This document shows, one piece after another, positions 1 through 64,000 of a stretch of DNA of 64,000 bases. Positions within the stretch are counted from its first letter, which is position 1. Every line of letters starts with the position of its first letter. A program made the translations under genes and the position numbers. This stretch comes from Candidatus Dormiibacterota bacterium (GTDB lineage: Bacteria > Chloroflexota > Dormibacteria > CF-121). The notes beneath the pieces are model-generated. The model worked only from the letters and a program-made list of their open reading frames with translations, made no database searches and was not told the origin of the DNA. The stretch spans positions 124,001 to 188,000 of the forward strand of contig DASZZN010000009.1 of assembly GCA_035544955.1 (NCBI GenBank), in the 5' to 3' direction.

Positions 1-1
1 C

Positions 2-118
2 GCGCGGCTCATCACGACGCTCCTGCACGAACTGGAGCGGCAGGATGCCCGATACGGGCTGAGCACGATGTGCATCGGCTACGGAATGGGCATCGCCACG
101 GTCGTGGAACGCCTCTAA
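2..118 (+). CDS. Acetyl-CoA acetyltransferase (thiolase), C-terminal fragment
   Basis: Only the last 38 codons are in the window. Reading from base 2, the frame stays open to TAA at 116-118. It contains [20 protein letters not shown], which matches the C-terminal block of thiolases (usually CIGGGMGIA), where the Cys is the active-site acid/base and the Gly-rich turn lines the CoA pocket. One glycine of the usual GGG run is Tyr here. Thiolases catalyse reversible condensation of two acetyl-CoA or thiolytic cleavage of 3-ketoacyl-CoA in the cytoplasm. Substrate preference cannot be judged from the fragment. Confidence 0.85.
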
Positions 119-172
119 CGCTCGCATCGCACTAAAGCGCGGCTCGCGTGGGCCGGCGGGCCCGGAGAGGCT

Positions 173-490
173 CTAGCTCGTCTGATCGCGCCGATCGGGA
201 AAGGTGATCGGCTGGCTCTGTCGGCGACGTTCGACGACACCGCTGAGCACGAAGAGGAAGATCACCTGCACGAGAAAGTAGAGCGCGACGATCAGGTCGA
301 TCACGGTGGTCAGGCTCCCGCCCGTTTCGCGCATGTTGCCCACTGCGAGACCGAAGAAGAGGAACGAGCATAAGTACGTAATCAGCGCGATGGCGTAGAT
401 CGCGTTTTTCCAGATCTGTCGGTTGGCCAGCAGCCGGTTGAGCCCGCGCGGAGCGGCCTCGTAGCTCAATTGTCTTGTCTGCATTTCCAT
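173..490 (-). CDS. Small integral membrane protein
   Basis: This is a 105-residue protein with two or three hydrophobic segments (about residues 30-50, 62-88) and a charged C-terminus (VVERRRQSQ). No family could be assigned. Its start (ATG at 490, or ATG two codons later) lies inside the last codons of the upstream pilin gene, a 25-bp overlap, so the two are probably cotranscribed and translationally coupled. A role beside the pilin, for example in its membrane assembly, is only suggested by position. It converges with the thiolase gene on the left. Confidence 0.6.
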   Translation of the reverse strand: MEMQTRQLSYEAAPRGLNRLLANRQIWKNAIYAIALITYLCSFLFFGLAVGNMRETGGSLTTVIDLIVALYFLVQVIFLFVLSGVVERRRQSQPITFPDRRDQTS

Positions 491-753
491 TTGTGGCCTC
501 TCAGCTCACTGTGCTGCCCGGACTCACACGAGCCGGCGCCCGGCGTAACGCCCGGGCTGAGGATGGTTGTCCCGTCGGGCGCGAGCGTGGAGGTATCGGT
601 GAGGTGGTTGAACTCGTAAGTGACGTCGTTGAAGGCACCCTGGAGCTGGGCGCCCGCCAGGATGACAACGGCGAATGTGATGGTGGCCAGCAAGACCATG
701 AGAAATGCATATTCGATTAGCGCCTGGCCAGACTGTCTCCGCCGTCTCTTCAT
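466..753 (-). CDS. Flp/Fap-type (type IVb) pilin
   Basis: A 95-residue protein with a short basic leader (KRRRRQSG), then QALIEYAFLMVLLATITFAV. This is the class III prepilin layout: processing is expected after Gly, leaving Glu at mature position 5 followed by Tyr and a ~20-residue hydrophobic helix. Such pilins are cut by TadV/PilD-type peptidases and polymerised by Tad machinery, none of which is in the window. The C-terminal ~30 residues are polar with two Cys. It overlaps the downstream membrane-protein gene by 25 bp. A second Flp-like pilin lies at 38358-38570. Confidence 0.75.
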   Translation of the reverse strand: MKRRRRQSGQALIEYAFLMVLLATITFAVVILAGAQLQGAFNDVTYEFNHLTDTSTLAPDGTTILSPGVTPGAGSCESGQHSELRGHKWKCRQDN

Positions 754-838
754 GACTTAGAACGACGGTAGCACCGGTTTCCAGCCGAACCATCCGCCGT
801 TCGGACCTAATTGAGGCGCGCGCAACTAACGGTTGCCG

Positions 839-1342
839 TTACGACAGTCGATCGAAGCCGGCACGCAGCTGCTGATAGCTGACCGTAAGGCTTTCGTTAA
901 GGAGTTTTGTGTCGGCGACGATGGGCATGAAGTTCGTGTCGCCGTCCCACCGTGGCACCACGTGCTGATGAACATGGTCGGCGACGCCCGCCCCGGCCGT
1001 CTTGCCGGCGTTGATGCCGAGGTTGAAGCCCTGCGGCGAAAGCACCTGCCGCAACACACGAAGTGCGCGTTGCGTCAACGCCATCACCTCGTTCGCGGTG
1101 GCAGCCGGCAGGTCTTCGATACTCGCAAGATGCGCGTTGGGCGCAATCATCAGATGTCCGTTGTTGTACGGGTAGCGATTCAGGATCGCCAGGGCCAGCT
1201 CGCCGCGGGCGACCACTAGAAGCTCGGCATCGTGCGATCCATCGGCGGCGGCCGCCTCGCAGAAGAAGCAGCCCAAGGGTTTGGGCCCCTTGATGAACTC
1301 CATTCGCCAGGGCGCCCACAGGTGCTGCATCGTCTGCATCAT
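839..1342 (-). CDS. HIT family nucleotide hydrolase/phosphorylase
   Basis: A 167-residue histidine-triad protein. The catalytic motif HVHQHVV is at residues 123-129 (H-x-H-x-H), with the middle His expected to attack the alpha-phosphate of a dinucleotide or nucleotide conjugate. A CFFC pair at 25-28 fits the zinc-binding variant common in Actinobacteria and Chloroflexota, often annotated as Ap4A phosphorylase-like. The phosphate-site helper region NRYPYNNGHLMIAP is intact at 55-68. Several Met codons near the N-terminus leave the exact start open. It is divergent from the tRNA-Ala/leuS unit. The substrate is unknown; scavenging of Ap4A-like nucleotides is typical. Confidence 0.88.
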   Translation of the reverse strand: MMQTMQHLWAPWRMEFIKGPKPLGCFFCEAAAADGSHDAELLVVARGELALAILNRYPYNNGHLMIAPNAHLASIEDLPAATANEVMALTQRALRVLRQVLSPQGFNLGINAGKTAGAGVADHVHQHVVPRWDGDTNFMPIVADTKLLNESLTVSYQQLRAGFDRLS

Positions 1343-1389
1343 AGGGCGCGTTCTCCCGGATTTTGCGACGACAGTTACACAAAAACGTG

Positions 1390-1395
1390 TATACT
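1390..1395 (+). promoter_or_regulatory. Possible -10 box upstream of tRNA-Ala
   Basis: TATACT lies in the AT-rich gap between the divergent HIT gene and tRNA-Ala, about 70 nt before the tRNA. No clear -35 hexamer is at the normal spacing, so this is a weak call. Confidence 0.35.
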
Positions 1396-1468
1396 ACTGG
1401 GGTGGCGTTTGCGAGCGCTGCTCTCGATCCGAAGAGTTCGCTAAACTTGACCCTCGACCCGCGCATGT

Positions 1469-1544
1469 GGGGCCGTGGCGCAGCTGGGAGCGCGATTGCA
1501 TGGCATGCAATAGGTCACGAGTTCGAATCTCGTCGGCTCCACCA
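1469..1544 (+). tRNA. tRNA-Ala (anticodon GGC)
   Basis: The 76-nt cloverleaf has acceptor arms GGGGCCG/CGGCTCC with one G-T pair, discriminator A and an encoded CCA. The anticodon stem ATTGC/GCAAT encloses loop ATGGCAT, giving anticodon GGC (alanine). The T arm contains the canonical GTTCGAATC loop. It ends 13 nt before the leuS start codon, so tRNA and leuS may share a transcript. Confidence 0.95.
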
Positions 1545-1557
1545 CTCCTTTACTGAC

Positions 1558-4017
1558 ATGGCCAGAACTGTCACTCCCGTCTACGATCCGCAGGCGATCG
1601 AGCCCAAGTGGCGCGAGGCCTGGAAGAAGGCAGGCCTCTTTCGGGTCACCGAGGACTCGAGCAAGGCGAAGTTCTACAACCTGGTCATGTTCCCCTACCC
1701 CTCAGGGCCGTTGCACATGGGGCACTTCCGAAACTATGTGATCGGCGACGCCTTTGCCCGCTACAAAGTCATGCGCGGCTTCAATGTGCTGAACCCGTTT
1801 GGTTGGGACGCGTTTGGTCTCCCTGCGGAGAACGCCGCCATCCAGAGCGGCATCCCGCCGAGGGTGTCGATCGAAGGCAACATTGCCATCTCCAAGCACG
1901 AGCTCGAGATCATGGGCGTCCTCTATGCCTGGGAGCGCGAGGTCACCACCTGCAACGAGGACTACTACCGCTGGACCCAGTGGCTCTTCCTGAAATTCAT
2001 GGAGATGGGCATCGCCTACAAGCAAAAGGCGTGGGTCAACTGGTGTCCGAAGGACAACACCGTGCTCGCCAATGAGCAGATCGTCAACGGCGTCTGTTGG
2101 CGCTGCGGGACCAAGCCGACGAAGATCGAGCTGGAGCAGTGGTTCTTCCGAATCACCGCCTTTGCGCAGCGATTACTCGACGACTTGAGTAAGCTCGATC
2201 GCTGGCCGGAGCGCGTCAAGGTGATGCAGGCCAACTGGATCGGGCGTAGCGAAGGCGCCGACCTGGACTTTGCCGTCGAGGGCAACGGCAGGCTCCAGGT
2301 CTTCACCACTCGGCCGGACACGGTCTTTGGCGCAACCTTCATGGTCATTGCCCCCGAGCATGAGCTCGTTCGGAAGATCGTCACGCCGGAGCAGCGCGCC
2401 GCCGTCGACGCGTACATCGAGCGCACCAAGGCGGAGACCGAGATCGAGCGCCTCTCGACGGAGCATGAAAAGACGGGGGTCTTTACTGGCGCCGATGCCA
2501 TCAACCCGTTTACCAACGAGCGCATCCCGATCTGGATCGCGGACTATGTCCTCGCCACTTATGGCACGGGCGCGATCATGGGCGTCCCCGCCCACGACGC
2601 GCGGGACTTCGAGTTCGCCAGGAAATATCAGCTGCCGATTCGTGAAGTCATCAGCGCGACGCCGAAGCCGTCCGCCAGGGCACTGGAGGCCGCGTTCGAG
2701 ACCTACGACGGCTTCCTGGTCAACTCCGGCCCGTATAGCGGCCTGCGCGTGAAAGACGGCACGACGAAGATCATCGCCGAGGCTGAACGTCGTGGCATCG
2801 GCAAAGGGACCGTCATCTACCGGTTGCGCGATTGGTTGGTCTCGCGCCAGCGCTACTGGGGTGTGCCGATCCCCATCATCTATTGTCCGGATCACGGCAT
2901 CGTCACGGTGCCCTACGACCAGCTGCCGGTGCGGCTACCCGAGAACGTCGCGTTTCGATCCGACGGTCAGAATCCGCTGTTGCACACGCCGTCGTTCGTC
3001 AACACCACCTGCCCGAAATGCGGCAAGCCGTCGCGCCGCGAGACCGACACCATGGACACCTTCGTCGACTCATCCTGGTACTTCCTGCGCTATGCCGACC
3101 CCAACAACGACGCGCTGCCCTTCGACAAGCGCAAGGCAGACCACTGGATGCCGGTCGAGCAGTACACCGGTGGCATCGAACACGCCATCCTGCACCTGCT
3201 CTACTCGCGGTTTTTCATGAAGGCGCTCTTTGACGCGGGGATGGTGTCGGTGGACGAGCCGTTCATGGCGCTCTTCACCCAGGGGATGATCCATCGCAAC
3301 GGCGCCGTGATGTCCAAGTCCAAGGGCAACGGCATCACGCCCGACTACATCGTCGAGAACTACGGGGCCGACACCGGGCGCGTGTACGAGCTCTTCATCG
3401 GCCCGCCCGACCAGGACGCGGAGTGGAACGATCGTGGCGTCGATGGCGTGGCGCGTTTCCTGAATCGCGTCTGGCGGCTGGTGCTCGGCGAGGAAGACGA
3501 GGTCGTGGCCGGCGCTCCCGCTGTCTCGTCGCGTGACCTGATGCGAAAACTGCACGAGACGATCGACAAGGTGACGCATGACGTCGACGCGTTTCATTTC
3601 AACACGGCGATCTCGGCCTTGATGGAGCTGGCCAACCGGATGCAGGACTACCTGCAGGGCGGTGGGCAGCGGGACGATGCCTGGGAGGCCACCGCCCTCG
3701 GCATGACCCGCTTGCTGGGGCCGTTTGCGCCGCACCTGTCCGAGGAGCTCTGGCAGCGGCAGGGAGGAGAGGGGCTGCTCGTCTTTCAGCCCTGGCCCGA
3801 GGTGGACGCGTCGCTGCTCCGCCGGCCGCAGGTCACGATCGTCGTCCAGGTCGATGGTCGGCTTCGCGACCGGATCGAGATGCCGGCCGGCGCCGCCCAG
3901 GCCGATGCACAGGAGCGGGCACTGCGAAGCGCCAACGTCGCGCGTGCGCTGAACGGCCGGCGGCTCGCGCGCGCCGTCTACGTTCCCGACCGGCTGATCA
4001 ACCTGGTCACCGAGTAG
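1558..4017 (+). CDS. leuS: Leucyl-tRNA synthetase
   Basis: This 819-residue class Ia synthetase charges tRNA-Leu with leucine in the cytoplasm. The HIGH signature appears as HMGH at residues 53-56 (within [15 protein letters not shown]). The KMSKS loop appears as VMSKSKG near 584-590. The inserted CP1 editing domain shows [12 protein letters not shown], the threonine-rich and discriminating region that hydrolyses mischarged t[17 protein letters not shown] is the typical segment before the zinc-finger region ([10 protein letters not shown]). The length matches bacterial LeuRS. The ATG at 1558 is chosen because it follows the tRNA and begins the canonical N-terminus ([14 protein letters not shown]); longer in-frame starts would run through the tRNA. 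Confidence 0.98.
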
Positions 4018-4050
4018 GTCGACAACCCTGATGACGATCGAGGCGTCCGC

Positions 4051-4662
4051 GTGCGCGTCAGATTAGGTCTAGGCAAGCAGACAAATATGTGGCGAGCGGC
4101 GGGCCGCGGCTGGCTCTACCGGCATGACTGGCAGGTGGCCGCTGCGCTGGCGGTCGCGATCCTCGGCGCCGTTGGCTTCATGCTCTGGCCGCGGCCGCTC
4201 CCCGTGGCGGTGGCGCCCACCGCCATCTCGGCGAACGACGTCGAGGCGGCCCAGGAAAAGACGGTCATCGTCTACGTCACGGGCGCCGTCCGCAACCCTG
4301 GCCTCTACACGCTGGTGGCAACGCTGCGCGTCAGTGACGCGATCGTCGCCGCAGGCGGGCTCACGGAAAACGCCGACCCTGCGTGCCAGCCCAACCTGGC
4401 AGCCCATCTCAAAGATTCCATGCAGGTCGTGGTGCCGCCGGCCGGTCATTGCGCCAAGGCAAAGAAGGCCAAGCTGGATATCAACACGGCGACGCGGGAG
4501 CAGCTGCTTCAGGTGCCAGGAATGGATGCGGCGCTCGCCGACGCGATCATCAGGTTCCGGCAAGACTACGGCAGCTTCACCGCGCTGACGGAGCTCAAGT
4601 CGGCGATGGGACTGGACGCCGCCACCTATAAGCAACTGGCCAAGATCCTGATGGTGAACTGA
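4051..4662 (+). CDS. comEA: Competence protein ComEA (SLBB plus helix-hairpin-helix)
   Basis: A 203-residue membrane-anchored DNA receptor for transformation. There is one transmembrane helix at about 31-50, an SLBB-like domain at about 72-130 (VYVTGAVRNPGLYTL, VSDAIVAAGGLTENAD), and a C-terminal helix-hairpin-helix pair at about 145-203 (DINTATREQLLQVPGM, FTALTELKSAMGL) that binds double-stranded DNA outside the cell. The GTG at 4051 gives the listed start; ATG at 4087 is an alternative. It is followed by comEC in the same direction, the usual competence arrangement. No comG-type pilus genes are in the window. Confidence 0.92.
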   Translation: MRVRLGLGKQTNMWRAAGRGWLYRHDWQVAAALAVAILGAVGFMLWPRPLPVAVAPTAISANDVEAAQEKTVIVYVTGAVRNPGLYTLVATLRVSDAIVAAGGLTENADPACQPNLAAHLKDSMQVVVPPAGHCAKAKKAKLDINTATREQLLQVPGMDAALADAIIRFRQDYGSFTALTELKSAMGLDAATYKQLAKILMVN

Positions 4663-4676
4663 GGCCCCCACCCCGG

Positions 4677-4700
4677 CCCTCCCCCGCAAGCGGGGGAGGG
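4677..4700. repeat. REP-like intergenic palindrome
   Basis: A perfect 11-bp inverted repeat (CCCTCCCCCGC, 2-nt loop, complement) sits in the comEA-comEC gap, preceded by CCCCCACCCCGG. A second palindrome with CCCCACCC arms is at 18911-18962. Such GC-rich hairpins resemble dispersed REP-type elements and may also attenuate transcription between the two genes. Confidence 0.55.
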
Positions 4701-4763
4701 AGGTCCGGAAATTCGCCCGCAAAAAGGGAGGGAGGTCGATGGCCCTGGTGGGGCCTGGCCGCG

Positions 4764-6923
4764 GTGCTGACTGGGTGGACCGTCGGCGTCATGGCGGCCG
4801 TGCTACTCAGCCCGCTGCGCGTGTGGTTGGCGCTGGCGGCCGGACTTGCCGGCGCCGTGGCTCTGATCGATCGCCGCCTCGCACTGCTGGCCGGCCTGTC
4901 CCTAGCGGCGTTCCTGATGGGCGCGGGCCGCGCTACTCTCGCGCCAACGGTCGCGCTTCCCGCTGAGTTCGCCGGGCAGACCGTTTCCGTTTCCGGAATC
5001 GTCGATGACGATCCGGTCGAGCGCAAAGCCAGCCGTCGACTGGTCGTGCGCCTGGATCACGTGCTTACCGGCGCGGGACAAACACCGGCTGGCTGGCGGA
5101 TCGAGGCCATCGTCTACGGCATGACACCGGTGAGCTACGGAGACGTGGTGCTGCTCAGTGGCGAGATCCAGGTGCCGCCCCGCTTCGAGCAGTTCGATTA
5201 CCGCGCCTACCTGGCCGAGCAGGGCATCGCCGGCGTCATGCCGTCAGCGCGACTGGTCCGCGTGACATCGCACGGCGGCGACGCGCTGCACGCCGGGCTG
5301 CTCGCGATTCGGCATGCGGTGATCGATGCCGTGGATCGAGCGCTGCCAGAACCGCAGGCCGCGCTGCTGCTGGGCGTGGTCTTCGGCTACCGTGCCGCGC
5401 TACCTCCGGTCCTACAGCAGCAGATGATCGCCAGCGGACTGATTCACATCGTCGTGATTTCCGGGCTGAAAGTCAGCTTGCTCGCGCGGATCGTGCATCA
5501 GACCCTTGGTCGCGTCGCGCCGCGAGCGGCGCCGTTGATCGCGGTCGGGGCGATGTCCGCCTATGCGCTCCTGGCCGGAGCGTCAGCGGCGGCCTTGCGC
5601 GCGGCCGCTATGGGGATCCTGGTCGTCATCGCGGGCCGGCTGCGCCGCGACAGCCATGTGTTTGTGTCATTGGCGTTTACAGCGGCCGTGATGCTCGCCT
5701 TGAAGCCGGCACTCGCCGCCGATGTCAGTTTTCAACTGTCGTTTGCCGGCACCATTGGGATCGCGGCCATGACGGATCGGATCGCGGCCCGGCTCGCCTG
5801 GATCCCACCCGTGCTGCGCGATCCGTTCGCGGCGACCATCGCCGCCGAGGCCGCAACCTGGCCGCTGATGCTCGCCAACTTTCATCAGCTGTCGCTCATT
5901 GGCCCGGTGGCCAACGCACTTGTCCTGCCGCTGCTCCCCGCGGTGATGATGGTTGGCGGCGCCGGCGCGTTGCTCGGCAGCCTCCTGGCGGCGGCGGGCT
6001 GGCCGCTGTTGCAGGCGGCCGGGTTGATCACCAGCTGGTACGGGGTGGTGATCGAGAGCCTGGGCAGCCTTCCGATCGCCGCGATCACCATGCCGTACTT
6101 TCCGGGACGCTGGCTCGCCGCGGCCATGGTCGTCAATGGCGGTGCGCTCGCCGGCGTGAAGCTGCGTCAGTTCTTCTGGCGACAGCGAGTCTGGGCCGTG
6201 CTGGGTGCCGCCGGCATCGCGACCGTGGCCCTGCTGCTGATCCGCCCCGACGGACGCGTGCATGTCTACGCGCTCGACGTCGGGACCGGGTCGGCCGTCC
6301 TGGTGCGAACCGCGAACGGCCACCAGCTGCTGATCGACGCCGGGCCTGATGCGGACAAGCTCGCCCAGGCCATGGGACGCGCGCTGCCACCAACGGCGAG
6401 GACGATCGACACCTGGCTGATCACCGGGGGCCGGCGCGTGAATCTTGCGGCGGCGGCCGCGGTATTGGGCCGCTTCCAGATCGGCTCGATGGTTATCGCC
6501 GACCCGGATCCCTGGAGCGCGACGCTTCGCGCCCTCGTGCAGCAGGCGCAGTCTTCCGGCATCCCGGTTGTCTCTGGGAACCAGCCGGTCGCTTTCGACG
6601 GGGTGACGATGAGTCTGGCCAGTGATGGACGCAGCTGGCTGATTGCCGACGGGCAGGCGCTCCTCGCGGTGGTGCCGCCCGAAACGAGCTGGTCATCGTT
6701 GCCGGCCGGCGTCGGTGGCGCGATCTTTACCAGTGGTGGACCGGCCGTCTGGCAGGGACCCGGTCAGGGATTCAGTGTCATCCAAGTTTCATCGAGCAGT
6801 CGTGACGGCCTCCCCGTGCGCGCCTTCCTGCGCGCCTTGACGGGCGCGGCTCTGTATCGCACTGACCGCGTTGGCACCGTCGAGCTAATCGAAACCGGAG
6901 GTGCGTTCAGCGCAGCACCGTAG
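4764..6923 (+). CDS. comEC: ComEC/Rec2-type DNA uptake channel with degenerate C-terminal domain
   Basis: A 719-residue polytopic protein expected to carry single-stranded DNA across the membrane. N-terminal helices are followed by a soluble OB-like DUF4131 region (GQTVSVSGIVDDDP at about 70-84), then the Competence domain (LLLGVVFGYRAALPP, GLIHIVVISGLKVSLLAR, FQLSFAGTIGIAAMTDR). The C-terminal metallo-beta-lactamase-like part begins near 495 (VHVYALDVGTGSAVLVR, QLLIDAGPD) but lacks the usual THxHxDH metal site; the sequence there is LITGGRRVNLAAA. The nuclease activity proposed for this domain is therefore unlikely. The GTG start is uncertain, because the best ribosome-binding sequence (GGAGG) is about 25 nt upstream. 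Confidence 0.9.
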   Translation: MLTGWTVGVMAAVLLSPLRVWLALAAGLAGAVALIDRRLALLAGLSLAAFLMGAGRATLAPTVALPAEFAGQTVSVSGIVDDDPVERKASRRLVVRLDHVLTGAGQTPAGWRIEAIVYGMTPVSYGDVVLLSGEIQVPPRFEQFDYRAYLAEQGIAGVMPSARLVRVTSHGGDALHAGLLAIRHAVIDAVDRALPEPQAALLLGVVFGYRAALPPVLQQQMIASGLIHIVVISGLKVSLLARIVHQTLGRVAPRAAPLIAVGAMSAYALLAGASAAALRAAAMGILVVIAGRLRRDSHVFVSLAFTAAVMLALKPALAADVSFQLSFAGTIGIAAMTDRIAARLAWIPPVLRDPFAATIAAEAATWPLMLANFHQLSLIGPVANALVLPLLPAVMMVGGAGALLGSLLAAAGWPLLQAAGLITSWYGVVIESLGSLPIAAITMPYFPGRWLAAAMVVNGGALAGVKLRQFFWRQRVWAVLGAAGIATVALLLIRPDGRVHVYALDVGTGSAVLVRTANGHQLLIDAGPDADKLAQAMGRALPPTARTIDTWLITGGRRVNLAAAAAVLGRFQIGSMVIADPDPWSATLRALVQQAQSSGIPVVSGNQPVAFDGVTMSLASDGRSWLIADGQALLAVVPPETSWSSLPAGVGGAIFTSGGPAVWQGPGQGFSVIQVSSSSRDGLPVRAFLRALTGAALYRTDRVGTVELIETGGAFSAAP

Positions 6924-6932
6924 CCGCTCGAC

Positions 6933-7286
6933 TCAGATCGGATCCGGCGGCGTGAACTTCTTGGCGATGTCGGGAAAATCCTCGAGCTTCCACGCGAGCT
7001 TCCCCGTTCTGAGGTCGTTCACTACGCTCTCGACCCATTTCAGCTCGGCTGCCGTGACGGTGCGGACGTACTCCGTCTCGAGGAGGAACAGACGCGGCGG
7101 ACCGGACTCATTGTGAAGCTCTCGATCGAGTTCCCCGATGCTTTCCAGGAGAAGCCACGCTCGTCTGTCGAGTGCGGAGAGCGCCTCGCGGGGCGTCAGC
7201 CCAAAGACGAAGGAGAGGGCCGCGGGAAACTCCGGGAACTCGTTGCGCGGGGTGATCAGCATCTCGGTGAGCCACTCGCGGCCCAC
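6933..7286 (-). CDS. PadR-like regulator C-terminal region, probably truncated
   Basis: The 117-residue frame contains REWLTEMLITPRNEFPEF then PAALSFVFGLTPREAL, which resembles the C-terminal helical (Vir_act_alpha_C) part of PadR-family repressors. The N-terminal winged helix is missing from the GTG-started frame. The minus-strand DNA just upstream encodes a RLRLTEDG-like PadR wing in another frame, suggesting a frameshift or decay. It may be a remnant rather than a working regulator. The call rests on weak pattern similarity. Confidence 0.4.
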   Translation of the reverse strand: MGREWLTEMLITPRNEFPEFPAALSFVFGLTPREALSALDRRAWLLLESIGELDRELHNESGPPRLFLLETEYVRTVTAAELKWVESVVNDLRTGKLAWKLEDFPDIAKKFTPPDPI

Positions 7287-7369
7287 CGGAGTCCGTCCTC
7301 GGTCAGTCGAAGTCTTCGCCTGGTATGTCGCGCTCGGCTGGATCGCCTTCCGGTCGAAGCCAGCCGCAG

Positions 7370-7696
7370 CTAGCGCGTCGAGGCTGCGAGCGCAACCGTG
7401 AAGTGCGTGGCGCGATCGTCGAAGCGATTCAGAAGGTCGCGGACGACCGGCTCGACGACGGCGTGCTCGTAGTCGTCACCGGCGAACGCCTTGACGGCGT
7501 CGATCGAGTCCCAGATCGTCGCGACGACAAGCTCGGTTTCGTTTCGGCCTGGTCGGGTCAGCACCCTGGCGTCGACAAAGCCATCCATGGTGCGTAAATG
7601 CGGCAGCACGGAGCTTGGGAAATGCTCATCGCAGTAGCGATCGACACCGGCCTGGGTCCCGTATCCCTTCCAGACGCGAACGATCTGACCGGCCAT
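7370..7696 (-). CDS. Antibiotic biosynthesis monooxygenase (ABM)-fold protein
   Basis: This 108-residue protein has the alpha/beta ferredoxin-like pattern of ABM-domain proteins: IVRVWKGYGTQ strand, Y-HFPSSVLPHLRTMDGF, then RNETELVVATIWDSIDAV, ending in an amphipathic helix. Such small proteins oxidise quinone-like substrates without cofactors or serve as heme/stress proteins; the substrate cannot be told. The start at 7696 is preferred over an upstream one because AGGAGGT sits 6 nt before it. It overlaps no neighbour and is divergent from msrA. Confidence 0.72.
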   Translation of the reverse strand: MAGQIVRVWKGYGTQAGVDRYCDEHFPSSVLPHLRTMDGFVDARVLTRPGRNETELVVATIWDSIDAVKAFAGDDYEHAVVEPVVRDLLNRFDDRATHFTVALAASTR

Positions 7697-7760
7697 CGTC
7701 GACCTCCTGAGTTTCAATTCCACTGGGTCACCCGTCGCCACAAAGAACTAAAGTAAATCA

Positions 7761-8372
7761 ATGGCACGCGTATCACCGGAACAATTCGCGGATCCCGTCG
7801 TCGACGCCGCGCTCGCTGACAAAGCCGGCCAGGGCCGGGCGATCCTGGCGGGCGGCTGTTTCTGGTGTGTCGAGGCCGTTTATAAGAACCTCGAGGGGGT
7901 CTCCTCGGTGAAGTCCGGCTACGCGGGTGGCACCAAAGAGACGGCGGACTACGAGACCGTCTCGAGTGGCACCACCGACCATGCCGAGTCCGTCGAGGTC
8001 GTGTATGACCCCAGCCGGATCAGCTATGGCCAGATCCTGAAAGTCTTCTTTGCCATCGCGCACGATCCGACACAGCTCAATCGTCAGGGGCCCGACACCG
8101 GGCGCCAGTATCGATCGGCGATCTTCTACACGGACAGCGAACAACAGCGCGTCGCTCAGGCCTATATCGACCAGTTGAACAAGGCCCATGTCTTTGATCA
8201 GCCGATCGTCACCGAGGTCGTGCCGCTGGAGGCCTTCTACCAAGCCGAGACCTACCACCAGGACTATGCGGCGCGCAACCCGTTGAACCCGTACATCGTT
8301 TTCAACGCGCAGCCCAAAGTGCGAAAGCTGCGCTCGTACCAGGAAGCGAAAGAAAAGATCGGCAAGCGCTAG
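7761..8372 (+). CDS. msrA: Peptide methionine (S)-S-oxide reductase
   Basis: A 203-residue MsrA with the catalytic GCFWC motif at residues 32-36 (nucleophilic Cys33), [20 protein letters not shown] and [11 protein letters not shown] typical of the fold, and [11 protein letters not shown] near the C-terminus. It reduces the S-epimer of methionine sulfoxide in oxidised proteins using thioredoxin. No MsrB is adjacent. The resolving Cys is not obvious in the C-terminal tail ([14 protein letters not shown]), so recycling may depend on another thiol. It converges with the glycosylase gene and overlaps it by 4 bp. Confidence 0.97.
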
Positions 8373-9064
8373 TCGGCGGTCCGACGCGAGGGGCTTCGCC
8401 TGGTCGGGCGGCTCTGCCTCACCGGCTTCGCCGCCTTAGCGGGTTTCGGCGCTTGCCGGGTCGATGCCCAAAGGTACAGGCTCGCCAGGCTGCGGTTCGG
8501 TCGCCATTTCTCGCCGATCGCATCGACCTCGCCTGGCGTGGGCAGGTGGTCCAGCCGGCAGAGGCGCTGAACCGCGGACCGAATCCCGAGGTCGCCAATC
8601 GGGAGAACGTCGGGTCGCTCGAGGTTGATCAGCAGAAACATATCCGCCGTCCAACGCCCGAGCCCGCGGCTGGCCGTGATCTGGGCGCGCACCTCGTCAT
8701 CGGAAAGCCTGTCCAGGTGGTCGACCTGGAGCTCGCCCGAAATGATGTGCTCGGCCAGCGACCGAAGGTACTCAACTTTCCGCTGAGACAGCCCGACGCT
8801 TTTGAGATCGCTGGGGTCCAGCGCCAGCAGCTCCGCGGGGGACGGCATTCGGTCACCGAAGCGCTCGGTGAGCCGGCCGGCGATGGCGCGGGCCGCGAAT
8901 CCCGAGATCTGCTGGCCGATGATCGAATAGACGAGCACGCTGAAGGGATTGCCGAGCGGCCGCGCACGGCGCCAGGCCGTGGCATCGACAGGTTCCGTCG
9001 CCTCGATGAGGCGCGCCATCTTCGGGTCGCTGGCCTTCAGCGCAGCCAGTGGCTTGTCCGTCAC
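8369..9064 (-). CDS. DNA-3-methyladenine glycosylase II (AlkA-like, HhH-GPD)
   Basis: This 231-residue helix-hairpin-helix glycosylase removes alkylated bases in base-excision repair. Visible features are [15 protein letters not shown] at about 48-62, the HhH motif [14 protein letters not shown] at 132-145 and the catalytic Asp in [13 protein letters not shown] (about residue 158). The last ~30 residues are Lys/Arg/Pro-rich and probably help DNA contact. The GTG start gives the usual N-terminus before DPKMARLIE. It is shorter than E. coli AlkA because it lacks the TBP-like N-domain. Confidence 0.9.
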
Positions 9065-9082
9065 AGTCGATACGATAGCCGC

Positions 9083-9457
9083 ATGCGGGCGACATCGACG
9101 GATCTACTTCGAAGGCTCGCGGAAAGTGACGAGATCGAGATCGAGACGCGCCGCGACTCTAAATCACCAGTGCATCGGACGACGATCTGGATCGTGCCGA
9201 CTAGCAGGGGCGTCTATATCCGGTCCGTCTACGTGAAGGGACGCTGGTATCAGGAGGCGCTGGCGAATCGAAACGTCACAATCCGGGTCGGCCGGCGCAA
9301 AGTGGCGGCCCGAGTCCAGCGCGTGAGCGACGGTTCGCTGATTCGTGCCGTCAATGCCGGCATCCGTGAGAAATACGGCGAGCGCTGGCCCAACGATGCC
9401 CGATCGTTCGTGCGGCTCTCGAGACGGCACACCACCCTGCGCCTTACCCCGCAGTAG
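9083..9457 (+). CDS. DUF2255-like protein
   Basis: A 124-residue protein. TTIWIVPTSRGVYIRSVYVK then RWYQEALANRNVTIRVGRR resembles DUF2255 proteins, whose split-barrel-like pattern recalls flavin/F420-binding nitroreductase relatives. No cofactor residues can be confirmed. The ATG at 9083 sits 19 nt after the divergent glycosylase start, so the two share a short promoter region. Function unknown. Confidence 0.6.
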   Translation: MRATSTDLLRRLAESDEIEIETRRDSKSPVHRTTIWIVPTSRGVYIRSVYVKGRWYQEALANRNVTIRVGRRKVAARVQRVSDGSLIRAVNAGIREKYGERWPNDARSFVRLSRRHTTLRLTPQ

Positions 9458-9467
9458 CGAAACGGCT

Positions 9468-9504
9468 GGCCGCGTCAGTCGCTAGCTCCGGATCTGACGC
9501 GGCC
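9468..9504. terminator. Hairpin between convergent genes
   Basis: An 11-bp perfect stem (GGCCGCGTCAG / CTGACGCGGCC) with a 15-nt loop lies between the convergent genes ending at 9457 and 9523. There is no T-tract, so it may be a bidirectional terminator or RNA stabiliser. Confidence 0.5.
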
Positions 9505-9522
9505 CCTCACCGTCGATCGGCG

Positions 9523-9735
9523 CTAGCTCGCGGGCGCCGCCTCATGGATCGCGGGCGCCGCGAGTCGGGGCGCAGCGCGGCGCCAGAAGCGCGCGACGTT
9601 TATCGTGAAGAGCGCGCGACGGGCGGCCCTCCGCTCCCTCAGCACCTCATTGACCTGGTGAATCCGTTCCGCGTCGCGAAGCATGTCGCTCATTCTCGCC
9701 TGGCTCATCATGTCCAGTTGATTCATCCCGTACAT
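9523..9735 (-). CDS. Small hypothetical protein
   Basis: A 70-residue protein beginning MYGMNQLDMMSQARMSDML, with a charged helix (DAERIHQVNEVLRERRAAR) followed by a basic/hydrophobic stretch (LFTINVARFWRRAAPRLAA). The start is set by GGAGG 6 nt upstream of the ATG. The composition suggests a cytoplasmic helical protein with an amphipathic membrane-touching tail. No family recognised. It is divergent from the peptidase gene at 9906. Confidence 0.55.
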   Translation of the reverse strand: MYGMNQLDMMSQARMSDMLRDAERIHQVNEVLRERRAARRALFTINVARFWRRAAPRLAAPAIHEAAPAS

Positions 9736-9905
9736 CTCAGTCCTCCAGCAGCGTTTTCTCGACGGCAGCAGCATATGACTCGGGCCGTTGCGGAGAGATG
9801 TCGCCCGTCACCACCGAGCTGTGTCGTTTGACACTGTCCCTTGACGGTGGGTGACCTGAGGGTCATCATCGGCCGGTAGGCGGCGGAGCATCGGGGGAGG
9901 AGACA

Positions 9906-12041
9906 ATGGCGTCAGTCTGGGACCAAGTCTCGGAAGCTGTGTCGGTCGCGAGCTACCGGCCGCGGCTGCGTGGGGATTTGACCTGGGCGCGCCTCAAGAG
10001 CCGGCGTGGCGCCCCGTACACCATACTGGCGGACCGGCCGCGGCTCTACTTGCGATTAGGTCCGCACGACGACTTTCTGGCCAGCCGCATGGACGGGAGC
10101 CGCCGGGTTTCTGATCTCGTCATCGAGTATTTCCGCCGCTTCGGCCGGTTCGGTTTCGACCGGATTGCCACCCTGGTGGCCGACCTGCGGCATGCCGGAT
10201 TTCTGGTGGATCCCCCGTCCGATGTCTACCAGACACTCAAGGGCCGGCTGCAACCCGAAGCGCCGCCGAAGCGGGGTGGTCGATGGGAGGGTACGGCGTT
10301 GCGCCTCCGCCTGCCACTCCGCGGGATCGATCCGGTCGTTGGGCGGCTGCACGACCGCCTCCGATGGATTTTCACCCGACCGGCGCTGGCGCTGACAGTA
10401 GCGATCGCCGTCAGCGGGTTGGTCGCGTTCGTCGCCGAGATCCGGGCCGGCCATGATCCCTTTGCGCCGATCGCCAACTCGGGTGTCGCCGGCTTGATCG
10501 GATTGGTGCTCGCCTTCTACGTCGTCGTCTTCGTCCACGAGACCGCCCATGCCGCGACCGCCAAGCACTTCGGACGGCGAGTGGATGAAGGCGGCTTCAT
10601 GCTCTACTACTTCATTCCGGCCTTCTACGTCAATGTCACCGACGCCTGGCTGGAGCCCTGGTACCGCCGCGTCGCCATCTTCTGGGCCGGGCCGTACTCC
10701 GGCTTCGTCCTTGCCGGGCTGTGCTCGCTGCTGGTCGCGTTCGTCCCGGGACCGGCCCTGGTGATGACCGTCCTCTTCAAGATCGCGGTCGCCGCCTACA
10801 TCAACAATCTGGTGAACCTGATGCCGCTGCTCTTGCTGGACGGCTACTGGATCCTCGAAGAGTGGGTTGAAACCCCCGGCCTTCGGCAGAAAGCGCTGAA
10901 TTTCGTCCGCGGTCCGCTCTGGCATCGGCTGCTCGACCGCAAGCGCCTGAACCGGAGGGAGGCGTTCTACGCGGTCTTCGGTTCCCTCTGTGCTGTCTAC
11001 TCGTTCTTATCCATCTATCTGGCCTTCTTCTGGTGGGGACGCCGGTTGAGACCGATCTTGCGCCCGCTCTGGGCCACGCCCGGCCTGCTGGCGAAGCTGG
11101 TGCTGGTCGTCGTCATTGCCGTGGTCGCGGTTCCCCTCGGTATCCGGCTGGGACGGCAGCTCTGGCGCTACCAGCGGGCGATCAGGCAGGCACCGGCGGC
11201 GGCCCGGCAAGCGCTCCAGGCCCTTCGGGTGCGGGACCGGCTCCGGCTCCTGCAGGGCCTCGGCTTTCTGCGAACGCTGCCGGCCGCGTCCATGGAACGC
11301 CTCGCAAAGGCGGCCGGCATCCGCGATGTGGCAGAGGGCGGCACGATCGTGCGCCAGGGCGAGCGCGGTGACGAGTTCTTTGTTATCGCCCAGGGTGAGG
11401 CCGTGGTCCTGGTGCGCGAGGCGGGCGACGATACCATGGTCGAACGAAAGGGAGCCGGCGACTTCTTCGGCGAGCGGGCTCTCCTTGGCAGTGGCATCCG
11501 CCAGGCAAGCGTCAAAGCCGTGACGCCCATGAGGCTGCTGGTTTTCGAGCAGCGAGCCTTCTGGAACGAGCTGGGCGGCGTCGTCGCCTGGGAAAGCCAG
11601 GTGCGCAAAGCCCTGCAGGAGCGGGAGCGCTTACGGGCGGTTCCTCTGTTCAGTGAGGCGACACCCCGCCAGCTGGACCTGCTGGCCGTCAAGCTCGTGG
11701 TTCACGGCTTTCATCATGGCGACACGGTAATGCGGCAAGGCGATTCGGGCGACGCCTTCTACATCATTCGCGAGGGCCAGGTCGACGTCCTTGCCCGGGC
11801 GAACGGACGGTCGCGGCGTATCTCCGTGCTCGGTCCCGGCGACTATTTCGGTGAGATTGCCCTGCTTCGCGACCAGCCGAGGACAGCGACAATCCGTGCG
11901 AAGAGCGACGGGTCGGCCTGGAGGTTGGAGCGTCAAGACTTTCGCGACCTGCTGGGTCGGTACCTCGAACTCGACGCGCAACTCGCCGGCATCGCGGATG
12001 CCCGGGTCCCACGCGGCCATTCGGTGGCAGGTGCTGCCTGA
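9906..12041 (+). CDS. M50-like membrane metallopeptidase with two cyclic-nucleotide-binding domains
   Basis: A 711-residue multi-domain protein. The N-terminal ~100 residues look like a PqqD-type binding domain (ILADRPRLYLRLGPHDDF, LVADLRHAGFLVD). Next come about eight transmembrane helices with zinc site HETAH near 211 and LLLLDGYW near 309, supplying the third ligand as in site-2 and YydH-type peptide proteases. Two cNMP-binding domains follow (about 455-570 with GDFFGERALLG, and 580-690 with GDYFGEIALLRDQPRTATIR). The PqqD-like domain plus membrane protease suggests processing or export of a ribosomal peptide; a RiPP-precursor-like gene lies 330 bp downstream. It overlaps the next gene by 1 nt. 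Confidence 0.85.
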   Translation: MASVWDQVSEAVSVASYRPRLRGDLTWARLKSRRGAPYTILADRPRLYLRLGPHDDFLASRMDGSRRVSDLVIEYFRRFGRFGFDRIATLVADLRHAGFLVDPPSDVYQTLKGRLQPEAPPKRGGRWEGTALRLRLPLRGIDPVVGRLHDRLRWIFTRPALALTVAIAVSGLVAFVAEIRAGHDPFAPIANSGVAGLIGLVLAFYVVVFVHETAHAATAKHFGRRVDEGGFMLYYFIPAFYVNVTDAWLEPWYRRVAIFWAGPYSGFVLAGLCSLLVAFVPGPALVMTVLFKIAVAAYINNLVNLMPLLLLDGYWILEEWVETPGLRQKALNFVRGPLWHRLLDRKRLNRREAFYAVFGSLCAVYSFLSIYLAFFWWGRRLRPILRPLWATPGLLAKLVLVVVIAVVAVPLGIRLGRQLWRYQRAIRQAPAAARQALQALRVRDRLRLLQGLGFLRTLPAASMERLAKAAGIRDVAEGGTIVRQGERGDEFFVIAQGEAVVLVREAGDDTMVERKGAGDFFGERALLGSGIRQASVKAVTPMRLLVFEQRAFWNELGGVVAWESQVRKALQERERLRAVPLFSEATPRQLDLLAVKLVVHGFHHGDTVMRQGDSGDAFYIIREGQVDVLARANGRSRRISVLGPGDYFGEIALLRDQPRTATIRAKSDGSAWRLERQDFRDLLGRYLELDAQLAGIADARVPRGHSVAGAA

Positions 12042-12292
12042 TGCAATGCTGGATCTGCGCGGCCCCCGCGAATGGAACCTGCCGGTTCTGCGGACGAGCG
12101 GTGTGCCGGCAGGACGCCAAGCTGCAGGCGTTTGTCCTCGAGGTCTACCCGGCGGACGGGACACTGTACGGCCTCGCGGTCGAGGACGCGCTGTTTTGCG
12201 GCGTCTGCAAGCCGAGGGCCGAGCCGGTTCGCATGGAGTTTCTCGATGGGCGCCCGCCCGAGGCTGTGTCAAACGACACAGGCAAAGAGTGA
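12041..12292 (+). CDS. Zinc-ribbon protein coupled to the peptidase
   Basis: This 83-residue protein has CWICAAPANGTCRFCGRAVC at the N-terminus and a later CGVC, giving four Cys pairs or near-pairs suitable for one or two structural zinc ions. Its ATG overlaps the peptidase stop codon (TGATG), so translation is almost certainly coupled. It may be an accessory protein of the peptidase. No specific family was recognised. Confidence 0.7.
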   Translation: MQCWICAAPANGTCRFCGRAVCRQDAKLQAFVLEVYPADGTLYGLAVEDALFCGVCKPRAEPVRMEFLDGRPPEAVSNDTGKE

Positions 12293-12370
12293 CTCACGAC
12301 GCCGCCGAGGCGACGCCCCTCGTGCATCCTTAGCGCGTTCGTCGCATAATCCCGAAAAGGAGGTGAACAC

Positions 12371-12826
12371 ATGAGCGAAGAGGCCCTCGAGGAGGTATTG
12401 CGGAAAGCATCGAGCGATGCCCAGTTCCGGAGCCGCTTGCAGACCGACCTGGAAGGCGCCGTTCGCGGATTCGACCTGAGCGCAGCGGAGAAGCAGCAGT
12501 TGCGAACCGGAGCCGGCGACCAGGCCGTTCGAGCCGGTGCGGTACCGGAACAGCAGGCCGCGTCCCGGGTTAGCAACAGCGCGCAGGCCCTGAACAGCGC
12601 GCAGGCCCTGGGCAGCGCGCAGGCCCTGAACAGCGCGGAGGCCCTGAACAGCGCGGAAGCCCTGAACAGCGCGGAAGCCCTGAACAGTGCGGAAGCCCTG
12701 AACAGTGCCGAAGCCCTGAACAGTGCGGAAGCCCTGAACAGTGCCGAAGCCCTGAACAGTGCGGAAGCCCTGAACAGCGCGGAAGCCCTGAACAGTACCG
12801 AGGTACTGAGTAGAGCGGCGGAGTAG
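12371..12826 (+). CDS. RiPP-precursor-like protein with 13 tandem hexapeptide repeats
   Basis: A 151-residue protein. Residues 1-50 (MSEEALEEVLRKASSDAQF, RSRLQTDLEGAVRGFDLSAA) match the leader layout of Franean1_4349-type RiPP precursors: a helix, an F-R motif, then G-[YF]-x-L-S/T-x-x-E. Residues 69-146 are 13 units of six residues: three (N/G)SAQAL, nine NSAEAL and one NSTEVL. The repeats would form a regular helix or serve as repeated core units. AAGGAGGTGA lies just upstream of the ATG. Neighbours are a PqqD-like/M50 peptidase and a Crp regulator. No modifying enzyme is adjacent, so RiPP status is inference. Confidence 0.65.
   Translation: MSEEALEEVLRKASSDAQFRSRLQTDLEGAVRGFDLSAAEKQQLRTGAGDQAVRAGAVPEQQAASRVSNSAQALNSAQALGSAQALNSAEALNSAEALNSAEALNSAEALNSAEALNSAEALNSAEALNSAEALNSAEALNSTEVLSRAAE
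12575..12808 (+). repeat. 18-bp tandem coding repeat, 13 units
   Basis: Thirteen in-frame copies of an 18-bp unit (consensus AACAGYGCSGAAGCCCTG) encode the NSAEAL hexapeptides. Differences between units are mostly synonymous (agc/agt, gcg/gcc, gag/gaa), with alternating variants toward the middle, consistent with unequal exchange under protein-level constraint. Confidence 0.97.
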
Positions 12827-12888
12827 AGAAGGATCGTGGGGAGGGTGGTCCACGGGACTGCCCTCCGTCGACGCCATATCATTTCGCC

Positions 12889-13569
12889 ATGGACCTGGTC
12901 GCGGTCCTGGCTGACTCCACCCTGTTCAGCGGCATGCCGCGGCAGGATGTCGAGGCGCTTGCGCCCGCCGCAACGTCGCGCACCTTCCGGAAGGGCAGCT
13001 ACATCTTTCGAGAAGGTGACGTCGGAAATGCCCTGTATGTCATCCGGCGTGGGCAGGTCAAGATTTCGCGGATGGGTCGAGGTGGGGAAGAGGCGGTCTA
13101 CGCCATCCTCGTGCCGGGCGACTCCTTCGGCGAGATCGCGCTCCTGTCGGACGATGCGGCTCGGACGGCCGACGCCCAGGCAATGGAACTCACCGAATGC
13201 GTCAGCGTGGCCAAGGACCCCCTTCTCGCGTTTCTGGACCAGTATCCGGCGTTGAGCCGGCACCTGATGCGGGCGCTTGCCCGGTACGTGCAGCAGGTCG
13301 ACGAGAGCCTGGCCGAGATCGCGTTCCTGGATATCGGCGGGCGCGTCGCGCGAAAGCTCCTCGACCTGGGTCAATCCCATGGACGCAAGACACCGGACGG
13401 CATCCGCATCGATCTGCGGCTCTCGCAGCGCACCCTGGCTTCGATGGTCTCGGCCAGTCGGGAAAACGTGAATCGCGCCCTGCAGCGCTTCGTGGCCCAT
13501 GGCGACATCAAGCAGGATGGCGGGCTCATCACGATCTTGAGGCCCGAGGGACTCCGCAAGCGAGCCTAG
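12889..13569 (+). CDS. Crp/Fnr family transcriptional regulator
   Basis: A 226-residue regulator. The N-terminal cNMP-binding beta-roll spans about 1-120 (FRKGSYIFREGDVGNALYVI, GDSFGEIALLSDDAART). The dimerisation helix is about 125-150 and the C-terminal winged helix about 150-222 (RLSQRTLASMVSASRENVNR is the recognition region). The SFGEIALLS segment lacks the exact RTA pairing of true cAMP receptors (AART here), so the ligand may be cAMP, another nucleotide or none. The gene follows the repeat-protein gene by 60 bp in the same direction and may control this locus. The paired cNMP domains in the M50-like protein suggest shared nucleotide signalling. Confidence 0.9.
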   Translation: MDLVAVLADSTLFSGMPRQDVEALAPAATSRTFRKGSYIFREGDVGNALYVIRRGQVKISRMGRGGEEAVYAILVPGDSFGEIALLSDDAARTADAQAMELTECVSVAKDPLLAFLDQYPALSRHLMRALARYVQQVDESLAEIAFLDIGGRVARKLLDLGQSHGRKTPDGIRIDLRLSQRTLASMVSASRENVNRALQRFVAHGDIKQDGGLITILRPEGLRKRA

Positions 13570-13663
13570 CGACCAAACGCACGTTCGAAAATTGCTATGG
13601 GCCCGTAAGCGAGCTGGACCTCCGCCGTTGTAGAAGGCGACTACCCCGCAAGGAGGACGAATC

Positions 13664-14278
13664 GTGCGAACAAAGACGATCATTCTGGGGGCGATCGCGG
13701 CCCTCGCCCTGGCAACGCTGACGGCCAACGCCGGGAATCGGGCGACCCATCAGGTGCAGGGCAGCCTTGTGAGCCTGGTCGCCGCGGCGACGACCGTGAC
13801 GAAAACCGATCGCGACCTCGCTTCGGCTGCCGAAAAGACGGCGACCCCCGAGGGAAGCACCGAGGCGGTTCAGAAATCGGTGGTGGCCGCCAAGCCTGCG
13901 CCCAAGATCACGGTCTCGACTGACTGCCAGAACGCGATCAACAATCTGAAGGCGCTGCGTCAGGCGGACGCCGCCGAAGACAAGGCGGAACGAGCCGCCG
14001 CCCAGCAGCCGGCGAGTGCCGTCGAAGCGGATAAAGCCGAAGACGCGGCGGACAAGTGGCAGTGGCGAGCCGCCCTATTGGCCGCCCGTACCGCGTGCGT
14101 CCCGCAACCCAGCGCGGCCTGCCAGGCGGCGATCGCTGCCCTGCAAGCCCTCAAGGGCAACGGCATTGAGGATGTGGGCGAATTGAGCGATCTGCGCAAT
14201 GTCAACTGGCCGGCCCAGTTGGCCGGCCTGCGCACCGCCATCGGCACGGTAGCCACCGCCTGCGGCGAACGCGATTAG
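13664..14278 (+). CDS. Secreted alanine-rich protein
   Basis: This 204-residue protein has a signal peptide (TIILGAIAALALATLTANAG, cleavage near residue 24) and a mature part rich in Ala, Lys and Glu. The mature region contains three spaced Cys (TDCQNAINNLKAL, RTACVPQPSAACQAAIAAL) and a further Cys near the C-terminus (ATACGERD), so two disulfides are plausible. AAGGAGG lies upstream of the GTG start. No family recognised. It ends directly at a strong terminator. Confidence 0.65.
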   Translation: MRTKTIILGAIAALALATLTANAGNRATHQVQGSLVSLVAAATTVTKTDRDLASAAEKTATPEGSTEAVQKSVVAAKPAPKITVSTDCQNAINNLKALRQADAAEDKAERAAAQQPASAVEADKAEDAADKWQWRAALLAARTACVPQPSAACQAAIAALQALKGNGIEDVGELSDLRNVNWPAQLAGLRTAIGTVATACGERD

Positions 14279-14863
14279 TTAGTCGTCACGAGAAAGGGCC
14301 CGGGCCGCCGGGCCTTTTTCTATTTGTACCGCGACGCGATTGACCTCGGCATCGCTTCGCAGGACATGGACAACATGGAAGCCTTCCAGGTCCAATCGGT
14401 CGAGGCTCTGCCGCAGCTCATCGTGTTGCCGCCGGATGGTACCGGCGCGGACGCGGCGCTGTCGTGCCGCGTTCCTTTCCAGGCACAGGTCGAGCGGCAA
14501 GTCGAAGGCAATCGCGACCGAAGGGCGGCCGTGCTTGCGCGCCCGGCCGACGAGCTCACCCCGCCGCATCCAGTCGAGGTTTGTGGCGTCGACCACCGCC
14601 AGGGCGCCCGCCTCGAGCCGCGCGTCAACCCAGCGATCGAGCCGCTTGAAGGCGGCATCCGTTGCCCGTTGGTCGGCCTCATCACCGGCGAGAAGGCCGC
14701 GCAGCCGATCGGATGAGATGACCGCACTGGCATCGAAGCGCCGCGCGGCGAAGGCCGATTTCCCCGATCCAGACGGACCGATCAGCAGGACGAGGGCTCC
14801 GGCCGGGATCCGGATCGGCAGATCCGCCGTTCCGGTGCCCACCAATGGAGTGTAGACATGCAT
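14279..14863 (-). CDS. P-loop kinase of the polynucleotide-kinase (PNKP-like) type
   Basis: A 194-residue P-loop NTPase: Walker A GPSGSGKS at 29-36, VISSDRLRGLL (the SSD/R motif of Pnk-like kinases), DATN at about 92-95 and a lid segment rich in Arg (RNAARQRRVRAGTIRRQHDEL). In bacterial Pnkp this domain phosphorylates RNA 5' ends. Here it stands alone, so substrate could be a polynucleotide or a small molecule. The last ~12 codons coincide with the terminator hairpin of the opposing gene. Confidence 0.8.
   Translation of the reverse strand: MHVYTPLVGTGTADLPIRIPAGALVLLIGPSGSGKSAFAARRFDASAVISSDRLRGLLAGDEADQRATDAAFKRLDRWVDARLEAGALAVVDATNLDWMRRGELVGRARKHGRPSVAIAFDLPLDLCLERNAARQRRVRAGTIRRQHDELRQSLDRLDLEGFHVVHVLRSDAEVNRVAVQIEKGPAARALSRDD
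14297..14319 (+). terminator. Rho-independent terminator
   Basis: A perfect 7-bp stem (GGCCCGG, loop GCCG, CCGGGCC) followed by TTTTT ends the transcript of the secreted-protein gene. It lies inside the 3' end of the opposing kinase gene. Confidence 0.88.
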
Positions 14864-14913
14864 GAAAAAAAGCGGCCGGCCGGGGGGACCGACCGCTCAA
14901 CTCGCTCTCGAAT

Positions 14914-15591
14914 CTAGCCGGCGTTCTCGCGCGCTCGCGCCGTATTGGGGGCCGGAGTGCCGTCGACGTGGAGCAGGTTCTCGACCCCGACGACGCCCGG
15001 GACTTTCAACACGGCCTTCTCCACGCTCGCAATCTGGAACGCGTTCTCGACCTGGCCGCGGATCGTCACGACGCCCGACTCGACGTCGAGGGTGATCTGA
15101 CCCTTCGGCAGGTCGCCGTTACGAAAGACTTCACTCTCCACGCGGTCCCGCAAGGTGAGGTCGTCGGCCGGGCGCGGGCCAGATCGCAGGCTCACCATCC
15201 TCTGGGGAAACGCGGCAGCGTTCGAGCCGGTCCGCGCTCCCAGCTGGTTGAGCGCCCGCCACCCTCTACGAAGTCGCGCACCGGACCAATCGACGAATTG
15301 CGTCCGTCGGGCGCGTCCGTGCTGCGGATCAAAAAAGTAGACGGCGACCGCGCCGGCGGCGGCCCCGGCCAGGACGGCCAGCCGCGACGGACCGCCACGC
15401 CCCGACACGCGGCGGCTCGCCGCGCGGGTCTGCTTGCGAATTTGCGTATTCAGCGATTCCTCCGCCGTGGCGGCGAGCTCGCGGGCCGCATTTCCGGCGC
15501 CGCTCGTCAGTTCTTTCGCGGCCCGGCCGACCCGGTCGGCGACCTCGTCGCGTACCTGCTTCAGATCGACCTGCTTCAAATCAAGCATCAT
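14914..15591 (-). CDS. BON-domain envelope protein
   Basis: This 225-residue protein starts with a charged helix region (LKQVRDEVADRVGRAAKEL), has one hydrophobic segment (SRLAVLAGAAAGAVAVYFF, about 70-88) followed by DPQHGRARR, and a C-terminal BON domain at about 145-212 (LRDRVESEVFRNGDL, QITLDVESGVVTIRGQV, ENLLHV). BON domains bind membranes or phospholipids in OsmY-like stress proteins. The YtxH-like membrane segment plus BON suggests an envelope-stress role. It is monocistronic with an AT-rich upstream gap (15592-15724). Confidence 0.8.
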   Translation of the reverse strand: MMLDLKQVDLKQVRDEVADRVGRAAKELTSGAGNAARELAATAEESLNTQIRKQTRAASRRVSGRGGPSRLAVLAGAAAGAVAVYFFDPQHGRARRTQFVDWSGARLRRGWRALNQLGARTGSNAAAFPQRMVSLRSGPRPADDLTLRDRVESEVFRNGDLPKGQITLDVESGVVTIRGQVENAFQIASVEKAVLKVPGVVGVENLLHVDGTPAPNTARARENAG

Positions 15592-15724
15592 TGCGTTACT
15601 CCTTCGGTCGTCCTTTCGGCCGACCTCGTTCCTGGTGGCCCGACCAGGGTGGTCTGAATCGATGAACGTCAGCCCTAAATTGTAGCATAATCTGATATCA
15701 ACATTAACAGGAGCGCGATCTTGC

Positions 15725-16732
15725 CTATGCGAATAGCTTTTTCAGCTCCACCGACGCCTCGGCCTTGAGCTGGGCCAGGGTGCAGGACGTCGGATTCTTG
15801 TCGGGCCGCCAGCGAACGAAGCCGACGCCGTGACGGAAGCGACCGTTCTCCAGTCGGTCGAAGGCGACTTCGCACACGAGTTCGGGGCGCAACGGCTCCC
15901 AGGCAAGGTCGCGGCCCTGCGACCAGCGACTCGGTCCGCCCGGCGCCCGGCCGCCCGCAAAACTGGTCTCGTCGCGCAACGGCTGCAGCATCGCGACCAG
16001 GTCGCGTCGCTGCGCGTCGTCGAATCCCGAGGTGTGCCCAATGAACTCGAAGGTCTTGCCGCGATAGACGCCGAGCAAGAGCGACCCGACACGCTTGCCG
16101 TCGTTGCCCCAACGAAACCCACCGACGACAACGTCCGCCGTGCGTTGCTCCTTGACCTTGATCATGGCGCGCTCGCCCGGTTTGTAGATGCCCTCGATGC
16201 GCTTCGCGACAATGCCGTCGAGCCCGGTTCCGCGATATTCTCTCAGCCAGCTGATCGCGACGTCGCGATCGCGGGACACGGGGCTGAGGTAGATCGACTC
16301 TGGCTTGGCCCCGAGCAGTTTCTCGAGCCGCTGGCGCCGTTCTCTCAGCGGTCTGTCCAGCAGGCTCTCGTCGCCGTCGGCGAGCAAGTCGAAGGCGATG
16401 TAGGTCGACGGCTGTTCCTTTGCCAGCATGTTCACCCGGGACGCGGCGGGGTGAATCCGGAGCTGCATGGCCTCGAAATCAGTGCCATAGCCGGTGAAGA
16501 TCACGATCTCGCCGTCGAGGACCACGCGCTTCGGCTTGATCTTCTGCAATGCCGGCACCAGCTCGGGGAAGTAACGGGTCAACGGCTTGGCATTGCGGCT
16601 GTGGATGACGACCTCGTCCCCGTCCTTGAAGGCGACCGCCCGGAAGCCGTCCCACTTCGGCTCGTACTGCCAGGCATCGCCGCGGGGCAGCTCGGACTGG
16701 ACCTTCGCCTCCATGGGTGTGAACGGCGGCAT
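15725..16732 (-). CDS. ATP-dependent DNA ligase (LigD-type ligase domain only)
   Basis: A 335-residue ligase. The adenylation motif is KWDGFR at about 31-36 with Lys as nucleotidyl acceptor; motif III-like AFDLL, motif IV GLDGIVAKR and motif V IKVK are all present. The C-terminal OB domain (ADVVVGGFRWG, SLLLGVYRG, LRPELVCEVAFDRL, RWRPDKNP) is typical of LigD ligase domains in non-homologous end joining. Polymerase and phosphoesterase modules of full LigD are absent and no Ku gene is in the window. The ATG at 16732 is chosen; GTG at 16747 would add five residues. It is divergent from moaA. Confidence 0.92.
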   Translation of the reverse strand: MPPFTPMEAKVQSELPRGDAWQYEPKWDGFRAVAFKDGDEVVIHSRNAKPLTRYFPELVPALQKIKPKRVVLDGEIVIFTGYGTDFEAMQLRIHPAASRVNMLAKEQPSTYIAFDLLADGDESLLDRPLRERRQRLEKLLGAKPESIYLSPVSRDRDVAISWLREYRGTGLDGIVAKRIEGIYKPGERAMIKVKEQRTADVVVGGFRWGNDGKRVGSLLLGVYRGKTFEFIGHTSGFDDAQRRDLVAMLQPLRDETSFAGGRAPGGPSRWSQGRDLAWEPLRPELVCEVAFDRLENGRFRHGVGFVRWRPDKNPTSCTLAQLKAEASVELKKLFA

Positions 16733-16753
16733 GACCCCTAATTTCACGCCCCA

Positions 16754-16759
16754 TATACT
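16754..16759 (+). promoter_or_regulatory. -10 box for moaA (leaderless)
   Basis: TATACT ends 6 nt before GTG at 16766, so transcription would begin at the start codon itself. This supports GTG 16766 over the TTG three bases earlier. No ribosome-binding sequence precedes the gene. Confidence 0.5.
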
Positions 16760-16765
16760 AGGTTG

Positions 16766-17776
16766 GTGCCCAGCCCGAATCCTGTTCTGCATCTCCGCGA
16801 TACCTTCGGGCGGGTGGCTGATGACCTGCGCATCTCGGTCACCGACCGGTGCAACTTCCGCTGCGTCTATTGCATGCCAGCGGCCGGCCTGCCCTGGCTG
16901 GCGCGCGACGAGGTGCTCAGCTTCGAAGAGATCGTGCGCGTCACGCGCGTCCTGGTCGATCGGTGCGGCGTGCGCACCATCCGGCTGACGGGTGGCGAGC
17001 CGCTCGTGCGCAAGGGCATCGAGGACCTGACTGCCATGATCGCCGCGATCGATCCATCGCTCGATATCGCGATGACGACGAACGGCATCTTGCTCGAAGA
17101 GAAAGCCACGGCGCTCAAGGCCGCCGGGCTCAAGCGCCTCAATGTCAGCCTCGACACGCTGCACTCGGATCGGTTCAAAGACCTGGCCCGCCGCGACGCG
17201 CTCGACCGGGTCCTTCGCGGCCTGACGGCCGCGCGTGAGGCCGGGTTCAGCCCGATCAAGCTCAACATGGTCGTGATGCGCGGCCGCAACGACGACGAGA
17301 TCCTGGACTTTGCCAGCCTCGCCCGTCGCGAGGGCTACGAAGTCCGATTCATCGAATTCATGCCGCTCGATGCCGACGGCATCTGGTCGATGGAGAGCGT
17401 CGTCGCGAGCCGCGACATCATCGAGGCGATCGACCGCGAGTTTCCGCTCGAGCCGGTGCCCGATCAGAAGCCGGCGCCTGCCACGCGATTCAAGTTCCGG
17501 GACGGCAGCCAGGGCGGGATCGGCGTCATCCCCTCGGTCAGCGATGCGTTTTGCAAAGTCTGCAATCGCATCCGGCTGACGGCCGAGGGCCACTTGCGGA
17601 CCTGCCTGTTTTCGATCCAGGAGCATGACGTCAAGGCGCTGTTGCGAGGTGGCGCATCGGACCAGGACATTCGCGACTTCGTCGCGGCCGCGGTCTGGCA
17701 GAAAGAAGAAGGCCACAAGATCGGGCAGGCGGACTTCGTCAGGCCATCGAAGACGATGAGCCAGATCGGCGGCTAG
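16766..17776 (+). CDS. moaA: GTP 3',8-cyclase, molybdenum cofactor biosynthesis protein A
   Basis: A 336-residue radical SAM enzyme that converts GTP to the cyclic intermediate of molybdopterin. The N-terminal 4Fe-4S motif is CNFRCVYC (residues 29-36), followed by RLTGGEPLVRKGI. The C-terminal second cluster site is CKVCNRIRLTAEG with a later C (RTCLF), giving CxxC-13-C. The C-terminus ends MSQIGG, the conserved double-Gly tail needed for activity. No other moa genes are adjacent. The 3' end overlaps the opposing GT87 gene by 38 bp. Confidence 0.97.
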   Translation: MPSPNPVLHLRDTFGRVADDLRISVTDRCNFRCVYCMPAAGLPWLARDEVLSFEEIVRVTRVLVDRCGVRTIRLTGGEPLVRKGIEDLTAMIAAIDPSLDIAMTTNGILLEEKATALKAAGLKRLNVSLDTLHSDRFKDLARRDALDRVLRGLTAAREAGFSPIKLNMVVMRGRNDDEILDFASLARREGYEVRFIEFMPLDADGIWSMESVVASRDIIEAIDREFPLEPVPDQKPAPATRFKFRDGSQGGIGVIPSVSDAFCKVCNRIRLTAEGHLRTCLFSIQEHDVKALLRGGASDQDIRDFVAAAVWQKEEGHKIGQADFVRPSKTMSQIGG

Positions 17777-18890
17777 CGCCCAGGACAACGCCTCGGTCCG
17801 AGGCCAGCCAACCGGCGAGCACCAGCAACAACGGCAGCGGGGTGGTCAGCACCAGGGCGGCCAAAAAGCCGGTCAGCCCGAGCACGCGCTCAACGGCCGG
17901 TGGCGCCGTGCGCAGCCATAGCCATGCGGCCGGAAGCAAGACGGCCACGTCCTGGGCATGCAGGAAGGTGGCGACCAGCATCGAGGCACACAGTCCGGCC
18001 GCGAAGGGGAACTCCAAACCGGACTCACGCCGTCGCCACGCCAGCACCAACGTCAGCGCGATCACCAGCCCGTCGACGAGCGCGGCTGCCCACCCGTTCC
18101 CGAACAATCCGGGCAGCGTGAGCTGCGGGTAGACCATCGACGGCCCGAGGTCGTGGGCCGTTTCAACCAGACGAGACGCGTACGTCTGCAGGCCGGTCGT
18201 GCCAAGCGTTGCCAGCGCGGCGATCAACATGACCACTGAGCCGGCGAGCCAGCCGAGGAACAAGCGCCGCCGGCCGGCGACCAGCAGCGCGATCGGCACG
18301 ATCAGCGCGAGCTGCGGTTTGAGGGCGATCACGGACAGGACCACCCCGGCGGCGATCGGGCGGTTGTGCCGCGCCAGCCACCAGGAAATCGCGATCACGG
18401 CGGCCACCACGATCACAACCTGGCCGAGCAGGAACCCGAAGGCGACCCCGGGCAGCGCCCCAGCAAGCGCGAGGTGGCCGAAGCGGACGAGCCGACTTTC
18501 GGGCGGCACGGTCAGCCACCATGTGACGAGGAGCGCCGCGATCAACAGGACGTTCCAGAGCGCGTAGGCGGGCGCAAACGGCAGCGCCGCGAAGGGCGCG
18601 ACGAACCAGGCCAGCACCGGGGTATAGACGGCGGGATAGAAAAAGGCGGACGCCAGCGCACGCCATTCCTCGCGCTGGACGGTGAGGTTGTAGAGCGATC
18701 CCCAGCTGTGGTCGATGCCGATTCGGGCAAAGAAGTAGTACTGGGCGAAGTCGCCCTCCAGCGCGCGGTTCATCGCGAAGCGCACCACGCCCGCGACGTT
18801 GCGCAGCGCGAGCACGCCGGCCACGGCCAGAAAGACGGCCGGCAGCCACGAGCCCCAAGCCGGCAGCCGCCTGAGTCGGTTCACGAGCAC
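17739..18890 (-). CDS. GT87-family (DUF2029) polyprenol-phosphate mannosyltransferase-like membrane protein
   Basis: This 383-residue protein has about nine or ten transmembrane helices and the GT87 N-terminal pattern GDFAQYYFFARIG (an Asp in the first extracytoplasmic loop is the usual catalytic residue) and FFYPAVYTPVLAWFVAPF. ALKPQLALIVPIALLV is typical of the central helices. Such enzymes add mannose or arabinose from polyprenyl-phosphate donors to envelope glycans. The start is set at GTG 18890, after a palindrome, since longer frames run into repeat DNA. The acceptor is unknown. Confidence 0.8.
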   Translation of the reverse strand: MLVNRLRRLPAWGSWLPAVFLAVAGVLALRNVAGVVRFAMNRALEGDFAQYYFFARIGIDHSWGSLYNLTVQREEWRALASAFFYPAVYTPVLAWFVAPFAALPFAPAYALWNVLLIAALLVTWWLTVPPESRLVRFGHLALAGALPGVAFGFLLGQVVIVVAAVIAISWWLARHNRPIAAGVVLSVIALKPQLALIVPIALLVAGRRRLFLGWLAGSVVMLIAALATLGTTGLQTYASRLVETAHDLGPSMVYPQLTLPGLFGNGWAAALVDGLVIALTLVLAWRRRESGLEFPFAAGLCASMLVATFLHAQDVAVLLPAAWLWLRTAPPAVERVLGLTGFLAALVLTTPLPLLLVLAGWLASDRGVVLGASRRSGSSSSMA

Positions 18891-18910
18891 GGGGGAATAA
18901 CGCGGAAATG

Positions 18911-18962
18911 CCCCACCCCGTTGCTCAGCGGAGATTTCCCCCCTGGGGAAGGCAGGGTGGGG
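18911..18962. repeat. Intergenic REP-like inverted repeat
   Basis: Arms CCCCACCC (18911-18918) and GGGTGGGG (18955-18962) enclose a nested TTCCCC/GGGGAA hairpin. It lies in the divergent GT87/rpiB gap and resembles the palindrome at 4677-4700. Confidence 0.55.
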
Positions 18963-18980
18963 ACTATTCTGGGCGTGGGC

Positions 18981-19412
18981 ATGAAGATCGCGGTGGGAAG
19001 CGACGAGCGGACGCACATCACCGATGCCGTCGTCGACCACCTGCGCCGGGTCGGCGTCGACGTCGAGCTGCACGGTCCGCTGAACGACCGCCCGCTGGAC
19101 TGGGTAGACGTCAGCCGGGAGGTCGGGGAACGGGTGGCCTCGGGCGCCTGTCAGCAGGGCGTGCTGTTCTGCTGGACCGGGACCGGCGTGTCGATTGCCG
19201 CCAACAAGATTGCGGGCGTCCGTGCGGCGCTCTGCAACGACGCCGAGACGGCCAGGGGCGCACGAAAGTGGAATGACGCCAACGTGCTGGCGATGAGCCT
19301 TCGGTCAACACCCGAGGCGGTGGCGAAGGAAATCGTCGATGCCTGGCTCGAAACCGGCCCCGACGAGGCGGAGCGCGAGACGATTGCCAAAGTCGAGCAC
19401 CGGGAGAACTGA
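18981..19412 (+). CDS. rpiB: RpiB/LacA/LacB-family sugar-phosphate isomerase
   Basis: A 143-residue protein. MKIAVGSDE matches the RpiB N-terminus; GVLFCWTGTGVSIAANKI is the anion-hole and phosphate-binding segment (usually CGTGIG). KWNDANVLAMSLR carries the conserved Asn-Asp region. It interconverts ribose-5-phosphate and ribulose-5-phosphate, or a related aldose/ketose pair. The usual catalytic Cys of GxxxCGTG is a Cys followed by Trp (CWTGTG), an unusual change that could shift substrate. TATTCT 5 nt before an in-frame GTG (18975) may be its -10. It heads a tight operon with phhB and holA. Confidence 0.88.
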   Translation: MKIAVGSDERTHITDAVVDHLRRVGVDVELHGPLNDRPLDWVDVSREVGERVASGACQQGVLFCWTGTGVSIAANKIAGVRAALCNDAETARGARKWNDANVLAMSLRSTPEAVAKEIVDAWLETGPDEAERETIAKVEHREN

Positions 19413-19751
19413 GTGGCGGCGAATCTTGCCGATCAGAAATGCATCCCGTGCCGTGGCGGCACGCCGCCGCTGACCCATGCCCAGATCGCGCCGCTTTCGG
19501 AGCAGCTCGAGGGCTGGCAGGTCGAAGACGACAAGAAGCTGATCAAGTCGTTCAAGGTCAAGAACTGGGTCGAGGCGGTCGACTTCGTCAACCGGATCAG
19601 TCCCGTCGCTGAGGCGGAGAACCATCACCCTGACCTGTATGTGCGCTGGGGGGAAGTTCGCGTCTACCTCTGGACGCACAAGATCGATGGGCTGACGGAG
19701 AGCGACTTCTACATGGCGGCGAAGATCGACCGCGTGTTTGTGCCGGCGTGA
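19413..19751 (+). CDS. phhB: Pterin-4a-carbinolamine dehydratase
   Basis: This 112-residue protein has the family signature KNWVEAVDFVNRISPVAEAE then NHHPDLYVRWGEVRVYLWTH, including the EN-HHP active-site histidines, and a C-terminal GLTESDFYMAAKID. It dehydrates 4a-hydroxytetrahydropterins for recycling and can act as a transcriptional cofactor. In many bacteria it occurs without an aromatic hydroxylase. GTG at 19413 follows the rpiB stop with no gap. The 3' end overlaps holA by 4 bp. Confidence 0.93.
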   Translation: MAANLADQKCIPCRGGTPPLTHAQIAPLSEQLEGWQVEDDKKLIKSFKVKNWVEAVDFVNRISPVAEAENHHPDLYVRWGEVRVYLWTHKIDGLTESDFYMAAKIDRVFVPA

Positions 19752-20734
19752 TCACCCTGATCCACGGCAGCGAGAGCTACCTCGTCGACCGCGCGACGCG
19801 CGATCTCCTGCTGCCCTTGCGCACCGGGTTGACGCTGGAATTCAACTACGAAGACATCCAGGCGGACGCCCTCAATGCCGATGCCTTCGCCGAGAAGGCC
19901 GGCACGCTGCCATTCATCGATGTGCTGCGGGTCCTGGTCCTGCGCGACTGGGGCCTTCTGGCCGGCAAGCGCGACAAGGGTGCAGGGACGGAGCGCGCCG
20001 CCGCCTACCTGGAGGGGATCCCCGATACGACGCACCTGGTGCTGGTGGCGCACGTGCTCGTGACACCCGGCAACCCGATCTATAAGGTGGTGGCCGCGAT
20101 GGAGCGGGACAAGCGCGCCCGGATCCAGCGCCATGAGCCGCCGCGGCGATCCGATCGCGCCGGCTGGGTCCGCAAGCTCGCCGAGGAGCGTGGCCTGACG
20201 ATCACGCCGGGCGCGGTGCGGCTGCTGCTCGAGCGGTCGCAGCCGGACCTGCGGCTGCTCGACCAGGAGATCGTGAAGCTCGCGCTCTACGCCTCGCCGT
20301 CGACGCGCATCGACGATGCGGCCGTGCGCGCGCTGGTGAGCGACAGTCGCGAAGAAGAAATCTTCGCGCTCACGGACGCGCTGGCGAGCGGCCGTCCGGG
20401 CGAGGTCGCCGGTGTCTTGCAGTCGCTCCTGGATGCCGGACGCGAACCGACCTGGCTGCTCTACACCCTGGTGAGCCACTGGCGCCGGCTGCTGCAGGCG
20501 CGCGCCGTCCGCGACCGGGGCGGCAGCCTGGCGGATTTGCAAGCCAGGATGTCTGACCATCCGTTCGTCGTCGAGAAGGCCTTTCGCCAGGCCGCCGACT
20601 ACTCGGCGGCGGAGCTCGACCGCGGGTTCCACGATCTCCTGCGCATCGAGGAGCAGATCAAGCTTGGCGAGCTCGATGCCCGGCTGGCGGTCGAGGGCTT
20701 CATCCTCGAGCAGGTACTCAGCACCGCTCGCTGA
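19748..20734 (+). CDS. holA: DNA polymerase III delta subunit
   Basis: A 328-residue clamp-loader subunit that opens the beta clamp. It begins TLIHGSESYLVDRATRDLLL (the HolA 'G-[ED]-[DE]-x-[YF]-L' start), with LPFIDVLRVLVLRDW in the beta-clamp contact region, then LDQEIVKLALYA at about 178-189 and EEEIFALTDALASGRPGE near 198-215. The C-terminal collar domain is helical (LLRIEEQIKLGELDARLAVE). It is translationally coupled to phhB (GTGA overlap). It ends at a strong bidirectional terminator. Confidence 0.93.
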   Translation: MITLIHGSESYLVDRATRDLLLPLRTGLTLEFNYEDIQADALNADAFAEKAGTLPFIDVLRVLVLRDWGLLAGKRDKGAGTERAAAYLEGIPDTTHLVLVAHVLVTPGNPIYKVVAAMERDKRARIQRHEPPRRSDRAGWVRKLAEERGLTITPGAVRLLLERSQPDLRLLDQEIVKLALYASPSTRIDDAAVRALVSDSREEEIFALTDALASGRPGEVAGVLQSLLDAGREPTWLLYTLVSHWRRLLQARAVRDRGGSLADLQARMSDHPFVVEKAFRQAADYSAAELDRGFHDLLRIEEQIKLGELDARLAVEGFILEQVLSTAR

Positions 20735-20755
20735 TGTCCCGGAGGAAAAAAGAAA

Positions 20756-20782
20756 GGCCACTCCAGTGGGAGTGGCCTTTTT
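20756..20782. terminator. Bidirectional rho-independent terminator
   Basis: A perfect 9-bp stem (GGCCACTCC, loop AGTG, GGAGTGGCC) has TTTTT on one side and an A-rich run on the other. It separates holA from the convergent LPATG surface-protein gene. Confidence 0.92.
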
Positions 20783-20795
20783 GTCTCAGCGTCGA

Positions 20796-22076
20796 CTAGC
20801 GCGGCATCTTCGCCAGGATCCGGCCGCCGACGGCCAGGCTCGCCAGGCTAAGGATCAGCAGCGCCAGCGGAATCACGGGAACAGCCGGTTGGGTCGGATG
20901 CGGTTGACCGGTTGCCGGAAGAACAATCGGGGCCGCACCCACGGTCACCGTTGCGTGCAACATCACGGTGCTGCCTTCATGATCCGTCACGGTGGCCGTG
21001 ATGGACTTGGATCCGGCTGACGCGTACGTGTGCGTCCCGCTAACGCTAAACGCGCCGCTCGCCGTCTTGGTCACCGTGCCCGGGTAGAGCGCGTTGTCGC
21101 CCCAGCTGATCATCGCGGAAAAGTCGCCGGCGGCGGCCTGCGCGCCTGCTTCATCCGTAAAGCTGCCGAGCACGCTGGTAAACGCGGCGCTGGCGGTCGC
21201 GGTGAGGCTCTTGTTGGCGTCGGCTGTCAGCTTGCCGTCCGAAATGCTTGCATCGAACGTGCGGGTGGAGGTGGCGCCTCCGTCATCCTTGGCGGTCACT
21301 TTGATGAGGTAGCTCGTACCTGCAGGACTGCCCGCATCGTACACGTGCGAAGCACTGACCTCAGCGTCATTAGAACTGCACTCGCAGATATCCGAAGGGG
21401 CTGTCGACTGCACGGTTTGCAACGCCGTACCGTCGCCCCAATCGATCGTCCCGGTGATCGATGTGTCACGAGCCGACGACTCGGAGTTTCTGTCCTCGAA
21501 AAAGTCAACCGCTACCGTGATGCTCTTGCCTTCCACGGCGCTGTAGGTGCCGCGCGTGGAGTTGTCACCATCCCAGGAGAGGGCCGCATCCGCCACGGTG
21601 ACGGCGGCGGTGTTCGTGGCGCTGCCACTAACGTGCGGGGTATCGGCCGTGTCGGTAACCGTGACGTTGATGTGGAATGTGCCTGAGTCCGGGTAGGTGT
21701 GCGCACCCCAAACCGCCCAGGTTCCCTCGGTGTCTGTGCAACGGACGGTCCCCGCACCCGTGACCGTGCCGTCGCCAGACCAATCGATGGTCGCGCTGTA
21801 TCTGGCCTGCGCTACGCCGTCGCACGAGATGCGGGGCGCCGCCCCTATCACAATCGGCGGGTTGCCGCTATCGGTAAACGTCGCGACTTGCTTTGACCCG
21901 GTCGAGTCGCCCTCGAGCACGGTAATGGCCGTGTCGCTGCCTGCGGTAACCGTGATCGCGTCGGCCGCGAATGCCACACCGCTCTGGAGCCCGACGAGCG
22001 CCGAGGCGGTCGCGGCCGCCATTCCAACGTACGCCAATGAGGCGCGAATAGACCGACAGTAACCAGGGAACCCCAT
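20796..22076 (-). CDS. Sortase-anchored surface protein with PKD/Ig-like repeats (LPATG)
   Basis: This 426-residue exported protein has a signal peptide (about 1-38, ending GVAFAADA), then three to four PKD/Ig-like repeats. Each repeat carries a W-G/S-D-G strand (TIDWSGDGTVTGAG, TIDWGDGTALQTV, MISWGDNALYPGTV) and H-x-Y (GAHTYPDSGTF, GTHTYASAGSK). The C-terminus is a cell-wall sorting signal: LPATG at 386-390, a hydrophobic helix and tail AKMPR. The sortase that would attach it is encoded immediately upstream on the same strand. It is probably an adhesion or stalk protein; the ligand is unknown. Confidence 0.88.
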   Translation of the reverse strand: MGFPGYCRSIRASLAYVGMAAATASALVGLQSGVAFAADAITVTAGSDTAITVLEGDSTGSKQVATFTDSGNPPIVIGAAPRISCDGVAQARYSATIDWSGDGTVTGAGTVRCTDTEGTWAVWGAHTYPDSGTFHINVTVTDTADTPHVSGSATNTAAVTVADAALSWDGDNSTRGTYSAVEGKSITVAVDFFEDRNSESSARDTSITGTIDWGDGTALQTVQSTAPSDICECSSNDAEVSASHVYDAGSPAGTSYLIKVTAKDDGGATSTRTFDASISDGKLTADANKSLTATASAAFTSVLGSFTDEAGAQAAAGDFSAMISWGDNALYPGTVTKTASGAFSVSGTHTYASAGSKSITATVTDHEGSTVMLHATVTVGAAPIVLPATGQPHPTQPAVPVIPLALLILSLASLAVGGRILAKMPR

Positions 22077-22286
22077 CCTCTTCCTCCTTCTTGACGCGAA
22101 ACGACGAATAGACAGGTCCGAAATCAGTCGTACGCCCTTCCCGTGAGACCCCCTCGCGAATTTCCGAAACGCAGCGTTACCTTGCTCAGCACTGAGTGTA
22201 TCCCGGCCTTTCGGGTTGTCAAGTAGTCTGCGTCTAGTTGTGGGAAGTCACTCCGAGTGGCACCGTCAGTACTAAACGTGGCGGAG

Positions 22287-22913
22287 TTAGGCCGGAACCG
22301 CAGTCACGACCCAGCGCTTGGTATCGACGTTGAAGGGCCAGCAGGTCATGATCGTCAAGCGTACGTCGGGGGTAGGGGCGAGGATGCCGACTGCCGTGGG
22401 CGGCACGATCTGATGGCCGGTAACCCGGTAGACCTGCGTGGCGCCACCGACAGTGACCTGGATGATATCGCCAGGCGCCAGGTCATAAAGGTGGCCAAAG
22501 ATATTGCCCTGGATGTCGTCGTGGCCGTAGAGGAACGTATTGCCGCTCCCGAACGTCGCCGAAAACGCGTAGCGCGTCACCGAATAGCCCGGGGCGATCA
22601 GCATGACCCCCTTGGCATCCGTACCCCGGTCGTAGATGGGCGCGTTGCGGATGCCGATCCGAGGGATGGAGATGAGGGCGATTACCGCCGTCGCGGGAGC
22701 AGCCGCCGCGACCGCTGCCGCGGCATTCCGCTGGGGGGCGTCCGACGGTTGGGTCGTGGCCAGCGCGGTTGGTGACGGCGCCGGCGGTGCGATTGCCAGG
22801 ACGGCCCGCGGCGCCGCCACGGGGTGGGCCGGGCGGACCAGCTCGGCCGCCGGGATGCTGGCGAGCAGAACGAGGACGCCGGCAGCGAGCAGGACGGCGG
22901 GTCCTCGCTTCAT
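22287..22913 (-). CDS. Sortase
   Basis: A 208-residue membrane transpeptidase with an N-terminal anchor (about 5-23) and a Pro/Ala linker. The sortase barrel shows GNTFLYGHDD (His131), LTIMTCWPFNVDTKR (Cys191, Arg200) and the strand IPRIGIRNAPIYDRG. These are the His-Cys-Arg triad. The extended TCWPFN..TKRW motif is like class D/E enzymes. Its likely substrate is the LPATG protein 210 bp downstream; the LATTG protein at 55364-56326 is another candidate. The intergenic gap suggests separate or partly coupled expression. Confidence 0.92.
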   Translation of the reverse strand: MKRGPAVLLAAGVLVLLASIPAAELVRPAHPVAAPRAVLAIAPPAPSPTALATTQPSDAPQRNAAAAVAAAAPATAVIALISIPRIGIRNAPIYDRGTDAKGVMLIAPGYSVTRYAFSATFGSGNTFLYGHDDIQGNIFGHLYDLAPGDIIQVTVGGATQVYRVTGHQIVPPTAVGILAPTPDVRLTIMTCWPFNVDTKRWVVTAVPA

Positions 22914-22984
22914 GGACCTATGTTCGCACTGGTTGGGCGAAAGTCAATCGAGCGAGACGAGGGAGAGCCACGCCGGGTGAGAAG

Positions 22985-23365
22985 CTAGGCTTTCGTTTTT
23001 GCCGGCTTCGGCGCCGGCTTGGCAGTGGCTTTCTTCGCGGCGGTCGCCGCGGGGGCCGCGGCCCTGGCCGATGCCTTCGCCGGGGCAGGCTTGCCGGCGG
23101 ATGGCGCGAGCTTCGCCAGCGCACTCATCAGCCGGGCCTTGCGACGGGAGGCATTGTTGGCATGCAGGACGCCCTTCTCGGCAGCCTTGTCGAGCGCGCT
23201 GATCGCGCGGCGGACTTCCTCACTGGTCAGGCTGGCCGCCTCCGGCAGCGCGGGTCGCCGCGCACGCGACACCAGGGTCTTGACCGCCGAGCGGGTCGAG
23301 CGGTTTCGGTCGCGCTTCCTCAGGGAGGCGCGCACGCGCTTCTTCGCCGATTGGGTATTCGCCAT
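22985..23365 (-). CDS. rpsT: 30S ribosomal protein S20
   Basis: A 126-residue protein. The first ~88 residues are canonical S20 (MANTQSAKKRVRASLRKRDR, VLHANNASRRKARLMSALAK), which binds 16S rRNA early in assembly. The C-terminal ~38 residues are an unusual Ala/Lys/Pro-rich tail (KPAPAKASARAAAPAATAAK) that most S20 proteins lack. Start ATG at 23365 is 10 nt after TATAAT. It is divergent from murJ. Confidence 0.95.
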   Translation of the reverse strand: MANTQSAKKRVRASLRKRDRNRSTRSAVKTLVSRARRPALPEAASLTSEEVRRAISALDKAAEKGVLHANNASRRKARLMSALAKLAPSAGKPAPAKASARAAAPAATAAKKATAKPAPKPAKTKA

Positions 23366-23375
23366 GCGAGCGGTG

Positions 23376-23381
23376 ATTATA
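23376..23381 (-). promoter_or_regulatory. -10 box of rpsT
   Basis: On the minus strand this reads TATAAT, a perfect -10, ending 10 nt before the rpsT ATG. The -35 is poor. It overlaps the divergent murJ promoter region. Confidence 0.55.
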
Positions 23382-23397
23382 CGCGAGATCGCACAAC

Positions 23398-23403
23398 TAC
23401 AAT
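23398..23403 (+). promoter_or_regulatory. -10 box of murJ (leaderless)
   Basis: TACAAT ends 8 nt before the murJ ATG and there is no ribosome-binding sequence, so a leaderless or near-leaderless mRNA is expected. Confidence 0.45.
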
Positions 23404-23411
23404 GACCACCG

Positions 23412-24971
23412 ATGTCTAGCGAGCGGCGGCGCATCGCGTCAGCCGCGACGCTGATCCTGGTCGCCTACGGCCTTAGCCGCGTCCTGGGCGCGGTTCGCGA
23501 ACTGGTCATCGCCAATATCTTCGGGACCAGCCACCAGATCGATGACTACCGGGTCGCCTTTGGTGTGCCGGACCTGCTCTTCAATCTCTTGCTGGCTGGT
23601 GCCATCAGCTCGGCGTTCATTCCGGTCCTCAGCGAGCACCTGGCAAAGGGGCAGCGCCAGCGCGCGCTCGAGATTGCCGAACGGGTCCTCAACTCGGCGA
23701 TCGTCATCCTTACCGTCGGCGCAGCCATCCTGTTCATCGTCGCGCCCTTCTATGTTTCGCTGATCGCGTTCGGATACAGCCCGCACGATCACGAGGTCAT
23801 CGTCGGGCTGACCCGGATCCTCTTGCTCCAGCCGATCTTCCTCGGCGCGGGCGGCATGGTGATCGGCATCCTGACCGCCTATCAACGCTTCTTCGCCCAG
23901 GCGCTGGCTCCGCTCTTTTATAACGGCGCCATCATCGTGGCGGCGGCGTTCTTCGCGCCGCGTTACGGCGTCACCGCACTCGCCATCGGGGTCGTCGCCG
24001 GCGCCATGCTGCATTTCGGCGTCCAGCTGCCGGCGTTGTGGCGGACCGGGTGGCGCCCGACCACGGCCCTGGGCCTGGACGATCCCGGCGTTCGAAAAGT
24101 TGGCCGGCTGATGTTTCCGATCGCGCTTGGCCTCGCGGCCGCACAGGTCAACGTGTTCGTCGACACCATCCTGGGGACCTCGCTGCCGCATGGCCGCGTC
24201 GCGGCGCTCCGCTATGCCGACACCATGGCCCAACTACCACTCGGTACCTTCTCGCAGGCGCTGGCGTTCGTGCTCTTCCCCTTCCTCGCACGAGACGCGG
24301 CGCTGGGGGCGATCGAGTCGATCCGGCACCGCACCTCGTTAGCGCTGCGGTTGAACATCTTTGTGCTGGTGCCGGCGTCGGTCGGCCTGGCGCTGCTCGG
24401 CGTGCCGATCACGGCCGCACTCTTCGAGCGTGGTCAGTTCGGACCGGATTCCGTGCGGCAAACGGCCTTCGCGCTGACGTTCTTCAGCCTCGGGCTTGCG
24501 GGACAGGCGGCGACGGCGCTCCTGGTCCGGGTGTTTTACGCGCTACAGGACGTGATCACGCCGCTGCGGATTTCACTGGTCGTCATCGGCGTCAACCTCG
24601 CAACCAATATTGTGCTGGTCCATCTGCTGGCGCAGGGCGGCCTGGCGCTCGGGACCTCGATCGCGGCCACGCTGAATGCGATCCTGCTCGGGCGCGCGTT
24701 GCGCGGCCGCCTGGGCGGACTCGAAGGCCGCCAGATTCTTCACACCGCCCGCCGCGCGGTCGTCGGCGTGGTTCCCATGGCCGTGGTCGTCGCGGGCGTG
24801 GCCTACGTCATGGCCGGCGGTTCCGTGCAGGGCGGCCTGCGACCGCTGGTGGCGACACTCGTCGCGGTCGTGCTCGCGGGCGCAACCTACTTCGGGGTGG
24901 AGGCCCTGCTTCGCAGCGAGGAAGTCGGCATCCTGCTGTCGGTCATCCGGCGTGATCGGTCACGTGTCTAA
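23412..24971 (+). CDS. murJ: Lipid II flippase MurJ (MviN family)
   Basis: A 519-residue MOP-superfamily transporter with about 14 transmembrane helices. It starts ATLILVAYGLSRVLGAVREL then FGTSHQIDDYRVAFGVPDLL, the conserved N-lobe with the charged residues of the central cavity. Later helices show QAATALLVRVFYALQDVITP, which carries the conserved Arg-x-Phe-Tyr-Ala motif. MurJ flips lipid II to the outside for peptidoglycan synthesis. It stands alone here, divergent from rpsT. Confidence 0.95.
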   Translation: MSSERRRIASAATLILVAYGLSRVLGAVRELVIANIFGTSHQIDDYRVAFGVPDLLFNLLLAGAISSAFIPVLSEHLAKGQRQRALEIAERVLNSAIVILTVGAAILFIVAPFYVSLIAFGYSPHDHEVIVGLTRILLLQPIFLGAGGMVIGILTAYQRFFAQALAPLFYNGAIIVAAAFFAPRYGVTALAIGVVAGAMLHFGVQLPALWRTGWRPTTALGLDDPGVRKVGRLMFPIALGLAAAQVNVFVDTILGTSLPHGRVAALRYADTMAQLPLGTFSQALAFVLFPFLARDAALGAIESIRHRTSLALRLNIFVLVPASVGLALLGVPITAALFERGQFGPDSVRQTAFALTFFSLGLAGQAATALLVRVFYALQDVITPLRISLVVIGVNLATNIVLVHLLAQGGLALGTSIAATLNAILLGRALRGRLGGLEGRQILHTARRAVVGVVPMAVVVAGVAYVMAGGSVQGGLRPLVATLVAVVLAGATYFGVEALLRSEEVGILLSVIRRDRSRV

Positions 24972-25030
24972 GGACCAGACCTACCAACTATTAAGTTCTA
25001 GACTTACCCAAGGAGGGAGGGGACTGTGCC

Positions 25031-25828
25031 GTGGTCGGGCAGGCGGGCACGTTGGGCGTCCTGACTCCACGCCTCAACGCGGCGCAGATGCGGGCCCTGA
25101 TCCGGCTCGGGGTGATCCTGCGCTGGGTGGCGGTCGCCTTCGCTGGGCTGGCTGGATTGCTGGGCCCGCGGGTGCCGAACCTCCTGACCGCGGAGATCCT
25201 GGCGGCCGTGATCTACAACGGCCTCGTGATGGGATCTGCGATGCGCGCCCCCGATGAAGGTCTGCCCCGAATCGCGCTGATCACGACGGTCGTCGATCAG
25301 CTCTTCTGCTTCACCTTCCTCGGCCTCTACAACGTCGCGCCGGACAGCCGCCAGGTGGCGGCGTACGTGCCCGGGATGATCGAGGCGGTCGCGTTCTTCG
25401 GGGTGGCCGGCGCCGTCCTCTCCAGCGGCATTTTCTTGACCGGTGTCGTCGTTGCCCAGGCCGCCGCCACCGTCCTGGGGCGAGGCCCTTTTGACCCGGA
25501 GGGCATTTTCGGTTCTACGATGATCGTGATCCTGATCGGGACCTGTCTCGCTGCGGTCAGCCAGGTGATTGGTAACGCGGCAGGCGATGCGGTCCCGAGT
25601 GAGCGCACAGTCCGCAGTACCGCGGCGCCGCCTCGGCCGGGCCTTTCCGGACAGGAGCAGGATGTGCTGCATATGCTCGCCGAGGGTTGCTCGAACGCGA
25701 TGATCGCCGGCCGGCTCGGGCTGAGTGAGCGAAGGGTCAAGGCCTGCGTTGAACGCCTGCTGACCCAGCTGAAGGCCCGCAACCGCGCCGAGGCGGTGGC
25801 ATCGGCAATCCGGACTGGACTGCTGTGA
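25031..25828 (+). CDS. Membrane-anchored LuxR-type regulator 1
   Basis: This 265-residue protein has about six predicted transmembrane helices (residues ~25-185) followed by a cytoplasmic LuxR/NarL helix-turn-helix (EQDVLHMLAEGCSNAMIAGR, LGLSERRVKACVERLL) and AVASAIRTGLL. It would be a one-component membrane sensor binding DNA directly. The recognition helix has ERRVKACVERL in place of the usual ENTVKxHVxRI. AAGGAGGGAGG precedes the GTG start. It overlaps its paralogue by 4 bp. Confidence 0.82.
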   Translation: MVGQAGTLGVLTPRLNAAQMRALIRLGVILRWVAVAFAGLAGLLGPRVPNLLTAEILAAVIYNGLVMGSAMRAPDEGLPRIALITTVVDQLFCFTFLGLYNVAPDSRQVAAYVPGMIEAVAFFGVAGAVLSSGIFLTGVVVAQAAATVLGRGPFDPEGIFGSTMIVILIGTCLAAVSQVIGNAAGDAVPSERTVRSTAAPPRPGLSGQEQDVLHMLAEGCSNAMIAGRLGLSERRVKACVERLLTQLKARNRAEAVASAIRTGLL

Positions 25829-26649
25829 TCGTCCTGCGGGCGGCCGCGTCCATCGTCACCTTTGCGGAGATCATCCCGCTGCCGACGGCCGAGCAAGTCC
25901 GGCGGAAGCTACACCAAGGCGTGGCGTTGCGCTGGATCTTGATCGCCGTGATCGCGGCGGGCGTGATGCTGACGCCGAACGTGGCCGGGCTCATCCTCGC
26001 CGTCCTGGCGGCCGCCAGCGTCTGGAACGCGACGGTCATGGTGGCGCTGGCGCGGGCGACCGCACGCTGGCAGCGGCGAATCACGCTCGCGGTGGTGATC
26101 GTCGACCAGCTGTTCTGCTTCATGTTCGTGGGCCTCTACGCATCCCACGTTGGCGCCAGCCAGCCGCTCGGCGGTTACTCGATGGGAACGATTGAGGCGA
26201 TCTTCTACTTCGGGGCTATCGGCGCGATTCTGTCGCTGGGGATCTTTGTGGTCTCCGCCCTGGCGGCCCATGGGCTCGGCCTGCCGCTCTTCGGCCATGT
26301 GTTCGACGGCCCCGGCATCGTGAACTCCGTCCTGCTGCTGGGCATGATCGCCGTCTGCCTGATCGCCGCGTGGCGGATCCGGCTTGTGCCCGCCGCCGTG
26401 GAGGGAAGCCACGCCGAAACCGCTGAGGTGGTGTCGTCACCGAATGGCGATCCCGCGATCCGGCTGTCGCGACGCGAGCGCGAGGTGCTACACCTGGTCG
26501 CCGAAGGGTACTCGAACACGATGATCGCCAACCGCCTTCGGATCAGCGAAAACACCGTCAAGGGCTACGTGGAGAACCTCCTGTTCCACCTGAACGCGCG
26601 CAACCGCGCAGAGGCGGTTGCGGCGGCGGCCCGGCTCAACCTGCTCTAA
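25825..26649 (+). CDS. Membrane-anchored LuxR-type regulator 2
   Basis: A 274-residue paralogue of the preceding protein: about six membrane helices, shared VIVDQLFCFMFVGLYA and GTIEAIFYFGAIGAILS segments, then a canonical LuxR domain (LSRREREVLHLVAEGYSNTM, ISENTVKGYVENLLFHL, NARNRAEAV). The start overlaps the first regulator (GTGATC within CTGTGA), so both are made together and could form heterodimers. The signal is unknown. The conserved DQLFCF in the membrane part may contain the sensory site. Confidence 0.85.
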   Translation: MIVLRAAASIVTFAEIIPLPTAEQVRRKLHQGVALRWILIAVIAAGVMLTPNVAGLILAVLAAASVWNATVMVALARATARWQRRITLAVVIVDQLFCFMFVGLYASHVGASQPLGGYSMGTIEAIFYFGAIGAILSLGIFVVSALAAHGLGLPLFGHVFDGPGIVNSVLLLGMIAVCLIAAWRIRLVPAAVEGSHAETAEVVSSPNGDPAIRLSRREREVLHLVAEGYSNTMIANRLRISENTVKGYVENLLFHLNARNRAEAVAAAARLNLL

Positions 26650-26847
26650 CTCACAGCACCCTCCGGTTGGCCCCCTCCGGTTGGCGCGGGACAGTCCCGC
26701 CGTCCGGGGGGTACCGCGACCTCGATTTCCACCTTATGTTCGACACGCACGCACTGCTGAGGTGGTGCAGCCGAGCAGCCGAAGGAGGTGTCGTATGTTC
26801 ACGCGCGATCGGCCCGAGGTGATGTTGCACAGAGGAGGGTTCTCACG

Positions 26848-27378
26848 ATGTTGTTGCTGATCGGATTCGTCTTCAGGATCTTGATCGGGGCGCTGCTGGT
26901 GCTTGCCGGAGCGGGCAAGCTTCAGATGGTTGCCACGGAACGCGAAAAGTGGCTCCGGGCGTACGACATTCTTCCCAACTCCATCGTGCCCGTGGCGGCG
27001 GTGGCTATTCCGTCGGCGGAGCTGCTGGCGGGTGTCGCCCTGATCCTCGGGCTGGGAGGCGAGCTCAGCATTGGGCTCAGTGCGGTTGTCCTGGTGCTGG
27101 TGACGGGCGGAGCCGCGCTCGCGCTGGCTCGAGGCCGGCGCCCGGATTGTGGCTGCTTTGGCCGATGGGCGCGCACACAACTCTCCTGGATGGTGGTCGC
27201 CAGGAACCTCGCGCTCATTGCGCTGCTCGCGGGCATTGGCGCGAGTGGCCTGACCCAGCCGGGAATCGCACCCTGGCCGATAGCAAGTCAATTCGTGGTT
27301 GCGGCCGCCGTTGCAGCGGCCACTGCTTTCTTGCCCCGCCGAGCGAATGCAGCCGGCGGGCAGCCTTCAAGGGGGTGA
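26848..27378 (+). CDS. MauE/DoxX-like membrane redox protein
   Basis: A 176-residue protein with four or five transmembrane helices. The motif DCGCFGRW at about residues 99-106 is the MauE hallmark; MauE is needed with MauD for forming the many disulfides of methylamine dehydrogenase. FRILIGALLVLAGAGKL is the typical first helix. AGGAGG lies 9 nt upstream of the chosen ATG. The gene ends 4 bp before the start of a Tat-exported cysteine-rich protein, a strong hint that it oxidises or matures that product. Confidence 0.8.
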   Translation: MLLLIGFVFRILIGALLVLAGAGKLQMVATEREKWLRAYDILPNSIVPVAAVAIPSAELLAGVALILGLGGELSIGLSAVVLVLVTGGAALALARGRRPDCGCFGRWARTQLSWMVVARNLALIALLAGIGASGLTQPGIAPWPIASQFVVAAAVAAATAFLPRRANAAGGQPSRG

Positions 27379-27382
27379 CCCA

Positions 27383-28168
27383 GTGAGCATGAACGGCTTT
27401 TTGTCACGACGGCGCTTCATCAAGATTGCGGGGGCCGCCGGCCTCGCTGTGGCGGGCTGGGCGGGACAGATTTTTCCGGAGTTTGCGTTGGCGAACTCGG
27501 GCCGATCGGGCGGGGCGCCAAGCCCCAAGGTTCCGGGGGCCGCTGATGTTCCTCCGTGGACCTGGGGCACAGTTACCAGCAAGACCGAGATGCAAGGGGC
27601 GCATCGCGATGCAGCCCTGGCTGTCCATCGCGAGCGCGGTTCGGCCCACGCGGCGGCTGCTGCCGCGGGCTTCCAGCTCGAGGGCACCCACGTGGGAACC
27701 GCGAGGTACACACTTGCCGACGGGCATCAGGTGCTGGCCTCGGCATGGCTGAGCGGTGATCGTGTCCTGGCGTCGTACGACTACGAGACACCGCGGGGCG
27801 ACGGCTACCAGGGCCAGGCGATGATTTACGAGATCTCCTCCGACTTGAAGGGTTCACTGCTCGCGGCCGCGGTGAACGGCAAACTGCTCAAGCGAGGGAG
27901 GTTCGGTGCGTCCGCCCCTGCCACCGAGACGCTCGCGGTTGGCGCGGCGGCGGTCGACGCCGAAGCCGGCTGGTGCTCGATCTGCTGCAACATCGACTTC
28001 GGCTGCATCATGGGGTGCTGCGACTACTGCTTCTGGCCATGTCTCGCGGGTCCGCAAGCCTGTATCGCTTGTGCACTGTGGTGGTGCAGCATGACCTGCC
28101 CACTATCCATTTGCTGCCGGTGCTTCTGCGATTGTGGCAACGCATGGGGATGCAGGTGCTGCGCATAG
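27383..28168 (+). CDS. Tat-exported protein with 20-Cys C-terminal domain
   Basis: This 261-residue protein starts with a twin-arginine signal (LSRRRFIKIAGAAGLAVAGW, RR at 9-10). A central domain (about 75-170) shows GTARYTLADGHQVLASAWLS and GQAMIYEISSDLKGSLLAA. The last 66 residues hold 20 cysteines plus many aromatics (GWCSICCNIDFGCIMGCCDY, CPLSICCRCFCDCGN). The layout (Tat leader, soluble middle, cysteine-rich tail) resembles halocin-C8-like proteins, where the tail is released as a bacteriocin. No specific match can be claimed. GTG at 27383 follows GGGGGT; ATG at 27389 is an alternative. Confidence 0.75.
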   Translation: MSMNGFLSRRRFIKIAGAAGLAVAGWAGQIFPEFALANSGRSGGAPSPKVPGAADVPPWTWGTVTSKTEMQGAHRDAALAVHRERGSAHAAAAAAGFQLEGTHVGTARYTLADGHQVLASAWLSGDRVLASYDYETPRGDGYQGQAMIYEISSDLKGSLLAAAVNGKLLKRGRFGASAPATETLAVGAAAVDAEAGWCSICCNIDFGCIMGCCDYCFWPCLAGPQACIACALWWCSMTCPLSICCRCFCDCGNAWGCRCCA

Positions 28169-28219
28169 CGGCCCCGACCTTCGCCGCCGTTCGCTGAGGC
28201 CAGTCCGGACGCTGCGGTT

Positions 28220-28249
28220 GCCTCCCGTTGACGCGAATTAACGGGAGGC
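28220..28249 (+). terminator. Hairpin after the cysteine-rich protein gene
   Basis: A 10-bp perfect stem (GCCTCCCGTT / AACGGGAGGC) with a 10-nt loop lies 50 nt past the stop codon and before the convergent gene. There is no T-tract, so termination strength is uncertain. Confidence 0.55.
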
Positions 28250-28278
28250 CCGCGGCGTGAGTTGCTAGCTCGCCGCGA

Positions 28279-28857
28279 TTACGACGGCGCGATCCCCGGA
28301 CGCTCTGGCTCCTGACGGCGCCGATAAAAGATGAAGCCGACCGCGAGCGCGGCGGCGGCCACCTCGATCCCGACCAACAGGAAAAGGCCATAGTCGGGGC
28401 CAACGGTCACATCCCACGCCTGTGGGGTATACGCGAAGCCGAATAAGCTGCCACCGCTGGGTCCGACCGTTTGCAGCTGTGCGGATCCTTCGGCCACGGC
28501 CTTGAAGTCGAACAACTCCGCATCGGGGCTGGGCTGGCCCCCGCACGGGTTCAGCTGTGCTGCCAGGACGCCATTGTTGGTGCTCGAAACCTGTGGAAAG
28601 GTGCCGAAGGGCCAGTCACTTCTGGGTACGGTCACTCTGACGATCGAGCCGTTGCTGACAGTGAGCTGGTTGTCAGGGTGATTGGGGTCTGCGGTGACTT
28701 CCTTCGCCGTGGCGCAGGCGAGGCGGGGCGCCTCCAGGATCAAGAACCCGGGCAGGACGGCGACGACGATGCCTACCGCGAGGACGACCATCCAATCAGG
28801 AACGGTTCTCGAGAGCACGCCGAGCCCCGAGCGGTGCTGTCTGGCCACTGTGCCCAA
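28279..28857 (-). CDS. Bitopic membrane protein with extracytoplasmic domain
   Basis: A 192-residue protein with one helix at each end (WMVVLAVGIVVAVLPGFLIL near 22-41 and FLLVGIEVAAAALAVGFIFY near 158-178) and an outside domain between. That domain (NGSIVRVTVPRSDWPFGTFP, ELFDFKAVAEGSAQLQTVG) is laid out like chagasin-type (I42) protease inhibitors, which is only a weak resemblance. It is convergent with the cysteine-rich protein gene and divergent from ispE. Function unknown. Confidence 0.55.
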   Translation of the reverse strand: MGTVARQHRSGLGVLSRTVPDWMVVLAVGIVVAVLPGFLILEAPRLACATAKEVTADPNHPDNQLTVSNGSIVRVTVPRSDWPFGTFPQVSSTNNGVLAAQLNPCGGQPSPDAELFDFKAVAEGSAQLQTVGPSGGSLFGFAYTPQAWDVTVGPDYGLFLLVGIEVAAAALAVGFIFYRRRQEPERPGIAPS

Positions 28858-28922
28858 GAACGTCCGAGCACGGCGGTTCTTTCCTCCACGAGCGGGGGAA
28901 GGTGAATTAGAGTCGTGACAAC

Positions 28923-29762
28923 GTGGCGCTGATTCTGCCCGCTTACGCGAAGCTCAACCTGACACTCGACGTCACCGGCCGCCGCCCCGACGGGTATCAC
29001 GATATCGACTCGGTGATGCAGACCGTCTCGCTGCATGACCTGATCTGGATCGAGCGGACGGAGTGTCGCGTCTTCGACGTGGTCGGACCGATGATCGCCG
29101 GCGAGAACCTGGTGCTGAAGGCCGCCCGGGAGCTGGAAGGCCATGTCAGTCGCGCGCTGCCCTTCACGATCCGTCTGTTCAAGCGCCTGCCGATGGGTGC
29201 CGGGCTCGGCGGCGGCAGTGCCGATGCGGCGGCATTCTTGAAGGCCGCCAACCTTCTTTATGATCTGCAGCTCAAACCGGCCGAACTTGTCCAGATTGCG
29301 TCGGCCGTCGGGCAGGACGTTCCCTTCTTGCTGTCGGGCGGTACCGCCCGGGCGACCGGCCTGGGATCGACGGTCGTGCCGTTGCCGGCCGCGCCCTCCA
29401 GCTGGCGCTTCCTGGTCGTCTGCCCGCCGCTGGAGATTCCTACCCGAGCCGTCTACGAGGCCGTCGACGGCAGCGTGCCAAGCGCGCACCGGACCCCGGG
29501 GCTCGTCGCCGCACTGCCGAGTGGGGGAGACATCAGTCTGTTTGGCAATGACCTGGAGCCGGCGAGCCGCACGCTGTTCCCAGCCCTGGAGAAGGCAATG
29601 ACGCAACTCCGTCCTGCCGTGCCGGGGCTGACGATGAGCGGCACCGGCGCTGCCCTGTTTGGCACCTTTACCAGCAATTCCGACGCGAAGGCCGCCCTGG
29701 CCGAGGTACGCAAGCTGGGCTACCCGGCCTGGGTGTGCCGGCCGGTTTCGGCTGTCGCCTGA
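28923..29762 (+). CDS. ispE: 4-diphosphocytidyl-2-C-methyl-D-erythritol kinase
   Basis: A 279-residue GHMP kinase of the MEP isoprenoid pathway. AYAKLNLTLDVTGRRPDGYH carries the catalytic Lys10, the ATP loop LPMGAGLGGGSADAA is at 89-103, and GQDVPFLLSGGTARATGLG holds the catalytic Asp. The C-terminal MSGTGAALFG motif is intact. It uses a GTG start. The stop overlaps the murT start (TGATG), linking isoprenoid supply with lipid II modification in one operon. Confidence 0.96.
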   Translation: MALILPAYAKLNLTLDVTGRRPDGYHDIDSVMQTVSLHDLIWIERTECRVFDVVGPMIAGENLVLKAARELEGHVSRALPFTIRLFKRLPMGAGLGGGSADAAAFLKAANLLYDLQLKPAELVQIASAVGQDVPFLLSGGTARATGLGSTVVPLPAAPSSWRFLVVCPPLEIPTRAVYEAVDGSVPSAHRTPGLVAALPSGGDISLFGNDLEPASRTLFPALEKAMTQLRPAVPGLTMSGTGAALFGTFTSNSDAKAALAEVRKLGYPAWVCRPVSAVA

Positions 29763-31183
29763 TGCGCGCCAAACTGGGGGCGCGGGGTACAGCGGCACTC
29801 TGGGCCGGCAAGCTGACGGGGGGCTTGAGTCGTGGCTTGCACCGCGGCGGTGGGACCACGCTCCCGGGCGACGTCTCACGCTGGGTCGACCCGGCCATCC
29901 TGACCAGACTCTCGCGCGCGCTGAGCGACGGCACCATCGTGATCACGGGCACCAACGGCAAGACGACCACCGCCGCGCTGCTCCGCCACATCCTCGAGGC
30001 GCAGGGTCATCCGACCGTCGCCAACCAGGCCGGCGCCAACCTGGTCTTCGGCGTCACCGCGGCGATCATCAACCGCGCGAGCTGGACCGGGGATCTTCCG
30101 GCAACCGTCGGGCTCTTCGAGATCGACGAGGCCAGCCTGCCTCGACTCGTCCAGGAAGTCGCCCCCGGAACGATCGTCGTCACGAACCTCTTTCGGGATC
30201 AGCTCGACCGCTATGGCGAGCTGGAGACGACGGCCGCCCACATCCGCCGAGCGCTCACGCAGGGGCCCGAGGGGATGACCGCGGTCCTGAATGCCGACGA
30301 CCCGATGGTAGCCGCGCTCGGCGACGGCTTGCCGCGCGTCATCTATGCGAGCCTGGACGATGCGTCATTGCTGCAATCGGAGCTGAGCCATGGCGCCGAC
30401 GCCAAGTTCTGTCCACGGTGCGGCAGCCCCTTCATCTTCGACGGCGTGTACTTCGGGCACGTCGGTCACTATCGCTGCCCCCGTGGCGACTTCGCGCGGC
30501 CGACGCCCGACGTCAGCGCCACCTCGGTCTCGATCGACGGCATGGACGGCATGCGCCTGCGGGTCACCGATGGTCGGCAAGACGCCGACGTCGAGGTTCC
30601 GCTGTCGGGCCTCTACAACGCCTACAACGTCGTCATGGCACTGGCGGCCGCCAAAGCGCTGAAGGTGCCGCTGGCGAAGAGCGCCGCCGCCCTGCGCGAC
30701 TTCACGCCGGCCTTCGGCCGGATGGAGCGCACGGTCATCGACGATCGCCCCGCGATCCTGCTGCTGGCGAAGAACCCAACCGGATTCAACGAAGTCCTGC
30801 GGACCGCGATTCAGTTCGGCAAGGCGCACTCGTTCTTGATTGCGCTCAACGACCGGATCGCCGATGGGCAGGACGTGTCCTGGATCTGGGATGTCGACTT
30901 CGAGCAGCTCAAGGGGGCGGCGTGGCACATCGTGCTGAGCGGCGACCGGGTGCTGGACCTGCGCGTGCGCCTCAAGTACGCCGAGCTGCCCGACGACCAG
31001 ATCGAGGTGGTGACCGACTGGCGTGATGCCCTCAAGCGGGCGGCTCAGGCGACCCCGGCGGGGGAGACGCTCTTCATCCTGCCGACCTACACGGCGATGC
31101 TCGAGCTGCGCTCGGTACTAACTCGGGACGGGACGCTCCAGCCCTACTGGAAGGGCCGGCGGCCGCGTGACGCGAAGCCATAG
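29762..31183 (+). CDS. murT: Lipid II isoglutaminyl synthase, MurT subunit
   Basis: A 473-residue Mur-ligase-like subunit. Walker ATP site ITGTNGKTTTAALLRH is at 61-76, with a zinc ribbon at about 217-240 (FCPRCGSPF then YRCPRG) and a C-terminal DUF1727 domain (NPTGFNEVLRTAIQFGK, NDRIADGQDVSWIWDVDFE). With GatD it amidates the alpha-carboxyl of D-Glu in lipid II. Only three of the four usual zinc-ribbon cysteines are visible. It overlaps ispE by 1 nt; its partner gatD lies 1.7 kb downstream beyond two opposite-strand genes. Confidence 0.94.
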   Translation: MRAKLGARGTAALWAGKLTGGLSRGLHRGGGTTLPGDVSRWVDPAILTRLSRALSDGTIVITGTNGKTTTAALLRHILEAQGHPTVANQAGANLVFGVTAAIINRASWTGDLPATVGLFEIDEASLPRLVQEVAPGTIVVTNLFRDQLDRYGELETTAAHIRRALTQGPEGMTAVLNADDPMVAALGDGLPRVIYASLDDASLLQSELSHGADAKFCPRCGSPFIFDGVYFGHVGHYRCPRGDFARPTPDVSATSVSIDGMDGMRLRVTDGRQDADVEVPLSGLYNAYNVVMALAAAKALKVPLAKSAAALRDFTPAFGRMERTVIDDRPAILLLAKNPTGFNEVLRTAIQFGKAHSFLIALNDRIADGQDVSWIWDVDFEQLKGAAWHIVLSGDRVLDLRVRLKYAELPDDQIEVVTDWRDALKRAAQATPAGETLFILPTYTAMLELRSVLTRDGTLQPYWKGRRPRDAKP

Positions 31184-32134
31184 GCCACCGACCGCGCCGG
31201 CCAGCAGCGACACCGCCATGTTGCCGACGTGGTTCAAGACGGCCGCCGCCGTGACCAGCGCGGCCGGGCCTGCGCCGAAGGTGGTGAGCACCAGCAGGAA
31301 AAACCCCTCGTAGGTTCCGACCGCCCCGGGGGTGATGCTGATCGCCTGGCTGATGATGAAAATCGTGCAGGCGAGGGCCAGCGTGGGGAAGGAGAGCTGG
31401 GGCGACAAGGCCCGAAAGCACGCCATCAATCCGACATCGACGCACAACCAGGTCAGTACACTGAGCAGTCCCGCCGTCACCAGCCGTCCGGGCGAGCGGA
31501 GCGAGGCGAGCCCCCTGAGAACCGACGCCGCGAAGCGATCGACGAACGTTCCGACCCGGGCGGGCAGCCGTCTTGCGACGCGATCGATCACGCTCAGTGT
31601 GGCGTGCGGGTAGGTCACCATCAGGTACGCGATCACGCCGATGGCGAGCGAAGCCAGGGCGATCACAACCACCCCGCTCCAGAGGCCGGAGCTGTTGGAA
31701 CCTCCTCCCGCGACCGCCGCGGCCGCGACGGCGATGACAAGCAAGGCGAGCACATCGAGCACGCGCTCGAGCACGACCGTGGCCGTCGCCTCGCCGACGC
31801 CGATCCGCGCCCGGGGGGCGATCGTCCCGATGCGCAAGAGCTCGCCGAGCTTGAACGGCGAGACGGTGTTGAGCGCGAAGCCGATTGCGGTCACCGCTGT
31901 CGCGTCGCCCAGGGTCGCCGCCGGCGCGGAGGCCTGCAGGATGACGTGCCATCGCCAGCCGCGGATGACGATGAAGGCCAGGTATCCGGTAAGTCCAATG
32001 GCGATCCATCCGGGGTTGGCGCCGCGGATCGCCGTGACGACCTGGTCGGGATGGACCGTCCGCAGCAGTCCATAGAGGATGAGCAGGCCGATCACGAGCA
32101 GGATCACCGCCTGGATCACGCGCCGGCGGCTCAT
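31118..32134 (-). CDS. Lysylphosphatidylglycerol synthase TM-region family protein (UPF0104/AglD-like)
   Basis: This 338-residue polytopic protein has about eight helices and the family motifs GWRWHVILQA, FALNTVSPFKLGELLRIG, ATVVLERVLDVLALL and ISITPGAVGTYEGFFLLVLT. Members flip or transfer lipid-linked groups (MprF flippase domain, dolichol-linked sugar transfer). Its ATG overlaps the stop of the upstream polyprenol-phosphate glycosyltransferase (ATGA), so the two probably work on the same lipid-sugar. The 3' end overlaps murT by 66 bp in the opposite direction. Confidence 0.85.
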   Translation of the reverse strand: MSRRRVIQAVILLVIGLLILYGLLRTVHPDQVVTAIRGANPGWIAIGLTGYLAFIVIRGWRWHVILQASAPAATLGDATAVTAIGFALNTVSPFKLGELLRIGTIAPRARIGVGEATATVVLERVLDVLALLVIAVAAAAVAGGGSNSSGLWSGVVVIALASLAIGVIAYLMVTYPHATLSVIDRVARRLPARVGTFVDRFAASVLRGLASLRSPGRLVTAGLLSVLTWLCVDVGLMACFRALSPQLSFPTLALACTIFIISQAISITPGAVGTYEGFFLLVLTTFGAGPAALVTAAAVLNHVGNMAVSLLAGAVGGLWLRVTRPPALPVGLERPVPS

Positions 32135-32838
32135 GAGCGCCGCCCGGCGAGTCGGAACACGGTCAGCATGGCGCGAAAGATCTCCTGGCGCGAGATCTTC
32201 GAATCGCCCATGGTGCGATCGGTAAACGTGATCGGGACTTCGACGATCGTCAGGCCGGCGCGTTCGCAACGGGTGAGCAGCTCGATCAGCGCCGAGTACC
32301 CGGACGATCGCAGGGGTTGGGTGACGAGGAACTGCAACGCGCGAAGACTGTAGCAGCGAAAGCCGCCGGTGCAATCGTGCGTATGAAGTCGGAGCAGCTG
32401 CCGCGCCACGAAGTTCGCGCTCGCGCTGAGGATGCGGCGGCCGGGCGCCCATCCCTGGATGGCGCCGCCGGGGATATAGCGCGAGCCCACCGCGAGATGC
32501 GCGCCGCGCTCGACTTCGCCGAGCAGGGCCGGGATTCGATCGGGCGGGTGGGAGAAGTCCGAGTCCATCGTCAGCACGCTCCTGTAACCATGCTGCAGGC
32601 CGAAGGCGAATCCGGCCATGTAGGCGGTCCCCAGTCCGAGCTTGCCGGGGCGCGCCATGATCTCGAGCCGGGCGTCTTTGAGGATCCGGTCGCGTACCAG
32701 GTCACCGGTCCCATCTGGGGAGGCGTCGTCGATGACCAGCACGTCGGAGTCTGGAGCCGCTTCGTGCACCCGTTCGACCAGCCGCAGAATATTGGCCGCC
32801 TCGTTGTAGGTGGGGATGCAGACGAGCTGCTGAGCCAT
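32131..32838 (-). CDS. Polyprenol-phosphate mannosyltransferase-like GT2 enzyme
   Basis: A 235-residue DPM1-type glycosyltransferase: VCIPTYNEAANILRLVERVH, VLVIDDASPDGTGDLVRD (nucleotide site), TMDSDFSHPPDRIPALL (DxD-like metal site) and VGSRYIPGGAIQGW. Like bacterial Ppm1, it lacks C-terminal membrane helices and would transfer mannose (or glucose) from a nucleotide sugar to polyprenyl phosphate. The start at 32838 is the ATG 20 nt from the divergent gatD start. It feeds donors to GT87-like enzymes such as the one at 17739-18890 (inference). Confidence 0.9.
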   Translation of the reverse strand: MAQQLVCIPTYNEAANILRLVERVHEAAPDSDVLVIDDASPDGTGDLVRDRILKDARLEIMARPGKLGLGTAYMAGFAFGLQHGYRSVLTMDSDFSHPPDRIPALLGEVERGAHLAVGSRYIPGGAIQGWAPGRRILSASANFVARQLLRLHTHDCTGGFRCYSLRALQFLVTQPLRSSGYSALIELLTRCERAGLTIVEVPITFTDRTMGDSKISRQEIFRAMLTVFRLAGRRS

Positions 32839-32844
32839 CCGCCG

Positions 32845-32850
32845 TACGAT
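32845..32850 (+). promoter_or_regulatory. -10 box of gatD (leaderless)
   Basis: TACGAT ends 7 nt before the gatD GTG with no ribosome-binding sequence, the same leaderless arrangement as moaA and murJ. Confidence 0.4.
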
Positions 32851-32857
32851 ACCCGTT

Positions 32858-33601
32858 GTGAGTGAGCCAACGCTGCGCATCGCCCACCTGTACGCGGACG
32901 AGATGAACATCTACGGCGATCGCGGCAACATCCTGACGCTGACGAAGCGGGCTGAGTGGCGGGGTATTGCGGTCACCGTCGGCGCTGTCGGGCGAGGGCC
33001 GTCCCCCGACCTCTCGGACATCGACTTGATCTTCTGGGGCGGCGGCCAGGACCGGGACCAGGAGTTGGTGTTTCACGACGCGGCCGAGCACAAAGTGGCG
33101 GTCATCCGCGAAGCGATCGACGGCGGCGCCGTGGTGCTGGCGGTCTGCGGCGGGTACCAACTGCTCGGGGAGTCCTACGTGACCGCCGACGGCAAGAAAC
33201 TGCCCGGGCTCGGCCTTGTCGACCTGCACACCGTGCCGGGCCCGAAGCGGAATATCGGCAACATCGTGATCGAGACCAGCGGTCTGGGGCTGACGCCGCC
33301 GACGCTGGTGGGCTTCGAAAACCACAGCGGCAAGACGTACCTTGGCGCCCGGCAGCAGCCGCTCGGCCGCGTGCTGCGCGGGGCGGGCAACAACGGCGAA
33401 GACGGCTTCGAGGGGGTGGTCTCGGGAAACGTCTTCGGCACCTACCTGCACGGGTCTTTGCTCCCCAAGAACCCGCACCTCGCCGATCTTCTTATCGCTC
33501 GAGCCTTGCGGCGCCGCTCGCAAGCTCTACCGGAGCTTGATGACAGCGTGGAGATGGCAGCCCACCAGGCGATGGTCAGGAAACTGATGGGAGCAGCCTA
33601 G
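32858..33601 (+). CDS. gatD: Lipid II isoglutaminyl synthase, glutamine amidotransferase subunit
   Basis: A 247-residue class I (CobB/CobQ-like) amidotransferase. Nucleophile Cys97 is in VLAVCGGYQLLGESY, and the catalytic His near 198 is in FGTYLHGSLLPKNP. Early residues LYADEMNIYGDRGNI match GatD/CobQ-like proteins. GatD hydrolyses glutamine and passes ammonia to MurT for amidation of lipid II glutamate. It is separated from murT by two opposite-strand genes, unlike the usual adjacent pair, and has its own apparent promoter. Confidence 0.94.
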   Translation: MSEPTLRIAHLYADEMNIYGDRGNILTLTKRAEWRGIAVTVGAVGRGPSPDLSDIDLIFWGGGQDRDQELVFHDAAEHKVAVIREAIDGGAVVLAVCGGYQLLGESYVTADGKKLPGLGLVDLHTVPGPKRNIGNIVIETSGLGLTPPTLVGFENHSGKTYLGARQQPLGRVLRGAGNNGEDGFEGVVSGNVFGTYLHGSLLPKNPHLADLLIARALRRRSQALPELDDSVEMAAHQAMVRKLMGAA

Positions 33602-33634
33602 CTCGAGCCCCTCGGCGACTGCTACCCTTCAATC

Positions 33635-35158
33635 GTGGCCGATACGGCCCCCGAAGGTCATCAAACGGTGGGCGTCGCTGAAAATGGAAAGCCGCTAGCT
33701 ACGGACCAGACCGAGATGCCCACGGAATCAACGGTCCGACCAGCTGCTCGCTCGGTCCTTTCCCCTGATTGGCTACCAGTTGCCCTCTTCATCGGCGATT
33801 CGATTATCGCCGGACTTTCAGTCCTTGCCGCCTACTGGTATCGCTTCCACCTCGACCGAATCAATCCCACCAACGGCCAGGAGCTGGCCTTCGGGCCGTA
33901 CCTCGTTGCGGTGCCGGTCGTCATCGCCATTATTGCCATTTCCCTGGCCGTCAACCGCCAGTACCGGTCCTGGCGGGGTCGCACCCTGGTCGACCAGCTT
34001 CTTTCCCTGTATAGCGGCATTGCGCTGGCCGCGGTGCTGATGCTCGCGGCCATCTCCATCACCAACACGGGCCTCGAGTATTCACGTCTCACGCTGGTTT
34101 ATAGCCTCGCGCTCTGCGCCATTCTCATGACACTCGAGCGGTACGTGCTTCGACAGTACGAGACGCGGCTGCGCCGTCAGGGAATTGGAACGGAACACGT
34201 GCTCATGGTGGGGACAGGCACCGGCAGCCAGCTCCTCATCCAGCGGATGACGATGTTCCCGCAATACGGGTTCCACGTCGCCGCCGTCCTCGACGATTCC
34301 CTCGAGGCGGGTTCGACCTACGCGGGAGCTCGCGTGGTTGGACCGACCAGGGACTTGCGTTACTGGGTATCGCAACTCAACGTCGACCAGGTCTTTCTGG
34401 CCGTTGCGAACGCCACGAGCGAGCAGCTGGTTCACCTGATCAACACCTGTGACGATCTCCGCGTGGAGTTCAAATTGGTGCCGGACCTCCTCGAGGTCAT
34501 GAGCACACGAGCCGCTGCAGACGCCATCGATGGGTTGCCACTGATCGGCATCCGCCACAGCCGGCTTCGTGGGATCACGGCGGCCGTCAAGCGCGCGATC
34601 GATATGATCATCAGCGCATTCGGATTGCTGATCGCCAGCCCGATCATGCTGATCATCGCGGCGGCGATCAAGATCACCTCCCCACAGGGTCCGATCCTGT
34701 TCCGCCAGCCTCGGGTGGGGCTGCACGACAAGCGGTTCACGGTCTACAAGTTCCGGTCGATGATCCCGGATGCCGAGGCGCACACCGGGCCGGTCGTGGC
34801 GACCCCGGACGACGATCGCTGTACGCCGGTGGGGCGGGTGCTGCGCCGGCTCAGCCTGGACGAGCTGCCCCAGCTCTTCAACATCCTCAAGGGCGACATG
34901 AGCCTGGTCGGGCCGCGCCCGATGCCGATCTTCCTGGTGGAGCGCTTTAGCGAAGAGATCCCGCGCTACCTGGAGCGCCACCAGGTGCGGCCCGGCCTGA
35001 CGGGGTGGGCGCAGGTCAACGATTTGCGCGGCGGCGAAGCCTTCGGGGATCGGGCCATGTATGACATCTATTACGTGGAGAACTGGTCGCTAGCGCTCGA
35101 CCTGAAGATCCTCATCCTGACGGCGGCCCGGGTATTCTTCCAGCGCCGGGCCTACTAG
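33635..35158 (+). CDS. Undecaprenyl-phosphate sugar phosphotransferase (WbaP/WcaJ type)
   Basis: This 507-residue polyprenyl glycosylphosphotransferase has a low-complexity N-terminus, four transmembrane helices (about 45-165), a Rossmann-like CoA-binding region (EHVLMVGTGTGSQLLIQR), then the catalytic domain after RAIDMIISAFGLLIASPIML. That domain has VYKFRSMIPDAE, LDELPQLFNILKGDMSLVGP, RPGLTGWAQVN and YYVENWSLALDLKIL. It places the first sugar-phosphate on undecaprenyl phosphate for exopolysaccharide or surface glycan. The sugar is not predictable. It overlaps the opposing GT4 gene by 69 bp. Confidence 0.93.
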   Translation: MADTAPEGHQTVGVAENGKPLATDQTEMPTESTVRPAARSVLSPDWLPVALFIGDSIIAGLSVLAAYWYRFHLDRINPTNGQELAFGPYLVAVPVVIAIIAISLAVNRQYRSWRGRTLVDQLLSLYSGIALAAVLMLAAISITNTGLEYSRLTLVYSLALCAILMTLERYVLRQYETRLRRQGIGTEHVLMVGTGTGSQLLIQRMTMFPQYGFHVAAVLDDSLEAGSTYAGARVVGPTRDLRYWVSQLNVDQVFLAVANATSEQLVHLINTCDDLRVEFKLVPDLLEVMSTRAAADAIDGLPLIGIRHSRLRGITAAVKRAIDMIISAFGLLIASPIMLIIAAAIKITSPQGPILFRQPRVGLHDKRFTVYKFRSMIPDAEAHTGPVVATPDDDRCTPVGRVLRRLSLDELPQLFNILKGDMSLVGPRPMPIFLVERFSEEIPRYLERHQVRPGLTGWAQVNDLRGGEAFGDRAMYDIYYVENWSLALDLKILILTAARVFFQRRAY

Positions 35159-36268
35159 CCGAACCCCGAGCGCCATCTCGTAGGCCTCGACCGTCTGCTG
35201 CGCGGCCCGCTCCCAGGTAAAGGTGCGCGCCCGCTCGATGCCCAGCTGCCGGCGGCCGGCGTTTGCGGGGGCGTCGAGCATCGCGTCGATGGCCTCGGCG
35301 AAGGCGGCCGGGTCGTTCGGGTCGCAAAAGACCGCCACACCGTCGGCGATCTCACGGAGGACCGGCAGATCGCTGCAGATCACCGGGACCCCGCAGGCCA
35401 TCGCTTCGATCACCGGCAGGCCAAAGCCTTCGGCGCGGGAGGGCAGCACCACCATCGCCGCGCCGCGGTAAAGGTCGGGAACGGCGCTTTCCGGGAGGCG
35501 ACCGGGCAAGACGGCCGATCCCTCGGGGAGCGCGGCCGCGCGCTCTCGGACTTCAGGATGGCGTGGGTCGTCGCCGGCGATGACCAGTTGAGCGTTGGGG
35601 TGGGTACGGCGGACGCGGGCGAAGGCCTCGAGCAGGACCGGTAGGTTCTTGTAAGCCTTCCATTGACCGAGGTAGAACACGTACGGCGGGCGGATCCCGA
35701 GGCGCATCTGCCAGGCCGCCTCGGCCTCCGGATTGCGCCGGCTGGTGAAGCGATCGTCGGCTGCTTCGGGGATCGACAGCACCCGGTCGGCCGAACGCGG
35801 AAAACTTTGCTTCACCGCGAGGGCCGTAGCCCTGGATGGCGTGATGATCCGCTCGGCGCGCCGGACCGCGTTGCGCATCAACATCTGGTTCACACCTCGG
35901 GGCAAGGCGCCGGAGTGGATCTCGGGAAACTGAAAGGGAAAGAGATCGTGCACCGTGACCACGAAGTGACCGGGCTTGATCAGCGGCAGGTTGTAGTGGG
36001 GGAAATGGATCAGGGCCAGGTCGGCCCGGATCAGGGTGAGCGGCAATAACGACTGCTCCGCGAGGCGATAGGGCTGGGCGTTGACGGTCATCAAGTGGGA
36101 CGATCCGCCGATCAGCGACCGGACGATTGCGGCATCCTGGCGGTTTGCGACGACTGTCAGGCGGTCGCCGAGGAGGCGGGCCAGTTGCGGAAGCAGCCCG
36201 CTAATATAGCGCCCAATGCCAAGCGCCCCGATCAGGCGGGCGTCGAAGCCGATCCCCCTTGCGGTCAA
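35090..36268 (-). CDS. Family 4 glycosyltransferase
   Basis: A 392-residue GT-B enzyme. The N-domain has GIGRYISGLLPQLARLL and VTVHDLFPFQFPEIHSG; the C-domain has PPYVFYLGQWKAYKNLPVLL and the donor-binding E-x7-E segment PSRAEGFGLPVIEAMACGVP. These are typical of mannosyl- or glucosyltransferases in surface polysaccharide assembly. It is convergent with the sugar phosphotransferase gene. The acceptor is probably its lipid-linked product (inference). Confidence 0.9.
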   Translation of the reverse strand: MTARGIGFDARLIGALGIGRYISGLLPQLARLLGDRLTVVANRQDAAIVRSLIGGSSHLMTVNAQPYRLAEQSLLPLTLIRADLALIHFPHYNLPLIKPGHFVVTVHDLFPFQFPEIHSGALPRGVNQMLMRNAVRRAERIITPSRATALAVKQSFPRSADRVLSIPEAADDRFTSRRNPEAEAAWQMRLGIRPPYVFYLGQWKAYKNLPVLLEAFARVRRTHPNAQLVIAGDDPRHPEVRERAAALPEGSAVLPGRLPESAVPDLYRGAAMVVLPSRAEGFGLPVIEAMACGVPVICSDLPVLREIADGVAVFCDPNDPAAFAEAIDAMLDAPANAGRRQLGIERARTFTWERAAQQTVEAYEMALGVRLVGPALEEYPGRRQDEDLQVER

Positions 36269-36348
36269 ACCATCCCCATGGTGAGCGATCCATAGGATTA
36301 TCGCGCACGTCTGACGCTGGAGCGGAGCCGGGAGCGCGTTATACGGCC

Positions 36349-37752
36349 GTGGCGGACGCCGAGCTCACAAATGGCGACTACTCGGTCGTGGTCCGCGACA
36401 GCCAGTCCGCCATTTTGGCCAGCGCCGAGCGCATCACCGTGGTCGGCCGATGGGTGGTGCTGGCCGCTGCCGTCATCCTCAACCACTTCGGCAACCGGAA
36501 CTCGCAGGCCTCGGTGGTCATCGTCGACACCATCCTCTTGGCCTGGGGCCTGGTCAACCTAGTGGTGTCAGTCGTCCTCGTTCGCGGCTACAAACCCGGG
36601 CGCTGGTTTGGCTTTCTCACCACGGGGATCGACCTCCTCGTGGCGACCAGCATCCTCTATTTCTCCGGTGGCTACGGCGCGCCGACCGATTTCTCCCTGC
36701 TGTTCTATCTGCTGATCATCGCCTCGGCCGTTCGGCTCGGGTTACCGGGCGCGCTCGCCACAGCGATCGTCGTGTCGGTGCTGTATACGGTGATTGGAGG
36801 GCTCACCGGGTTCGCCACGGTGTCGCCACCGCCCGGCTTCGTCGTCGGCCGCGTGTTCCTGTTCCTCTTCGTCGCCCTGGTCGCCGGCCTGCTGGTCGGT
36901 GATGTGCGAAGCCGGCTCGACCGCGCGTTGCGCACCGCGATCGAGCGCGCCACTCAGCTCGATGAGACCCGCCGCCGCGAGGCGTTGGAGAAAGAACGGG
37001 TCGAGCGGTTGGAGGAGATTGACCAGGTCCGCTCGGATTTCGTCTCGATGGTGGCGCACGAGCTGCAGACACCACTAGCCAGTATCAAGACTCAGGCGGA
37101 AACCCTGCTGACCCAGCAGCACCGTCTCGACCAGGAAACACGGAGCGCGCTCGTCGACGGGATTCATCGGAGCGCCGCCAGTTTGACCGATCTGGTGCAG
37201 GACTTCGCCGCCGTCAACCGGATCGAGAACAACCAGTTCAGCTATCACTTCGAGCGGCTCGACCTCGCCGACTTCGTCAAGGAGGTGGTCGATCTCTTTC
37301 CGGTTGACCCGCGTCGCTATCCAATGCGGGTGCGCGTCGAGCCGGGCCTGGTCGTCCGCGGCGACCGCCGGCGGTTGCAGCAGGCGCTCCTGAATCTGTT
37401 GAACAACGCCGTCAAGTACTCGCCTCGCGGCGGCAACATCGCCGTGATCGTGGCCCCCACCAAAGATGGCGAGGCCAAGGTTTCCGTCCATGACGAGGGG
37501 ATCGGCATCCGGGACGAGGACATTCCCAAGCTCTTCAACAAGTTCACTCGCCTGTTCGACAAGCGCGCGATGAACATCGGTGGGTCCGGGTTGGGCCTCT
37601 TTATCACCCGGTCGATCATCGAGGCGCACGGCGGCCACATGGCGGTCGAGAGCCAATGGGGCAAGGGCTCGGCCTTTAGCTTCGTTCTACCCCTGTGGAA
37701 GCCATCCGGGTCCTCATCGTCGACGACCACGCCGTCTTCGCCGACGCCCTAG
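36349..37752 (+). CDS. Membrane sensor histidine kinase
   Basis: A 467-residue kinase with a six-helix membrane sensor region (about 25-190), a coiled coil (ATQLDETRRREALEKERVER), the H box (VAHELQTPLASIKTQAETLL) and a HATPase_c domain (RRLQQALLNLLNNAVKYSPR, DEGIGIRDEDIPKLF, GGSGLGLFITRSIIEAHGG). The H box has Gln after Glu (HELQTP) rather than Arg. Start GTG at 36349 is chosen because longer frames enter the divergent glycosyltransferase gene. Its last 19 codons overlap the response-regulator gene by 58 bp, so they form one unit. Confidence 0.9.
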   Translation: MADAELTNGDYSVVVRDSQSAILASAERITVVGRWVVLAAAVILNHFGNRNSQASVVIVDTILLAWGLVNLVVSVVLVRGYKPGRWFGFLTTGIDLLVATSILYFSGGYGAPTDFSLLFYLLIIASAVRLGLPGALATAIVVSVLYTVIGGLTGFATVSPPPGFVVGRVFLFLFVALVAGLLVGDVRSRLDRALRTAIERATQLDETRRREALEKERVERLEEIDQVRSDFVSMVAHELQTPLASIKTQAETLLTQQHRLDQETRSALVDGIHRSAASLTDLVQDFAAVNRIENNQFSYHFERLDLADFVKEVVDLFPVDPRRYPMRVRVEPGLVVRGDRRRLQQALLNLLNNAVKYSPRGGNIAVIVAPTKDGEAKVSVHDEGIGIRDEDIPKLFNKFTRLFDKRAMNIGGSGLGLFITRSIIEAHGGHMAVESQWGKGSAFSFVLPLWKPSGSSSSTTTPSSPTP

Positions 37753-38354
37753 CTACCATCCTCCGAACGGAGGGCGACATCGAAGTGGTCGGGAAGGGCG
37801 GGACGGTGCAGGAGGCGATCCGCGCGGCCCAGGCGCTCGGGCCAGACGTCGTGCTGCTCGACGTGCACATGCCCGACGGCTCGGGGATCGAGGCGGCCGC
37901 CGCCATCAAGAAGGGCCGGCCCCAGACCCAGGTCGTGATCCTGACGAGCGACGAAGAAGAGTCGGTCCTGCAGTCGGCCATTCAGGCTGGCGTCACCGGC
38001 TACCTCAGCAAGCACGAAACCGCGGCGCAAGTGGTACAGGCGGTACGCAGCGCGGCGCGCGGCGAGGCATTGATCGCGCCCTATATGCTGGCCCGCCTCT
38101 TGCGCGGCCTACAAAAGAAGGATGAACCGGGACCGGCGACGCCACTCACGCCGCGGGAGCTCGAAGTGTTGCGCGAGCTCTCGTTGGGCCACGACAACGA
38201 ATCCGTCGCGAAAACCCTGAAGATGTCGCCCAACACTGTCCGCACGCACGTACAGAACATCCTGTCGAAGCTCAACGTACATTCGAAGCTGGAGGCGGTT
38301 TCACGCGGCATTCGCGAAGGCTGGATACGGATTCCACAGGAGCCGGCGGCCTGA
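37695..38354 (+). CDS. NarL/FixJ-family response regulator
   Basis: This 219-residue regulator has a receiver domain (IRVLIVDDHAVFADALATIL, phospho-acceptor Asp56 in VVLLDVHMPDGSG, switch residues in ILTSDEEESVL, Lys in GYLSKHE) and a LuxR-type HTH (LTPRELEVLRELSLGHDNES, KMSPNTVRTHVQNILSKLNV). It uses a GTG start inside the kinase gene. The kinase upstream is the likely partner. The Flp-like pilin directly downstream could be a target, but that is only position-based. Confidence 0.93.
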   Translation: MEAIRVLIVDDHAVFADALATILRTEGDIEVVGKGGTVQEAIRAAQALGPDVVLLDVHMPDGSGIEAAAAIKKGRPQTQVVILTSDEEESVLQSAIQAGVTGYLSKHETAAQVVQAVRSAARGEALIAPYMLARLLRGLQKKDEPGPATPLTPRELEVLRELSLGHDNESVAKTLKMSPNTVRTHVQNILSKLNVHSKLEAVSRGIREGWIRIPQEPAA

Positions 38355-38357
38355 GCA

Positions 38358-38570
38358 ATGCGTAGCGAAACCCGCCATTCGGGGGATCGGCGGGTTCCCT
38401 GGCGCTTCTACGATGGGGCCGCTGTGGAGAAGCTCAAGCGTGGACAAGGCTATACCGAGTATGGCCTGATCCTGATGCTGATCGGGCTCGTGGTGATCGG
38501 TGCCCTAACGTTGCTGGGGCAGCAGGTTCACGAGCTGTGGCACAGCATCACCACGTCGATGCCGCGTTAA
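38358..38570 (+). CDS. Flp-type pilin subunit
   Basis: A 70-residue frame containing KRGQGYTEYGLILMLIGLVV, the class III prepilin motif with Gly before the processed end and Glu-Tyr at mature positions 4-6, then one hydrophobic helix. The ATG at 38358 begins 3 nt after the response regulator stop; a GTG at 38424 would give the short leader normal for Flp pilins. No Tad assembly genes are nearby. It is followed by a terminator hairpin. Confidence 0.72.
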   Translation: MRSETRHSGDRRVPWRFYDGAAVEKLKRGQGYTEYGLILMLIGLVVIGALTLLGQQVHELWHSITTSMPR

Positions 38571-38589
38571 CCCTGCCAGGGGCGTTCAT

Positions 38590-38622
38590 GAACGGGCCGA
38601 CTCGCTCCGGCCCGTTCTTCGC
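38590..38622 (+). terminator. Terminator after pilin gene
   Basis: A 9-bp perfect stem (GAACGGGCC / GGCCCGTTC) with a 10-nt loop is followed by the weak T-rich run TTCGCTT. It ends the kinase-regulator-pilin unit just before the tRNA-Gln promoter. Confidence 0.7.
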
Positions 38623-38643
38623 TTAGATGAAACGGAGCGACCC

Positions 38644-38649
38644 TATACT
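38644..38649 (+). promoter_or_regulatory. -10 box of tRNA-Gln
   Basis: TATACT lies 19 nt upstream of the tRNA 5' end, after the preceding terminator. No strong -35 was seen. Confidence 0.5.
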
Positions 38650-38668
38650 TGGGGCGAACCGCAACCAT

Positions 38669-38743
38669 TGGGGCGTCGCCAAGTGGTAAGGCAGCGGACT
38701 TTGGATCCGCCACACGTAGGTTCGAATCCTACCGCCCCAGCCA
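38669..38743 (+). tRNA. tRNA-Gln (anticodon TTG)
   Basis: The 75-nt cloverleaf has acceptor arms TGGGGCG/CGCCCCA with the U1-A72 pair typical of tRNA-Gln, discriminator G and encoded CCA. Anticodon stem GCGGA/TCCGC encloses loop CTTTGGA, giving TTG (CAA codon). The T loop is GTTCGAATC. Its 3' end plus the next nine bases is repeated as the core of the downstream cassette elements, so this gene looks like the anchor of the array. Confidence 0.95.
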
Positions 38744-38752
38744 TCGCCTTCA
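38736..38752 (+). other. tRNA-borne attachment-like core (first core of the array)
   Basis: CCCAGCCATCGCCTTCA spans the last eight bases of tRNA-Gln (including CCA) and nine bases beyond. The same 17 bases recur exactly at the end of repeat copies at 40814, 46160, 50077 and 52503, and with one or two changes at several others. This is the layout of an integration core in a tRNA 3' end. The 23 bases that precede the core in the repeats are absent here. Confidence 0.75.
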
Positions 38753-38810
38753 GCAAGAGTCCTCGCTAGGTGCTCGTAACGGCCTGCCTACCCCAGCCGT
38801 TCTTAGCGGT

Positions 38811-39929
38811 GTGAAGCGGTTGCTCCTCGTCGGACTGGTAGTCGTTTCGGCCTGTGGCCCGGGGGTTAAATCTGGCCCAGCCGCCACCCAGGCCGCCAGT
38901 CCATCCGCGCCCTCCTCATCAGCCACTGCGGCCACCGCGGGCAACTCGCCAGGAAGTCTCGCGTGCAGGCTGCCGCTCGCGGATTTCGAGCAATCAGCCG
39001 ACTATTCGAGTGGGACGCTAAAGGCCGGCTTTGTTACGTTTCCGGGCGCCGCCTTCACACTCGATCCCAACGGTGCTTTCGAGGGCCCGGGGACCAACGG
39101 ACTGGTGAAGTCGGTGGTGAAGCCATATCTATACGGCGGCCCTGGGGTTGCCACCTTCACACGTCGATTCGGCCGGTGGCTACCTGCCGGTGTCGCCGCG
39201 GTCTCGCCTGACAGCGCCCACTATGCCTACGCCGAGTCCTATAACGACGCCAATGGTCCGCGGAGCCGGATTCACGTCGTGGATGTGGCTTCGGCGGCCG
39301 ACCGGGTTGTCTACGACCACGGCTTCTATGGGGTGATCGACTACGAGCCGGAGGGTATTTACCTTTTTGCCATCGGCTACGCGGACGCACCGAACTCGGG
39401 CCTGTGGCGGCTGGACCCGCAAGCTCGCTCCCTGACCCCTATTACTTCGCAGGATTTCACCGTTGACTACGTCGCCGGAGGCGCGGCCTGGTATAGCGAC
39501 TTAGCGCCCGGCGACCAGGCCCCTCCGAGCATGACCAATCCGATGGCTCGGGCCTTCTTCAAGGACCGCCTCGTGGTGATTGATCTCAAGAGTCGCATCG
39601 CGAGGCCCTGGTTTCGGCGGCCGGGTAAGGAGGTCCGTGCCATCGGCGTCGACGGCCTGGGGCATCCAATCGTGACCGTGGGCTCGCCAACGGACGCCGG
39701 AACGTCAACGTCCGAGGAGCTCTGGCTGGTTACCGGTCCCGAAATCGGGAAGCAGATCTATGCCGGCCCTGGTTCGAATTCTCCTGATTTTGTCGGCTTT
39801 GGTACTCCGCTGGCAGATAACCACGGACTCTGGTTTGGGACCAAGAAGGGAGTCTTCTTGTACACGCCCGATGCAAAGTCCCAAATGGTCTCGACCGCGG
39901 TCGGTGAGGTAGCCGGCCGCTGTTCGTGA
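38811..39929 (+). CDS. Lipoprotein, predicted beta-propeller (family 1, array unit 1)
   Basis: This 372-residue protein has a lipobox (LVGLVVVSAC), a Ser/Ala/Thr-rich linker, then a repeated-strand domain with WD/NHL-like phrases: VSPDSAHYAYAESYNDANGP, SGLWRLDPQARSLTPI, GLGHPIVTVGSPTDAG, HGLWFGTKKGVFLYTPDAK. It closely parallels proteins at 52772-53887 and 59990-61033 and the fragment at 42309-42890; all end with a Cys a few residues from the C-terminus (GRCS here). It is a probable surface-exposed propeller of unknown ligand. The start is GTG 38811, giving a proper signal peptide. Confidence 0.7.
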   Translation: MKRLLLVGLVVVSACGPGVKSGPAATQAASPSAPSSSATAATAGNSPGSLACRLPLADFEQSADYSSGTLKAGFVTFPGAAFTLDPNGAFEGPGTNGLVKSVVKPYLYGGPGVATFTRRFGRWLPAGVAAVSPDSAHYAYAESYNDANGPRSRIHVVDVASAADRVVYDHGFYGVIDYEPEGIYLFAIGYADAPNSGLWRLDPQARSLTPITSQDFTVDYVAGGAAWYSDLAPGDQAPPSMTNPMARAFFKDRLVVIDLKSRIARPWFRRPGKEVRAIGVDGLGHPIVTVGSPTDAGTSTSEELWLVTGPEIGKQIYAGPGSNSPDFVGFGTPLADNHGLWFGTKKGVFLYTPDAKSQMVSTAVGEVAGRCS

Positions 39930-40277
39930 GTCAACAGATCGTAGCCGTCGGCAGCAATCCGGTCAACGACCTATTCGTCGAGTCCGCAGCCGATGAGTCC
40001 CGAGAAGCCGCTCAAGTCTTAGGGCGATCGCAGGACCAACTTCATGAGCGAGCGTTGCCAAACCTGACCAATTGATCCAGCCATCGCCTTCAAGCGTTGG
40101 GCTGCCGGCGCTGCGTTACGCCCACGGCTGCTTACCTGGGTCAACACAAGCTGCGCTGGATTGCTCGGCCAAGACACGTTTCACGAGTGTGCGACCAACC
40201 ACGCTACGCGGCTCAGAGCACTCTACTATTGGACTAACTGAAGGCGCCATCGCTTTCCGCCGGCGGGCCGTTGTCAC
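39930..40277. other. Gene-free stretch holding repeat copy 1
   Basis: Apart from the array repeat at 40054-40093, nothing coding or structured was recognised in this 348-bp gap. Confidence 0.6.
40054..40093 (+). repeat. Array repeat copy 1
   Basis: GTTGCCAAACCTGACC, then AATTGATCCAG, then CCATCGCCTTCAA. One base differs from the tRNA core (TCCAG for CCCAG). Minus-strand frame continues GWINWSGLATLAHEV with LERLLG downstream. Confidence 0.93.
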
Positions 40278-40742
40278 GTGTTAGACACATCCTGGACGGC
40301 GCGTCGCTTTTTGCGCTCAATGGTGGGTCTGCGTAGCTCCCCGCCGGCCGACCAGACTCTGGCCCTGACACTTATCGAGAATGGTTGGATCGAGACCATG
40401 GCAATGGGCGCATGGATGCCGGCCTGGGCTGGCACCGGAGCGGCGTTGCTGTTCGTTGGCTATGCGATAAAGTCATGGGATCGCTCCTCCAAGACGTGGC
40501 CGCTAATAGTCGCCGCCGCCCCGATGGCAATCTCGGTCGTCGGCTTCATCATTCACATGTGTCGAGCAGCAATCGCAATCTCTGCAGGGCGCAACCTAGC
40601 ACTGACGAAGCAGCCGGGCGGTGCGTACGCCCAGGCCGTTTCTCGTCTGACCACGCCCACCCCGTGGGTGCTTGTCCCGCAAGTCGCACTTGGCATTGCC
40701 CTGGCCATCGTCGTCACGCGCCTAGCGCTTGCCAACCCCTAA
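40278..40742 (+). CDS. Small membrane protein (array unit 2)
   Basis: A 154-residue protein with three or four hydrophobic helices (WAGTGAALLFVGYAI, WPLIVAAAPMAISVVGFIIH, WVLVPQVALGIALAIVVTRL). The start is uncertain: GTG at 40278, or an ATG about 40 codons later before MGAWMPAWAG. It is the only gene in its cassette. No family recognised. Confidence 0.5.
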   Translation: MLDTSWTARRFLRSMVGLRSSPPADQTLALTLIENGWIETMAMGAWMPAWAGTGAALLFVGYAIKSWDRSSKTWPLIVAAAPMAISVVGFIIHMCRAAIAISAGRNLALTKQPGGAYAQAVSRLTTPTPWVLVPQVALGIALAIVVTRLALANP

Positions 40743-40813
40743 CGCGTTAAGACCGGTTCAATAAAATTCGACGCAACGCAGACGCGAAAGCTTCGCCCAC
40801 GTCGGCAAGCAAA

Positions 40814-40853
40814 GTTGCCAACTCTGACCAGTTGGCCCAGCCATCGCCTTCAA
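40814..40853 (+). repeat. Array repeat copy 2
   Basis: GTTGCCAACTCTGACC, AGTTGGCCCAG, CCATCGCCTTCAA, with a full match to the tRNA-Gln core. Minus-strand frame reads GWANWSELATLLADV then LRRILLNRS and a stop. Confidence 0.93.
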
Positions 40854-40880
40854 GTCGGGCCGCTCGCCAGCGCCGAGAAT

Positions 40881-42113
40881 CTAGCCAGAAGAGCCCTGTA
40901 CCAACCCGAGAAAGCTGCCGTTAAGGCCAAGGTCGATGATGTTCGTTGGGTTTGTTACGCGAATGAGCGCCAAACCGCCCGACACAAAGCTCGGTGGGCA
41001 ACCCGAGCAGGTCGGCTTAACGCTGCCTTTTTGGCCGATGACGGTTGCCGCATCGAGCCACCCTTGAGGCTGGAACTTCGCACCCAGCCCGATTCGCACA
41101 CCATCGCGGCTCCGGATCACGCTGGAGTCAAAGACGTAGCAGCAGTTGCTGTCCAGGTTGAAGGCTACGTGCGATGCGTCTGGTGACAGCGCAATTTCAC
41201 CGTAGGTAAAGCTATCGTTCGGATCTAAGGGCTTTAGGCTCCAGAGAGTGTGCCCACTGGCATCTCTGACGGTTGGATGTTTGGGGTCGTAGCAGACCAG
41301 CCAACCGTCGGGAAGATCCCCAAAAGACGGATTGCAATCGGAGCCCCCAATCGCGCTGCCGACCTGTCCTTGCATATCGAGGTGCGCGGCCGGGCCGAGC
41401 CATACCGTACCTTCCACGTAGCCGATATAAGCCATGTGTGTGTCAGTGGTTGCCACAGGCCCGATGCCATCCCAGCCGGCGACCGCCAGGAGAGCGGCCG
41501 GCGGTCCCTTCACTCCGCCTGACAGGGTCTTGGCCCAGATGGTCGTCGTTGACCCGCCCGCCGTCGCCAGCTCCAATTCTTCCCGTACGTCCCCAGGGAC
41601 GTGCTGGGGACAGCCCTGCGACGGATCTATCGTCGGCGAAACCAGGGGCGGCCAGGCGATGACTGAGGCAATCAGCTTCGTCCCATCGGGACTGACGGCG
41701 AACCAGGTGAGTTCCTGGCTGGTGAGAACGGGAAATCTTGCCACGATCTGGTTGTGGCCAGTAGCGCTGAGTCGATGAACTGCCCTATTCGCGTCCAGGT
41801 AGTAGACACTCCCCGCAGCGACCTGTGCCGTGGCGGCGACGAAACTGCCCTCACATCCGAGCGCCGGCGTTGGTGGTGGCGAGAACGTGGCTTGCGCGCG
41901 AATGCGACCGTCCAGGCCGAGGATGGCGACGGTGCTCGTGCAGTTGAGACCGCATGGCTGTCCCAGGCTTGCAGCAAAAAGGACCTCACGTGGCGAGCTG
42001 GACGGCGTCGGAGTTGTCGCTACGTGATCAGACGTACTTGAGGCTGTGGGGGAATTGCTGGCTTGACCGCACGCGGCAAGGGCGAGGCACGCCGACGCGA
42101 CGATGCGCTTCAT
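40881..42113 (-). CDS. Lipoprotein, predicted beta-propeller (family 2, array unit 3)
   Basis: A 410-residue protein with lipobox ACLALAAC, a Ser/Thr/Pro linker and repeated strands such as GSVYYLDANRAVHRLSATGH, TWFAVSPDGTKLIASVI, GEIALSPDASHVAFNLDSN and GLALIRVTNPTNIIDLG. It resembles the protein at 51129-52313 in layout (both MKR start, SPDG/SPDD repeats, 390-410 residues) and differs from family 1. Cys pairs (CGLNC, NCCY, CSGC) suggest disulfides outside the cell. The stop is 28 bp from repeat copy 2, and it is the only gene of its cassette. Confidence 0.7.
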   Translation of the reverse strand: MKRIVASACLALAACGQASNSPTASSTSDHVATTPTPSSSPREVLFAASLGQPCGLNCTSTVAILGLDGRIRAQATFSPPPTPALGCEGSFVAATAQVAAGSVYYLDANRAVHRLSATGHNQIVARFPVLTSQELTWFAVSPDGTKLIASVIAWPPLVSPTIDPSQGCPQHVPGDVREELELATAGGSTTTIWAKTLSGGVKGPPAALLAVAGWDGIGPVATTDTHMAYIGYVEGTVWLGPAAHLDMQGQVGSAIGGSDCNPSFGDLPDGWLVCYDPKHPTVRDASGHTLWSLKPLDPNDSFTYGEIALSPDASHVAFNLDSNCCYVFDSSVIRSRDGVRIGLGAKFQPQGWLDAATVIGQKGSVKPTCSGCPPSFVSGGLALIRVTNPTNIIDLGLNGSFLGLVQGSSG

Positions 42114-42210
42114 GTTGACATAACAGCGGGCGATGAGACGAGGTTACGCGAGGAGGGATCTTCCTCGATTGAGCGCCTGGGTGATTCGGCCATCAACATC
42201 CGCCAGGAGA

Positions 42211-42250
42211 GTTGCCAAACCTGACCAACTGACCCAGCCATTGCCTTCAA
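42211..42250 (+). repeat. Array repeat copy 3
   Basis: GTTGCCAAACCTGACC, AACTGACCCAG, CCATTGCCTTCAA. One base differs from the tRNA core. Minus-strand frame GWVSWSGLATLLADV then LNRGR. Confidence 0.92.
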
Positions 42251-42308
42251 GCTGAGGGCCTTCAGCCCCCTGAATAACTCGAGGTGTATGACAGGCGACG
42301 GTCTGATC

Positions 42309-42890
42309 TTACGAACATTGTCCAGCGACCTGACCAGTGAGTCCGGGAATCTTCTGGAAGCCACCGGCGGGCGTATAAACGAAGACGCCTCTTGAGCCGC
42401 TGAACCCGCCGCTGAACCAGACCGCATGCCCGTATCCCACGAGCGCCGATAAGTCAAAGCCGTCAGGACTCGATGAGACCCGTTGACCTGAACCCGGAGT
42501 TAACACCAACCACAGCTCCACGGAATCGGCGGACGATTGCCCGGAGGCGACCAGGACAAACGGGTGGCCGCTTTGGTCCAGGCCGAGAAGGTGGACGCTG
42601 TGGCCAGGCCGGTAGAACCAGACGACCGTCGCGCCTGACTTGAGGTCTTGCCGCATCACCTCGTCGGGAAGAAGCGTCCCCGAATAGGAGTCACGCAGGG
42701 CGCTCCCATCGGCGGGATCAACGGCGTTCACCCACACGGCGCCCGCCTGAGGCGATCCGAGGGCACTATCGCGGGCAACCAGCTGGACCGCGCCTGTTAT
42801 GGGGTCCAGGAGCCAGAGACCGGGAGGAGAGATGCCCTCGTAGGGGAGCTTCCGCAGATAGATCCCTTCGGTCCGATCATGCGTCCTTTG
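42309..42890 (-). pseudogene. 5'-truncated family 1 propeller lipoprotein
   Basis: The minus-strand frame encodes the C-terminal half of the family 1 propeller (PPGLWLLDPITGAVQLVA, GLDQSGHPFVLVASG, HAVWFSGGFSGSRGVFVYTP, QVAGQCS). Similarity continues upstream of the first possible start codon (GTG near 42737) as far as TEGIYLRKLPYEG near 42880, then stops, with an in-frame stop beyond. The N-terminal half and signal peptide are missing. It is a decayed copy inside the array, lying head to head with the gene at 42946. Confidence 0.72.
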
Positions 42891-42945
42891 TCGACAGCCG
42901 ACCCGAGTATGCTGCAGCCGCTAGGGCGCTGGTGCGCCGACGCCG

Positions 42946-43497
42946 TTGACGCCTAAGGAGGGATGCGACATCGCTGGGATCGACGGGCAGCCGGAGCCGG
43001 TAACTCCTGCTCGCAGGCCTAGGAAGCGTACCCGGCTTCGCGTTCTGCTCTTGGTTGTCGGCGCGCTCGTCGGAGTGGCGGTAGTTCTGGTCGTTGGAGG
43101 GTCCGTTTTTCAGGGGCTACTAGAGCGATCCGATGCTTCCTCAGGTTCTGGGGCTCCACTGCCCCAGAACTTCCCAGGGGACTTTCCTTTGTACCATCCA
43201 GCGAGCTTGAGCTTGATCGAGTCAAGCCCCGGCACGACGTTTGTTGGCAAGTGGCTAACCGTCGACAGCCAGGCGATGGTGGTTGCGTTCTATCGGCGGC
43301 ATCTGAACGACGGCGATTGGGAGGCCGTAGATGCACGCGTGGCCTCCGGCAGCACCCTGAAGGGCATGTATTTCCAGCGGAAGAGTGCTACCAACTACGT
43401 CGGAACGATCGTCGTCTCCTCTCAGGACCTCTACGGTGTGGTGACAATCTGGGTCTGCACGGCTGCGGACTCCAGTCCTCCAAACCCGTGTCCGTAA
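42946..43497 (+). CDS. Membrane-anchored extracellular protein (array unit 4)
   Basis: This 183-residue protein has one N-terminal transmembrane helix (LRVLLLVVGALVGVAVVLVV) after a basic stretch, then an outside domain beginning PLPQNFPGDFPLYHPASLSL. That phrase is like small Chloroflexota/actinobacterial exported proteins with a 'FP-DFP-YP-A' start. AMVVAFYRRHLNDGDWEAVD follows. A TTG start is used in this call, so the N-terminus is uncertain. Function unknown. Confidence 0.55.
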   Translation: MTPKEGCDIAGIDGQPEPVTPARRPRKRTRLRVLLLVVGALVGVAVVLVVGGSVFQGLLERSDASSGSGAPLPQNFPGDFPLYHPASLSLIESSPGTTFVGKWLTVDSQAMVVAFYRRHLNDGDWEAVDARVASGSTLKGMYFQRKSATNYVGTIVVSSQDLYGVVTIWVCTAADSSPPNPCP

Positions 43498-43669
43498 GAG
43501 TTGACACCGGAACGCGTAGAGCACACTCGGCACTACGGCAGCAGGCCAATCGTCGCGAGGCACGACGTACGCCGGAGCCGCCCAGACCTAAGAACACCGA
43601 TACTTCTGTCGGTGGGGGAGCGTTTGAAGTGGTTGAGGTGCCGAACTTGAGCGACACAGAGCCAGACTG

Positions 43670-44356
43670 ATGGTTAGCCGTTTGTGCCGGCGCCCGTCCG
43701 TCGTGGGTGGTTGGATCACACAAACCTGTGAGCGGCAGGATTTGGTTCGAGAATTCAATGGCCAGGAAAGGGCGCGCATCTCACGCATACGACTGAGGGC
43801 CAGTGTCATCGCGCTGGTGGGGGCCGTGGGCCTCACCAGCTGCACGTCGGGCGCTAGTGGAGTCGCACAGAGCCCTCGCCCGGAGCGGATTGCGCCTTCA
43901 GGCGCCCCGTACTCCTACGTCGTCCCAAAGGGTTTCGAGCCGGTCTTAGGTCATCAAGATCAACCGAATTCAGCGATCGAACACCAAACGTGGCTTGGTC
44001 CGACTGACCTCCCATCCGACAAGGACAACATTTTCGTAGGGGTTCATCCCTTGCCTCAGCCGATGACGGAGTCGGAGCTTGCGAAGGCGAGCGTTGAGAT
44101 TGACCACGGCAAGACTCAGTTCTGGCCGACTGCCGAATCGATAAGCAGCCAGGAACGGGTGACAGTAGGCGGAGCCGTAGGGTTCGCGTACCACATTACG
44201 GGTGCCATGAGCGGGACCACCAAGGTGGACCTTGATGCCTACATTCTCTTCCAAGACAAGACCGAACTGTTCCTCAATTGCCAGTGGATTCCGGCAGACA
44301 AAACCCAAGTGCTCGGAGGGTGTGAAGCGGTTAAGAGTTCGCTAGTTATCGCCTGA
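43670..44356 (+). CDS. Putative lipoprotein (array unit 4)
   Basis: A 228-residue frame with a possible lipobox (VIALVGAVGLTSC) after an unusually long basic N-region, so the true start may lie downstream. The mature domain (YSYVVPKGFEPV, FVGVHPLPQPMTESELAKAS, AGF-like VGGAVGFAYHITG, FLNCQWIPADKTQVLGGCEA) resembles small PsbP/LpqN-like lipoproteins. That similarity is weak. It shares its cassette with 42946-43497, same strand. Confidence 0.5.
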   Translation: MVSRLCRRPSVVGGWITQTCERQDLVREFNGQERARISRIRLRASVIALVGAVGLTSCTSGASGVAQSPRPERIAPSGAPYSYVVPKGFEPVLGHQDQPNSAIEHQTWLGPTDLPSDKDNIFVGVHPLPQPMTESELAKASVEIDHGKTQFWPTAESISSQERVTVGGAVGFAYHITGAMSGTTKVDLDAYILFQDKTELFLNCQWIPADKTQVLGGCEAVKSSLVIA

Positions 44357-44749
44357 GCGACGGCAATGCTACCGCCCGCGTTTCCGGTGGCCGTCGCGAA
44401 GCACGTGGCGACGGCTCGGGGCACATGAAAGTTAGCCGCTAGCTGGAACGGCCGGATCATTTAGGGGGGTTCGCCACTAAGTGCGGCCAGTGACTTTGCC
44501 AACCCCGACGAGTTGACCCAACCATCGCCTTCAATCAAAAGTGGGCGCAAATGGCCCCTAACCACAGGGGCCTACCTGTCAGGCTCTGACTTCGACTTTC
44601 GTTTACGGCATTTCGGCCTCCGGCAGAGAGCACGGTCCTCTCACGAGAGGGGGCAACGCCTTCGACAACCTTCCGTTCACGATTCATCAGAATCAGACCA
44701 AGCCGACGGCCAGCGATACTTTCCACCACAAGAATGCGTTGATAGCTGC
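44357..44749. other. Gene-poor stretch holding repeat copy 4
   Basis: It contains the array repeat at 44495-44534. From 44513 the frame of the next gene is open but the sequence looks non-coding (Arg/Ser/Gln-rich, no domain). Confidence 0.5.
44495..44534 (+). repeat. Array repeat copy 4
   Basis: Diverged copy: TTTGCCAACCCCGACG, AGTTGACCCAA, CCATCGCCTTCAA. Minus-strand frame GWVNSSGLAKSLAAL ends early, so its peptide conservation is weaker. Confidence 0.85.
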
Positions 44750-45250
44750 GTGGGGCCACTGCAAGAGGCGGCGGGCGAACGAATCTCCACGGAAGCCTCT
44801 CGGAAAGGAGTCGCACAGTTCTTGAGCCGAGGCCGGATTGGGGCGTCGCTGCTAGTGGGTGCATGCCTTATTGGTGTCGGAATGTTTCTGCCGTGGCAAC
44901 GAACGGTTGAACAGGGTGGCCAAACCTCGACCCAATCAGGTATCCATCTCGCCGGCACAACCCTGCTGATCATCGCGGCTGCGATGGCGGTCTTTGCCGC
45001 GGCCTATCTAAGGGGCCGCGGAGGCACCGGCCTTAAAGTCACCATGCTCTTCGTCGCGCTGGTCTGCCTTGTATCTGTCCTTCTCGCCGTCAACGCGATC
45101 GGCTTACCGGAGACCACAGATATCATCTCGTTCAGCTTCGACATCGGTTTTTACATGATCGCCTTGGGCACGGTGGTGCTGCTTGGTGGCACGGCTCTGG
45201 CTTTTAAAGAACACGAAACACGGAAGCCCGGTGCCGATGCGACTCCCTGA
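44750..45250 (+). CDS. Four-helix membrane protein (array unit 5)
   Basis: A 166-residue protein from GTG 44750 with four hydrophobic helices (GASLLVGACLIGVGMFLPW, TTLLIIAAAMAVFAAAYL, VTMLFVALVCLVSVLLAV, IGFYMIALGTVVLLGGTAL). GMFLPW after helix 1 is like small Trp-associated membrane proteins of Actinobacteria. The start is uncertain because the open frame extends upstream. It overlaps the next gene. Confidence 0.5.
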   Translation: MGPLQEAAGERISTEASRKGVAQFLSRGRIGASLLVGACLIGVGMFLPWQRTVEQGGQTSTQSGIHLAGTTLLIIAAAMAVFAAAYLRGRGGTGLKVTMLFVALVCLVSVLLAVNAIGLPETTDIISFSFDIGFYMIALGTVVLLGGTALAFKEHETRKPGADATP

Positions 45251-45992
45251 GGGCTGGGGGCCGGGCATTGCCGGCGTCGCCGGTGCGGTCCTGCTTGTGC
45301 TCGGTGTTGTGTTCTTCAGGGGACCAGTCGACGCCTACGTAGCCTCGGTGGACAGCTTTTCGTGGAACTGTGACTCCTGTGAGCATGTACTCAGCGTGAG
45401 CCGAACAGCAAACTGGACCGAGTCATGGTCGTTTACCGGCGCCATGAAACCGAATACGCCGCCCCTGGCTCGTGGCGACCAGGTCAAGATCGAAAGCACC
45501 CCTCACCGGCTCGTGGCGTTTACCGCGCTCAACCCTGCGGGGGGCGGTGAACGATACGTCACCGATCAGGAATTTCTACCGCCATTCGGACCTGCGACGG
45601 GTCTTGTCGGCTGGGGCAGTCTCATCCTCGGAGCGCTGCTGCTCGGTATCGCGATCTGGTCCTTCGTGCGGCGGCAGGCGCAATTGGACCGTAGGCTTTC
45701 GGCCCAAAGTCTTGTCGGCGGACTGATCTGCCTGGCTCCCGCGCTGTATTTCTTTGCGCTGTTTTCTGGCCGGCTCGACGCCGTCGATTTCCTCGGCCTG
45801 AGCTTTGTGGTGTGGTTGGTTGCGGCCGGCACGGCGATCGTGCTGGGCATTATGGCTCGGCGGAAAGAACATGATCAGGTGGCCACGCTAATGGCCACCG
45901 CTGGTCTCGGCCTCTCGATTGGTCTGACGGTCGGCTGGCCGGTAGTGTTCATGGCCGTTCTGTCGGCCGCTTTTAGTGCAGGCGGGGGGTAG
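45237..45992 (+). CDS. DUF3592-like membrane protein (array unit 5)
   Basis: This 251-residue protein has one N-terminal helix, an outside domain with CDSCEHVLSVS and a W-x-E-S-W-S-F segment, then four C-terminal helices (LVGWGSLILGALLLGIAIW, LVGGLICLAPALYFFALF, FVVWLVAAGTAIVLGIMA, IGLTVGWPVVFMAVLSAAF). The layout resembles DUF3592-type proteins, with low certainty. The ATG overlaps the upstream gene by 14 bp, so they are coupled. Confidence 0.5.
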   Translation: MRLPEGWGPGIAGVAGAVLLVLGVVFFRGPVDAYVASVDSFSWNCDSCEHVLSVSRTANWTESWSFTGAMKPNTPPLARGDQVKIESTPHRLVAFTALNPAGGGERYVTDQEFLPPFGPATGLVGWGSLILGALLLGIAIWSFVRRQAQLDRRLSAQSLVGGLICLAPALYFFALFSGRLDAVDFLGLSFVVWLVAAGTAIVLGIMARRKEHDQVATLMATAGLGLSIGLTVGWPVVFMAVLSAAFSAGGG

Positions 45993-46159
45993 AGGCCTCG
46001 ATTCGCGCTGCACGAGCTCGGCGACTGAGGCGAAGCTTTAGTCGGGGCTCATGGCAGATCTCCCGCGTAGGTTTCTAGTCTGGCCGTATGCGGCGGCCGC
46101 TTCGACAAGAAAGCGCGCAGCCAATGCGGCCAGGGAGGCCCCCGAAATCAGACGCAAGC

Positions 46160-46199
46160 GTTGCCAGACCTGACCAGTCAGCCCAGCCATCGCCTTCAA
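46160..46199 (+). repeat. Array repeat copy 5
   Basis: GTTGCCAGACCTGACC, AGTCAGCCCAG, CCATCGCCTTCAA, with a full match to the tRNA core. Minus-strand frame GWADWSGLATLASDF. Confidence 0.9.
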
Positions 46200-46251
46200 G
46201 CGCACTCACGCCTATCTTGCTTCGCTACGTAGAGCAACCTCACCGAGGAAG

Positions 46252-46602
46252 CTAGTCGGAGCCGACTGGTCCCCGTCGGTATTTGGGTCCATCCGCCTGG
46301 AGCTCGACCGCATAGCCGAAGGCCCGGGGGGTCACATCTGATCGGCCGCCAAATGTCCGCGCAATCTCAGCAAGCTCGGGACCCAGACTGGTGGCCACCT
46401 CATCGAAGACGGCGGCGGGATCGCCGCCGAGACGCCTAACGCAGTCATGGAAAGGAGCAAGGCCGACCATGACGTCACGGTCGTCGAGGACAGGCTCGCA
46501 GGAACGTAGGTATGCGATCAATCCCTCCCTGAGGACCGGGAGAGACCGACGGCGCAATGCCCGGGTACACACTTCGAGCGACTGAGATTCCGGTCGCGGC
46601 AT
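46252..46602 (-). CDS. Hypothetical protein (array unit 6)
   Basis: A 116-residue helical soluble protein (LEVCTRALRRRSLPVLREGL, VMVGLAPFHDCVRRLGGDPA, VFDEVATSLGPELAEIART). The pattern suggests a small accessory or immunity-type protein but nothing specific. It is the only gene between repeat copies 5 and 6. The stop is 53 bp from copy 5. Confidence 0.5.
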   Translation of the reverse strand: MPRPESQSLEVCTRALRRRSLPVLREGLIAYLRSCEPVLDDRDVMVGLAPFHDCVRRLGGDPAAVFDEVATSLGPELAEIARTFGGRSDVTPRAFGYAVELQADGPKYRRGPVGSD

Positions 46603-46664
46603 CTCGCTGAAAATACCGTATTCTCCGGTCTCCGCCGGAGCCGGGTCCTAAGTCCTGCTTTGGA

Positions 46665-46877
46665 TCATAGATCGGGCTTCTCTAAGAATGGAATGGTGCC
46701 GAGAAGGCTCCCGATTAGCCTCCTCGGAAGCTCGTCTACCTCAGCGATGAGAGTTGCTAACCCTGACCAGTTGACCCAGCCATTGTCCACTATCGGTTCC
46801 TCGACGCCGCGGACGACCCGAGCCTCAAGCCAGGCCACGGACGAACCGCCTTCTCTCGGCGGCATCTGTTCACTCAT
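46665..46877 (-). CDS. Possible 70-residue protein that includes repeat copy 6
   Basis: An ATG at 46877 overlaps the end of the upstream gene by 8 bp and opens a 70-codon frame: SEQMPPREGGSSVAWLEARV, then NGWVNWSGLATLIAEVDELP and IGSLLGTIPFLEKPDL. This is the only copy where the peptide encoded by the array repeat sits in a frame with a plausible start. In this copy the DNA core (CATTGTCCAC) has diverged from the tRNA core while the peptide is kept. Whether it is translated is unknown. Confidence 0.4.
   Translation of the reverse strand: MSEQMPPREGGSSVAWLEARVVRGVEEPIVDNGWVNWSGLATLIAEVDELPRRLIGSLLGTIPFLEKPDL
46753..46792 (+). repeat. Array repeat copy 6 (core degenerate)
   Basis: GTTGCTAACCCTGACC, AGTTGACCCAG, then CCATTGTCCACTA instead of the tRNA-like end. 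The left part is intact. Confidence 0.85.
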
Positions 46878-47208
46878 AGGTCTTCGCAGCGTGAAGGATC
46901 TTAGCCACCAGGCCCCATGACGGCTCACGGGGCTCCTCGATATGCTGGTTCTTGAAAAAGCCTGGCATGTCGTGAATCCATGCCGCCAGCGCCTCCAGGT
47001 AGCGGTCGAGCGTCGGATTTTCCCAATCGTCTTCCGACACGCGCAGATCGTCTCGAAGCGCATGGACAAAAGCGGCCAAATCTGTTCGCGTCTGAACAGC
47101 CTCTTCACGCGCGAGTAGCTCCATGTTAGGCAAAGTCATCATCTCCCGAAGCTGAATCGTAGCTGGATTGAGAGGCCGTCGCTGATCGTTGTCTAAAGGC
47201 TGGCCCAA
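46870..47208 (-). CDS. DUF7660-like protein (array unit 7)
   Basis: This 112-residue protein's C-terminal 75 residues read FVHALRDDLRVSEDDWENPT, LDRYLEALAAWIHDMPGFFK and PSWGLVAKILHAAKTYE. That W-ENPTL-x-x-[FY]-LEALAAW pattern is the DUF7660 type, small acidic proteins seen in immunity-like and integron-like contexts. A shorter start at an internal Met is possible. It overlaps the 70-residue frame downstream by 8 bp. Confidence 0.65.
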   Translation of the reverse strand: MGQPLDNDQRRPLNPATIQLREMMTLPNMELLAREEAVQTRTDLAAFVHALRDDLRVSEDDWENPTLDRYLEALAAWIHDMPGFFKNQHIEEPREPSWGLVAKILHAAKTYE

Positions 47209-47309
47209 AGGTATGCGATCTCATTGGGCGTGGTCATTCTGAGCTGACGTCAACGCCCAGGAGACGATGCAGAGAGACAGCGACTGCTTCGGTGACCTCG
47301 GCTAACAGA

Positions 47310-47349
47310 GTTGCGAACTCTGACCAATTGACCCAGCCTTCGCCTTCAA
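47310..47349 (+). repeat. Array repeat copy 7
   Basis: GTTGCGAACTCTGACC, AATTGACCCAG, CCTTCGCCTTCAA. Minus-strand frame GWVNWSEFATLLAEV then LHRLLGVDV. Confidence 0.92.
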
Positions 47350-47422
47350 CCGACCTCGGCGTCTGCCGGCGAGGTGAAGGTACAGTCTGCCGTTGCAGAA
47401 CCGAGATATAGGCAGGCCGCCC

Positions 47423-48445
47423 CTACGGCCTGCCGGTCAGGTAGCGGCGCGGGTTGTCGACAAGTAATTTGGAAATCGTGTCCTGCTTCACGCCGGCGGC
47501 CCGGAGCCGGGGAACGATCGCCTTCAACACGTGAGAGTACCCGTTGCCGCCGAAGCGGATAAGCTGGAGTTTGGTGCAGACATCCTGCGAGAGGAGAATC
47601 TGGGCTGACCACCCGGCTTCGAGCAGCCGGAGGAGCGCATCGAGCCGCTGGTCGTCGGTCGGCTCTTTTGAATCCGGCCCGAAGACCTCTTCCGAGCCCA
47701 GCGTGTCGAAGCTGAGCCAGGCGCCGCGGACCGCCAGCGAGCAGTGGTAATCGTAGTCGAGCTGCTCGTCCATGTGGCTCAGCGCCACCCGCCGAAGATC
47801 GACGCCCTCCGCCTGCAGGATGTCGAGGATACGTGGGCCTTCGCGATGGAAGATCGCGGGATGGACATTGATCGACACCCCGGTCTTAAAATGCGCGCGG
47901 GCCGCAGCGCGCAGTACCTTGACCTCCTCGGGCAGGATGGGTGAGGAGGTGCCCAGCTCGCCTAGCAGGCCGGCGCGCACGCTGGTCCCGTTGATGCCGA
48001 CCAGGATCGCCCCAACGAAGCGGGCCGCAAGCTCGTCGACGGTCATTCCGGCGACCCAGGGCGGATGCGCGAACGCCCGGTAGACGCCAGTCCCCACAAC
48101 GATCTGGACGGCACTGCGCTGCGAGATGCGCCGCAACGCCTCTGGCTTTGGATCGAGGCCGTCGACCGTCATGTCGATCACGCTGTGCCCGCCGGCTTGC
48201 CCGAAGGCGCGCAGCTCCTCGGCCGCCGCGTCCTCGTCGTCGATGAGTAGGTTGTCGCGCGACTCATAGGGGTTCTGGACCCAGGTCGCCCGCGACTGCA
48301 CCGTGACCGGCGTCTGTGCCAGGGCCCGGCGCTCGTCGGTCGCGGGTTCGTTCCACAGCCCACGCAGATCGATCAGGAGGTGCTCATGCCCAAGGGTGAC
48401 CCCGAGCGTCTCCGGCTCGATCGGACCGCAAACCGTCTGGATCAT
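47423..48445 (-). CDS. Phosphotriesterase-family hydrolase (PHP/lactonase-like, array unit 8)
   Basis: A 340-residue amidohydrolase-fold enzyme. GVTLGHEHLLIDLRG provides the H-x-H metal ligands, GLLGELGTSSPILPEEVKVL carries Glu where true phosphotriesterases have carboxylated Lys (as in E. coli Php), then SINVHPAIFHREG, VALSHMDEQLDY and LLSQDVCTKLQL (metal Asp). This points to a lactonase or esterase rather than a pesticide hydrolase. The start at ATG 48445 matches the family N-terminus. It is the sole gene in its cassette. Confidence 0.9.
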   Translation of the reverse strand: MIQTVCGPIEPETLGVTLGHEHLLIDLRGLWNEPATDERRALAQTPVTVQSRATWVQNPYESRDNLLIDDEDAAAEELRAFGQAGGHSVIDMTVDGLDPKPEALRRISQRSAVQIVVGTGVYRAFAHPPWVAGMTVDELAARFVGAILVGINGTSVRAGLLGELGTSSPILPEEVKVLRAAARAHFKTGVSINVHPAIFHREGPRILDILQAEGVDLRRVALSHMDEQLDYDYHCSLAVRGAWLSFDTLGSEEVFGPDSKEPTDDQRLDALLRLLEAGWSAQILLSQDVCTKLQLIRFGGNGYSHVLKAIVPRLRAAGVKQDTISKLLVDNPRRYLTGRP

Positions 48446-48835
48446 GCTGACGTGGTCGGATCCACCGGCGACCAGCATAGGGCGCCGTGGAGCCCCGCCT
48501 TCGGCCCGCCGTTAGCTGGCCCTGTTGCTGTGAGAAGACGATTCAGTCCGGCGGCGAAATCACGGCCCAGATGGGCTAAGCGAGTTGCCAAATCTGACCA
48601 ATTGACCCAGGCATCGCCTTCGACTTACCTGCGTCGCATGAGCGACGCCGCGTCACGAATCTGGTTTACATTTTCCAGGGAACCATTTTCGAGGCAGCTC
48701 GGTCGAAATATGGTCCCCGCTCCAGGCCAGTCCGCACCGTCAATCCCATTGTCAACGGACATGCGTCCAGCCGCGTGGCTCCCCGCGACGGCGGGTGCCT
48801 ATCTCCTCCCTTCTCGCAGCGCTCGCCCAGCTAAT
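48446..48835. other. Gene-free stretch holding repeat copy 8
   Basis: Only the array repeat at 48584-48623 was recognised in this ~390-bp gap. Small open frames here have no coding character. Confidence 0.6.
48584..48623 (+). repeat. Array repeat copy 8
   Basis: GTTGCCAAATCTGACC, AATTGACCCAG, GCATCGCCTTCGA. Minus-strand frame AWVNWSDLATRLAHL then LNRLLTATG. Confidence 0.92.
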
Positions 48836-49210
48836 TCAGACACCGAGCAGTCCGAGCTCATTCCCCTCTAAGTCGCTTATGACGGCAAACCGGGCGGCCG
48901 CAGCTGGAAGCTTCGTCGGGGGCACCACCGTCGAAGCTCCGAGCGAACGCGCTCGTGCGAGGGCGGCTTCGAGGTTGTCAACCTGGACATAGAACGTCAG
49001 CCCGGGCGAACCTGACGGCGACGGCATGATTCCGCCCGGGATCCCGGCGCCTGGCGTCGCGTAGCGGTGCTCAGGGTTGGTATCGATCATCGAGTAATTC
49101 AAGAGCTCGCTCTCGGGGCCCAGCTCCCAAGCGAAGAGCGCGGAATAGAACGATTTCTGGCGCGTCAAGTCCCGCGCGCGGATTTCGAAATGAACTACAG
49201 GGTTACCCAT
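48836..49210 (-). CDS. VOC-superfamily (glyoxalase-like) protein (array unit 9)
   Basis: A 124-residue single-module VOC protein: MGNPVVHFEIRARDLTRQKS, FYSALFAWELGPES, GGIMPSPSGSPGLTFYVQVD, LEAALARARSLGAST and FAVISDLEGNELGLLGV. His and Glu metal positions (VHFEI, GNELGLL) are kept. Members include glyoxalases, dioxygenases and drug-binding proteins; the substrate is unknown. AGGAG lies 9-12 nt upstream of ATG 49210. Confidence 0.88.
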   Translation of the reverse strand: MGNPVVHFEIRARDLTRQKSFYSALFAWELGPESELLNYSMIDTNPEHRYATPGAGIPGGIMPSPSGSPGLTFYVQVDNLEAALARARSLGASTVVPPTKLPAAAARFAVISDLEGNELGLLGV

Positions 49211-49390
49211 GCTTCTGATCTCCTCTCTTGCCTCTCCCTTCATCGCGATGGCGGATGGCACGCCGGTTGGCTATTAAGGATACGTGGCTCACTCTTGGTT
49301 GTCCGGCGGCGTAGGCGCATGATGGCATTGCTATCAAGCGGAAGCCGCCTCAGTAACAGACGAAGGCTGGCGTCAACGCTCCCCAAGAGA

Positions 49391-49431
49391 GTTGCTAATT
49401 CCGACCAATTGACCCAGCCAATCGCCTTCAG
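49391..49431 (+). repeat. Array repeat copy 9 (one inserted base)
   Basis: GTTGCTAATTCCGACC, AATTGACCCAG, CCAATCGCCTTCAGC with an extra A in the core. Minus-strand frame GWVNWSELATLLGSV then LRRLP. Confidence 0.9.
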
Positions 49432-49501
49432 CCAGCCACGGATACCATGGGGGTGCAACTGGCCGGCGCGATGAAACGGTAGGCGCGCAGCTTCGCCCCG
49501 G

Positions 49502-49933
49502 TCAGAACACCCGACGGCCCTCTCGGTATCGATCAAGCAGCCCCGGATAGTCCATAAAAACCTCGACCTCGGCCTCATTGATCTCTTCGATCAGGTCTGT
49601 AATGGTTATTTGCGCCCCAGTTATGGGCTGAGCGTCTGGGCCTACGAGCGTGAGGCCAAGGGAACTGACCCGCCGTCTGTACTCTGTGAGCTTCGCCTGA
49701 TCCGTGGCTGCTTCGCCGCTCCAGGACACCGCCTCGGCGTACAGCCTGATGATTGGCTTGAACTCGGCGTATCGATCATTAGGTAAGAAATGGCCTCCAT
49801 ACACGCCCATTGATTCATCCGCCCACTCCAAGAGTGTCTCGCCGATGTCGACGGCATTGGCCAAGAGGTGAAAGCTAGGGAGTTGAGCTGGATTGTGCAC
49901 CGTCTGTAAGGGTCTCACAGGAATTAATGACAC
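49502..49933 (-). CDS. Hypothetical protein (array unit 10)
   Basis: This 143-residue soluble protein has HNPAQLPSFHLLANAVDIGE at the N-terminus, a mixed alpha/beta middle (FKPIIRLYAEAVSWSGEAAT) and a late acidic helix (TITDLIEEINEAEVEVFMDY). No family recognised. It is alone in its cassette, with the stop 71 bp from copy 9. Confidence 0.5.
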   Translation of the reverse strand: MSLIPVRPLQTVHNPAQLPSFHLLANAVDIGETLLEWADESMGVYGGHFLPNDRYAEFKPIIRLYAEAVSWSGEAATDQAKLTEYRRRVSSLGLTLVGPDAQPITGAQITITDLIEEINEAEVEVFMDYPGLLDRYREGRRVF

Positions 49934-50076
49934 GAACGGGCGCTGGTCTGGACTCGCCCTTCGGTGCTCGGGTATGGCTTAGGCCTTCACCACCGCAAGC
50001 TTGAGGGTCGACGACGCAAGGAACCAGGAGGCGATGCAGGGCGCCGACGACCTCTTGAGTGACAGCGGCCATTAGA

Positions 50077-50116
50077 GTTGCCAAACCTGACCAATTGACC
50101 CAGCCATCGCCTTCAA
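50077..50116 (+). repeat. Array repeat copy 10
   Basis: GTTGCCAAACCTGACC, AATTGACCCAG, CCATCGCCTTCAA, the best match to the consensus and a full match to the tRNA core. The stop codon of the minus-strand gene at 50113-50892 lies inside it. Minus-strand frame GWVNWSGLATLMAAV then LHRLLV. Confidence 0.95.
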
Positions 50117-50892
50117 CCAGACTTGCCGGCGCTGCGAATGGTCTCCAACTCAGCAAGAACGAGAAATAGGATGCCTGCGCCCACCGCTAGCGTCCCCCAG
50201 ACTTGGCCCACGGCTCCGGGGGCGTCGGGGAACACGACTGATGCCGCGCCGACGAAGATTGATGCCGCTCCGGCGCTCCAAGCCGAAATCCTCCAGCCCT
50301 TTGTTTTCAAGCAAGCGAGCATGCCAACCAGCACGATGGCAATAGCGGCGGCCGCCATCTCCGCGAAACGGTCGGCATGGTGAGGCGGGCCGACGAACTG
50401 ACGCGCCTGCGCAAGCATGTTTATGGCGTAGGCAACAGCCGGGACGGCCCCGACTATGCAGACTGCAGCCAGCGAGGCGGTAGGACCAGCCCCCCGCTTG
50501 AAGAATTCTCGGCGGGCTGGGTGGAGAACAACCAGGATCGCCACCGCGGCCAGGAAGAGTAGCGACGCCTGCAGGGGCTCTTGCCGACTACCGATCAGCG
50601 CCGTGATAAGGAAGGCAAGAATCCCGAGGACGGCCTGCTGCACCCCAGCGATCCTGCGTGCGGGCGACCGCAGCTGGACCAGCAACCCTACAGTAATGAT
50701 GATCCCGGCGAGCGCGCCATGACTGAGCTCGCTGACCGGGGTGGACACCCCGAAGGGTTTTTCGAACCACCCGATCACGAGCACGGTTAGCCCGAAGAAA
50801 CCGATTCCAAACGCCAGTGACAGGACGGTAGCCCAGAGGAAGAATGCGATGCGACGGACGGAACTGGGTGCGGGGGCTACCGGGGCGCCCAC
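50113..50892 (-). CDS. Eight-helix membrane protein (array unit 11)
   Basis: A 259-residue polytopic protein with helices such as IAFFLWATVLSLAFGIGFFG, GALAGIIITVGLLVQL, VQQAVLGILAFLITALIG and VWGTLAVGAGILFLVLAELE. No transporter motifs seen. Its TGA falls inside repeat copy 10, the closest gene-repeat junction in the array. Confidence 0.6.
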   Translation of the reverse strand: MGAPVAPAPSSVRRIAFFLWATVLSLAFGIGFFGLTVLVIGWFEKPFGVSTPVSELSHGALAGIIITVGLLVQLRSPARRIAGVQQAVLGILAFLITALIGSRQEPLQASLLFLAAVAILVVLHPARREFFKRGAGPTASLAAVCIVGAVPAVAYAINMLAQARQFVGPPHHADRFAEMAAAAIAIVLVGMLACLKTKGWRISAWSAGAASIFVGAASVVFPDAPGAVGQVWGTLAVGAGILFLVLAELETIRSAGKSG

Positions 50893-51048
50893 GTGGTGCT
50901 TCCGCCTCCGTGGGATCGCCCAAGGGAATTCGCGCGACTGCTATCTGCCTTTCGGCACATCGGTATCGGTCGCATCTTGGCGCTCAAGAATAGCCGGACG
51001 AGACGGTTCACGGACGGTTCGACCCGGTGGCAGAGGCGGGCCAACCGA

Positions 51049-51088
51049 GTTGCTAACTCTGACCAGTTGACCCAGCTCTGCCCCTAAC
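51049..51088 (+). repeat. Array repeat copy 11 (core degenerate)
   Basis: GTTGCTAACTCTGACC, AGTTGACCCAG, then CTCTGCCCCTAAC in place of the tRNA-like end. Minus-strand frame SWVNWSELATRLARL then VNRLV. Confidence 0.87.
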
Positions 51089-51128
51089 CGCCAATGGGCG
51101 ACACCAGCAAGCTTGCGGTAATCAAACC

Positions 51129-52313
51129 TCAGCCCAGGTTTCCGGGTAACACCCCGACCATGGCGCCCGGCGTATCCATTGGACTGACGGCCCCACTCGA
51201 AGTGTCAAAGAGAGCCAGTTTTCCTTGTGGTGTCTGAAAAACCAAATGCCTCGAATCTACCCAACCCTGTGCAGTACCCCCGACGTTCGTGGATACCCGT
51301 TTCCCCGACAGGTCGACGAGAGTGATGGATTCTCCACCGCCGCAGCCACCATCTGGCTGCTGGTGACGAAAAACAGTGGCGATTTGCCGGCCATCTGGGG
51401 ATACCGGACCGCCAACTCCACAGACGTCGCTTGGGATAGTACGGCTACTTCCATCCCAGCTCTCGAGCAGCGACTGATGGTGGCTGTCGCCGTAGTGCAC
51501 CTCGCATTCGATCCCTGCTGGAGTCGGGAGCCCAAAGGAGACTGCACCCGAAGGCCCGGAGCAAATGGTAGCGAGCCGCGTTGCAGTGGTCGCGTCGGCG
51601 ACGTGATATTCGTAAGCCCGATAGGCGCAGATGTCGCACGGGTTCTGGCCATATGGACCGCCGGCTACGCCGATGACAAGCTGACCAGCGTGCCAGCCAA
51701 TCGGCCACTCGACCGCGCTCCGCGATTCGAAGAGGTCAACGTGGTGGCCACCACCTAATAAGTCCTCGACATATAGTCGCGTATGGATGCTCCCCATTGA
51801 GACGCTCGGGTAATCAACGACGGTCACGGCAATGCGTTGATCGTCAGGACTAACCGCAAACGCCGCGTGAGTCAGTGTTCCGGCCGGCAGCGTATGTGCA
51901 AGTCCAGCCGATCCGCTGAGCGCCACGAAGCGGACGGCTGATTCTCCGTCCAAATAATAGACGCGATTGTTGGACGCGCTCACTTGTGGGAGGGACGTCG
52001 GATGTCCGTAGCCATCGTCGGTGAAATGGATCTCGGACCAACTCCGGTTTGCCGCAGTCGCCGTCCGGATAGTTTTGCCGGTGAGGTCCACCAACGAAAC
52101 GGTGTAGCTTGGTGGCGTCGGGTACATGTCTAAGCCACTGATGATCACGGCGAGCGGCGTGATCTGTACCTGACTTGTAGTCGGCGTGGGACTCGAGCCA
52201 GGCGCCGTCAGGCTAGGGCCTTGCGTTTTTGCGGGAGGTGACGCCGTCTGGGCGCCGCAGCCGCTCGTTAGGACGGACAGCCCAAGGAGCGAGACGACGA
52301 TTACCCGCTTCAC
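51129..52313 (-). CDS. Lipoprotein, predicted beta-propeller (family 2, array unit 12)
   Basis: A 394-residue protein with lipobox LSVLTSGC, a Pro/Ser/Thr linker and propeller-like strands: YTVSLVDLTGKTIRTATAAN, NRVYYLDGESAVRFVALSG, AFAVSPDDQRIAVTVVDYP, GGPVSPDGRQIATVFRHQQP, RHLVFQTPQGKLALFDTSSG. It resembles 40881-42113 in plan. The region with CDICAYRAYEY and other Cys may form disulfides. It is a likely surface protein. Confidence 0.7.
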   Translation of the reverse strand: MKRVIVVSLLGLSVLTSGCGAQTASPPAKTQGPSLTAPGSSPTPTTSQVQITPLAVIISGLDMYPTPPSYTVSLVDLTGKTIRTATAANRSWSEIHFTDDGYGHPTSLPQVSASNNRVYYLDGESAVRFVALSGSAGLAHTLPAGTLTHAAFAVSPDDQRIAVTVVDYPSVSMGSIHTRLYVEDLLGGGHHVDLFESRSAVEWPIGWHAGQLVIGVAGGPYGQNPCDICAYRAYEYHVADATTATRLATICSGPSGAVSFGLPTPAGIECEVHYGDSHHQSLLESWDGSSRTIPSDVCGVGGPVSPDGRQIATVFRHQQPDGGCGGGESITLVDLSGKRVSTNVGGTAQGWVDSRHLVFQTPQGKLALFDTSSGAVSPMDTPGAMVGVLPGNLG

Positions 52314-52771
52314 TGCCTGCTTAACGAATCAACTAGGGGTTTGGTTTCGAGGCCATCGATATCCTGCCCGCTCGTGAGACCGAGGAAATCGGTCCCATAA
52401 GCGACCGCGTCTCACCGTTTCGTGCGGTTCGGCTGAAGAGGCATAAGCACCGCGAGGCGGTTAATGACCGCCATGAGTGCGCCATCTACGTCTGTCACCA
52501 GAGTTGCCAAACCGGACCAATTGACCCAGCCATCGCCTTCAATACGGGAAGATCTCGTGAGGACCTCGCTCAACCGCGATTACGACGCTCAGATGTCGCA
52601 TGACGGAGCATGTTGCGAGTGGCGTCATGGGCCCAGACGTCGACTGGAGAAGCCCCGCCTGCGGTTCCGGCGACAGGACGACAACTGCAAGCGGCCGAAA
52701 CCGTGGGTCGATGAATGCTTCGGCGGCTCCGAGTGCGTAACCCGGTTGCTGCAGTTGGCGTTACCCTTCGC
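52314..52771. other. Gene-free stretch holding repeat copy 12
   Basis: Divergent promoter region between two propeller lipoprotein genes. Beyond the repeat at 52503-52542 no feature was recognised in these ~460 bp. Confidence 0.55.
52503..52542 (+). repeat. Array repeat copy 12
   Basis: GTTGCCAAACCGGACC, AATTGACCCAG, CCATCGCCTTCAA, with a full match to the tRNA core. Minus-strand frame GWVNWSGLATLVTDV then INRLAVLM. Confidence 0.93.
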
Positions 52772-53887
52772 GTGAGGCGGCTGATCCCGGCTGCTATCTT
52801 GCCGTTGATGCTCGCGGCATGTGGTAGCAAAGCCCATCTGGCGGCTGCATCGCATCCCTCGCACTCGGCCAGTCAACCTAGTGCCACCGTTACCGCCACC
52901 GCCGCGGCCACCACGACGCCAGAGACGGCTAGTCCCTCGCCGGGCAACCCCAATTGCAGGTTACCGGTGGCTATCGACCAGGTTGGCGGTTTCGTGGCCT
53001 TCCCGGGCGCTGCTTTCACATCCGATCCTGCCAGCAAGCTAACCTTCGACGGCGCGACAAACACCTTCCGCACCGAGGCCTCGCCGGTGTTGCACGGACC
53101 GAATTCCGGCAGCACTCTCAGCTACGACCCGGGCCACGGTCGCTGGCTCCCGGTCGACACCACGGCCGTATCGCCGGACGGAGCCAGTTATGCCTATGCG
53201 CAGGGCATTGTGCCGCCCGACGCGCAGGGACCGATCGTTCCCAGTGGATCCCACATTCACGTAGTCGCCATCAAGACCGGCGCCGACCGCATCGTGTACA
53301 GCGGTCAGCTGCTCGCAGTCGTCGGATGGCGGCGCGAGGGAATCTATCTCACTCATCCCTGCGCTGAGGGCTGCGGCGAAGCGGGTGGCCTATGGCTACT
53401 CGATCCGTCCGCTGGTTCGCTGCAGCAAGTCGTTCCGCTGCCGACGCCAAATCCTGAACGTGTAGGGGCCGTGACCTGGTCGGGCTTGGGTGGCGGGGCG
53501 GCCTGGGCAGTTACGGGCGATCCCAGCAATCCGAATTCGCCGCCTGATCGGCTTCTCCGCCATGACCTGAACGGCGGACCCCAGGAGCCCTGGTTTACGA
53601 AAGCGGGCAGCCAGATGAGTTTGCTTACCGTTGCCGGGACCCAGCCGATCGTGTCCGTATATACGGCTGCCGAGACGGACGTTTGGCTGGTGACGGGGCG
53701 AAACCAGGCCCAGCTTTTGGTTGCCACGCCTGCTTCCGAAACCAACGGCCTACTCTATCCCACCGTTGCCAGGCGGGATGCTAATGGGATCTGGTTTGGC
53801 AGCTCCTCGGGCGTTTTTCTGTGGGCCAACGGTTCCATCAATGAGCTTTACAGCCAACGGGCCTCGCCTGCCGGCGTTTGCAGCTAG
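52772..53887 (+). CDS. Lipoprotein, predicted beta-propeller (family 1, array unit 13)
   Basis: This 371-residue paralogue of 38811-39929 has lipobox LPLMLAAC, a long Thr/Ala/Ser linker and shared blocks GGFVAFPGAAFTSDP, GRWLPVDTTAVSPDGASYAY, HIHVVAIKTGADRIVYSGQ, GGLWLLDPSAGSLQQVVPL, ANGIWFGSSSGVFLWANGS and a C-terminal GVCS. The GTG at 52772 gives the signal peptide; longer frames add non-signal sequence. It is the last cassette of the array. Confidence 0.72.
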   Translation: MRRLIPAAILPLMLAACGSKAHLAAASHPSHSASQPSATVTATAAATTTPETASPSPGNPNCRLPVAIDQVGGFVAFPGAAFTSDPASKLTFDGATNTFRTEASPVLHGPNSGSTLSYDPGHGRWLPVDTTAVSPDGASYAYAQGIVPPDAQGPIVPSGSHIHVVAIKTGADRIVYSGQLLAVVGWRREGIYLTHPCAEGCGEAGGLWLLDPSAGSLQQVVPLPTPNPERVGAVTWSGLGGGAAWAVTGDPSNPNSPPDRLLRHDLNGGPQEPWFTKAGSQMSLLTVAGTQPIVSVYTAAETDVWLVTGRNQAQLLVATPASETNGLLYPTVARRDANGIWFGSSSGVFLWANGSINELYSQRASPAGVCS

Positions 53888-54128
53888 TGGCCTCTCAGGA
53901 GAGCATCGACCGAGCTTGCAAACGGACGACGGTCCATTCCGGCCCGTCGCCCAGGTCCTGAAGTTTGCGCGGGAAGCCGTTCGATAGCTTGCGCTAGTTC
54001 TCCGATCACATTGGCAACTTCAGTTGCTAACCCTGACCAATTGACCCAGCTCCCTCGGAATCCAGTAACCGGTCAAGTTGGCGGCGATTCGACCGCGACC
54101 ACGGAGCGCTCGGGCGATGGGTGATCTC
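53888..54128. other. Right border of the array
   Basis: Apart from repeat copy 13 no feature was recognised. A decayed GMC oxidoreductase tail begins just beyond. Confidence 0.5.
54023..54051 (+). repeat. Array repeat copy 13 (right border, core lost)
   Basis: GTTGCTAACCCTGACC, AATTGACCCAG, then CTCCCTCGGAATCC, so the tRNA-like core is gone after CCCAGC. Minus-strand frame SWVNWSGLATEVANV then IERLP. This is the last copy seen. Confidence 0.87.
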
Positions 54129-54392
54129 CTAGAGAAGCGAGCCAGTCAGTTCCGAGAGACGCTCGGCAATCATGATCGTGGGGATGTGCGTGAAGCCCGA
54201 GGGCACGTTGGGCATGATCGACGCGTCGATAACGCTCAGTCGATCCGTGCCGTGGACAGGCCCGGAGGCGTCTCCCACCGCGCCAGCCTGTGGCCGCAGG
54301 CCCATCGAGCACGTTCCGACGACCGGCGCGGGCGGATCGGCGCAAAGCTGTCGAATCGCTGGCTGGCGAGCAGCGTCCAGCGCCCGGTCGTG
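54129..54392 (-). pseudogene. GMC oxidoreductase C-terminal remnant
   Basis: The minus-strand frame ending at 54129 reads VVGTCSMGL, then HGTDRLSVIDASIMPNVPSG and FTHIPTIMIAERLSELTGSL. This is the conserved C-terminal block of GMC (glucose-methanol-choline) flavin oxidoreductases, including the catalytic-region VIDAS-MP-x-PSG. The N-terminal ~85% is missing: an in-frame stop lies directly upstream, where the toxin-antitoxin promoter begins. The gene appears truncated by whatever brought in the toxin-antitoxin module. Confidence 0.75.
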
Positions 54393-54393
54393 C

Positions 54394-54399
54394 TACAAT
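54394..54399 (+). promoter_or_regulatory. Possible -10 box of toxin-antitoxin operon
   Basis: TACAAT ends 6 nt before the antitoxin ATG, consistent with a leaderless, autoregulated TA transcript. No ribosome-binding sequence precedes the start. Confidence 0.42.
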
Positions 54400-54405
54400 A
54401 CGCAT

Positions 54406-54681
54406 ATGTCGACACCAATTAGTGCGTTACAACGCAATGCATCACGGGTAGTACGGCGGGTGGCCGCATCCGGGGTGGCTGAGGAGATCACCGATCATGG
54501 CCGCGTCGTCGCGATCCTTGCTCCGCCGCCTCGTACAGAGGGCCTCGAGCGTCTGCGCCAAGCCGGCGCGGTGCGCCCCGCCAAGCCAGGTCGGCTCGAC
54601 GAGGTCATCAAGGAGCTTGGGACGCTGCCTGAGCTCGGACTCATGGACGCTCTGCAGGAGCAGCGTGACACAGACCGGTGA
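54406..54681 (+). CDS. Phd/YefM-like antitoxin
   Basis: A 91-residue protein with the Phd fold start: MSTPISALQRNASRVVRRVA, VAEEITDHGRVVAILAPPP. It is followed by a C-terminal segment (LERLRQAGAVRPAKPGRLDE, LGTLPELGLMDALQEQRDTD) that would wrap the toxin. It should bind its own promoter and neutralise the PIN toxin encoded next, with GTGA overlap. Confidence 0.88.
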   Translation: MSTPISALQRNASRVVRRVAASGVAEEITDHGRVVAILAPPPRTEGLERLRQAGAVRPAKPGRLDEVIKELGTLPELGLMDALQEQRDTDR

Positions 54682-55097
54682 GTAAGAAGGAATCGCTCGA
54701 AGCGCTCTACGTTGACTCGTCGGTGTTGGTTGCGCTCCTCGCCCCGGGTGACAGGCATCATCGATACGCGGCCCGGCTTGCTCGTGCCGACCAGCGGCCA
54801 ATGGTGACCTCGTCGGTAAGTGAGGTCGAGATCGGTCGCGCCTTGGGCCGGCGGGCAGCCCCCGCTGCGGTCCAGGCGGCAGCTCGCGAGCTACTGGATC
54901 ACTGCGAAATTGTGGACCTCACTCCCGAAATCCGGCTCCGGGCGATCGAGGTGCGTCCGGCCAGCGTCAGATCGTTAGACGCCATTCACGTCGCCACAGC
55001 GATGGTCGCAAGGATCAATCGCTTCGTATCCTTCGACGCCCGGCAGCGGATCGCCGCCGAAGAGATGGGGATGAAGCTCGTTGGGGCCAGCACCTAA
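54678..55097 (+). CDS. vapC: PIN-domain ribonuclease toxin (VapC family)
   Basis: This 139-residue PIN protein has conserved acidic residues Asp13 (LYVDSSVLVALL), Glu in SEVEIGRAL (49/51), Asp101 (RSLDAIHVATA) and Asp120 (FVSFDARQR) for metal-dependent RNA cleavage. It is a typical VapC that cuts tRNA or rRNA when released from the antitoxin. GTG start overlaps the antitoxin stop. The 3' end overlaps a minus-strand frame ending LRRLLS (see 55094). Confidence 0.92.
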   Translation: MSKKESLEALYVDSSVLVALLAPGDRHHRYAARLARADQRPMVTSSVSEVEIGRALGRRAAPAAVQAAARELLDHCEIVDLTPEIRLRAIEVRPASVRSLDAIHVATAMVARINRFVSFDARQRIAAEEMGMKLVGAST

Positions 55098-55198
55098 GAG
55101 AGGAGTCGACGCAGACCAGCCGAAATTCCCTGGCTGAGGTCAGCGGCGATCGTCCGAAGCCTCGGAGGGATGTCCAACTGCGCTGCCAACCAATGCTG
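55094..55198 (-). other. Possible distant relative of the array-repeat peptide
   Basis: The minus-strand frame reads HWLAAQLDIPPRLRTIAADL then SQGISAGLRRLLS and a stop. The hydrophobic spacing and xLRRLL ending resemble the peptide encoded by the array repeats, but the GWVNWS part and the DNA repeat are absent. It has no start codon. It may be coincidence. Confidence 0.2.
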
Positions 55199-55363
55199 AG
55201 CTCGGTGACTTGACAGAACGCCAATGTTGAGCGCAGAGTGAAAATGGACTCACCGGCCCATCTCGCGCCCCTCTCACTGGAGTCGGGATTCTGATCCGCC
55301 CCTGAGTTGAGCGAAGAGCTTCGCACGTTTCTTGGCGGGAAGGATTCTAGGAGGTGCACGGCA

Positions 55364-56326
55364 ATGACTCGGCTGACAAGGCCCCTGATGGCCTCGCTTA
55401 TCTCCGTCTCAGCGTTGGTCCTCTTCGCATGGTCGATGGCGGCGCTGGCGTCCACGGCCCCAGACCTCGGGAAGGCCAAAAGTTTCGCGGTGCTGGCGGG
55501 CACAACGGTCACCAACACCGGCCTGACGGTGATTACGGGCGATCTCGGGGTGAGTCCCGGCACCGCCGTCACGGGTATGACCGGCCCCCCGGATGGAACC
55601 CTTCACGGGACGCAGCACACTGGTACCGACGCGCTGGCGATACAGGCCAAGAATGACCTGACTACGGCGTATGGCGTCGCAGCTTCGTCCCCCTGCAATT
55701 TCAATGAGACTGGCAAGAATCTCGGGACCCAAACTCTCACGCCTGGCACCTACTGTCAGACCACGGCGCCGACGCTAACCGGGACGCTCACGCTCAGCGG
55801 CAATGGGGTCTTCATCTTCCAGATCGGGAGTACCCTCGTCACCGGACCCGGCGCAACCGTACACCTCACGGAGGGGGCTCAGCCCTGCAACGTCTTCTGG
55901 CAGGTCAGCAGTTCGGCAACCCTTGACACGACGACCACCTTTGTTGGAACCATCATGGCGCTTTCAGATATCAGCCTTAAGGACGGAGCAAGCATCCAGG
56001 GCCGAGCTCTGGCACAGACCGGCCAAGTGACGTTGATCCACAATCAGATCACGGCGCCGACCGACTGCAGCGAAGTCACCGTGCCGGGCCCGACAGCCAG
56101 CCCCACACCGACACCCACGCCAACACCCACGGCCAGCCCCACACCGACACCCACACCGACACCCACACCGACACCCACGGCCAGCCCCACACCATCCCCG
56201 GCACCCGCGCTCGCGACCACCGGCGATGGTCCGCAGAACGCTCTTCCCTTGATGCTGGTGCTGATCGCCGGGTATTGCGTCGCGGGCTTGGGCCTGATCG
56301 TTCGAGAGCGGGGCCGCAGAGTGTAG
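55364..56326 (+). CDS. Ice-binding-like (DUF3494) surface protein with LATTG anchor
   Basis: A 320-residue exported protein. The signal peptide ends near ALASTAPD; the DUF3494 domain follows (LGKAKSFAVLAGTTVTNTGL, TVITGDLGVSPGTAVTG, TPGTYCQTTAPTLTGTLTLS, GNGVFIFQIGSTLVTGPGAT, NVFWQVSSSATLDTTTTFVG). Next is a Pro/Thr/Ser repeat stalk, then LATTG near residue 282, a hydrophobic helix and tail RERGRRV. LAxTG signals are used by class E sortases. DUF3494 proteins bind ice or act as adhesins. AGGAGG precedes the ATG. Confidence 0.85.
   Translation: MTRLTRPLMASLISVSALVLFAWSMAALASTAPDLGKAKSFAVLAGTTVTNTGLTVITGDLGVSPGTAVTGMTGPPDGTLHGTQHTGTDALAIQAKNDLTTAYGVAASSPCNFNETGKNLGTQTLTPGTYCQTTAPTLTGTLTLSGNGVFIFQIGSTLVTGPGATVHLTEGAQPCNVFWQVSSSATLDTTTTFVGTIMALSDISLKDGASIQGRALAQTGQVTLIHNQITAPTDCSEVTVPGPTASPTPTPTPTPTASPTPTPTPTPTPTPTASPTPSPAPALATTGDGPQNALPLMLVLIAGYCVAGLGLIVRERGRRV
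56101..56197 (+). repeat. Low-complexity PT-repeat DNA (stalk region)
   Basis: ACACCGACACCCAC-type 12-bp units and variants encode TPTPTPTPTASP stalk repeats within the DUF3494 surface protein. It is likely prone to length change. Confidence 0.85.
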
Positions 56327-56434
56327 ACGGCGAGCGATTCGCCAGGGCGGCCGATTGAGGACTGAGCGCACGGCCGCGGCTCGGCCAGATCCAGCTCTCG
56401 TACCTTTTTGTTCCGACAAGCGTTCACTAACGGG

Positions 56435-57817
56435 ATGACGACTGCCGGTCGATCGGGCCTTGCCAGCCTCGCGGCACTCGCCATCACCGCGGTTTCTCCC
56501 GGCGCGGCGAACGTAACGGCGGCGGGCAACCCGTGGTCACCAGCCGCGAGGATGGTGCAGGCGCACGAGGCCGCGACCGCGACGCTGCTGGCAAACCGCA
56601 AAGTGCTGGTGGTCGGCAGTTGGCCAGACCTCAACACCGGCGCCGAGCTCTACGACCCCGCCCTGGATACCTGGTCGCCCACCGGGCCCATGGTCGTCCC
56701 GCGGGCGTTGGGCACGGCCACGCTCTTGCCCTCCGGCAAGGTGCTGATCGCTGGGGGGATTACGGCGGACACCGGCCACAGCACGACACGAACCGAGCTC
56801 TATGACCCGGAAACCAACTCCTGGTTCTCAGGAGAAAACATGGCTGTCCAGCGCAGCAGCCACACGGCCACGCTCCTGTCGAGCGGCAAGGTCCTGGTCG
56901 CCGGAGGCCAGAACGCGAGCGGCTACATCGCCACGGCCGAGCTCTACGACCCGGTCAGCAATCACTGGACGATGGCGGCCCCGATGGAAGCCGGATACGC
57001 CGGCGCCCGCGCAACCCTGCTGGCGAATGGAACGGTGCTTCTTGCCGGCGGAGCCACCCTTGGCGACGCTCGAGCGGAGCTTTATGACCCGGCGACCAAC
57101 CGGTGGTCGAACGCCGGCACGGCAGCGCGAAATACAGAAACCATGACCAGGCTGACTGACGGTCGGGTCTTGATCACGGGGCAAGGCAAGGAAGCTAATC
57201 TGTATAACCCGGCCACCAATCGCTGGTCCGTTGCGGCAGCCATGCTCCAGGATCGCGTTGCTCCCAGTGCCACCCGCATCGCCGACGGTCGGGTCCTGGT
57301 CGCCGGCGGCAGCACCACGATCGGCGGTCAGCAGGTCTGGTTGACCAGCGCGGAGATCTACGACCCTAAAGCGAATCGCTGGTCACCAGCAGGCTGCATG
57401 GCCCAAGCACGCTGGGAGCAGACAGCCACCCTGGTGTCGACGAGGCTGCTGGTCGCCGGTGGCAGCGTACCGCCAGCTGCGCTATCCAGCGCTGAAATGT
57501 TCGATCCGGGCAACGAGTCCGCCAGCCAGCTGATTGACTTCTGCCCTACCGCTTCGGCGGGCCAATCCGCCGTGGACACGCCATCTCCGCCGCCCTCGGC
57601 GACGGTCGCGGCACCGTCCGCCTCCTCGACTGGTGCTGCGACACAGGCATCGGTCCGGCCCGCGGGGGAGCTGGCGCGGCTTACGGGCGTCCCGGGCGTG
57701 GGCACTCTGACCGTCAGTCGAGTGGCAGCCGTCGGGATCGTTGCCGGTGTCCTCGTGCTACTCGCGCTCGCTATCGCGCTCCTCCTGCGGGCTCGATCGC
57801 GGAGGCGCGGCATCTAA
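56435..57817 (+). CDS. Exported Kelch-repeat protein with C-terminal membrane anchor
   Basis: A 460-residue protein with a signal peptide and six or seven Kelch-like blades of the form A-T-L-L-x-x-G-K-V-L-x-A-G-G then AELYDPxTNxW (ATLLPSGKVLIAGG, TELYDPETNSWFSG, ATLLSSGKVLVAGGQN, AEIYDPKANRWSPAG). A Pro/Ser linker and a transmembrane helix (VGIVAGVLVLLALAIALLL) with basic tail follow. It would display a beta-propeller on the outer face. The start at ATG 56435 is chosen over an upstream TTG. Confidence 0.85.
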   Translation: MTTAGRSGLASLAALAITAVSPGAANVTAAGNPWSPAARMVQAHEAATATLLANRKVLVVGSWPDLNTGAELYDPALDTWSPTGPMVVPRALGTATLLPSGKVLIAGGITADTGHSTTRTELYDPETNSWFSGENMAVQRSSHTATLLSSGKVLVAGGQNASGYIATAELYDPVSNHWTMAAPMEAGYAGARATLLANGTVLLAGGATLGDARAELYDPATNRWSNAGTAARNTETMTRLTDGRVLITGQGKEANLYNPATNRWSVAAAMLQDRVAPSATRIADGRVLVAGGSTTIGGQQVWLTSAEIYDPKANRWSPAGCMAQARWEQTATLVSTRLLVAGGSVPPAALSSAEMFDPGNESASQLIDFCPTASAGQSAVDTPSPPPSATVAAPSASSTGAATQASVRPAGELARLTGVPGVGTLTVSRVAAVGIVAGVLVLLALAIALLLRARSRRRGI

Positions 57818-57821
57818 ACCG

Positions 57822-59096
57822 CTAAACCCCGGCGGTCACCTTGCTGCGCGTCGTGTCGTGCACGACGCGGCCGTCTTTGACGACCAGCCGCACGCGGGAT
57901 CGGTCGGTGAAGAGATCGATGTTCGCCAGTGGGTCGCCCTCGATCGCGACCAGGTCGGCCAGCTTGCCCGCGGCCAGGGTCCCGAGCCGCTCCTGCGTAC
58001 GGAGTACTTCGGCCGGAACTCGCGTAGTCGCTTCGATCGCCTGCATCGGTGTCATCCCGGCTTCGACCATGAGCGCGAGTTCCCGTCCGTTCTCCCCATG
58101 CGCACCCACGCCGGCATCCGTCCCCATCGCGACCGTGACGCCGCTCTCAATTGCTGCCTGCACGGAGGCCCGGTGGTGCCGGATGGTCTGGCGCGCCTTG
58201 TCCACCATCCTCGGGGGCAGGCTCCCCGGATTTCCCTCGGCCCCGGCGATGACGTCCCGGGGCGCCACCAACGTTGGAATCAGCGCGGCGCCCTTGGCCT
58301 TCATCATCGCGATCCCTTCCTCGTCGAGGAAACAGCCGTGCTCGATCGTCATCACTCCCGCCTGGAGCGCATTCTTGATCCCTCGGGCTGACATCGCGTG
58401 CGCCATGCAGCGTTTGCCCACCGCGGCTGCCTCGTAGACGGCGACCGCGATCTCCTCGACCGTGAGCTGGGCCGCGTCCGGATCGTCGCTCGCCGATAGG
58501 ACGCCGCCGCTGGTGCAGAGCTTGATCCAGGTGGCGCCGGCCCGCAGGACCTCGCGCACCTTGCGCCGCATGCCATCGATTCCGTCCACCACACCGTCGG
58601 GCACGTCGAGAGGCGCGCCCAGCGGCACCTCCACGCCGCATGGCATCCAGGGATCGGCGTGACCGCCGGTCTGGCCCAGGATGCTGACTGCGATTTCCAT
58701 GCGAGGCCCGGGAAAGAGGTTGCGCTCGACCGCCAACTTGACCCCAACCGGGGTCAGTCCGGCATCTCGCACGGTTGTGAAGCCGGCCTGCAGCGTCGCC
58801 GCGCAATTGGGAACCGCGTGCAGGAGCTCCAATGAGGCAGGCGTCATCAGGATCCGGGAGAAGTTGATGCCGGCCTCTGCGCCCAGGTGGACATGCAGGT
58901 CCATCAGGCCGGGCAGCAAGGTGAGGTTGTCGCCTTCGAGCACCCGCGTACCAGGCGGAATGCGCACGGAAGATCTGGGCCCGACCGCCTTCAGCCGCTC
59001 GCCCTCCCAGACCGCCACGGCATCCGCCACCGGGTCGCGCCCGGTGCCGTCGATGAGTCGGTCGACGACCAGGGCAAAAGTATCTTCCTCGCCCAT
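57822..59096 (-). CDS. Metal-dependent amidohydrolase (imidazolonepropionase/prolidase-like)
   Basis: This 424-residue TIM-barrel enzyme has metal ligands H-x-H (MDLHVHLG, His68 and His70), WIKLCTSGGV with likely carboxylated Lys, AHAMS, MTIEHGC and GTDAGVGAHGENG. The N- and C-terminal beta sandwich shows LPGLMDLHVH and GTLAAGKLADLVAIEGDPL. Close relatives hydrolyse dipeptides with C-terminal Pro or N-acyl amino acids; the substrate is uncertain. It is convergent with the Kelch gene (4 bp apart). Confidence 0.9.
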   Translation of the reverse strand: MGEEDTFALVVDRLIDGTGRDPVADAVAVWEGERLKAVGPRSSVRIPPGTRVLEGDNLTLLPGLMDLHVHLGAEAGINFSRILMTPASLELLHAVPNCAATLQAGFTTVRDAGLTPVGVKLAVERNLFPGPRMEIAVSILGQTGGHADPWMPCGVEVPLGAPLDVPDGVVDGIDGMRRKVREVLRAGATWIKLCTSGGVLSASDDPDAAQLTVEEIAVAVYEAAAVGKRCMAHAMSARGIKNALQAGVMTIEHGCFLDEEGIAMMKAKGAALIPTLVAPRDVIAGAEGNPGSLPPRMVDKARQTIRHHRASVQAAIESGVTVAMGTDAGVGAHGENGRELALMVEAGMTPMQAIEATTRVPAEVLRTQERLGTLAAGKLADLVAIEGDPLANIDLFTDRSRVRLVVKDGRVVHDTTRSKVTAGV

Positions 59097-59183
59097 ACCA
59101 GCATCCTAGCCGAGGGTCGACGCGCTGTCACAAGTGCCCGAAGGTTTCCGCAAATTTCCCTCCTGGCGCTGGTTCTACGGATC

Positions 59184-60038
59184 GTGCTGTCCCGCCCCTC
59201 TGAAGAGCCCGTCATCCAGCTTCCGACCCATGGCTTAGTCCGCTGGGGCCACCCGATCCGCTGGCTCCTCGGCTACCTGAACAGCCCGGCACCCCACTAC
59301 GCGCCGGCGATCGCCTTCAATGCCTTCATCGCGATCTTCCCCATCACGCTCGGGCTCGTGGCACTGCTCGTGATCACGTCGCCGGGCCAGCTCGTGACCC
59401 GCGAGGTGGAGCGCATCATTCTCGAGGCATTTCCGGTCGGCACGCGCGCGGACATCGGGCACCTGATCTTCTCCGCGGTCAAACACCCCAAGACGCTTGG
59501 CCTTATCTACCTGGTGGCCATGCTGTGGAGCTGCTCGGCGCTGTTTTCCTGCATCGGTGGCGCGCTGAACGCGCTGCATGGGGTGACCGGACGCCATGTG
59601 ATCAAGCAGCGCCTGATGGGTCTGCGGTTGAGCCCGGCGCTGCTCGGCACAATTGTCTGCCTGGTCGCACTTGCAACCCTGACCGACCGTTTGCCAAAAA
59701 CGCCGCTCATTGGCATCGTGGCAGCCACCGTCGTGCTGACCTTTTTGATTGCGTTCATTTATCGCACGGCGCCCAACACGCATGTGCCGATTCGACAAGC
59801 GCTGCCAGGGGCGTTCCTAGCTGCTCTGGCCATCGTGGCGGTGACGCTGGCTTTCCCCCTGTACACGAGCCTGTCCTCAGAGATCAGCATGCTGGGCCGA
59901 GGGCTGGCGATTGCGCTGGTGCTGCTTGGCTGGCTCTACCTGGTGGCGCACATTCTGCTACTGGGCGCCTACTTCAACAACCATCATCGTCACCGGCAGG
60001 GGCCGGCCAGGTCGGCCACAATCGTCGAGACTCTCTGA
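59184..60038 (+). CDS. YihY/virulence-factor BrkB family membrane protein
   Basis: A 284-residue protein with six transmembrane helices and family motifs APAIAFNAFIAIFPITLGLV, FSAVKHPKTLGLIYLVAMLW, ALNALHGVTGRHVIKQRLMG, TFLIAFIYRTAPNTHVPIRQ, LPGAFLAALAIVAVTLAFPL and a YLVAHILLLGAYFNN end. It is often annotated as ribonuclease BN by mistake and is probably a transporter or flippase. The GTG start was chosen by homology to the N-terminus; upstream starts are possible. The 3' end overlaps the opposing gene by 49 bp. Confidence 0.85.
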   Translation: MLSRPSEEPVIQLPTHGLVRWGHPIRWLLGYLNSPAPHYAPAIAFNAFIAIFPITLGLVALLVITSPGQLVTREVERIILEAFPVGTRADIGHLIFSAVKHPKTLGLIYLVAMLWSCSALFSCIGGALNALHGVTGRHVIKQRLMGLRLSPALLGTIVCLVALATLTDRLPKTPLIGIVAATVVLTFLIAFIYRTAPNTHVPIRQALPGAFLAALAIVAVTLAFPLYTSLSSEISMLGRGLAIALVLLGWLYLVAHILLLGAYFNNHHRHRQGPARSATIVETL

Positions 60039-61033
60039 AGACCACGCGCCGGCGTGTACAGCGAAATGGCCTGCTGGTCGGCAAACCAGATCCCATGGTC
60101 TTCGGCCACGATCTGCGCGATCTGGCTGCCGGAGTACAGTTGGTGGCCCTGGTTCGCCGCGGGCACTTGCCAGATCTGGACACTGTCCGGGGAACCGAGC
60201 GACTCAGCGACGATCAGCGGACGTTTGTCGTGGTCGAAACCCATGACCGCAAGCGACTTCCCGGGCTGGTAAAACCAGGGCACGGTTGGTCCGCCGTTTA
60301 GATCCCGGCGCAGGATTTGGTTCGGCATGTTCGTTCCGCTGTACTGGGAAAAGACCGGATGGGGGTCGGCCGCGTTGACATCAGGGAGCCAGGCTGCAAA
60401 TCCGCCGACCGCTTGGACCGACTTGTCGCTGAACACGGTCTGCACGGTGCCGGTCGTGGGATCGAGGAGCCAGAGCCCGGGTCCGGGCGGCCCCTCCCAT
60501 GCATGGTTGAAGTAAACGCCTTCCTTGGCGTAATAGAGGACGGTCTCCGGACCGTCGGGGGCTTTGTACGTTCGGTCGATTCCGGTCGCCACGTCAACGA
60601 GGTGAATGGCGCCGAAGTCGGTGCTGTAGGCATAGTGCGCACCGTCTGGTGAGACGCTTGGCAGCTTAACCGGCAGCCAGCGCCCGAGTGGCCAGTCGTA
60701 GGAGCCCGCGCCTGGCCCACCGCCATACAGGTACGGCTTAGCACTGGACCGATACCGCGTTCCGTCCAGAACGATGGCGCCGGTCGGGTCGCCGCTGACC
60801 TGTCCGCCCGGATACGTCAAGAAGCCTGCGGACGGAACCTGTCCTTGTGCGGTTTGCGTCCACGTCACGACCGGCAGCTGGCAGGGCAGTCCACCCGAGG
60901 AGGCGGTCGTGCCCGAAGGCGAGAGGGACGGTGTGTGGGTCGGCGAGGCGGTCGGACGCCCACCAGACGCAGTCGTCGGCCCGCCGCAGGCGGCCAACAT
61001 CACCGCCAGCGTGCAGATTCCAAGTCGTTTCAT
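59990..61033 (-). CDS. Lipoprotein, predicted beta-propeller (family 1, outside the array)
   Basis: A 347-residue protein with lipobox CTLAVMLAAC and the family 1 blocks GFLTYPGGQVSGDPTGAIV, YLYGGGPGAGSYDWPLGRWL, SVSPDGAHYAYS, GLWLLDPTTGTVQTVFSDK, GFDHDKRPLIVAESLGSPDS, HGIWFADQQAISLYTPARG and a C-terminal GPCR. It matches 38811-39929 and 52772-53887 but has no array repeat beside it, so it may be the chromosomal source or relative of the cassette copies. Confidence 0.75.
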   Translation of the reverse strand: MKRLGICTLAVMLAACGGPTTASGGRPTASPTHTPSLSPSGTTASSGGLPCQLPVVTWTQTAQGQVPSAGFLTYPGGQVSGDPTGAIVLDGTRYRSSAKPYLYGGGPGAGSYDWPLGRWLPVKLPSVSPDGAHYAYSTDFGAIHLVDVATGIDRTYKAPDGPETVLYYAKEGVYFNHAWEGPPGPGLWLLDPTTGTVQTVFSDKSVQAVGGFAAWLPDVNAADPHPVFSQYSGTNMPNQILRRDLNGGPTVPWFYQPGKSLAVMGFDHDKRPLIVAESLGSPDSVQIWQVPAANQGHQLYSGSQIAQIVAEDHGIWFADQQAISLYTPARGLQRVSTIVADLAGPCR

Positions 61034-61105
61034 CAGCCAGAGAACCCGCTGAGCAGCCCGTTAGTTACGGCCTCTCGCCAGTGACGCTGTAGCCTGAGAA
61101 GCGCT

Positions 61106-61657
61106 GTGGGCACGTCGACGAAGCGGCGATCGCTGGCGGTGTTGATCGTCGCCGTCCTCGTCTTTGCCACCCTGTTGGGCACCGGTGTCTTCCTGCTTCT
61201 GCAGAACGCACAGACCCTGCCAGCCTTTATCCAGCCGCTGGTCGGCCGGCGAGCCATTCACATCCTCGGCGATGCGATGGCACCGGCTCTGCGCGACGGG
61301 CAGTTCGTGTCGGTTGACACCCATGCCTACGCCCATCACCCGCCGCAACGCGGGGACATCGTTCTCTTTACGCCGCCGAGTGAGGCCTCGACGCTGTTCA
61401 TTAAGCGGATCATCGCCATCCCAGGCGACCGGCTGTTGATCACCAATGGGACCGTGTCCGTCAACGGCCAGGCCATCAGTGAGTCCTATCTGCCAGAGCG
61501 ATGGATTTACAACAACTCCTGGCCGGCGGACGGCCAGGCTCAGATCGTGCCGGCGAATCGGTACTTCGTGATGGGCGATAACCGCAATCACTCGAGCGAC
61601 TCTCGCGTTTTCGGCTTCGTCAGCCTGGAGGCCATCCAGGGCAAACTGCTGCCCTGA
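61106..61657 (+). CDS. Signal peptidase I homologue lacking the catalytic serine
   Basis: This 183-residue S26 family protein has an N-terminal membrane helix, box B-like HILGDAMAPALRDGQF where the nucleophile Ser of G-D-S-M is Ala57, general-base Lys100 in FIKRIIAIPGDRL, and the GDNRNHSSDSRVFG motif at 157-170. Ser-to-Ala (TCG to GCG is one base) would abolish normal proteolysis. It may be a non-catalytic paralogue or a sequencing/assembly error. It is divergent from the propeller lipoprotein gene. Confidence 0.88.
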   Translation: MGTSTKRRSLAVLIVAVLVFATLLGTGVFLLLQNAQTLPAFIQPLVGRRAIHILGDAMAPALRDGQFVSVDTHAYAHHPPQRGDIVLFTPPSEASTLFIKRIIAIPGDRLLITNGTVSVNGQAISESYLPERWIYNNSWPADGQAQIVPANRYFVMGDNRNHSSDSRVFGFVSLEAIQGKLLP

Positions 61658-61672
61658 ATTCCGGGCTTTAGA

Positions 61673-62467
61673 TCAGGCGAGGAGCGCGTCGATCGCCGCG
61701 CGGCCGCGGCGGGCGATGTCTTCGGGGTCCTGCTTCCAGTAGCCGGGATTGAAGGTCTCGAGGCTCCAGGGCCCGGTGTATCCATGGGCCTTGAGCGCGG
61801 CGAGCAACGTCTTAAGTTGAATGACCCCCTCGCCGGGAAGGAGACGGTCTTCGTCCTCGATCTCCCGCGGCGGCTTATCGGGCGCGTCATTCAGGTGCAC
61901 CAGCGCGAGCCGCTCGACCGGAAAGGCGTCCAGTGGCTGGCTGCCACTCGCATGCCAGTGACAGGAGTCGAGAACGAGTTCGATGCCGTCGATGCCGTCG
62001 ACGGTCTCGCTCGCGATCTCCGGCGTGTTGATCGGGCAGTCGCCGAAGCCGAGGAACTCGAAAGCGATCCGGATGCCCAGCCTGTCGGCTCGATCGCGGG
62101 CCAGCTCGAGGGCATCGCGTGTCGCCGGCATGGCCCGGCGCGTTTCGAGTCCCGGCGCCCGCGGGGGGATCGCCAGCAGGTACGGCGCGCCGAGGCCCTG
62201 GCAGATCTGCAGTCGGGGTGTCAAGTCATCCTCGATGAGCCTTCGGTCCATCCGGCCGTCGGCTTGAACGGTGAGGGCCACGCCATTCAGGGTCAGGACG
62301 TCCTTCGGCCGCCCGATGGCAGCGGTGGCGCGCACCTCGGCCGCGTCCTTCAGCAGGCGCTCCGCGCGTGCCTCGATTCCGGCGTACCCCGTTCCGCGCG
62401 CAATCTCCAGCACGCGTTGGGTCGGCGTCGTCATCAGCGTCGCGCCGTTCAGGTAGATCGCCGTCAT
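61673..62467 (-). CDS. Xylose-isomerase-like TIM-barrel sugar phosphate isomerase/epimerase
   Basis: A 264-residue protein of the AP-endonuclease-2/IolE/IolI-like fold: YAGIEARAERLLKDAAEVRA, RIAFEFLGFGD (metal Glu), IELVLDSCHWHASGSQPLDA (metal Asp and His), LVHLNDAPDKPP, DRLLPGEGVIQLKTLLAALK and WSLETFNP (metal Glu). It would isomerise or epimerise a sugar or inositol derivative. The ATG overlaps the stop of the ABC permease by one base, so the sugar imported is probably its substrate. Confidence 0.88.
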   Translation of the reverse strand: MTAIYLNGATLMTTPTQRVLEIARGTGYAGIEARAERLLKDAAEVRATAAIGRPKDVLTLNGVALTVQADGRMDRRLIEDDLTPRLQICQGLGAPYLLAIPPRAPGLETRRAMPATRDALELARDRADRLGIRIAFEFLGFGDCPINTPEIASETVDGIDGIELVLDSCHWHASGSQPLDAFPVERLALVHLNDAPDKPPREIEDEDRLLPGEGVIQLKTLLAALKAHGYTGPWSLETFNPGYWKQDPEDIARRGRAAIDALLA

Positions 62468-63315
62468 CACTTATCGCGGATGACGCCGAAGGTCAGCCCG
62501 GCCACCATGTACTTGCGTGCGATCACCATCAGGACGAGCGGCACGGACATGGCGATAACACCCGACGCCGCCATGTCATTCCAGATGATCTCGAACTGGG
62601 TGACCAGGCCCTGGACGCCGACCGGGAAGGTCTGGGACTGCGGCGTGGCGGTCAGGATCAGCGCGAAGAGGAACTCGCTCCACGCAAACGTAAAGACGAT
62701 CGTCGCGGCGGCCAGCAGGCCCGGGGTGGCCAGCGGCAGGAGGACGCGGCGGAATGAGGTCCAGCGGTTGGCCCCATCAACCAGGGCTGCCTCTTCGAGC
62801 TCGATGGGGATCTCCGCGAGAAAGCCTTTCAACATCCAGATCGCAAACGGCAAATTGAACAGTGAGTAGATGCCGATCAGGGCGATCGGCTGGTTGTAGA
62901 TCTGCAACGTGCGGACGATCGCAAAGTACGGGACGACCACGGCGACGGGTGGGAGGAAGCGAAGCGAAAGCGCCCAGTTGAGGACACCAACGCGCAGCTG
63001 GGGAGGCACGGAAAGGCGGGTGATCGGGTAGGTGATCACCAGCCCGACGGCGATCGTAACAACAACGGTGGCGGCGCAGACGATCACACTGTTCTTGAGC
63101 AATACCCAGAAGCCGCGATCGAAAAGGACGCTGGCGTAGGAGTTCAAGCTCGGGTGCTGTGGAAAGAGCGTGATCGACTGATACAGTTCCGCTTTGCTTT
63201 TCAGCGAAGTCGCGATCAGCCAGTAGAGCGGGAACGCATAGAGAAAGCCGGCCACGCCGAGGCCGGCGACGATCAGGATGATCCGGGCCCAGACGGCGGC
63301 ACCGCGGCTGCGCAT
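62467..63315 (-). CDS. Sugar ABC transporter permease (MalG type)
   Basis: A 282-residue permease with six helices and the EAA loop EEAALVDGANRWTSFRRVLLP that docks the ATPase. The C-terminal helix ends VAGLTFGVIRDK as in family 1 carbohydrate uptake (CUT1) permeases. FLYAFPLYWLIATSLKSKAE is the MalG-type first helix and loop. Its ATG overlaps the stop of the upstream permease (TGATG). Confidence 0.93.
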   Translation of the reverse strand: MRSRGAAVWARIILIVAGLGVAGFLYAFPLYWLIATSLKSKAELYQSITLFPQHPSLNSYASVLFDRGFWVLLKNSVIVCAATVVVTIAVGLVITYPITRLSVPPQLRVGVLNWALSLRFLPPVAVVVPYFAIVRTLQIYNQPIALIGIYSLFNLPFAIWMLKGFLAEIPIELEEAALVDGANRWTSFRRVLLPLATPGLLAAATIVFTFAWSEFLFALILTATPQSQTFPVGVQGLVTQFEIIWNDMAASGVIAMSVPLVLMVIARKYMVAGLTFGVIRDK

Positions 63316-64000
63316 CAGGCGCGCTCCAGCGGGAGGGCTCGCGTCACGAGCGAGTAGAGGATGCTGATCGAGACAAGCACCATCACGGCCAGCGCCGCGG
63401 CCTGGCCTCCGTCGAAAAATCGAAACTCGATCCGGTAGATGTAGAGGCTGAGCAGCTGGGTGGCCGTCCCGGGGCCGCCACCGGTGAGGATGTAGACATG
63501 GTCGAAGACGCGGAGCACGTCGGCCACGCGAAAGAACAGGATCAAGAGAAACAGCGGCCGCAGGTAATGAAGCTCGATGTAGCGGAACTGCGTCCACCAC
63601 GTGGCCCCGTCGACCTGTGCCGCCTCGACCGACTCTTTGGGAACCGTCTGCAGCCCGGCGAAGAGCACGAGGTAGACGAATGGCGTCCATTGCCAGATGT
63701 CGACGCTTGCCACCGAACCCATAGCGAGAATGGGGACCCCGAGCCACTGTATGTCGGAGTGCGTGATGCCAAGCGAATGCAACACGTAGTTCAGTACCCC
63801 GTAGCCGGGCGCGTAGATCAGCCGGGCCACCACGCCCACGGCGACGGGCGGGACGACCAGCGGCACAACGGCCAGCACGTAGAGTGTCGCCCGCAGCCCG
63901 GCGCGCTTGACGGCGCGATGAACCAGCAGGGCGAAGCTGAGGCCGAGGAGGATCTCGGTGGGGAGAACGATCAGGGCATACAGGCCCGTGGCGCGCAGCG
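63315..64000 (-). CDS. Sugar ABC transporter permease (MalF type), 5' end beyond the window
   Basis: The visible ~228 residues include LPTEILLGLSFALLVHRAVK, PLVVPPVAVGVVARLIYAPG, the EAA loop VEAAQVDGATWWTQFRYIEL and VYILTGGGPGTATQLLSLYI, typical of CUT1 MalF-like permeases. The gene runs off the right edge, so the N-terminal helices, the solute-binding protein and the ATPase are not seen. Confidence 0.93.
   Translation of the reverse strand, partial: LRATGLYALIVLPTEILLGLSFALLVHRAVKRAGLRATLYVLAVVPLVVPPVAVGVVARLIYAPGYGVLNYVLHSLGITHSDIQWLGVPILAMGSVASVDIWQWTPFVYLVLFAGLQTVPKESVEAAQVDGATWWTQFRYIELHYLRPLFLLILFFRVADVLRVFDHVYILTGGGPGTATQLLSLYIYRIEFRFFDGGQAAALAVMVLVSISILYSLVTRALPLERA

What the first reader, a model, noticed from the sequence alone, without database searches (positions are those of the whole stretch)
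26848..28168. MauE-like redox protein paired with a Tat-exported 20-cysteine protein
The MauE homologue (DCGCFGRW) ends 4 bp before a protein with a twin-arginine signal, a middle domain and 20 Cys in the last 66 residues. MauE takes part in forming multiple disulfides in methylamine dehydrogenase, and Tat export of folded proteins suits this. The tail could be a released disulfide-rich bacteriocin, as in halocin C8-type precursors, or a metal-binding domain.
Basis: partly seen in the sequence, partly recalled or inferred. Interest (0 to 1): 0.62.

Follow-up and report, generated by a model that had tools for sequence, protein, structure and literature searches.

The report
MauE-paired, Tat-exported disulfide-rich protein
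A Chloroflexota bacterium carries a small membrane redox protein next to an exported protein with 20 cysteines packed into its last 66 residues, and the same pairing recurs with unrelated cysteine-rich proteins across the phylum, suggesting a dedicated machine for making heavily disulfide-bonded secreted proteins whose purpose is still unknown.

Summary
MauE (26848-27378) ends 4 bp before a 261-aa Tat-signal protein (27383-28168) with 20 Cys in its last 66 residues. One distant counterpart was found, in another family of the class (L126/L139), again directly behind MauE. The pairing is general: in other genomes of the phylum 28 of 59 regions around strong MauE genes have a Tat-signal Cys-rich ORF within 1.5 kb, always on MauE's strand, against 2 of 30 control regions, both judged spurious. 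Four MauE genes are fused to such a domain, many have a thioredoxin-like gene nearby, and some partners are methylamine-dehydrogenase light-chain relatives. Cys counts are even in 37 of 44 partners (20 of 25 families), which favours disulfides over metal. Bacteriocin use is possible but unproven: no halocin C8 family match, no protease or immunity gene seen. Published precedent: Streptomyces candidate RiPP clusters with mauE and Cys-rich precursors. Boldest reading: charge topology of MauE and its thioredoxin partners, and the fusions, put the redox centres on the cytoplasmic face, so disulfides could be made before Tat export.

The parts
26848..27378 (+). MauE-family membrane redox protein, 176 aa, five predicted TM helices
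   Evidence: PF07291 5.9e-24; hydropathy; model pLDDT 72
27148..27156 (+). CxC redox motif (C101-G-C103) of MauE, between TM3 and TM4
   Evidence: both Cys invariant in 16 MauE; CxC in 58 of 60 strong MauE, 1 of 30 weak DoxX-like hits
27383..28168 (+). 261-aa Tat-signal protein with 20-Cys tail (predicted MauE substrate)
   Evidence: TIGR01409 17.4 bits
27383..27496 (+). twin-arginine signal region (FLSRRRFIK...FALA)
   Evidence: shared with L126 (BLASTP 5e-7)
27545..27967 (+). middle domain (about residues 55-195), no Cys, no family match
   Evidence: a pro- or immunity role is inference
27968..28165 (+). 66-residue tail, 20 Cys, 9 aromatic residues
28220..28249 (.). perfect 10-bp inverted repeat with 10-nt loop after the partner gene, possible transcript end (no T run)
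   Evidence: read; not called by the terminator scan

Best explanation
The two genes form a substrate-plus-maturase pair. The partner is made with a twin-arginine signal and sent out through Tat; MauE, a five-helix membrane protein with a CxC centre, oxidises its cysteines in pairs, giving up to ten disulfides in a compact, hydrophobic 66-residue tail. This is the MauE/MauD/MauA arrangement of methylamine dehydrogenase, reused for other Cys-rich cargo. Shown: the gene pair, the signal motif, TatC in the genome, recurrence of the pair, fusions, even Cys counts. Inferred: that MauE is the oxidant, which side of the membrane it works on, that all Cys pair up, and the use of the product (a secreted antagonistic peptide is the likeliest single use, about 0.35).
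For: 28 of 59 strong-MauE regions (60 places) have a Tat-signal ORF with at least 8 Cys per 70 aa within 1.5 kb; all 32 near candidates lie on MauE's strand (one of them, in L121, is spurious), against 2 of 30 weak DoxX-like control regions, both spurious on inspection. By inspection 37 of 59. Single-chain fusions MauE + RR + Cys domain: L110, L062, L064 and L125, which also holds a thioredoxin domain. Of 82 ORFs scanned in the paired loci 14 match AhpC-TSA. Of 38 partner proteins 5 match the MADH light chain (TIGR02659 best E 8.5e-16; PDB 2bbk 9.5e-16 for L120). Even Cys number in 37 of 44 partners, 20 of 25 families (p 0.002), with within-family differences mostly in steps of two. Counterpart L126/L139. 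TatC present, VKOR and DsbB not found in the own genome.
Against: 22 of 59 strong-MauE regions show no Cys-rich partner even after inspection (some regions are cut by contig ends). Window and L126 tails do not align Cys by Cys. The window has no thioredoxin gene beside MauE, unlike many relatives. The pair is absent from all 14 other genomes of the genus examined, so it is accessory. No biochemistry exists for this pair in what I read.
Confidence: 0.72

Rival explanations
1. Bacteriocin of halocin C8-like design: the tail is cut off and released as a disulfide-rich antimicrobial, and the middle domain acts as immunity. (Compatible with the MauE mechanism; a claim about use.)
For: Same layout as halocin C8-like precursors; L104/L107 show a Tat signal, long middle domain and 12-Cys tail beside MauE and an ABC ATPase; MauE with small Cys peptides, ABC transporter and S26 peptidase on a Streptomyces plasmid, and with ABC plus redoxin on a Priestia plasmid; FtsX permeases in L058 and L118, L045 and L109; mauE in Streptomyces candidate RiPP families. 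Weak middle-domain profile match to the halocin C8 family, E 0.0032, probability 10%.
Against: No TIGR04449 match; no ABC transporter, protease or immunity gene recognised beside the window pair; an ABC signature pattern hit 0 of 28 Tat-type regions, though it missed L104 and L107; no activity data.
Confidence: 0.35
2. Metal-binding or metal-storage domain folded in the cytoplasm and exported by Tat.
For: Tat often carries metalloproteins (general knowledge); very high Cys density with CxC, CC and CxxC spacings.
Against: Even Cys counts and changes by two; 9 aromatic residues in the tail; no metal-protein family hit; presence of a redox membrane partner.
Confidence: 0.1
3. Enzyme small subunit like the methylamine dehydrogenase light chain, with a Trp-derived cofactor.
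For: MADH light-chain relatives occupy the same position in several loci; the window tail has five Trp.
Against: The window protein matches no MADH light-chain model; no heavy chain found, though that search's control was silent.
Confidence: 0.06
4. Structural or cell-wall surface protein stabilised by disulfides; MauE serves any Cys-rich exported protein.
For: Diverse partners without shared sequence (25 families); the L055 and L135 partners look like RlpA-like double-psi-barrel proteins by my own reading of the letters, not by a search.
Against: No surface anchor, repeat or sorting motif seen in the partner.
Confidence: 0.25

Closest known systems
mau cluster: MauE-MauD-MauA (maturation of the methylamine dehydrogenase light chain)
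   Same: MauE-family membrane protein next to a twin-arginine-type, Cys-rich exported protein; thioredoxin-like MauD in many relatives; order mauB-mauE-mauD-mauA in L143
   Different: Window cargo is not a MADH light chain, no heavy chain or amicyanin seen, no adjacent MauD, 20 Cys in 66 residues
Candidate RiPP families with mauE in Streptomyces (decRiPPter, PMC7794033)
   Same: mauE, once with mauD, beside precursors with at least 8 Cys; the authors propose a modifying role (passages read)
   Different: Those are precursors in Streptomyces; here a Tat signal, a long middle domain, Chloroflexota, and MauE-cargo fusions
Halocin C8 family (TIGR04449)
   Same: Tat signal, middle domain, hydrophobic Cys-rich C-terminal tail
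   Different: No family match, no MauE annotated near 3 inspected halocin C8-like genes, 10 Cys in the tail (L136) against 20

Membership tests
MauE (PF07291) | profile match above the curated cut-off | tested here: met
   85.2 bits against 27
MauE (PF07291) | CxC redox motif | tested here: met
   C101-G-C103; both Cys invariant in A3
Tat substrate | twin-arginine signal and Tat translocase in the genome | tested here: met
   TIGR01409 17.4 against 16.7, TatC E 6.7e-60; Pfam TAT_signal below cut-off
Tat substrate | Tat-dependent export | not testable with these tools
   needs experiment
Methylamine dehydrogenase light chain (PF02975/TIGR02659) | profile match | tested here: not met
   window protein unmatched; 5 of 38 proteins of A2 match
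Methylamine dehydrogenase system | heavy chain in the genome | tested here: inconclusive
   no PF06433 hit, but no control genome rang
Halocin C8 (TIGR04449) | match to the halocin C8 domain model | tested here: not met
   no hit at E 1; positive control L136 hits at 4.8e-12
Halocin C8 (TIGR04449) | antimicrobial tail with N-terminal immunity domain | not testable with these tools
   needs assay
RiPP/bacteriocin cluster with MauE | Cys-rich precursor beside mauE | tested here: met
   20 Cys, 4 bp from MauE
RiPP/bacteriocin cluster with MauE | dedicated transporter or leader protease beside the pair | tested here: not met
   flanking genes scanned: two LuxR-type regulators, one unmatched membrane protein; the rest of the window was not scanned for this

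The most novel reading that the evidence does not exclude
MauE and its thioredoxin partner work on the cytoplasmic face: they load disulfides into the Cys-rich cargo before it leaves, and Tat is used because the cargo leaves folded and oxidised. Basis: 19 of 20 thioredoxin-like partners with a membrane helix, including an annotated MauD of Paracoccus, have more K/R after the helix than before it (domain inside), against 1 of 16 ordinary redoxins of the class; the MauE side that carries CxC is richer in K/R in 49 of 59 sequences; and in the fusions, five MauE helices followed by an RR-helix can place the Cys domain outside only if the CxC loop is inside.
Probability: 0.3. Interest if true: 0.85.

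Novelty: new variant of a known kind. Interest (0 to 1): 0.62.

Why it matters
MauE is known from one enzyme and a few Streptomyces candidates; these data make it look like a general module for very disulfide-rich exported proteins in a large, poorly studied phylum, with many unnamed cargo families. It gives a handle for finding such proteins (search next to MauE rather than by sequence). If the cytoplasmic-face reading is right, it would be a disulfide-loading route coupled to Tat, useful for understanding and for producing disulfide-rich proteins.

Tried and rejected
Direct homology searches for the 261-aa protein failed: 400 phylum genomes gave three weak hits (E about 1e-4) inside or across ORFs that by my reading look like a thioesterase, a MaoC-like protein and RecF, rejected as chance; genome contigs none; plasmids none; PDB none. 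Synteny through MauE was what worked.

AlphaFold of the partner with its one homologue: mean pLDDT 34.7, useless, so no disulfide topology. MauE model pLDDT 72, no PDB fold match at E 0.001. ABC-transporter enrichment: a strict pattern gave 0 of 28, 4 of 31 and 1 of 30 regions and missed two ABC genes that Pfam finds, so inconclusive. Rows dropped before counts: 3 of 63 MauE matches outside the window with E up to 1.3e-10 (contig end, a stop inside, partial); of 67 weaker matches, 30 were used as control. The looser Cys scan (37 of 59) rests on my inspection; the same scan of the controls gave only ORFs I judged spurious. For the parity test I set signal positions by hand in 12 of 44 sequences between (32 of 41 even; 37 of 44 even). 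The MauD-like set was hand-picked from loci in hand (21 ORFs, one without a helix; start codon taken nearest the helix; L101:5462 looks more like a lipoprotein and four of the ORFs have no CxxC); of the 30 control redoxins 13 had no helix and 1 a frame problem. Promoter and terminator scan: nothing above chance.

Full report
What is there. The window carries MauE (26848-27378 +, 176 aa, PF07291 5.9e-24) and, 4 bp behind, a 261-aa protein (27383-28168 +) with a twin-arginine signal (TIGR01409 above cut-off), a Cys-free middle domain of about 140 residues, and 20 Cys in the last 66 residues. The own genome (3.67 Mb, 52 contigs) holds one copy of each, has TatC, and gave no hit for VKOR or DsbB and only a sub-threshold DsbA-like match. 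Upstream lie two tandem LuxR-type regulators with membrane N-termini, downstream a convergent membrane protein without family match and then an ORF that reads like ispE (by eye). No protease, transporter or immunity gene was recognised beside the pair.

Relatives. Sequence searches with the Cys protein found nothing credible. Searching MauE in 201 phylum genomes gave 78 with a match, and reading the neighbourhoods gave the answer. In 59 regions around 60 strong MauE genes, 28 have a Tat-signal ORF with at least 8 Cys per 70 residues within 1.5 kb, 32 candidates in all, every one on MauE's strand (one, in L121, spurious but beside a real one); 30 control regions around weak DoxX-like hits gave 2, both spurious by inspection (Fisher p 9.6e-5 on the automatic counts). 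In the same regions beyond 1.5 kb the script found 8 candidates in 372 kb against 32 in 198 kb near MauE. A looser scan with inspection raises the number to 37 of 59. The strong set has CxC in 58 of 60, the weak set in 1 of 30. Regions are not independent: by my count, the 28 regions come from 18 of 37 genomes, and one genome (G116) supplied several.

In the window's own class (110 genomes) 11 genomes have 15 MauE places at E 1e-8; by inspection 12 of 15 have a Cys-rich partner or fused domain. One, L126, is the counterpart of the window pair: MauE 40% identical, then a 259-aa Tat protein with a middle domain and a 12-Cys tail, related mainly through the signal region (BLASTP 5e-7; 26% overall). 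L126 lies inside L139, a contig named Chloroflexi bacterium 13_1_40CM_65_17, which places the window in Chloroflexota. A profile of the two proteins finds no third member among 110 class genomes beyond one E 0.006 hit with stops. None of 14 other genomes of the genus has MauE at that threshold or the partner; several of those genomes are incomplete.

How it most likely works. Four natural fusions put MauE and an RR-preceded Cys domain in one chain (L110, L062, L064; L125), and L125 adds a thioredoxin domain between them. Thioredoxin-like genes sit in many loci (14 of 82 scanned ORFs match AhpC-TSA; one matches the MauD model at 1.3e-4, below its cut-off). Some partners are MADH light-chain relatives (5 of 38; PDB 2bbk 9.5e-16), and the Paracoccus plasmid record shows the classical order mauB, mauE, mauD, mauA with a twin-arginine-like signal on MauA. 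The window pair is therefore best read as MauE with a disulfide-rich exported substrate. A test that separates disulfides from metal binding is parity: 37 of 44 Tat-type partners have an even number of Cys after the signal, 20 of 25 sequence families (p 0.002), and members of a family mostly differ by even numbers (before hand correction of signal positions 32 of 41). The family count is the safer one; families were formed by BLASTP at 1e-4. Five families are odd or mostly odd, and those speak against complete pairing in every partner.

Side of the membrane. MauE has five predicted helices with CxC between the third and fourth. K and R are more frequent on the CxC side (49 of 59). That side also has the longer loops; per residue the means give about 0.115 in loops 1 and 3 and 0.08 in loop 4. 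Of 20 thioredoxin-like partners with an N-terminal helix, 19 have more K/R behind it than before it and none the reverse; of 16 redoxins with a helix taken from the class without regard to MauE, 1 has more behind and 10 more before. Fusions need the MauE C-terminus inside if the Cys domain ends outside. All three point to the cytoplasmic face, which would mean disulfides are made before Tat export. This is prediction from charge and helix counts only; with four helices in MauE the conclusion would flip.

What the product is for is open. Small Cys peptides beside MauE with ABC transporters on Priestia and Streptomyces plasmids, ABC or FtsX genes in a few Chloroflexota loci, and the published Streptomyces candidate RiPPs (PMC7794033, passages read) favour an antagonistic peptide; the diversity of cargo, including enzyme subunits, means that MauE itself does not tell the function. 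Halocin C8 membership was tested and not met.

Literature. Ten searches of the open library were run. MauE with MauD and disulfide returned one paper, PMC7794033; MauE with Tat signal and disulfide none. Of the 96 papers with MauE and cysteine only 25 were listed. I read passages of PMC7794033, PMC12893001, PMC13252029 and PMC5449189 and the outline of PMC13252029, no paper in full. PMC5449189 describes proteins that use Sec and Tat in one chain; MauE does not occur in it. [quoted passage not shown] any further detail about them is recalled.

Noticed in passing
window 20796-22076 (-) and 22287-22913 (-): Sortase gene (PF04203 1.2e-22) near a PKD-repeat protein ending in an LPATG-like motif, hydrophobic stretch and basic tail: a likely sortase-substrate pair.
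   Followed up: no
window 25031-25828 and 25825-26649 (+): Two overlapping tandem paralogues, each with a membrane N-terminal part and a LuxR-type HTH but no receiver domain found, directly upstream of MauE.
   Followed up: partly
L120 4857-6671 and 6678-7184 (-); similar L053, L117, L116: MADH light-chain-like Tat protein directly beside a protein that fuses an N-terminal part with a weak WD40 match to MauE: possibly an amine dehydrogenase-like enzyme with propeller subunit and maturase in one chain.
   Followed up: partly
L125 1-1920 (-): Single ORF with MauE, thioredoxin-like part (GCGPC), RR-helix and Cys-rich domain.
   Followed up: partly
L141 2230-6100; L142 4638-8534: Plasmid clusters with a small Cys-containing peptide, MauE, thioredoxin-like protein and ABC transporter (Priestia; Streptomyces with S26 peptidase), likely disulfide peptide clusters.
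   Followed up: partly
L036 and L096 (G116): One genome with 12 MauE matches, several beside Cys-rich Tat proteins of one 16-Cys family.
   Followed up: partly
L058 6095-6412, L118 4094-4351: Cys-rich peptides without Tat signal but with a leader-like N-terminus beside MauE, a thioredoxin-like-sized ORF and a large FtsX permease.
   Followed up: partly

Follow-up and report, generated by a model that had tools for sequence, protein, structure and literature searches.

A tRNA-Gln gene is followed by thirteen gene cassettes

The window examined here is a 64,000-nucleotide stretch of contig C9 from the genome (G000) of a soil Chloroflexota bacterium. It carries a tRNA-Gln(UUG) gene, the putative primary attachment site, at 38669..38743 on the plus strand (ARAGORN, Rfam tRNA); no other known RNA was found there with Rfam. 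The 3′ half of this gene (GGTTCGAATCCTACCGCCCCAGC, 38719-38741) is designated half-site B. To its right lie thirteen copies of a repeat in a single orientation, spaced 557-2284 bp from site to site, where a preliminary description had placed them. A search with a 28-base consensus, allowing at most 3 mismatches, recovered 12 of the 13 and nothing elsewhere in the window (expected 0.00, 100 shuffles); mismatches in the copy at 46160 exceed this limit. As described earlier, the last 17 bases of the element (CCCAGCCATCGCCTTCA) recur at 38736-38752 as the tRNA-Gln(ttg) 3′ end plus nine bases.

Each site is divided by a junction, CCCAGC/CATCGCC (slash at the junction). Cassettes have at their left end the right half-site b (CATCGCC..., CATCGCCTTCA) and at their right end the left half-site P (GTTGCC...CCCAGC), which comprises GTTGCC...GACCCAGC and about 50 bp preceding it. 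The b half is conserved over only ~11 bp, and CATCGCCTTCA is absent or changed in some copies, e.g. at 51076 and 54050. Site 1 (40003..40092) consists of a P half, coding on the minus strand, the core and b. The others, annotated on the same strand, are sites 2 (40763..40852), 3 (42160..42249), 4 (44444..44533), 5 (46109..46198), 6 (46702..46791, right half CATTGTCCACT), 7 (47259..47348), 8 (48533..48622), 9 (49340..49429, right half CAATCGCCTTC), 10 (50026..50115), 11 (50998..51087), 12 (52452..52541) and 13 (53972..54061). The right half of site 11 is TCTGCCCCTAA and that of site 13, the right end of the array, is TCCCTCGGAAT; neither is b. At the tRNA gene itself, B meets b (CATCGCCTTCA) at 38736..38752 (+), probably as an intact attB-like site that equals the joined ends of a recombinase element found at another tRNA-Gln gene.

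Most cassettes contain one gene, and these genes occur on both strands. Cassette 1 (38742..40081, 1340 bp) encodes a beta-propeller-like secreted protein (38811-39929, +), with a P half at its right end. Cassette 2 (40082..40841, 760 bp), defined by site ends and an open reading frame, encodes a membrane protein (40278-40742, +), and cassette 3 (40842..42238, 1397 bp) a protein without assigned identity (40881-42113, −). The largest, cassette 4 (42239..44522, 2284 bp), carries a paralogous fragment of the cassette 1 gene (42309-42737, −) and frames at 43051-43497 (+) and 44063-44356 (+). Two membrane proteins (44822-45250 and 45237-45992, both +) are encoded by cassette 5 (44523..46187, 1665 bp) and a single frame (46252-46602, −) lies in cassette 6 (46188..46780, 593 bp). 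Pfam domains were recognised in the next three: a DUF7660 protein (46870-47208, −; PF24693, E 6.5e-27) in cassette 7 (46781..47337, 557 bp), a phosphotriesterase family protein (47423-48478, −; PF02126, E 6.8e-68) in cassette 8 (47338..48611, 1274 bp) and a glyoxalase-like protein (48836-49261, −; PF18029) in cassette 9 (48612..49418, 807 bp). The products of cassettes 10 (49419..50104, 686 bp; gene 49502-49933, −) and 12 (51077..52530, 1454 bp; gene 51129-52313, −) have no assigned identity; between them, cassette 11 (50105..51076, 972 bp) encodes a membrane protein (50113-50892, −). Finally, cassette 13 (52531..54050, 1520 bp) carries a paralogue of the cassette 1 gene (52715-53887, +; BLASTP 33%, E 1.7e-44). 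PADLOC gave no defence match for the ten cassette proteins tested and a reading as a defence island was dropped.

The left part of the repeat encodes the tail of a serine recombinase

The preliminary description gave the element as about 40 bp. The copies are real, but the repeat extends further left, as a stretch of 79-85 bp conserved in codon phase. We observed that this stretch encodes, in frame, the last ~30 amino acids of a large serine recombinase (LSR), its C-terminal tail WVNWSGLATLLADV...RLL. Conservation was 0.58 bits at second, 0.19 at first and 0.08 at third codon positions (permutation p 5e-5), and the tail frame contained 12 stops versus 49 and 73 for the remaining two frames of the minus strand. 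This order of conservation agrees with coding on the minus strand, and coding on the plus strand was rejected accordingly. An independent short peptide or a C-terminal tag was also rejected, with no upstream start codon and random stops before the core. A palindrome noticed by eye in one site copy is accounted for by coding.

The part of contig C9 within the window gave no match to a serine recombinase or integron-type integrase, in line with the earlier statement that no recombinase is present there. An LSR gene (PF00239, PF07508 and PF13408) ends at tRNA-Gln(CUG) on contig C14 of the same genome, adjoining three more sites and next to a Replic_Relax gene; its best NCBIfam match is CcrB, at 103 bits and thus below the cut-off of 900. 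At the target, the attachment site is overlapped by the 3′ end of the LSR gene, and the element has half-sites of the cassette type, P and P′, at its ends. Joining the ends of this element in silico gave a continuous LSR frame (...SENGW/VNWSGLATLL.., then a stop) and restored tRNA-Gln/CATCGCCTTCA; the same operation on the element of G004 also gave a continuous frame (...SENGW/VDWSGLATVV.., then a stop). Of the four insertions at tRNA-Gln or one of its fragments that are or derive from an LSR, three have a P/b right end behind them. An LSR remnant in G004 continues in frame into a cassette tail; the G012 copy of that cassette has its tail joined to b.

A full LSR of the CcrB-like kind was found in 2 of the 15 genus genomes and any serine recombinase domain in 4, so that most arrays are orphan in the genomes examined. 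In other families of the class, a query with the 31-aa tail gave no repeated copies, and no site array was seen near the related LSRs. The earlier description had implied a tyrosine recombinase; TIGR02249 scored over its cut-off in none of the 15 genomes and in no part of the window, and the enzyme is instead likely a CcrB-like LSR, judging from the tail and the element ends.

An integron or integron variant, with tyrosine integrase and attC sites, would share with this locus the one-gene cassettes, the common site in one orientation, the fixed primary site and the exchange of cassettes. We consider it highly improbable: the IntI profile had no match over cut-off in the genus, reading of the 13 sites bore out that paired RYYYAAC/GTTRRRY boxes are lacking, the site codes for the C-terminal end of a serine recombinase, and cassette genes lie on both strands. 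An attC-like hairpin was rejected since single-strand folds of the 13 sites had no common structure. The suggestion of a separate cassette-capture system stands insofar as this is not a classical integron, but a wholly separate one is not supported, the related enzyme being an LSR and the left half of the repeat its coding 3′ end.

Cassettes are exchanged among related genomes

Sites were found in 14 of 15 listed genomes of the genus and in one sister-genus genome; the other genomes among the 61 searched had none. Among GTDB r220 genomes, matches were limited to Chloroflexi MAGs. IMG/VR gave no match to the site pattern, and a viral origin was rejected on this ground. In the genus, sites lie at tRNA-Gln genes or ~23-bp tRNA-Gln 3′ fragments. 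G000 has two further clusters besides the window array and all its copies are so placed, rather than scattered in intergenic regions. The left flank of tRNA-Gln(UUG) is common to the genus and the DNA beyond the tRNA varies per genome behind the shared CATCGCCTTCA. All comparisons were made on MAG assemblies, and many contigs end near sites.

Cassettes recur in other contexts. Cassette 1, at tRNA-Gln(UUG) in G000, is 83% identical end to end to a cassette at tRNA-Gln(CUG) of G005 and recurs, at the second position, in G008. Cassette 6 matches a G014 cassette at 83% over 393 bp, starting at the exact core. One cassette is shared by G004 and G012 (777/777 bp aligned, 97.4% identity) in different contexts, and 3,181 bp at 99.2%, starting from exactly CATCGCC, are internal in G004 and at the tRNA in G011. 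The same cassettes are thus found end to end in other genomes and neighbourhoods with breaks exactly at CCCAGC/CATCGCC, and the locus is, on these comparisons, a mobile cassette array. Gene order is not common to the relatives and cassette content varies among them, which supports the earlier proposal that small cassettes were captured one after another, site-specifically, at the 3′ end of tRNA-Gln. None of the findings that the preliminary description had named as contrary to it was obtained.

The repeats are short and numerous, and P tails appear swapped between some similar cassettes, as homologous recombination between short repeats, or an ordinary intergenic family of REP type, might have it. 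This account is very unlikely: breaks fall exactly at the core between unrelated neighbourhoods, identity dropping there from 97-99% to none, every site of G000 is tied to tRNA-Gln or a 3′ fragment of it, and the repeat codes for protein in its left half. The sites are therefore not REP. Some otherwise identical cassettes do carry different P tails, for which simple cassette exchange gives no account.

A model of insertion at tRNA-Gln

The array probably consists of tandem recombinase-less mini-elements, inserted and exchanged at tRNA-Gln by the CcrB-like LSR. An excised cassette circle (P/b) would recombine with the tRNA junction (B/b) to give B/b-cassette-P/b. The incoming cassette's own b half would remake the target at the tRNA and provide the CA of its CCA end; insertion could thus be repeated and the array grow from the tRNA side. 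The recombinase may act in trans, being placed in G000 at the other tRNA-Gln. Several features count against this model: most arrays are orphan in the genomes examined, P tails differ among some otherwise identical cassettes, the proposed attB x P/b reaction differs from the standard attB x attP of serine integrases, and b, at ~11 bp, is shorter than is usual for half-sites of these enzymes.

If full-size LSR islands accumulated in tandem and decayed, in the style of Dehalococcoides ssrA islands or composite SCC elements, each cassette would be the residue of an autonomous island formerly equipped with a recombinase, and neither a cassette stage nor mobilisation in trans would be needed. LSR remnants are indeed known (the C-terminus L034 at a tRNA and L030, a 67-aa fragment), and Dehalococcoides has 31 tandem ssrA islands of which 15 are without an integration module (PMC3146451). 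We nevertheless regard this as unlikely, as the cassettes start with b (CATCGCCTTCA) and not with the LSR P′ end (CATTTTCACGATTTGC), LSR remnants occur in 0 of the 13 window cassettes, these are of 0.56-2.3 kb with mostly a single intact gene, and intact cassettes with up to 99% identity reappear in other genomes.

Returning to capture by the LSR, an element integrating at the tRNA would lose its tail, and one circularised or beside a P half would gain one; loss and gain by position suggest that the tail may control direction or activity. A further, tentative reading is that the cassettes form a library of alternative recombinase C-terminal tails. Integration at the tRNA would remove the tail, cassette joining or circle closure would give one back, and the joined cassette would set LSR activity or direction. 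The array might then be a serine-recombinase counterpart of the integron, each cassette site doubling as an alternative LSR 3′ end.

Comparison with known systems

Among known systems, the ssrA islands of Dehalococcoides and SCC elements come nearest; the one-gene format is integron-like. With integrons and CALINs the array shares mostly one-gene cassettes with a one-orientation site, a fixed primary site next to them, the occurrence of recombinase-less orphan arrays and exchange among relatives. Integrons use a tyrosine integrase and a folded single-strand attC, whereas an LSR and a double-strand, protein-coding half-site are seen here, with a tRNA gene as primary site and genes on both strands.

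At tRNA genes, recombinase-less elements flanked by att sites accumulate as CIME/IME and tycheposons; their units are much larger, mostly served by tyrosine integrases and not known to form long series of one-gene cassettes. SCC elements form tandem composite arrays at the 3′ end of one gene. Their recombinases (CcrAB/CcrC) belong to the curated families nearest to the LSR, although it matches none of CcrA, CcrB and CcrC over the family cut-off. SCC target rlmH rather than tRNA-Gln, are large elements with ccr genes and are not known to form one-gene recombinase-less arrays.

Dehalococcoides islands (DsiB), also from Chloroflexota, lie in tandem at a tRNA-like gene whose 3′ end recurs as a short direct repeat, have a CcrB-like serine recombinase beside the target with its 3′ end overlapping attL, and about half are without recombinase (PMC3146451). 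The overlap of the LSR 3′ end with the target site and tandem units bounded by target 3′-end direct repeats are both found here. However, their target is ssrA instead of tRNA-Gln, and they are larger (vcr ~12 kb) and carry an integration module of six genes, one of them for a second serine recombinase (PMC3146451). They also lack arrays of ~1-kb one-gene cassettes, and coding constraint on the repeat is shown here but not in that study. Judging from the tRNA-Gln target and the Replic_Relax neighbour of the LSR, the combination of ssrA target and DsiA/RecF/ParB/Mom module is probably not present here. Phages with integration-dependent immunity such as BPs (PMC4557955), and SSV-type integrases, likewise have an in-gene attachment site at which integration alters the C-terminus; there the gene is a repressor or tyrosine integrase, while here a serine recombinase tail is carried by many cassettes. 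A literature search of open-licence papers found no description of serine-recombinase integron-like arrays.

The authors of the Dehalococcoides study proposed that the recombinase is perhaps completed only by circularisation or by an adjacent island donating the 3′ gene fragment (PMC3146451). Our data bring comparative evidence to that question of 2011, of a neighbouring island completing a recombinase whose gene spans the attachment site (PMC3146451). Since sites, recombinase and tail are all short and defined, the question is directly testable. Serine recombinases in many cases require no host factors, so a system that remakes its own target would be of interest for genome engineering. Gene-cassette capture is usually credited to integrons, with their tyrosine integrases and folded single-stranded sites; a one-gene array architecture tied to a serine recombinase at a tRNA gene would mean that cassette capture arose more than once.

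Array at tRNA-Gln and related sites

All thirteen repeat copies claimed in the preliminary description were found where it had placed them, in a single orientation: a 28-base consensus (≤3 mismatches) matched 12 copies versus 0.00 expected, and the thirteenth, at 46160, is more divergent than this limit. The repeat end had been equated with the 3′ end of tRNA-Gln plus nine bases; tRNA-Gln(ttg) lies at 38669–38743, and indeed CCCAGCCATCGCCTTCA at 38736–38752 comprises the last eight tRNA bases and nine more. The array consists of thirteen units of 557–2284 bp, with a GC content (0.60–0.63) below that of its flanks (0.64–0.68). Eleven of the 13 cassettes carry a single gene; genes lie on both strands, as described earlier, and ~100–220 bp remain between the last one and the right boundary in every cassette, space enough for the site. 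Products include a phosphotriesterase, a glyoxalase-like protein, DUF7660, several membrane proteins and three related propeller-like secreted proteins; most had no Pfam family match. Just right of the array, a PIN-domain gene and a small upstream gene (54460–55097) are probably a VapBC-type toxin-antitoxin pair. Judged by eye, 55364–57817 appears to encode a secreted protein rich in repeats and similar to the ice-binding DUF3494 proteins, followed by a kelch-like repeat protein.

The same genome (3.67 Mb, 52 contigs) holds more sites on contigs C14, adjoining tRNA-Gln(ctg), and C40, adjoining a 23-base tRNA-Gln-like 3′ fragment. Among 61 related genomes, sites occurred only in 14 of the 15 listed genus members and one sister-genus genome. 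Scanning GTDB r220 genomes gave 21 stretches with sites, every one from Chloroflexi MAGs; the site pattern was not found in IMG/VR. Similar 23–25 bp fragments (GGTTCGAATCC...CCCAGC), the rest of the tRNA absent, precede cassettes at loci L002 (10869), L030 (11487), L033 (6377), L036 (5533), L044 (9001) and L045 (6766). Two fragment loci look common to genome pairs G000/G003 and G001/G010, with different cassettes. One sister-genus contig (G015:C181; L048, L129) carries three tRNA-Gln 3′ ends 16–19 kb apart, which suggests larger islands stacked at the same tRNA.

Cassettes recur as whole units

As anticipated, the DNA after tRNA-Gln differs in each genus genome; it nearly always begins with the same CATCGCCTTCA, and the left flank of the window array is kept (78–88%). 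G004 and G012 have one unit in common (777/777 bp, 97.4%), flanked on either side by different neighbours. A stretch of 3,181 bp (99.2%) common to G004 and G011 starts exactly after CCCAGC; it is located after tRNA-Gln in one genome and within an array in the other. Cassette 1 of the window has an end-to-end counterpart (83%) at the other tRNA-Gln in G005; in G008 it is the second unit, separated from the tRNA by one that matches a G012 unit at 97.6% over 825 bp. Because units recur in different settings with these limits, the mobile unit is b...P, from the short left half-site b (CATCGCC) to the right half-site P, ending in CCCAGC.

One G003 tRNA-Gln, like some family f4 genes, continues CCCAGC|TCC without an encoded CCA; hence the CA of the cassette would complete the CCA of the tRNA. 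We also observed a second left-end class, CATTGTCYTGTCTCAAGACATCCCGGACGC..., conserved ~50 bp past the junction and holding an inverted repeat (L025 7756; L026 118 and 1830; L037 9089; L038 9455). Some cassettes are alike except for the last ~86 to ~186 bp (L024 735–2123 and L030 1397; L032 6081–7092 and L039 3404–4412), a pattern that modular exchange of the P tail would give. In L031, a minus-strand cassette between sites 9634 and 4561, 99.2% identical to a G011 cassette, lost its P tail through simple deletion and joins directly to CCATCGCCTTCA.

A serine recombinase gene ends at tRNA-Gln, and the repeat probably encodes its tail

C14 encodes a 502-residue serine recombinase (Resolvase, Recombinase and Zn-ribbon), whose best curated relative is CcrB, with a score below cut-off. 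The gene ends within tRNA-Gln(ctg), from which the terminal ...SENGW|GARIRT is read; in G004, a copy with 91% identity terminates at a 3′ fragment of tRNA-Gln. The two elements, 4.1 and 6.1 kb long, each encode a Replic_Relax protein as well, and their far end is a P half. Joining the element ends in silico closed the recombinase frame (...SENGW|VNWSGLATLLDQLGGDLLPGCLGSLSLSRSRPPL* and ...SENGW|VDWSGLATVVSHIAREMSVSLDRALRTVFMAI*) and, for the C14 element, left an empty site, tRNA-Gln|CATCGCCTTCA, identical to the tRNA junction of the window; the recombinase element thus entered a site already bearing b. In another family of the class, related serine recombinases likewise read into tRNA 3′ ends (tRNA-Ser in L169, 1592–1683; L168, 3547–3702/17518–17674), the L168 element being ~14 kb and bounded by tRNA-like repeats.

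Nearly all sites read [EGD]GWVNWSGLATLLADV....L.RLL on the minus strand. For the 51 bases lying outside the 28-base core, 66 distinct copies gave 0.58, 0.19 and 0.08 bits at second, first and third codon positions (permutation p 5e-5); DNA upstream was flat (0.03–0.05). The tail frame had 12 stops; the two remaining minus-strand frames had 49 and 73. In the clearest diverged pair, cassette 1 and its G005 counterpart, 7 base changes are synonymous and 2 residues differ; replacements are more numerous in other related tails, so that constraint on tail coding is moderate. In G004 a recombinase remnant is fused in frame with the tail of the 777-bp unit; in G012 that tail is joined to b. We read the left half of the repeat as the 3′ end of the recombinase gene, borne by cassettes without the remainder.

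Proposed mechanism and known systems

Unit boundaries, recurrence of whole units, recombinase ends of the same kind and tail coding are established. The recombinase would insert P|b circles at B|b (B, the tRNA half-site), the newcomer's own b would rebuild the target, and the array would extend from the tRNA side; tail gain or loss may exert control. The crossover dinucleotide probably lies within CCCAGC. This model has weak points: full recombinase is present in only 2 of 15 genus genomes, which may reflect incomplete MAGs or a roaming enzyme; attB × P|b departs from the textbook reaction; the b half-site spans only ~11 bp; and some similar cassettes carry different tails.

An integron cassette array works alike, but integron membership was rejected on both defining tests, IntI and attC. 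The nearest systems are SCC and, likewise in Chloroflexota, the tandem Dehalococcoides ssrA islands, where the DsiB 3′ end overlaps attL and a neighbouring island was proposed as a possible supplier of the missing 3′ fragment (PMC3146451). Relative to the open-licence papers searched, what is new here is the miniaturised one-gene format together with evidence for coding constraint in a shared half-site.
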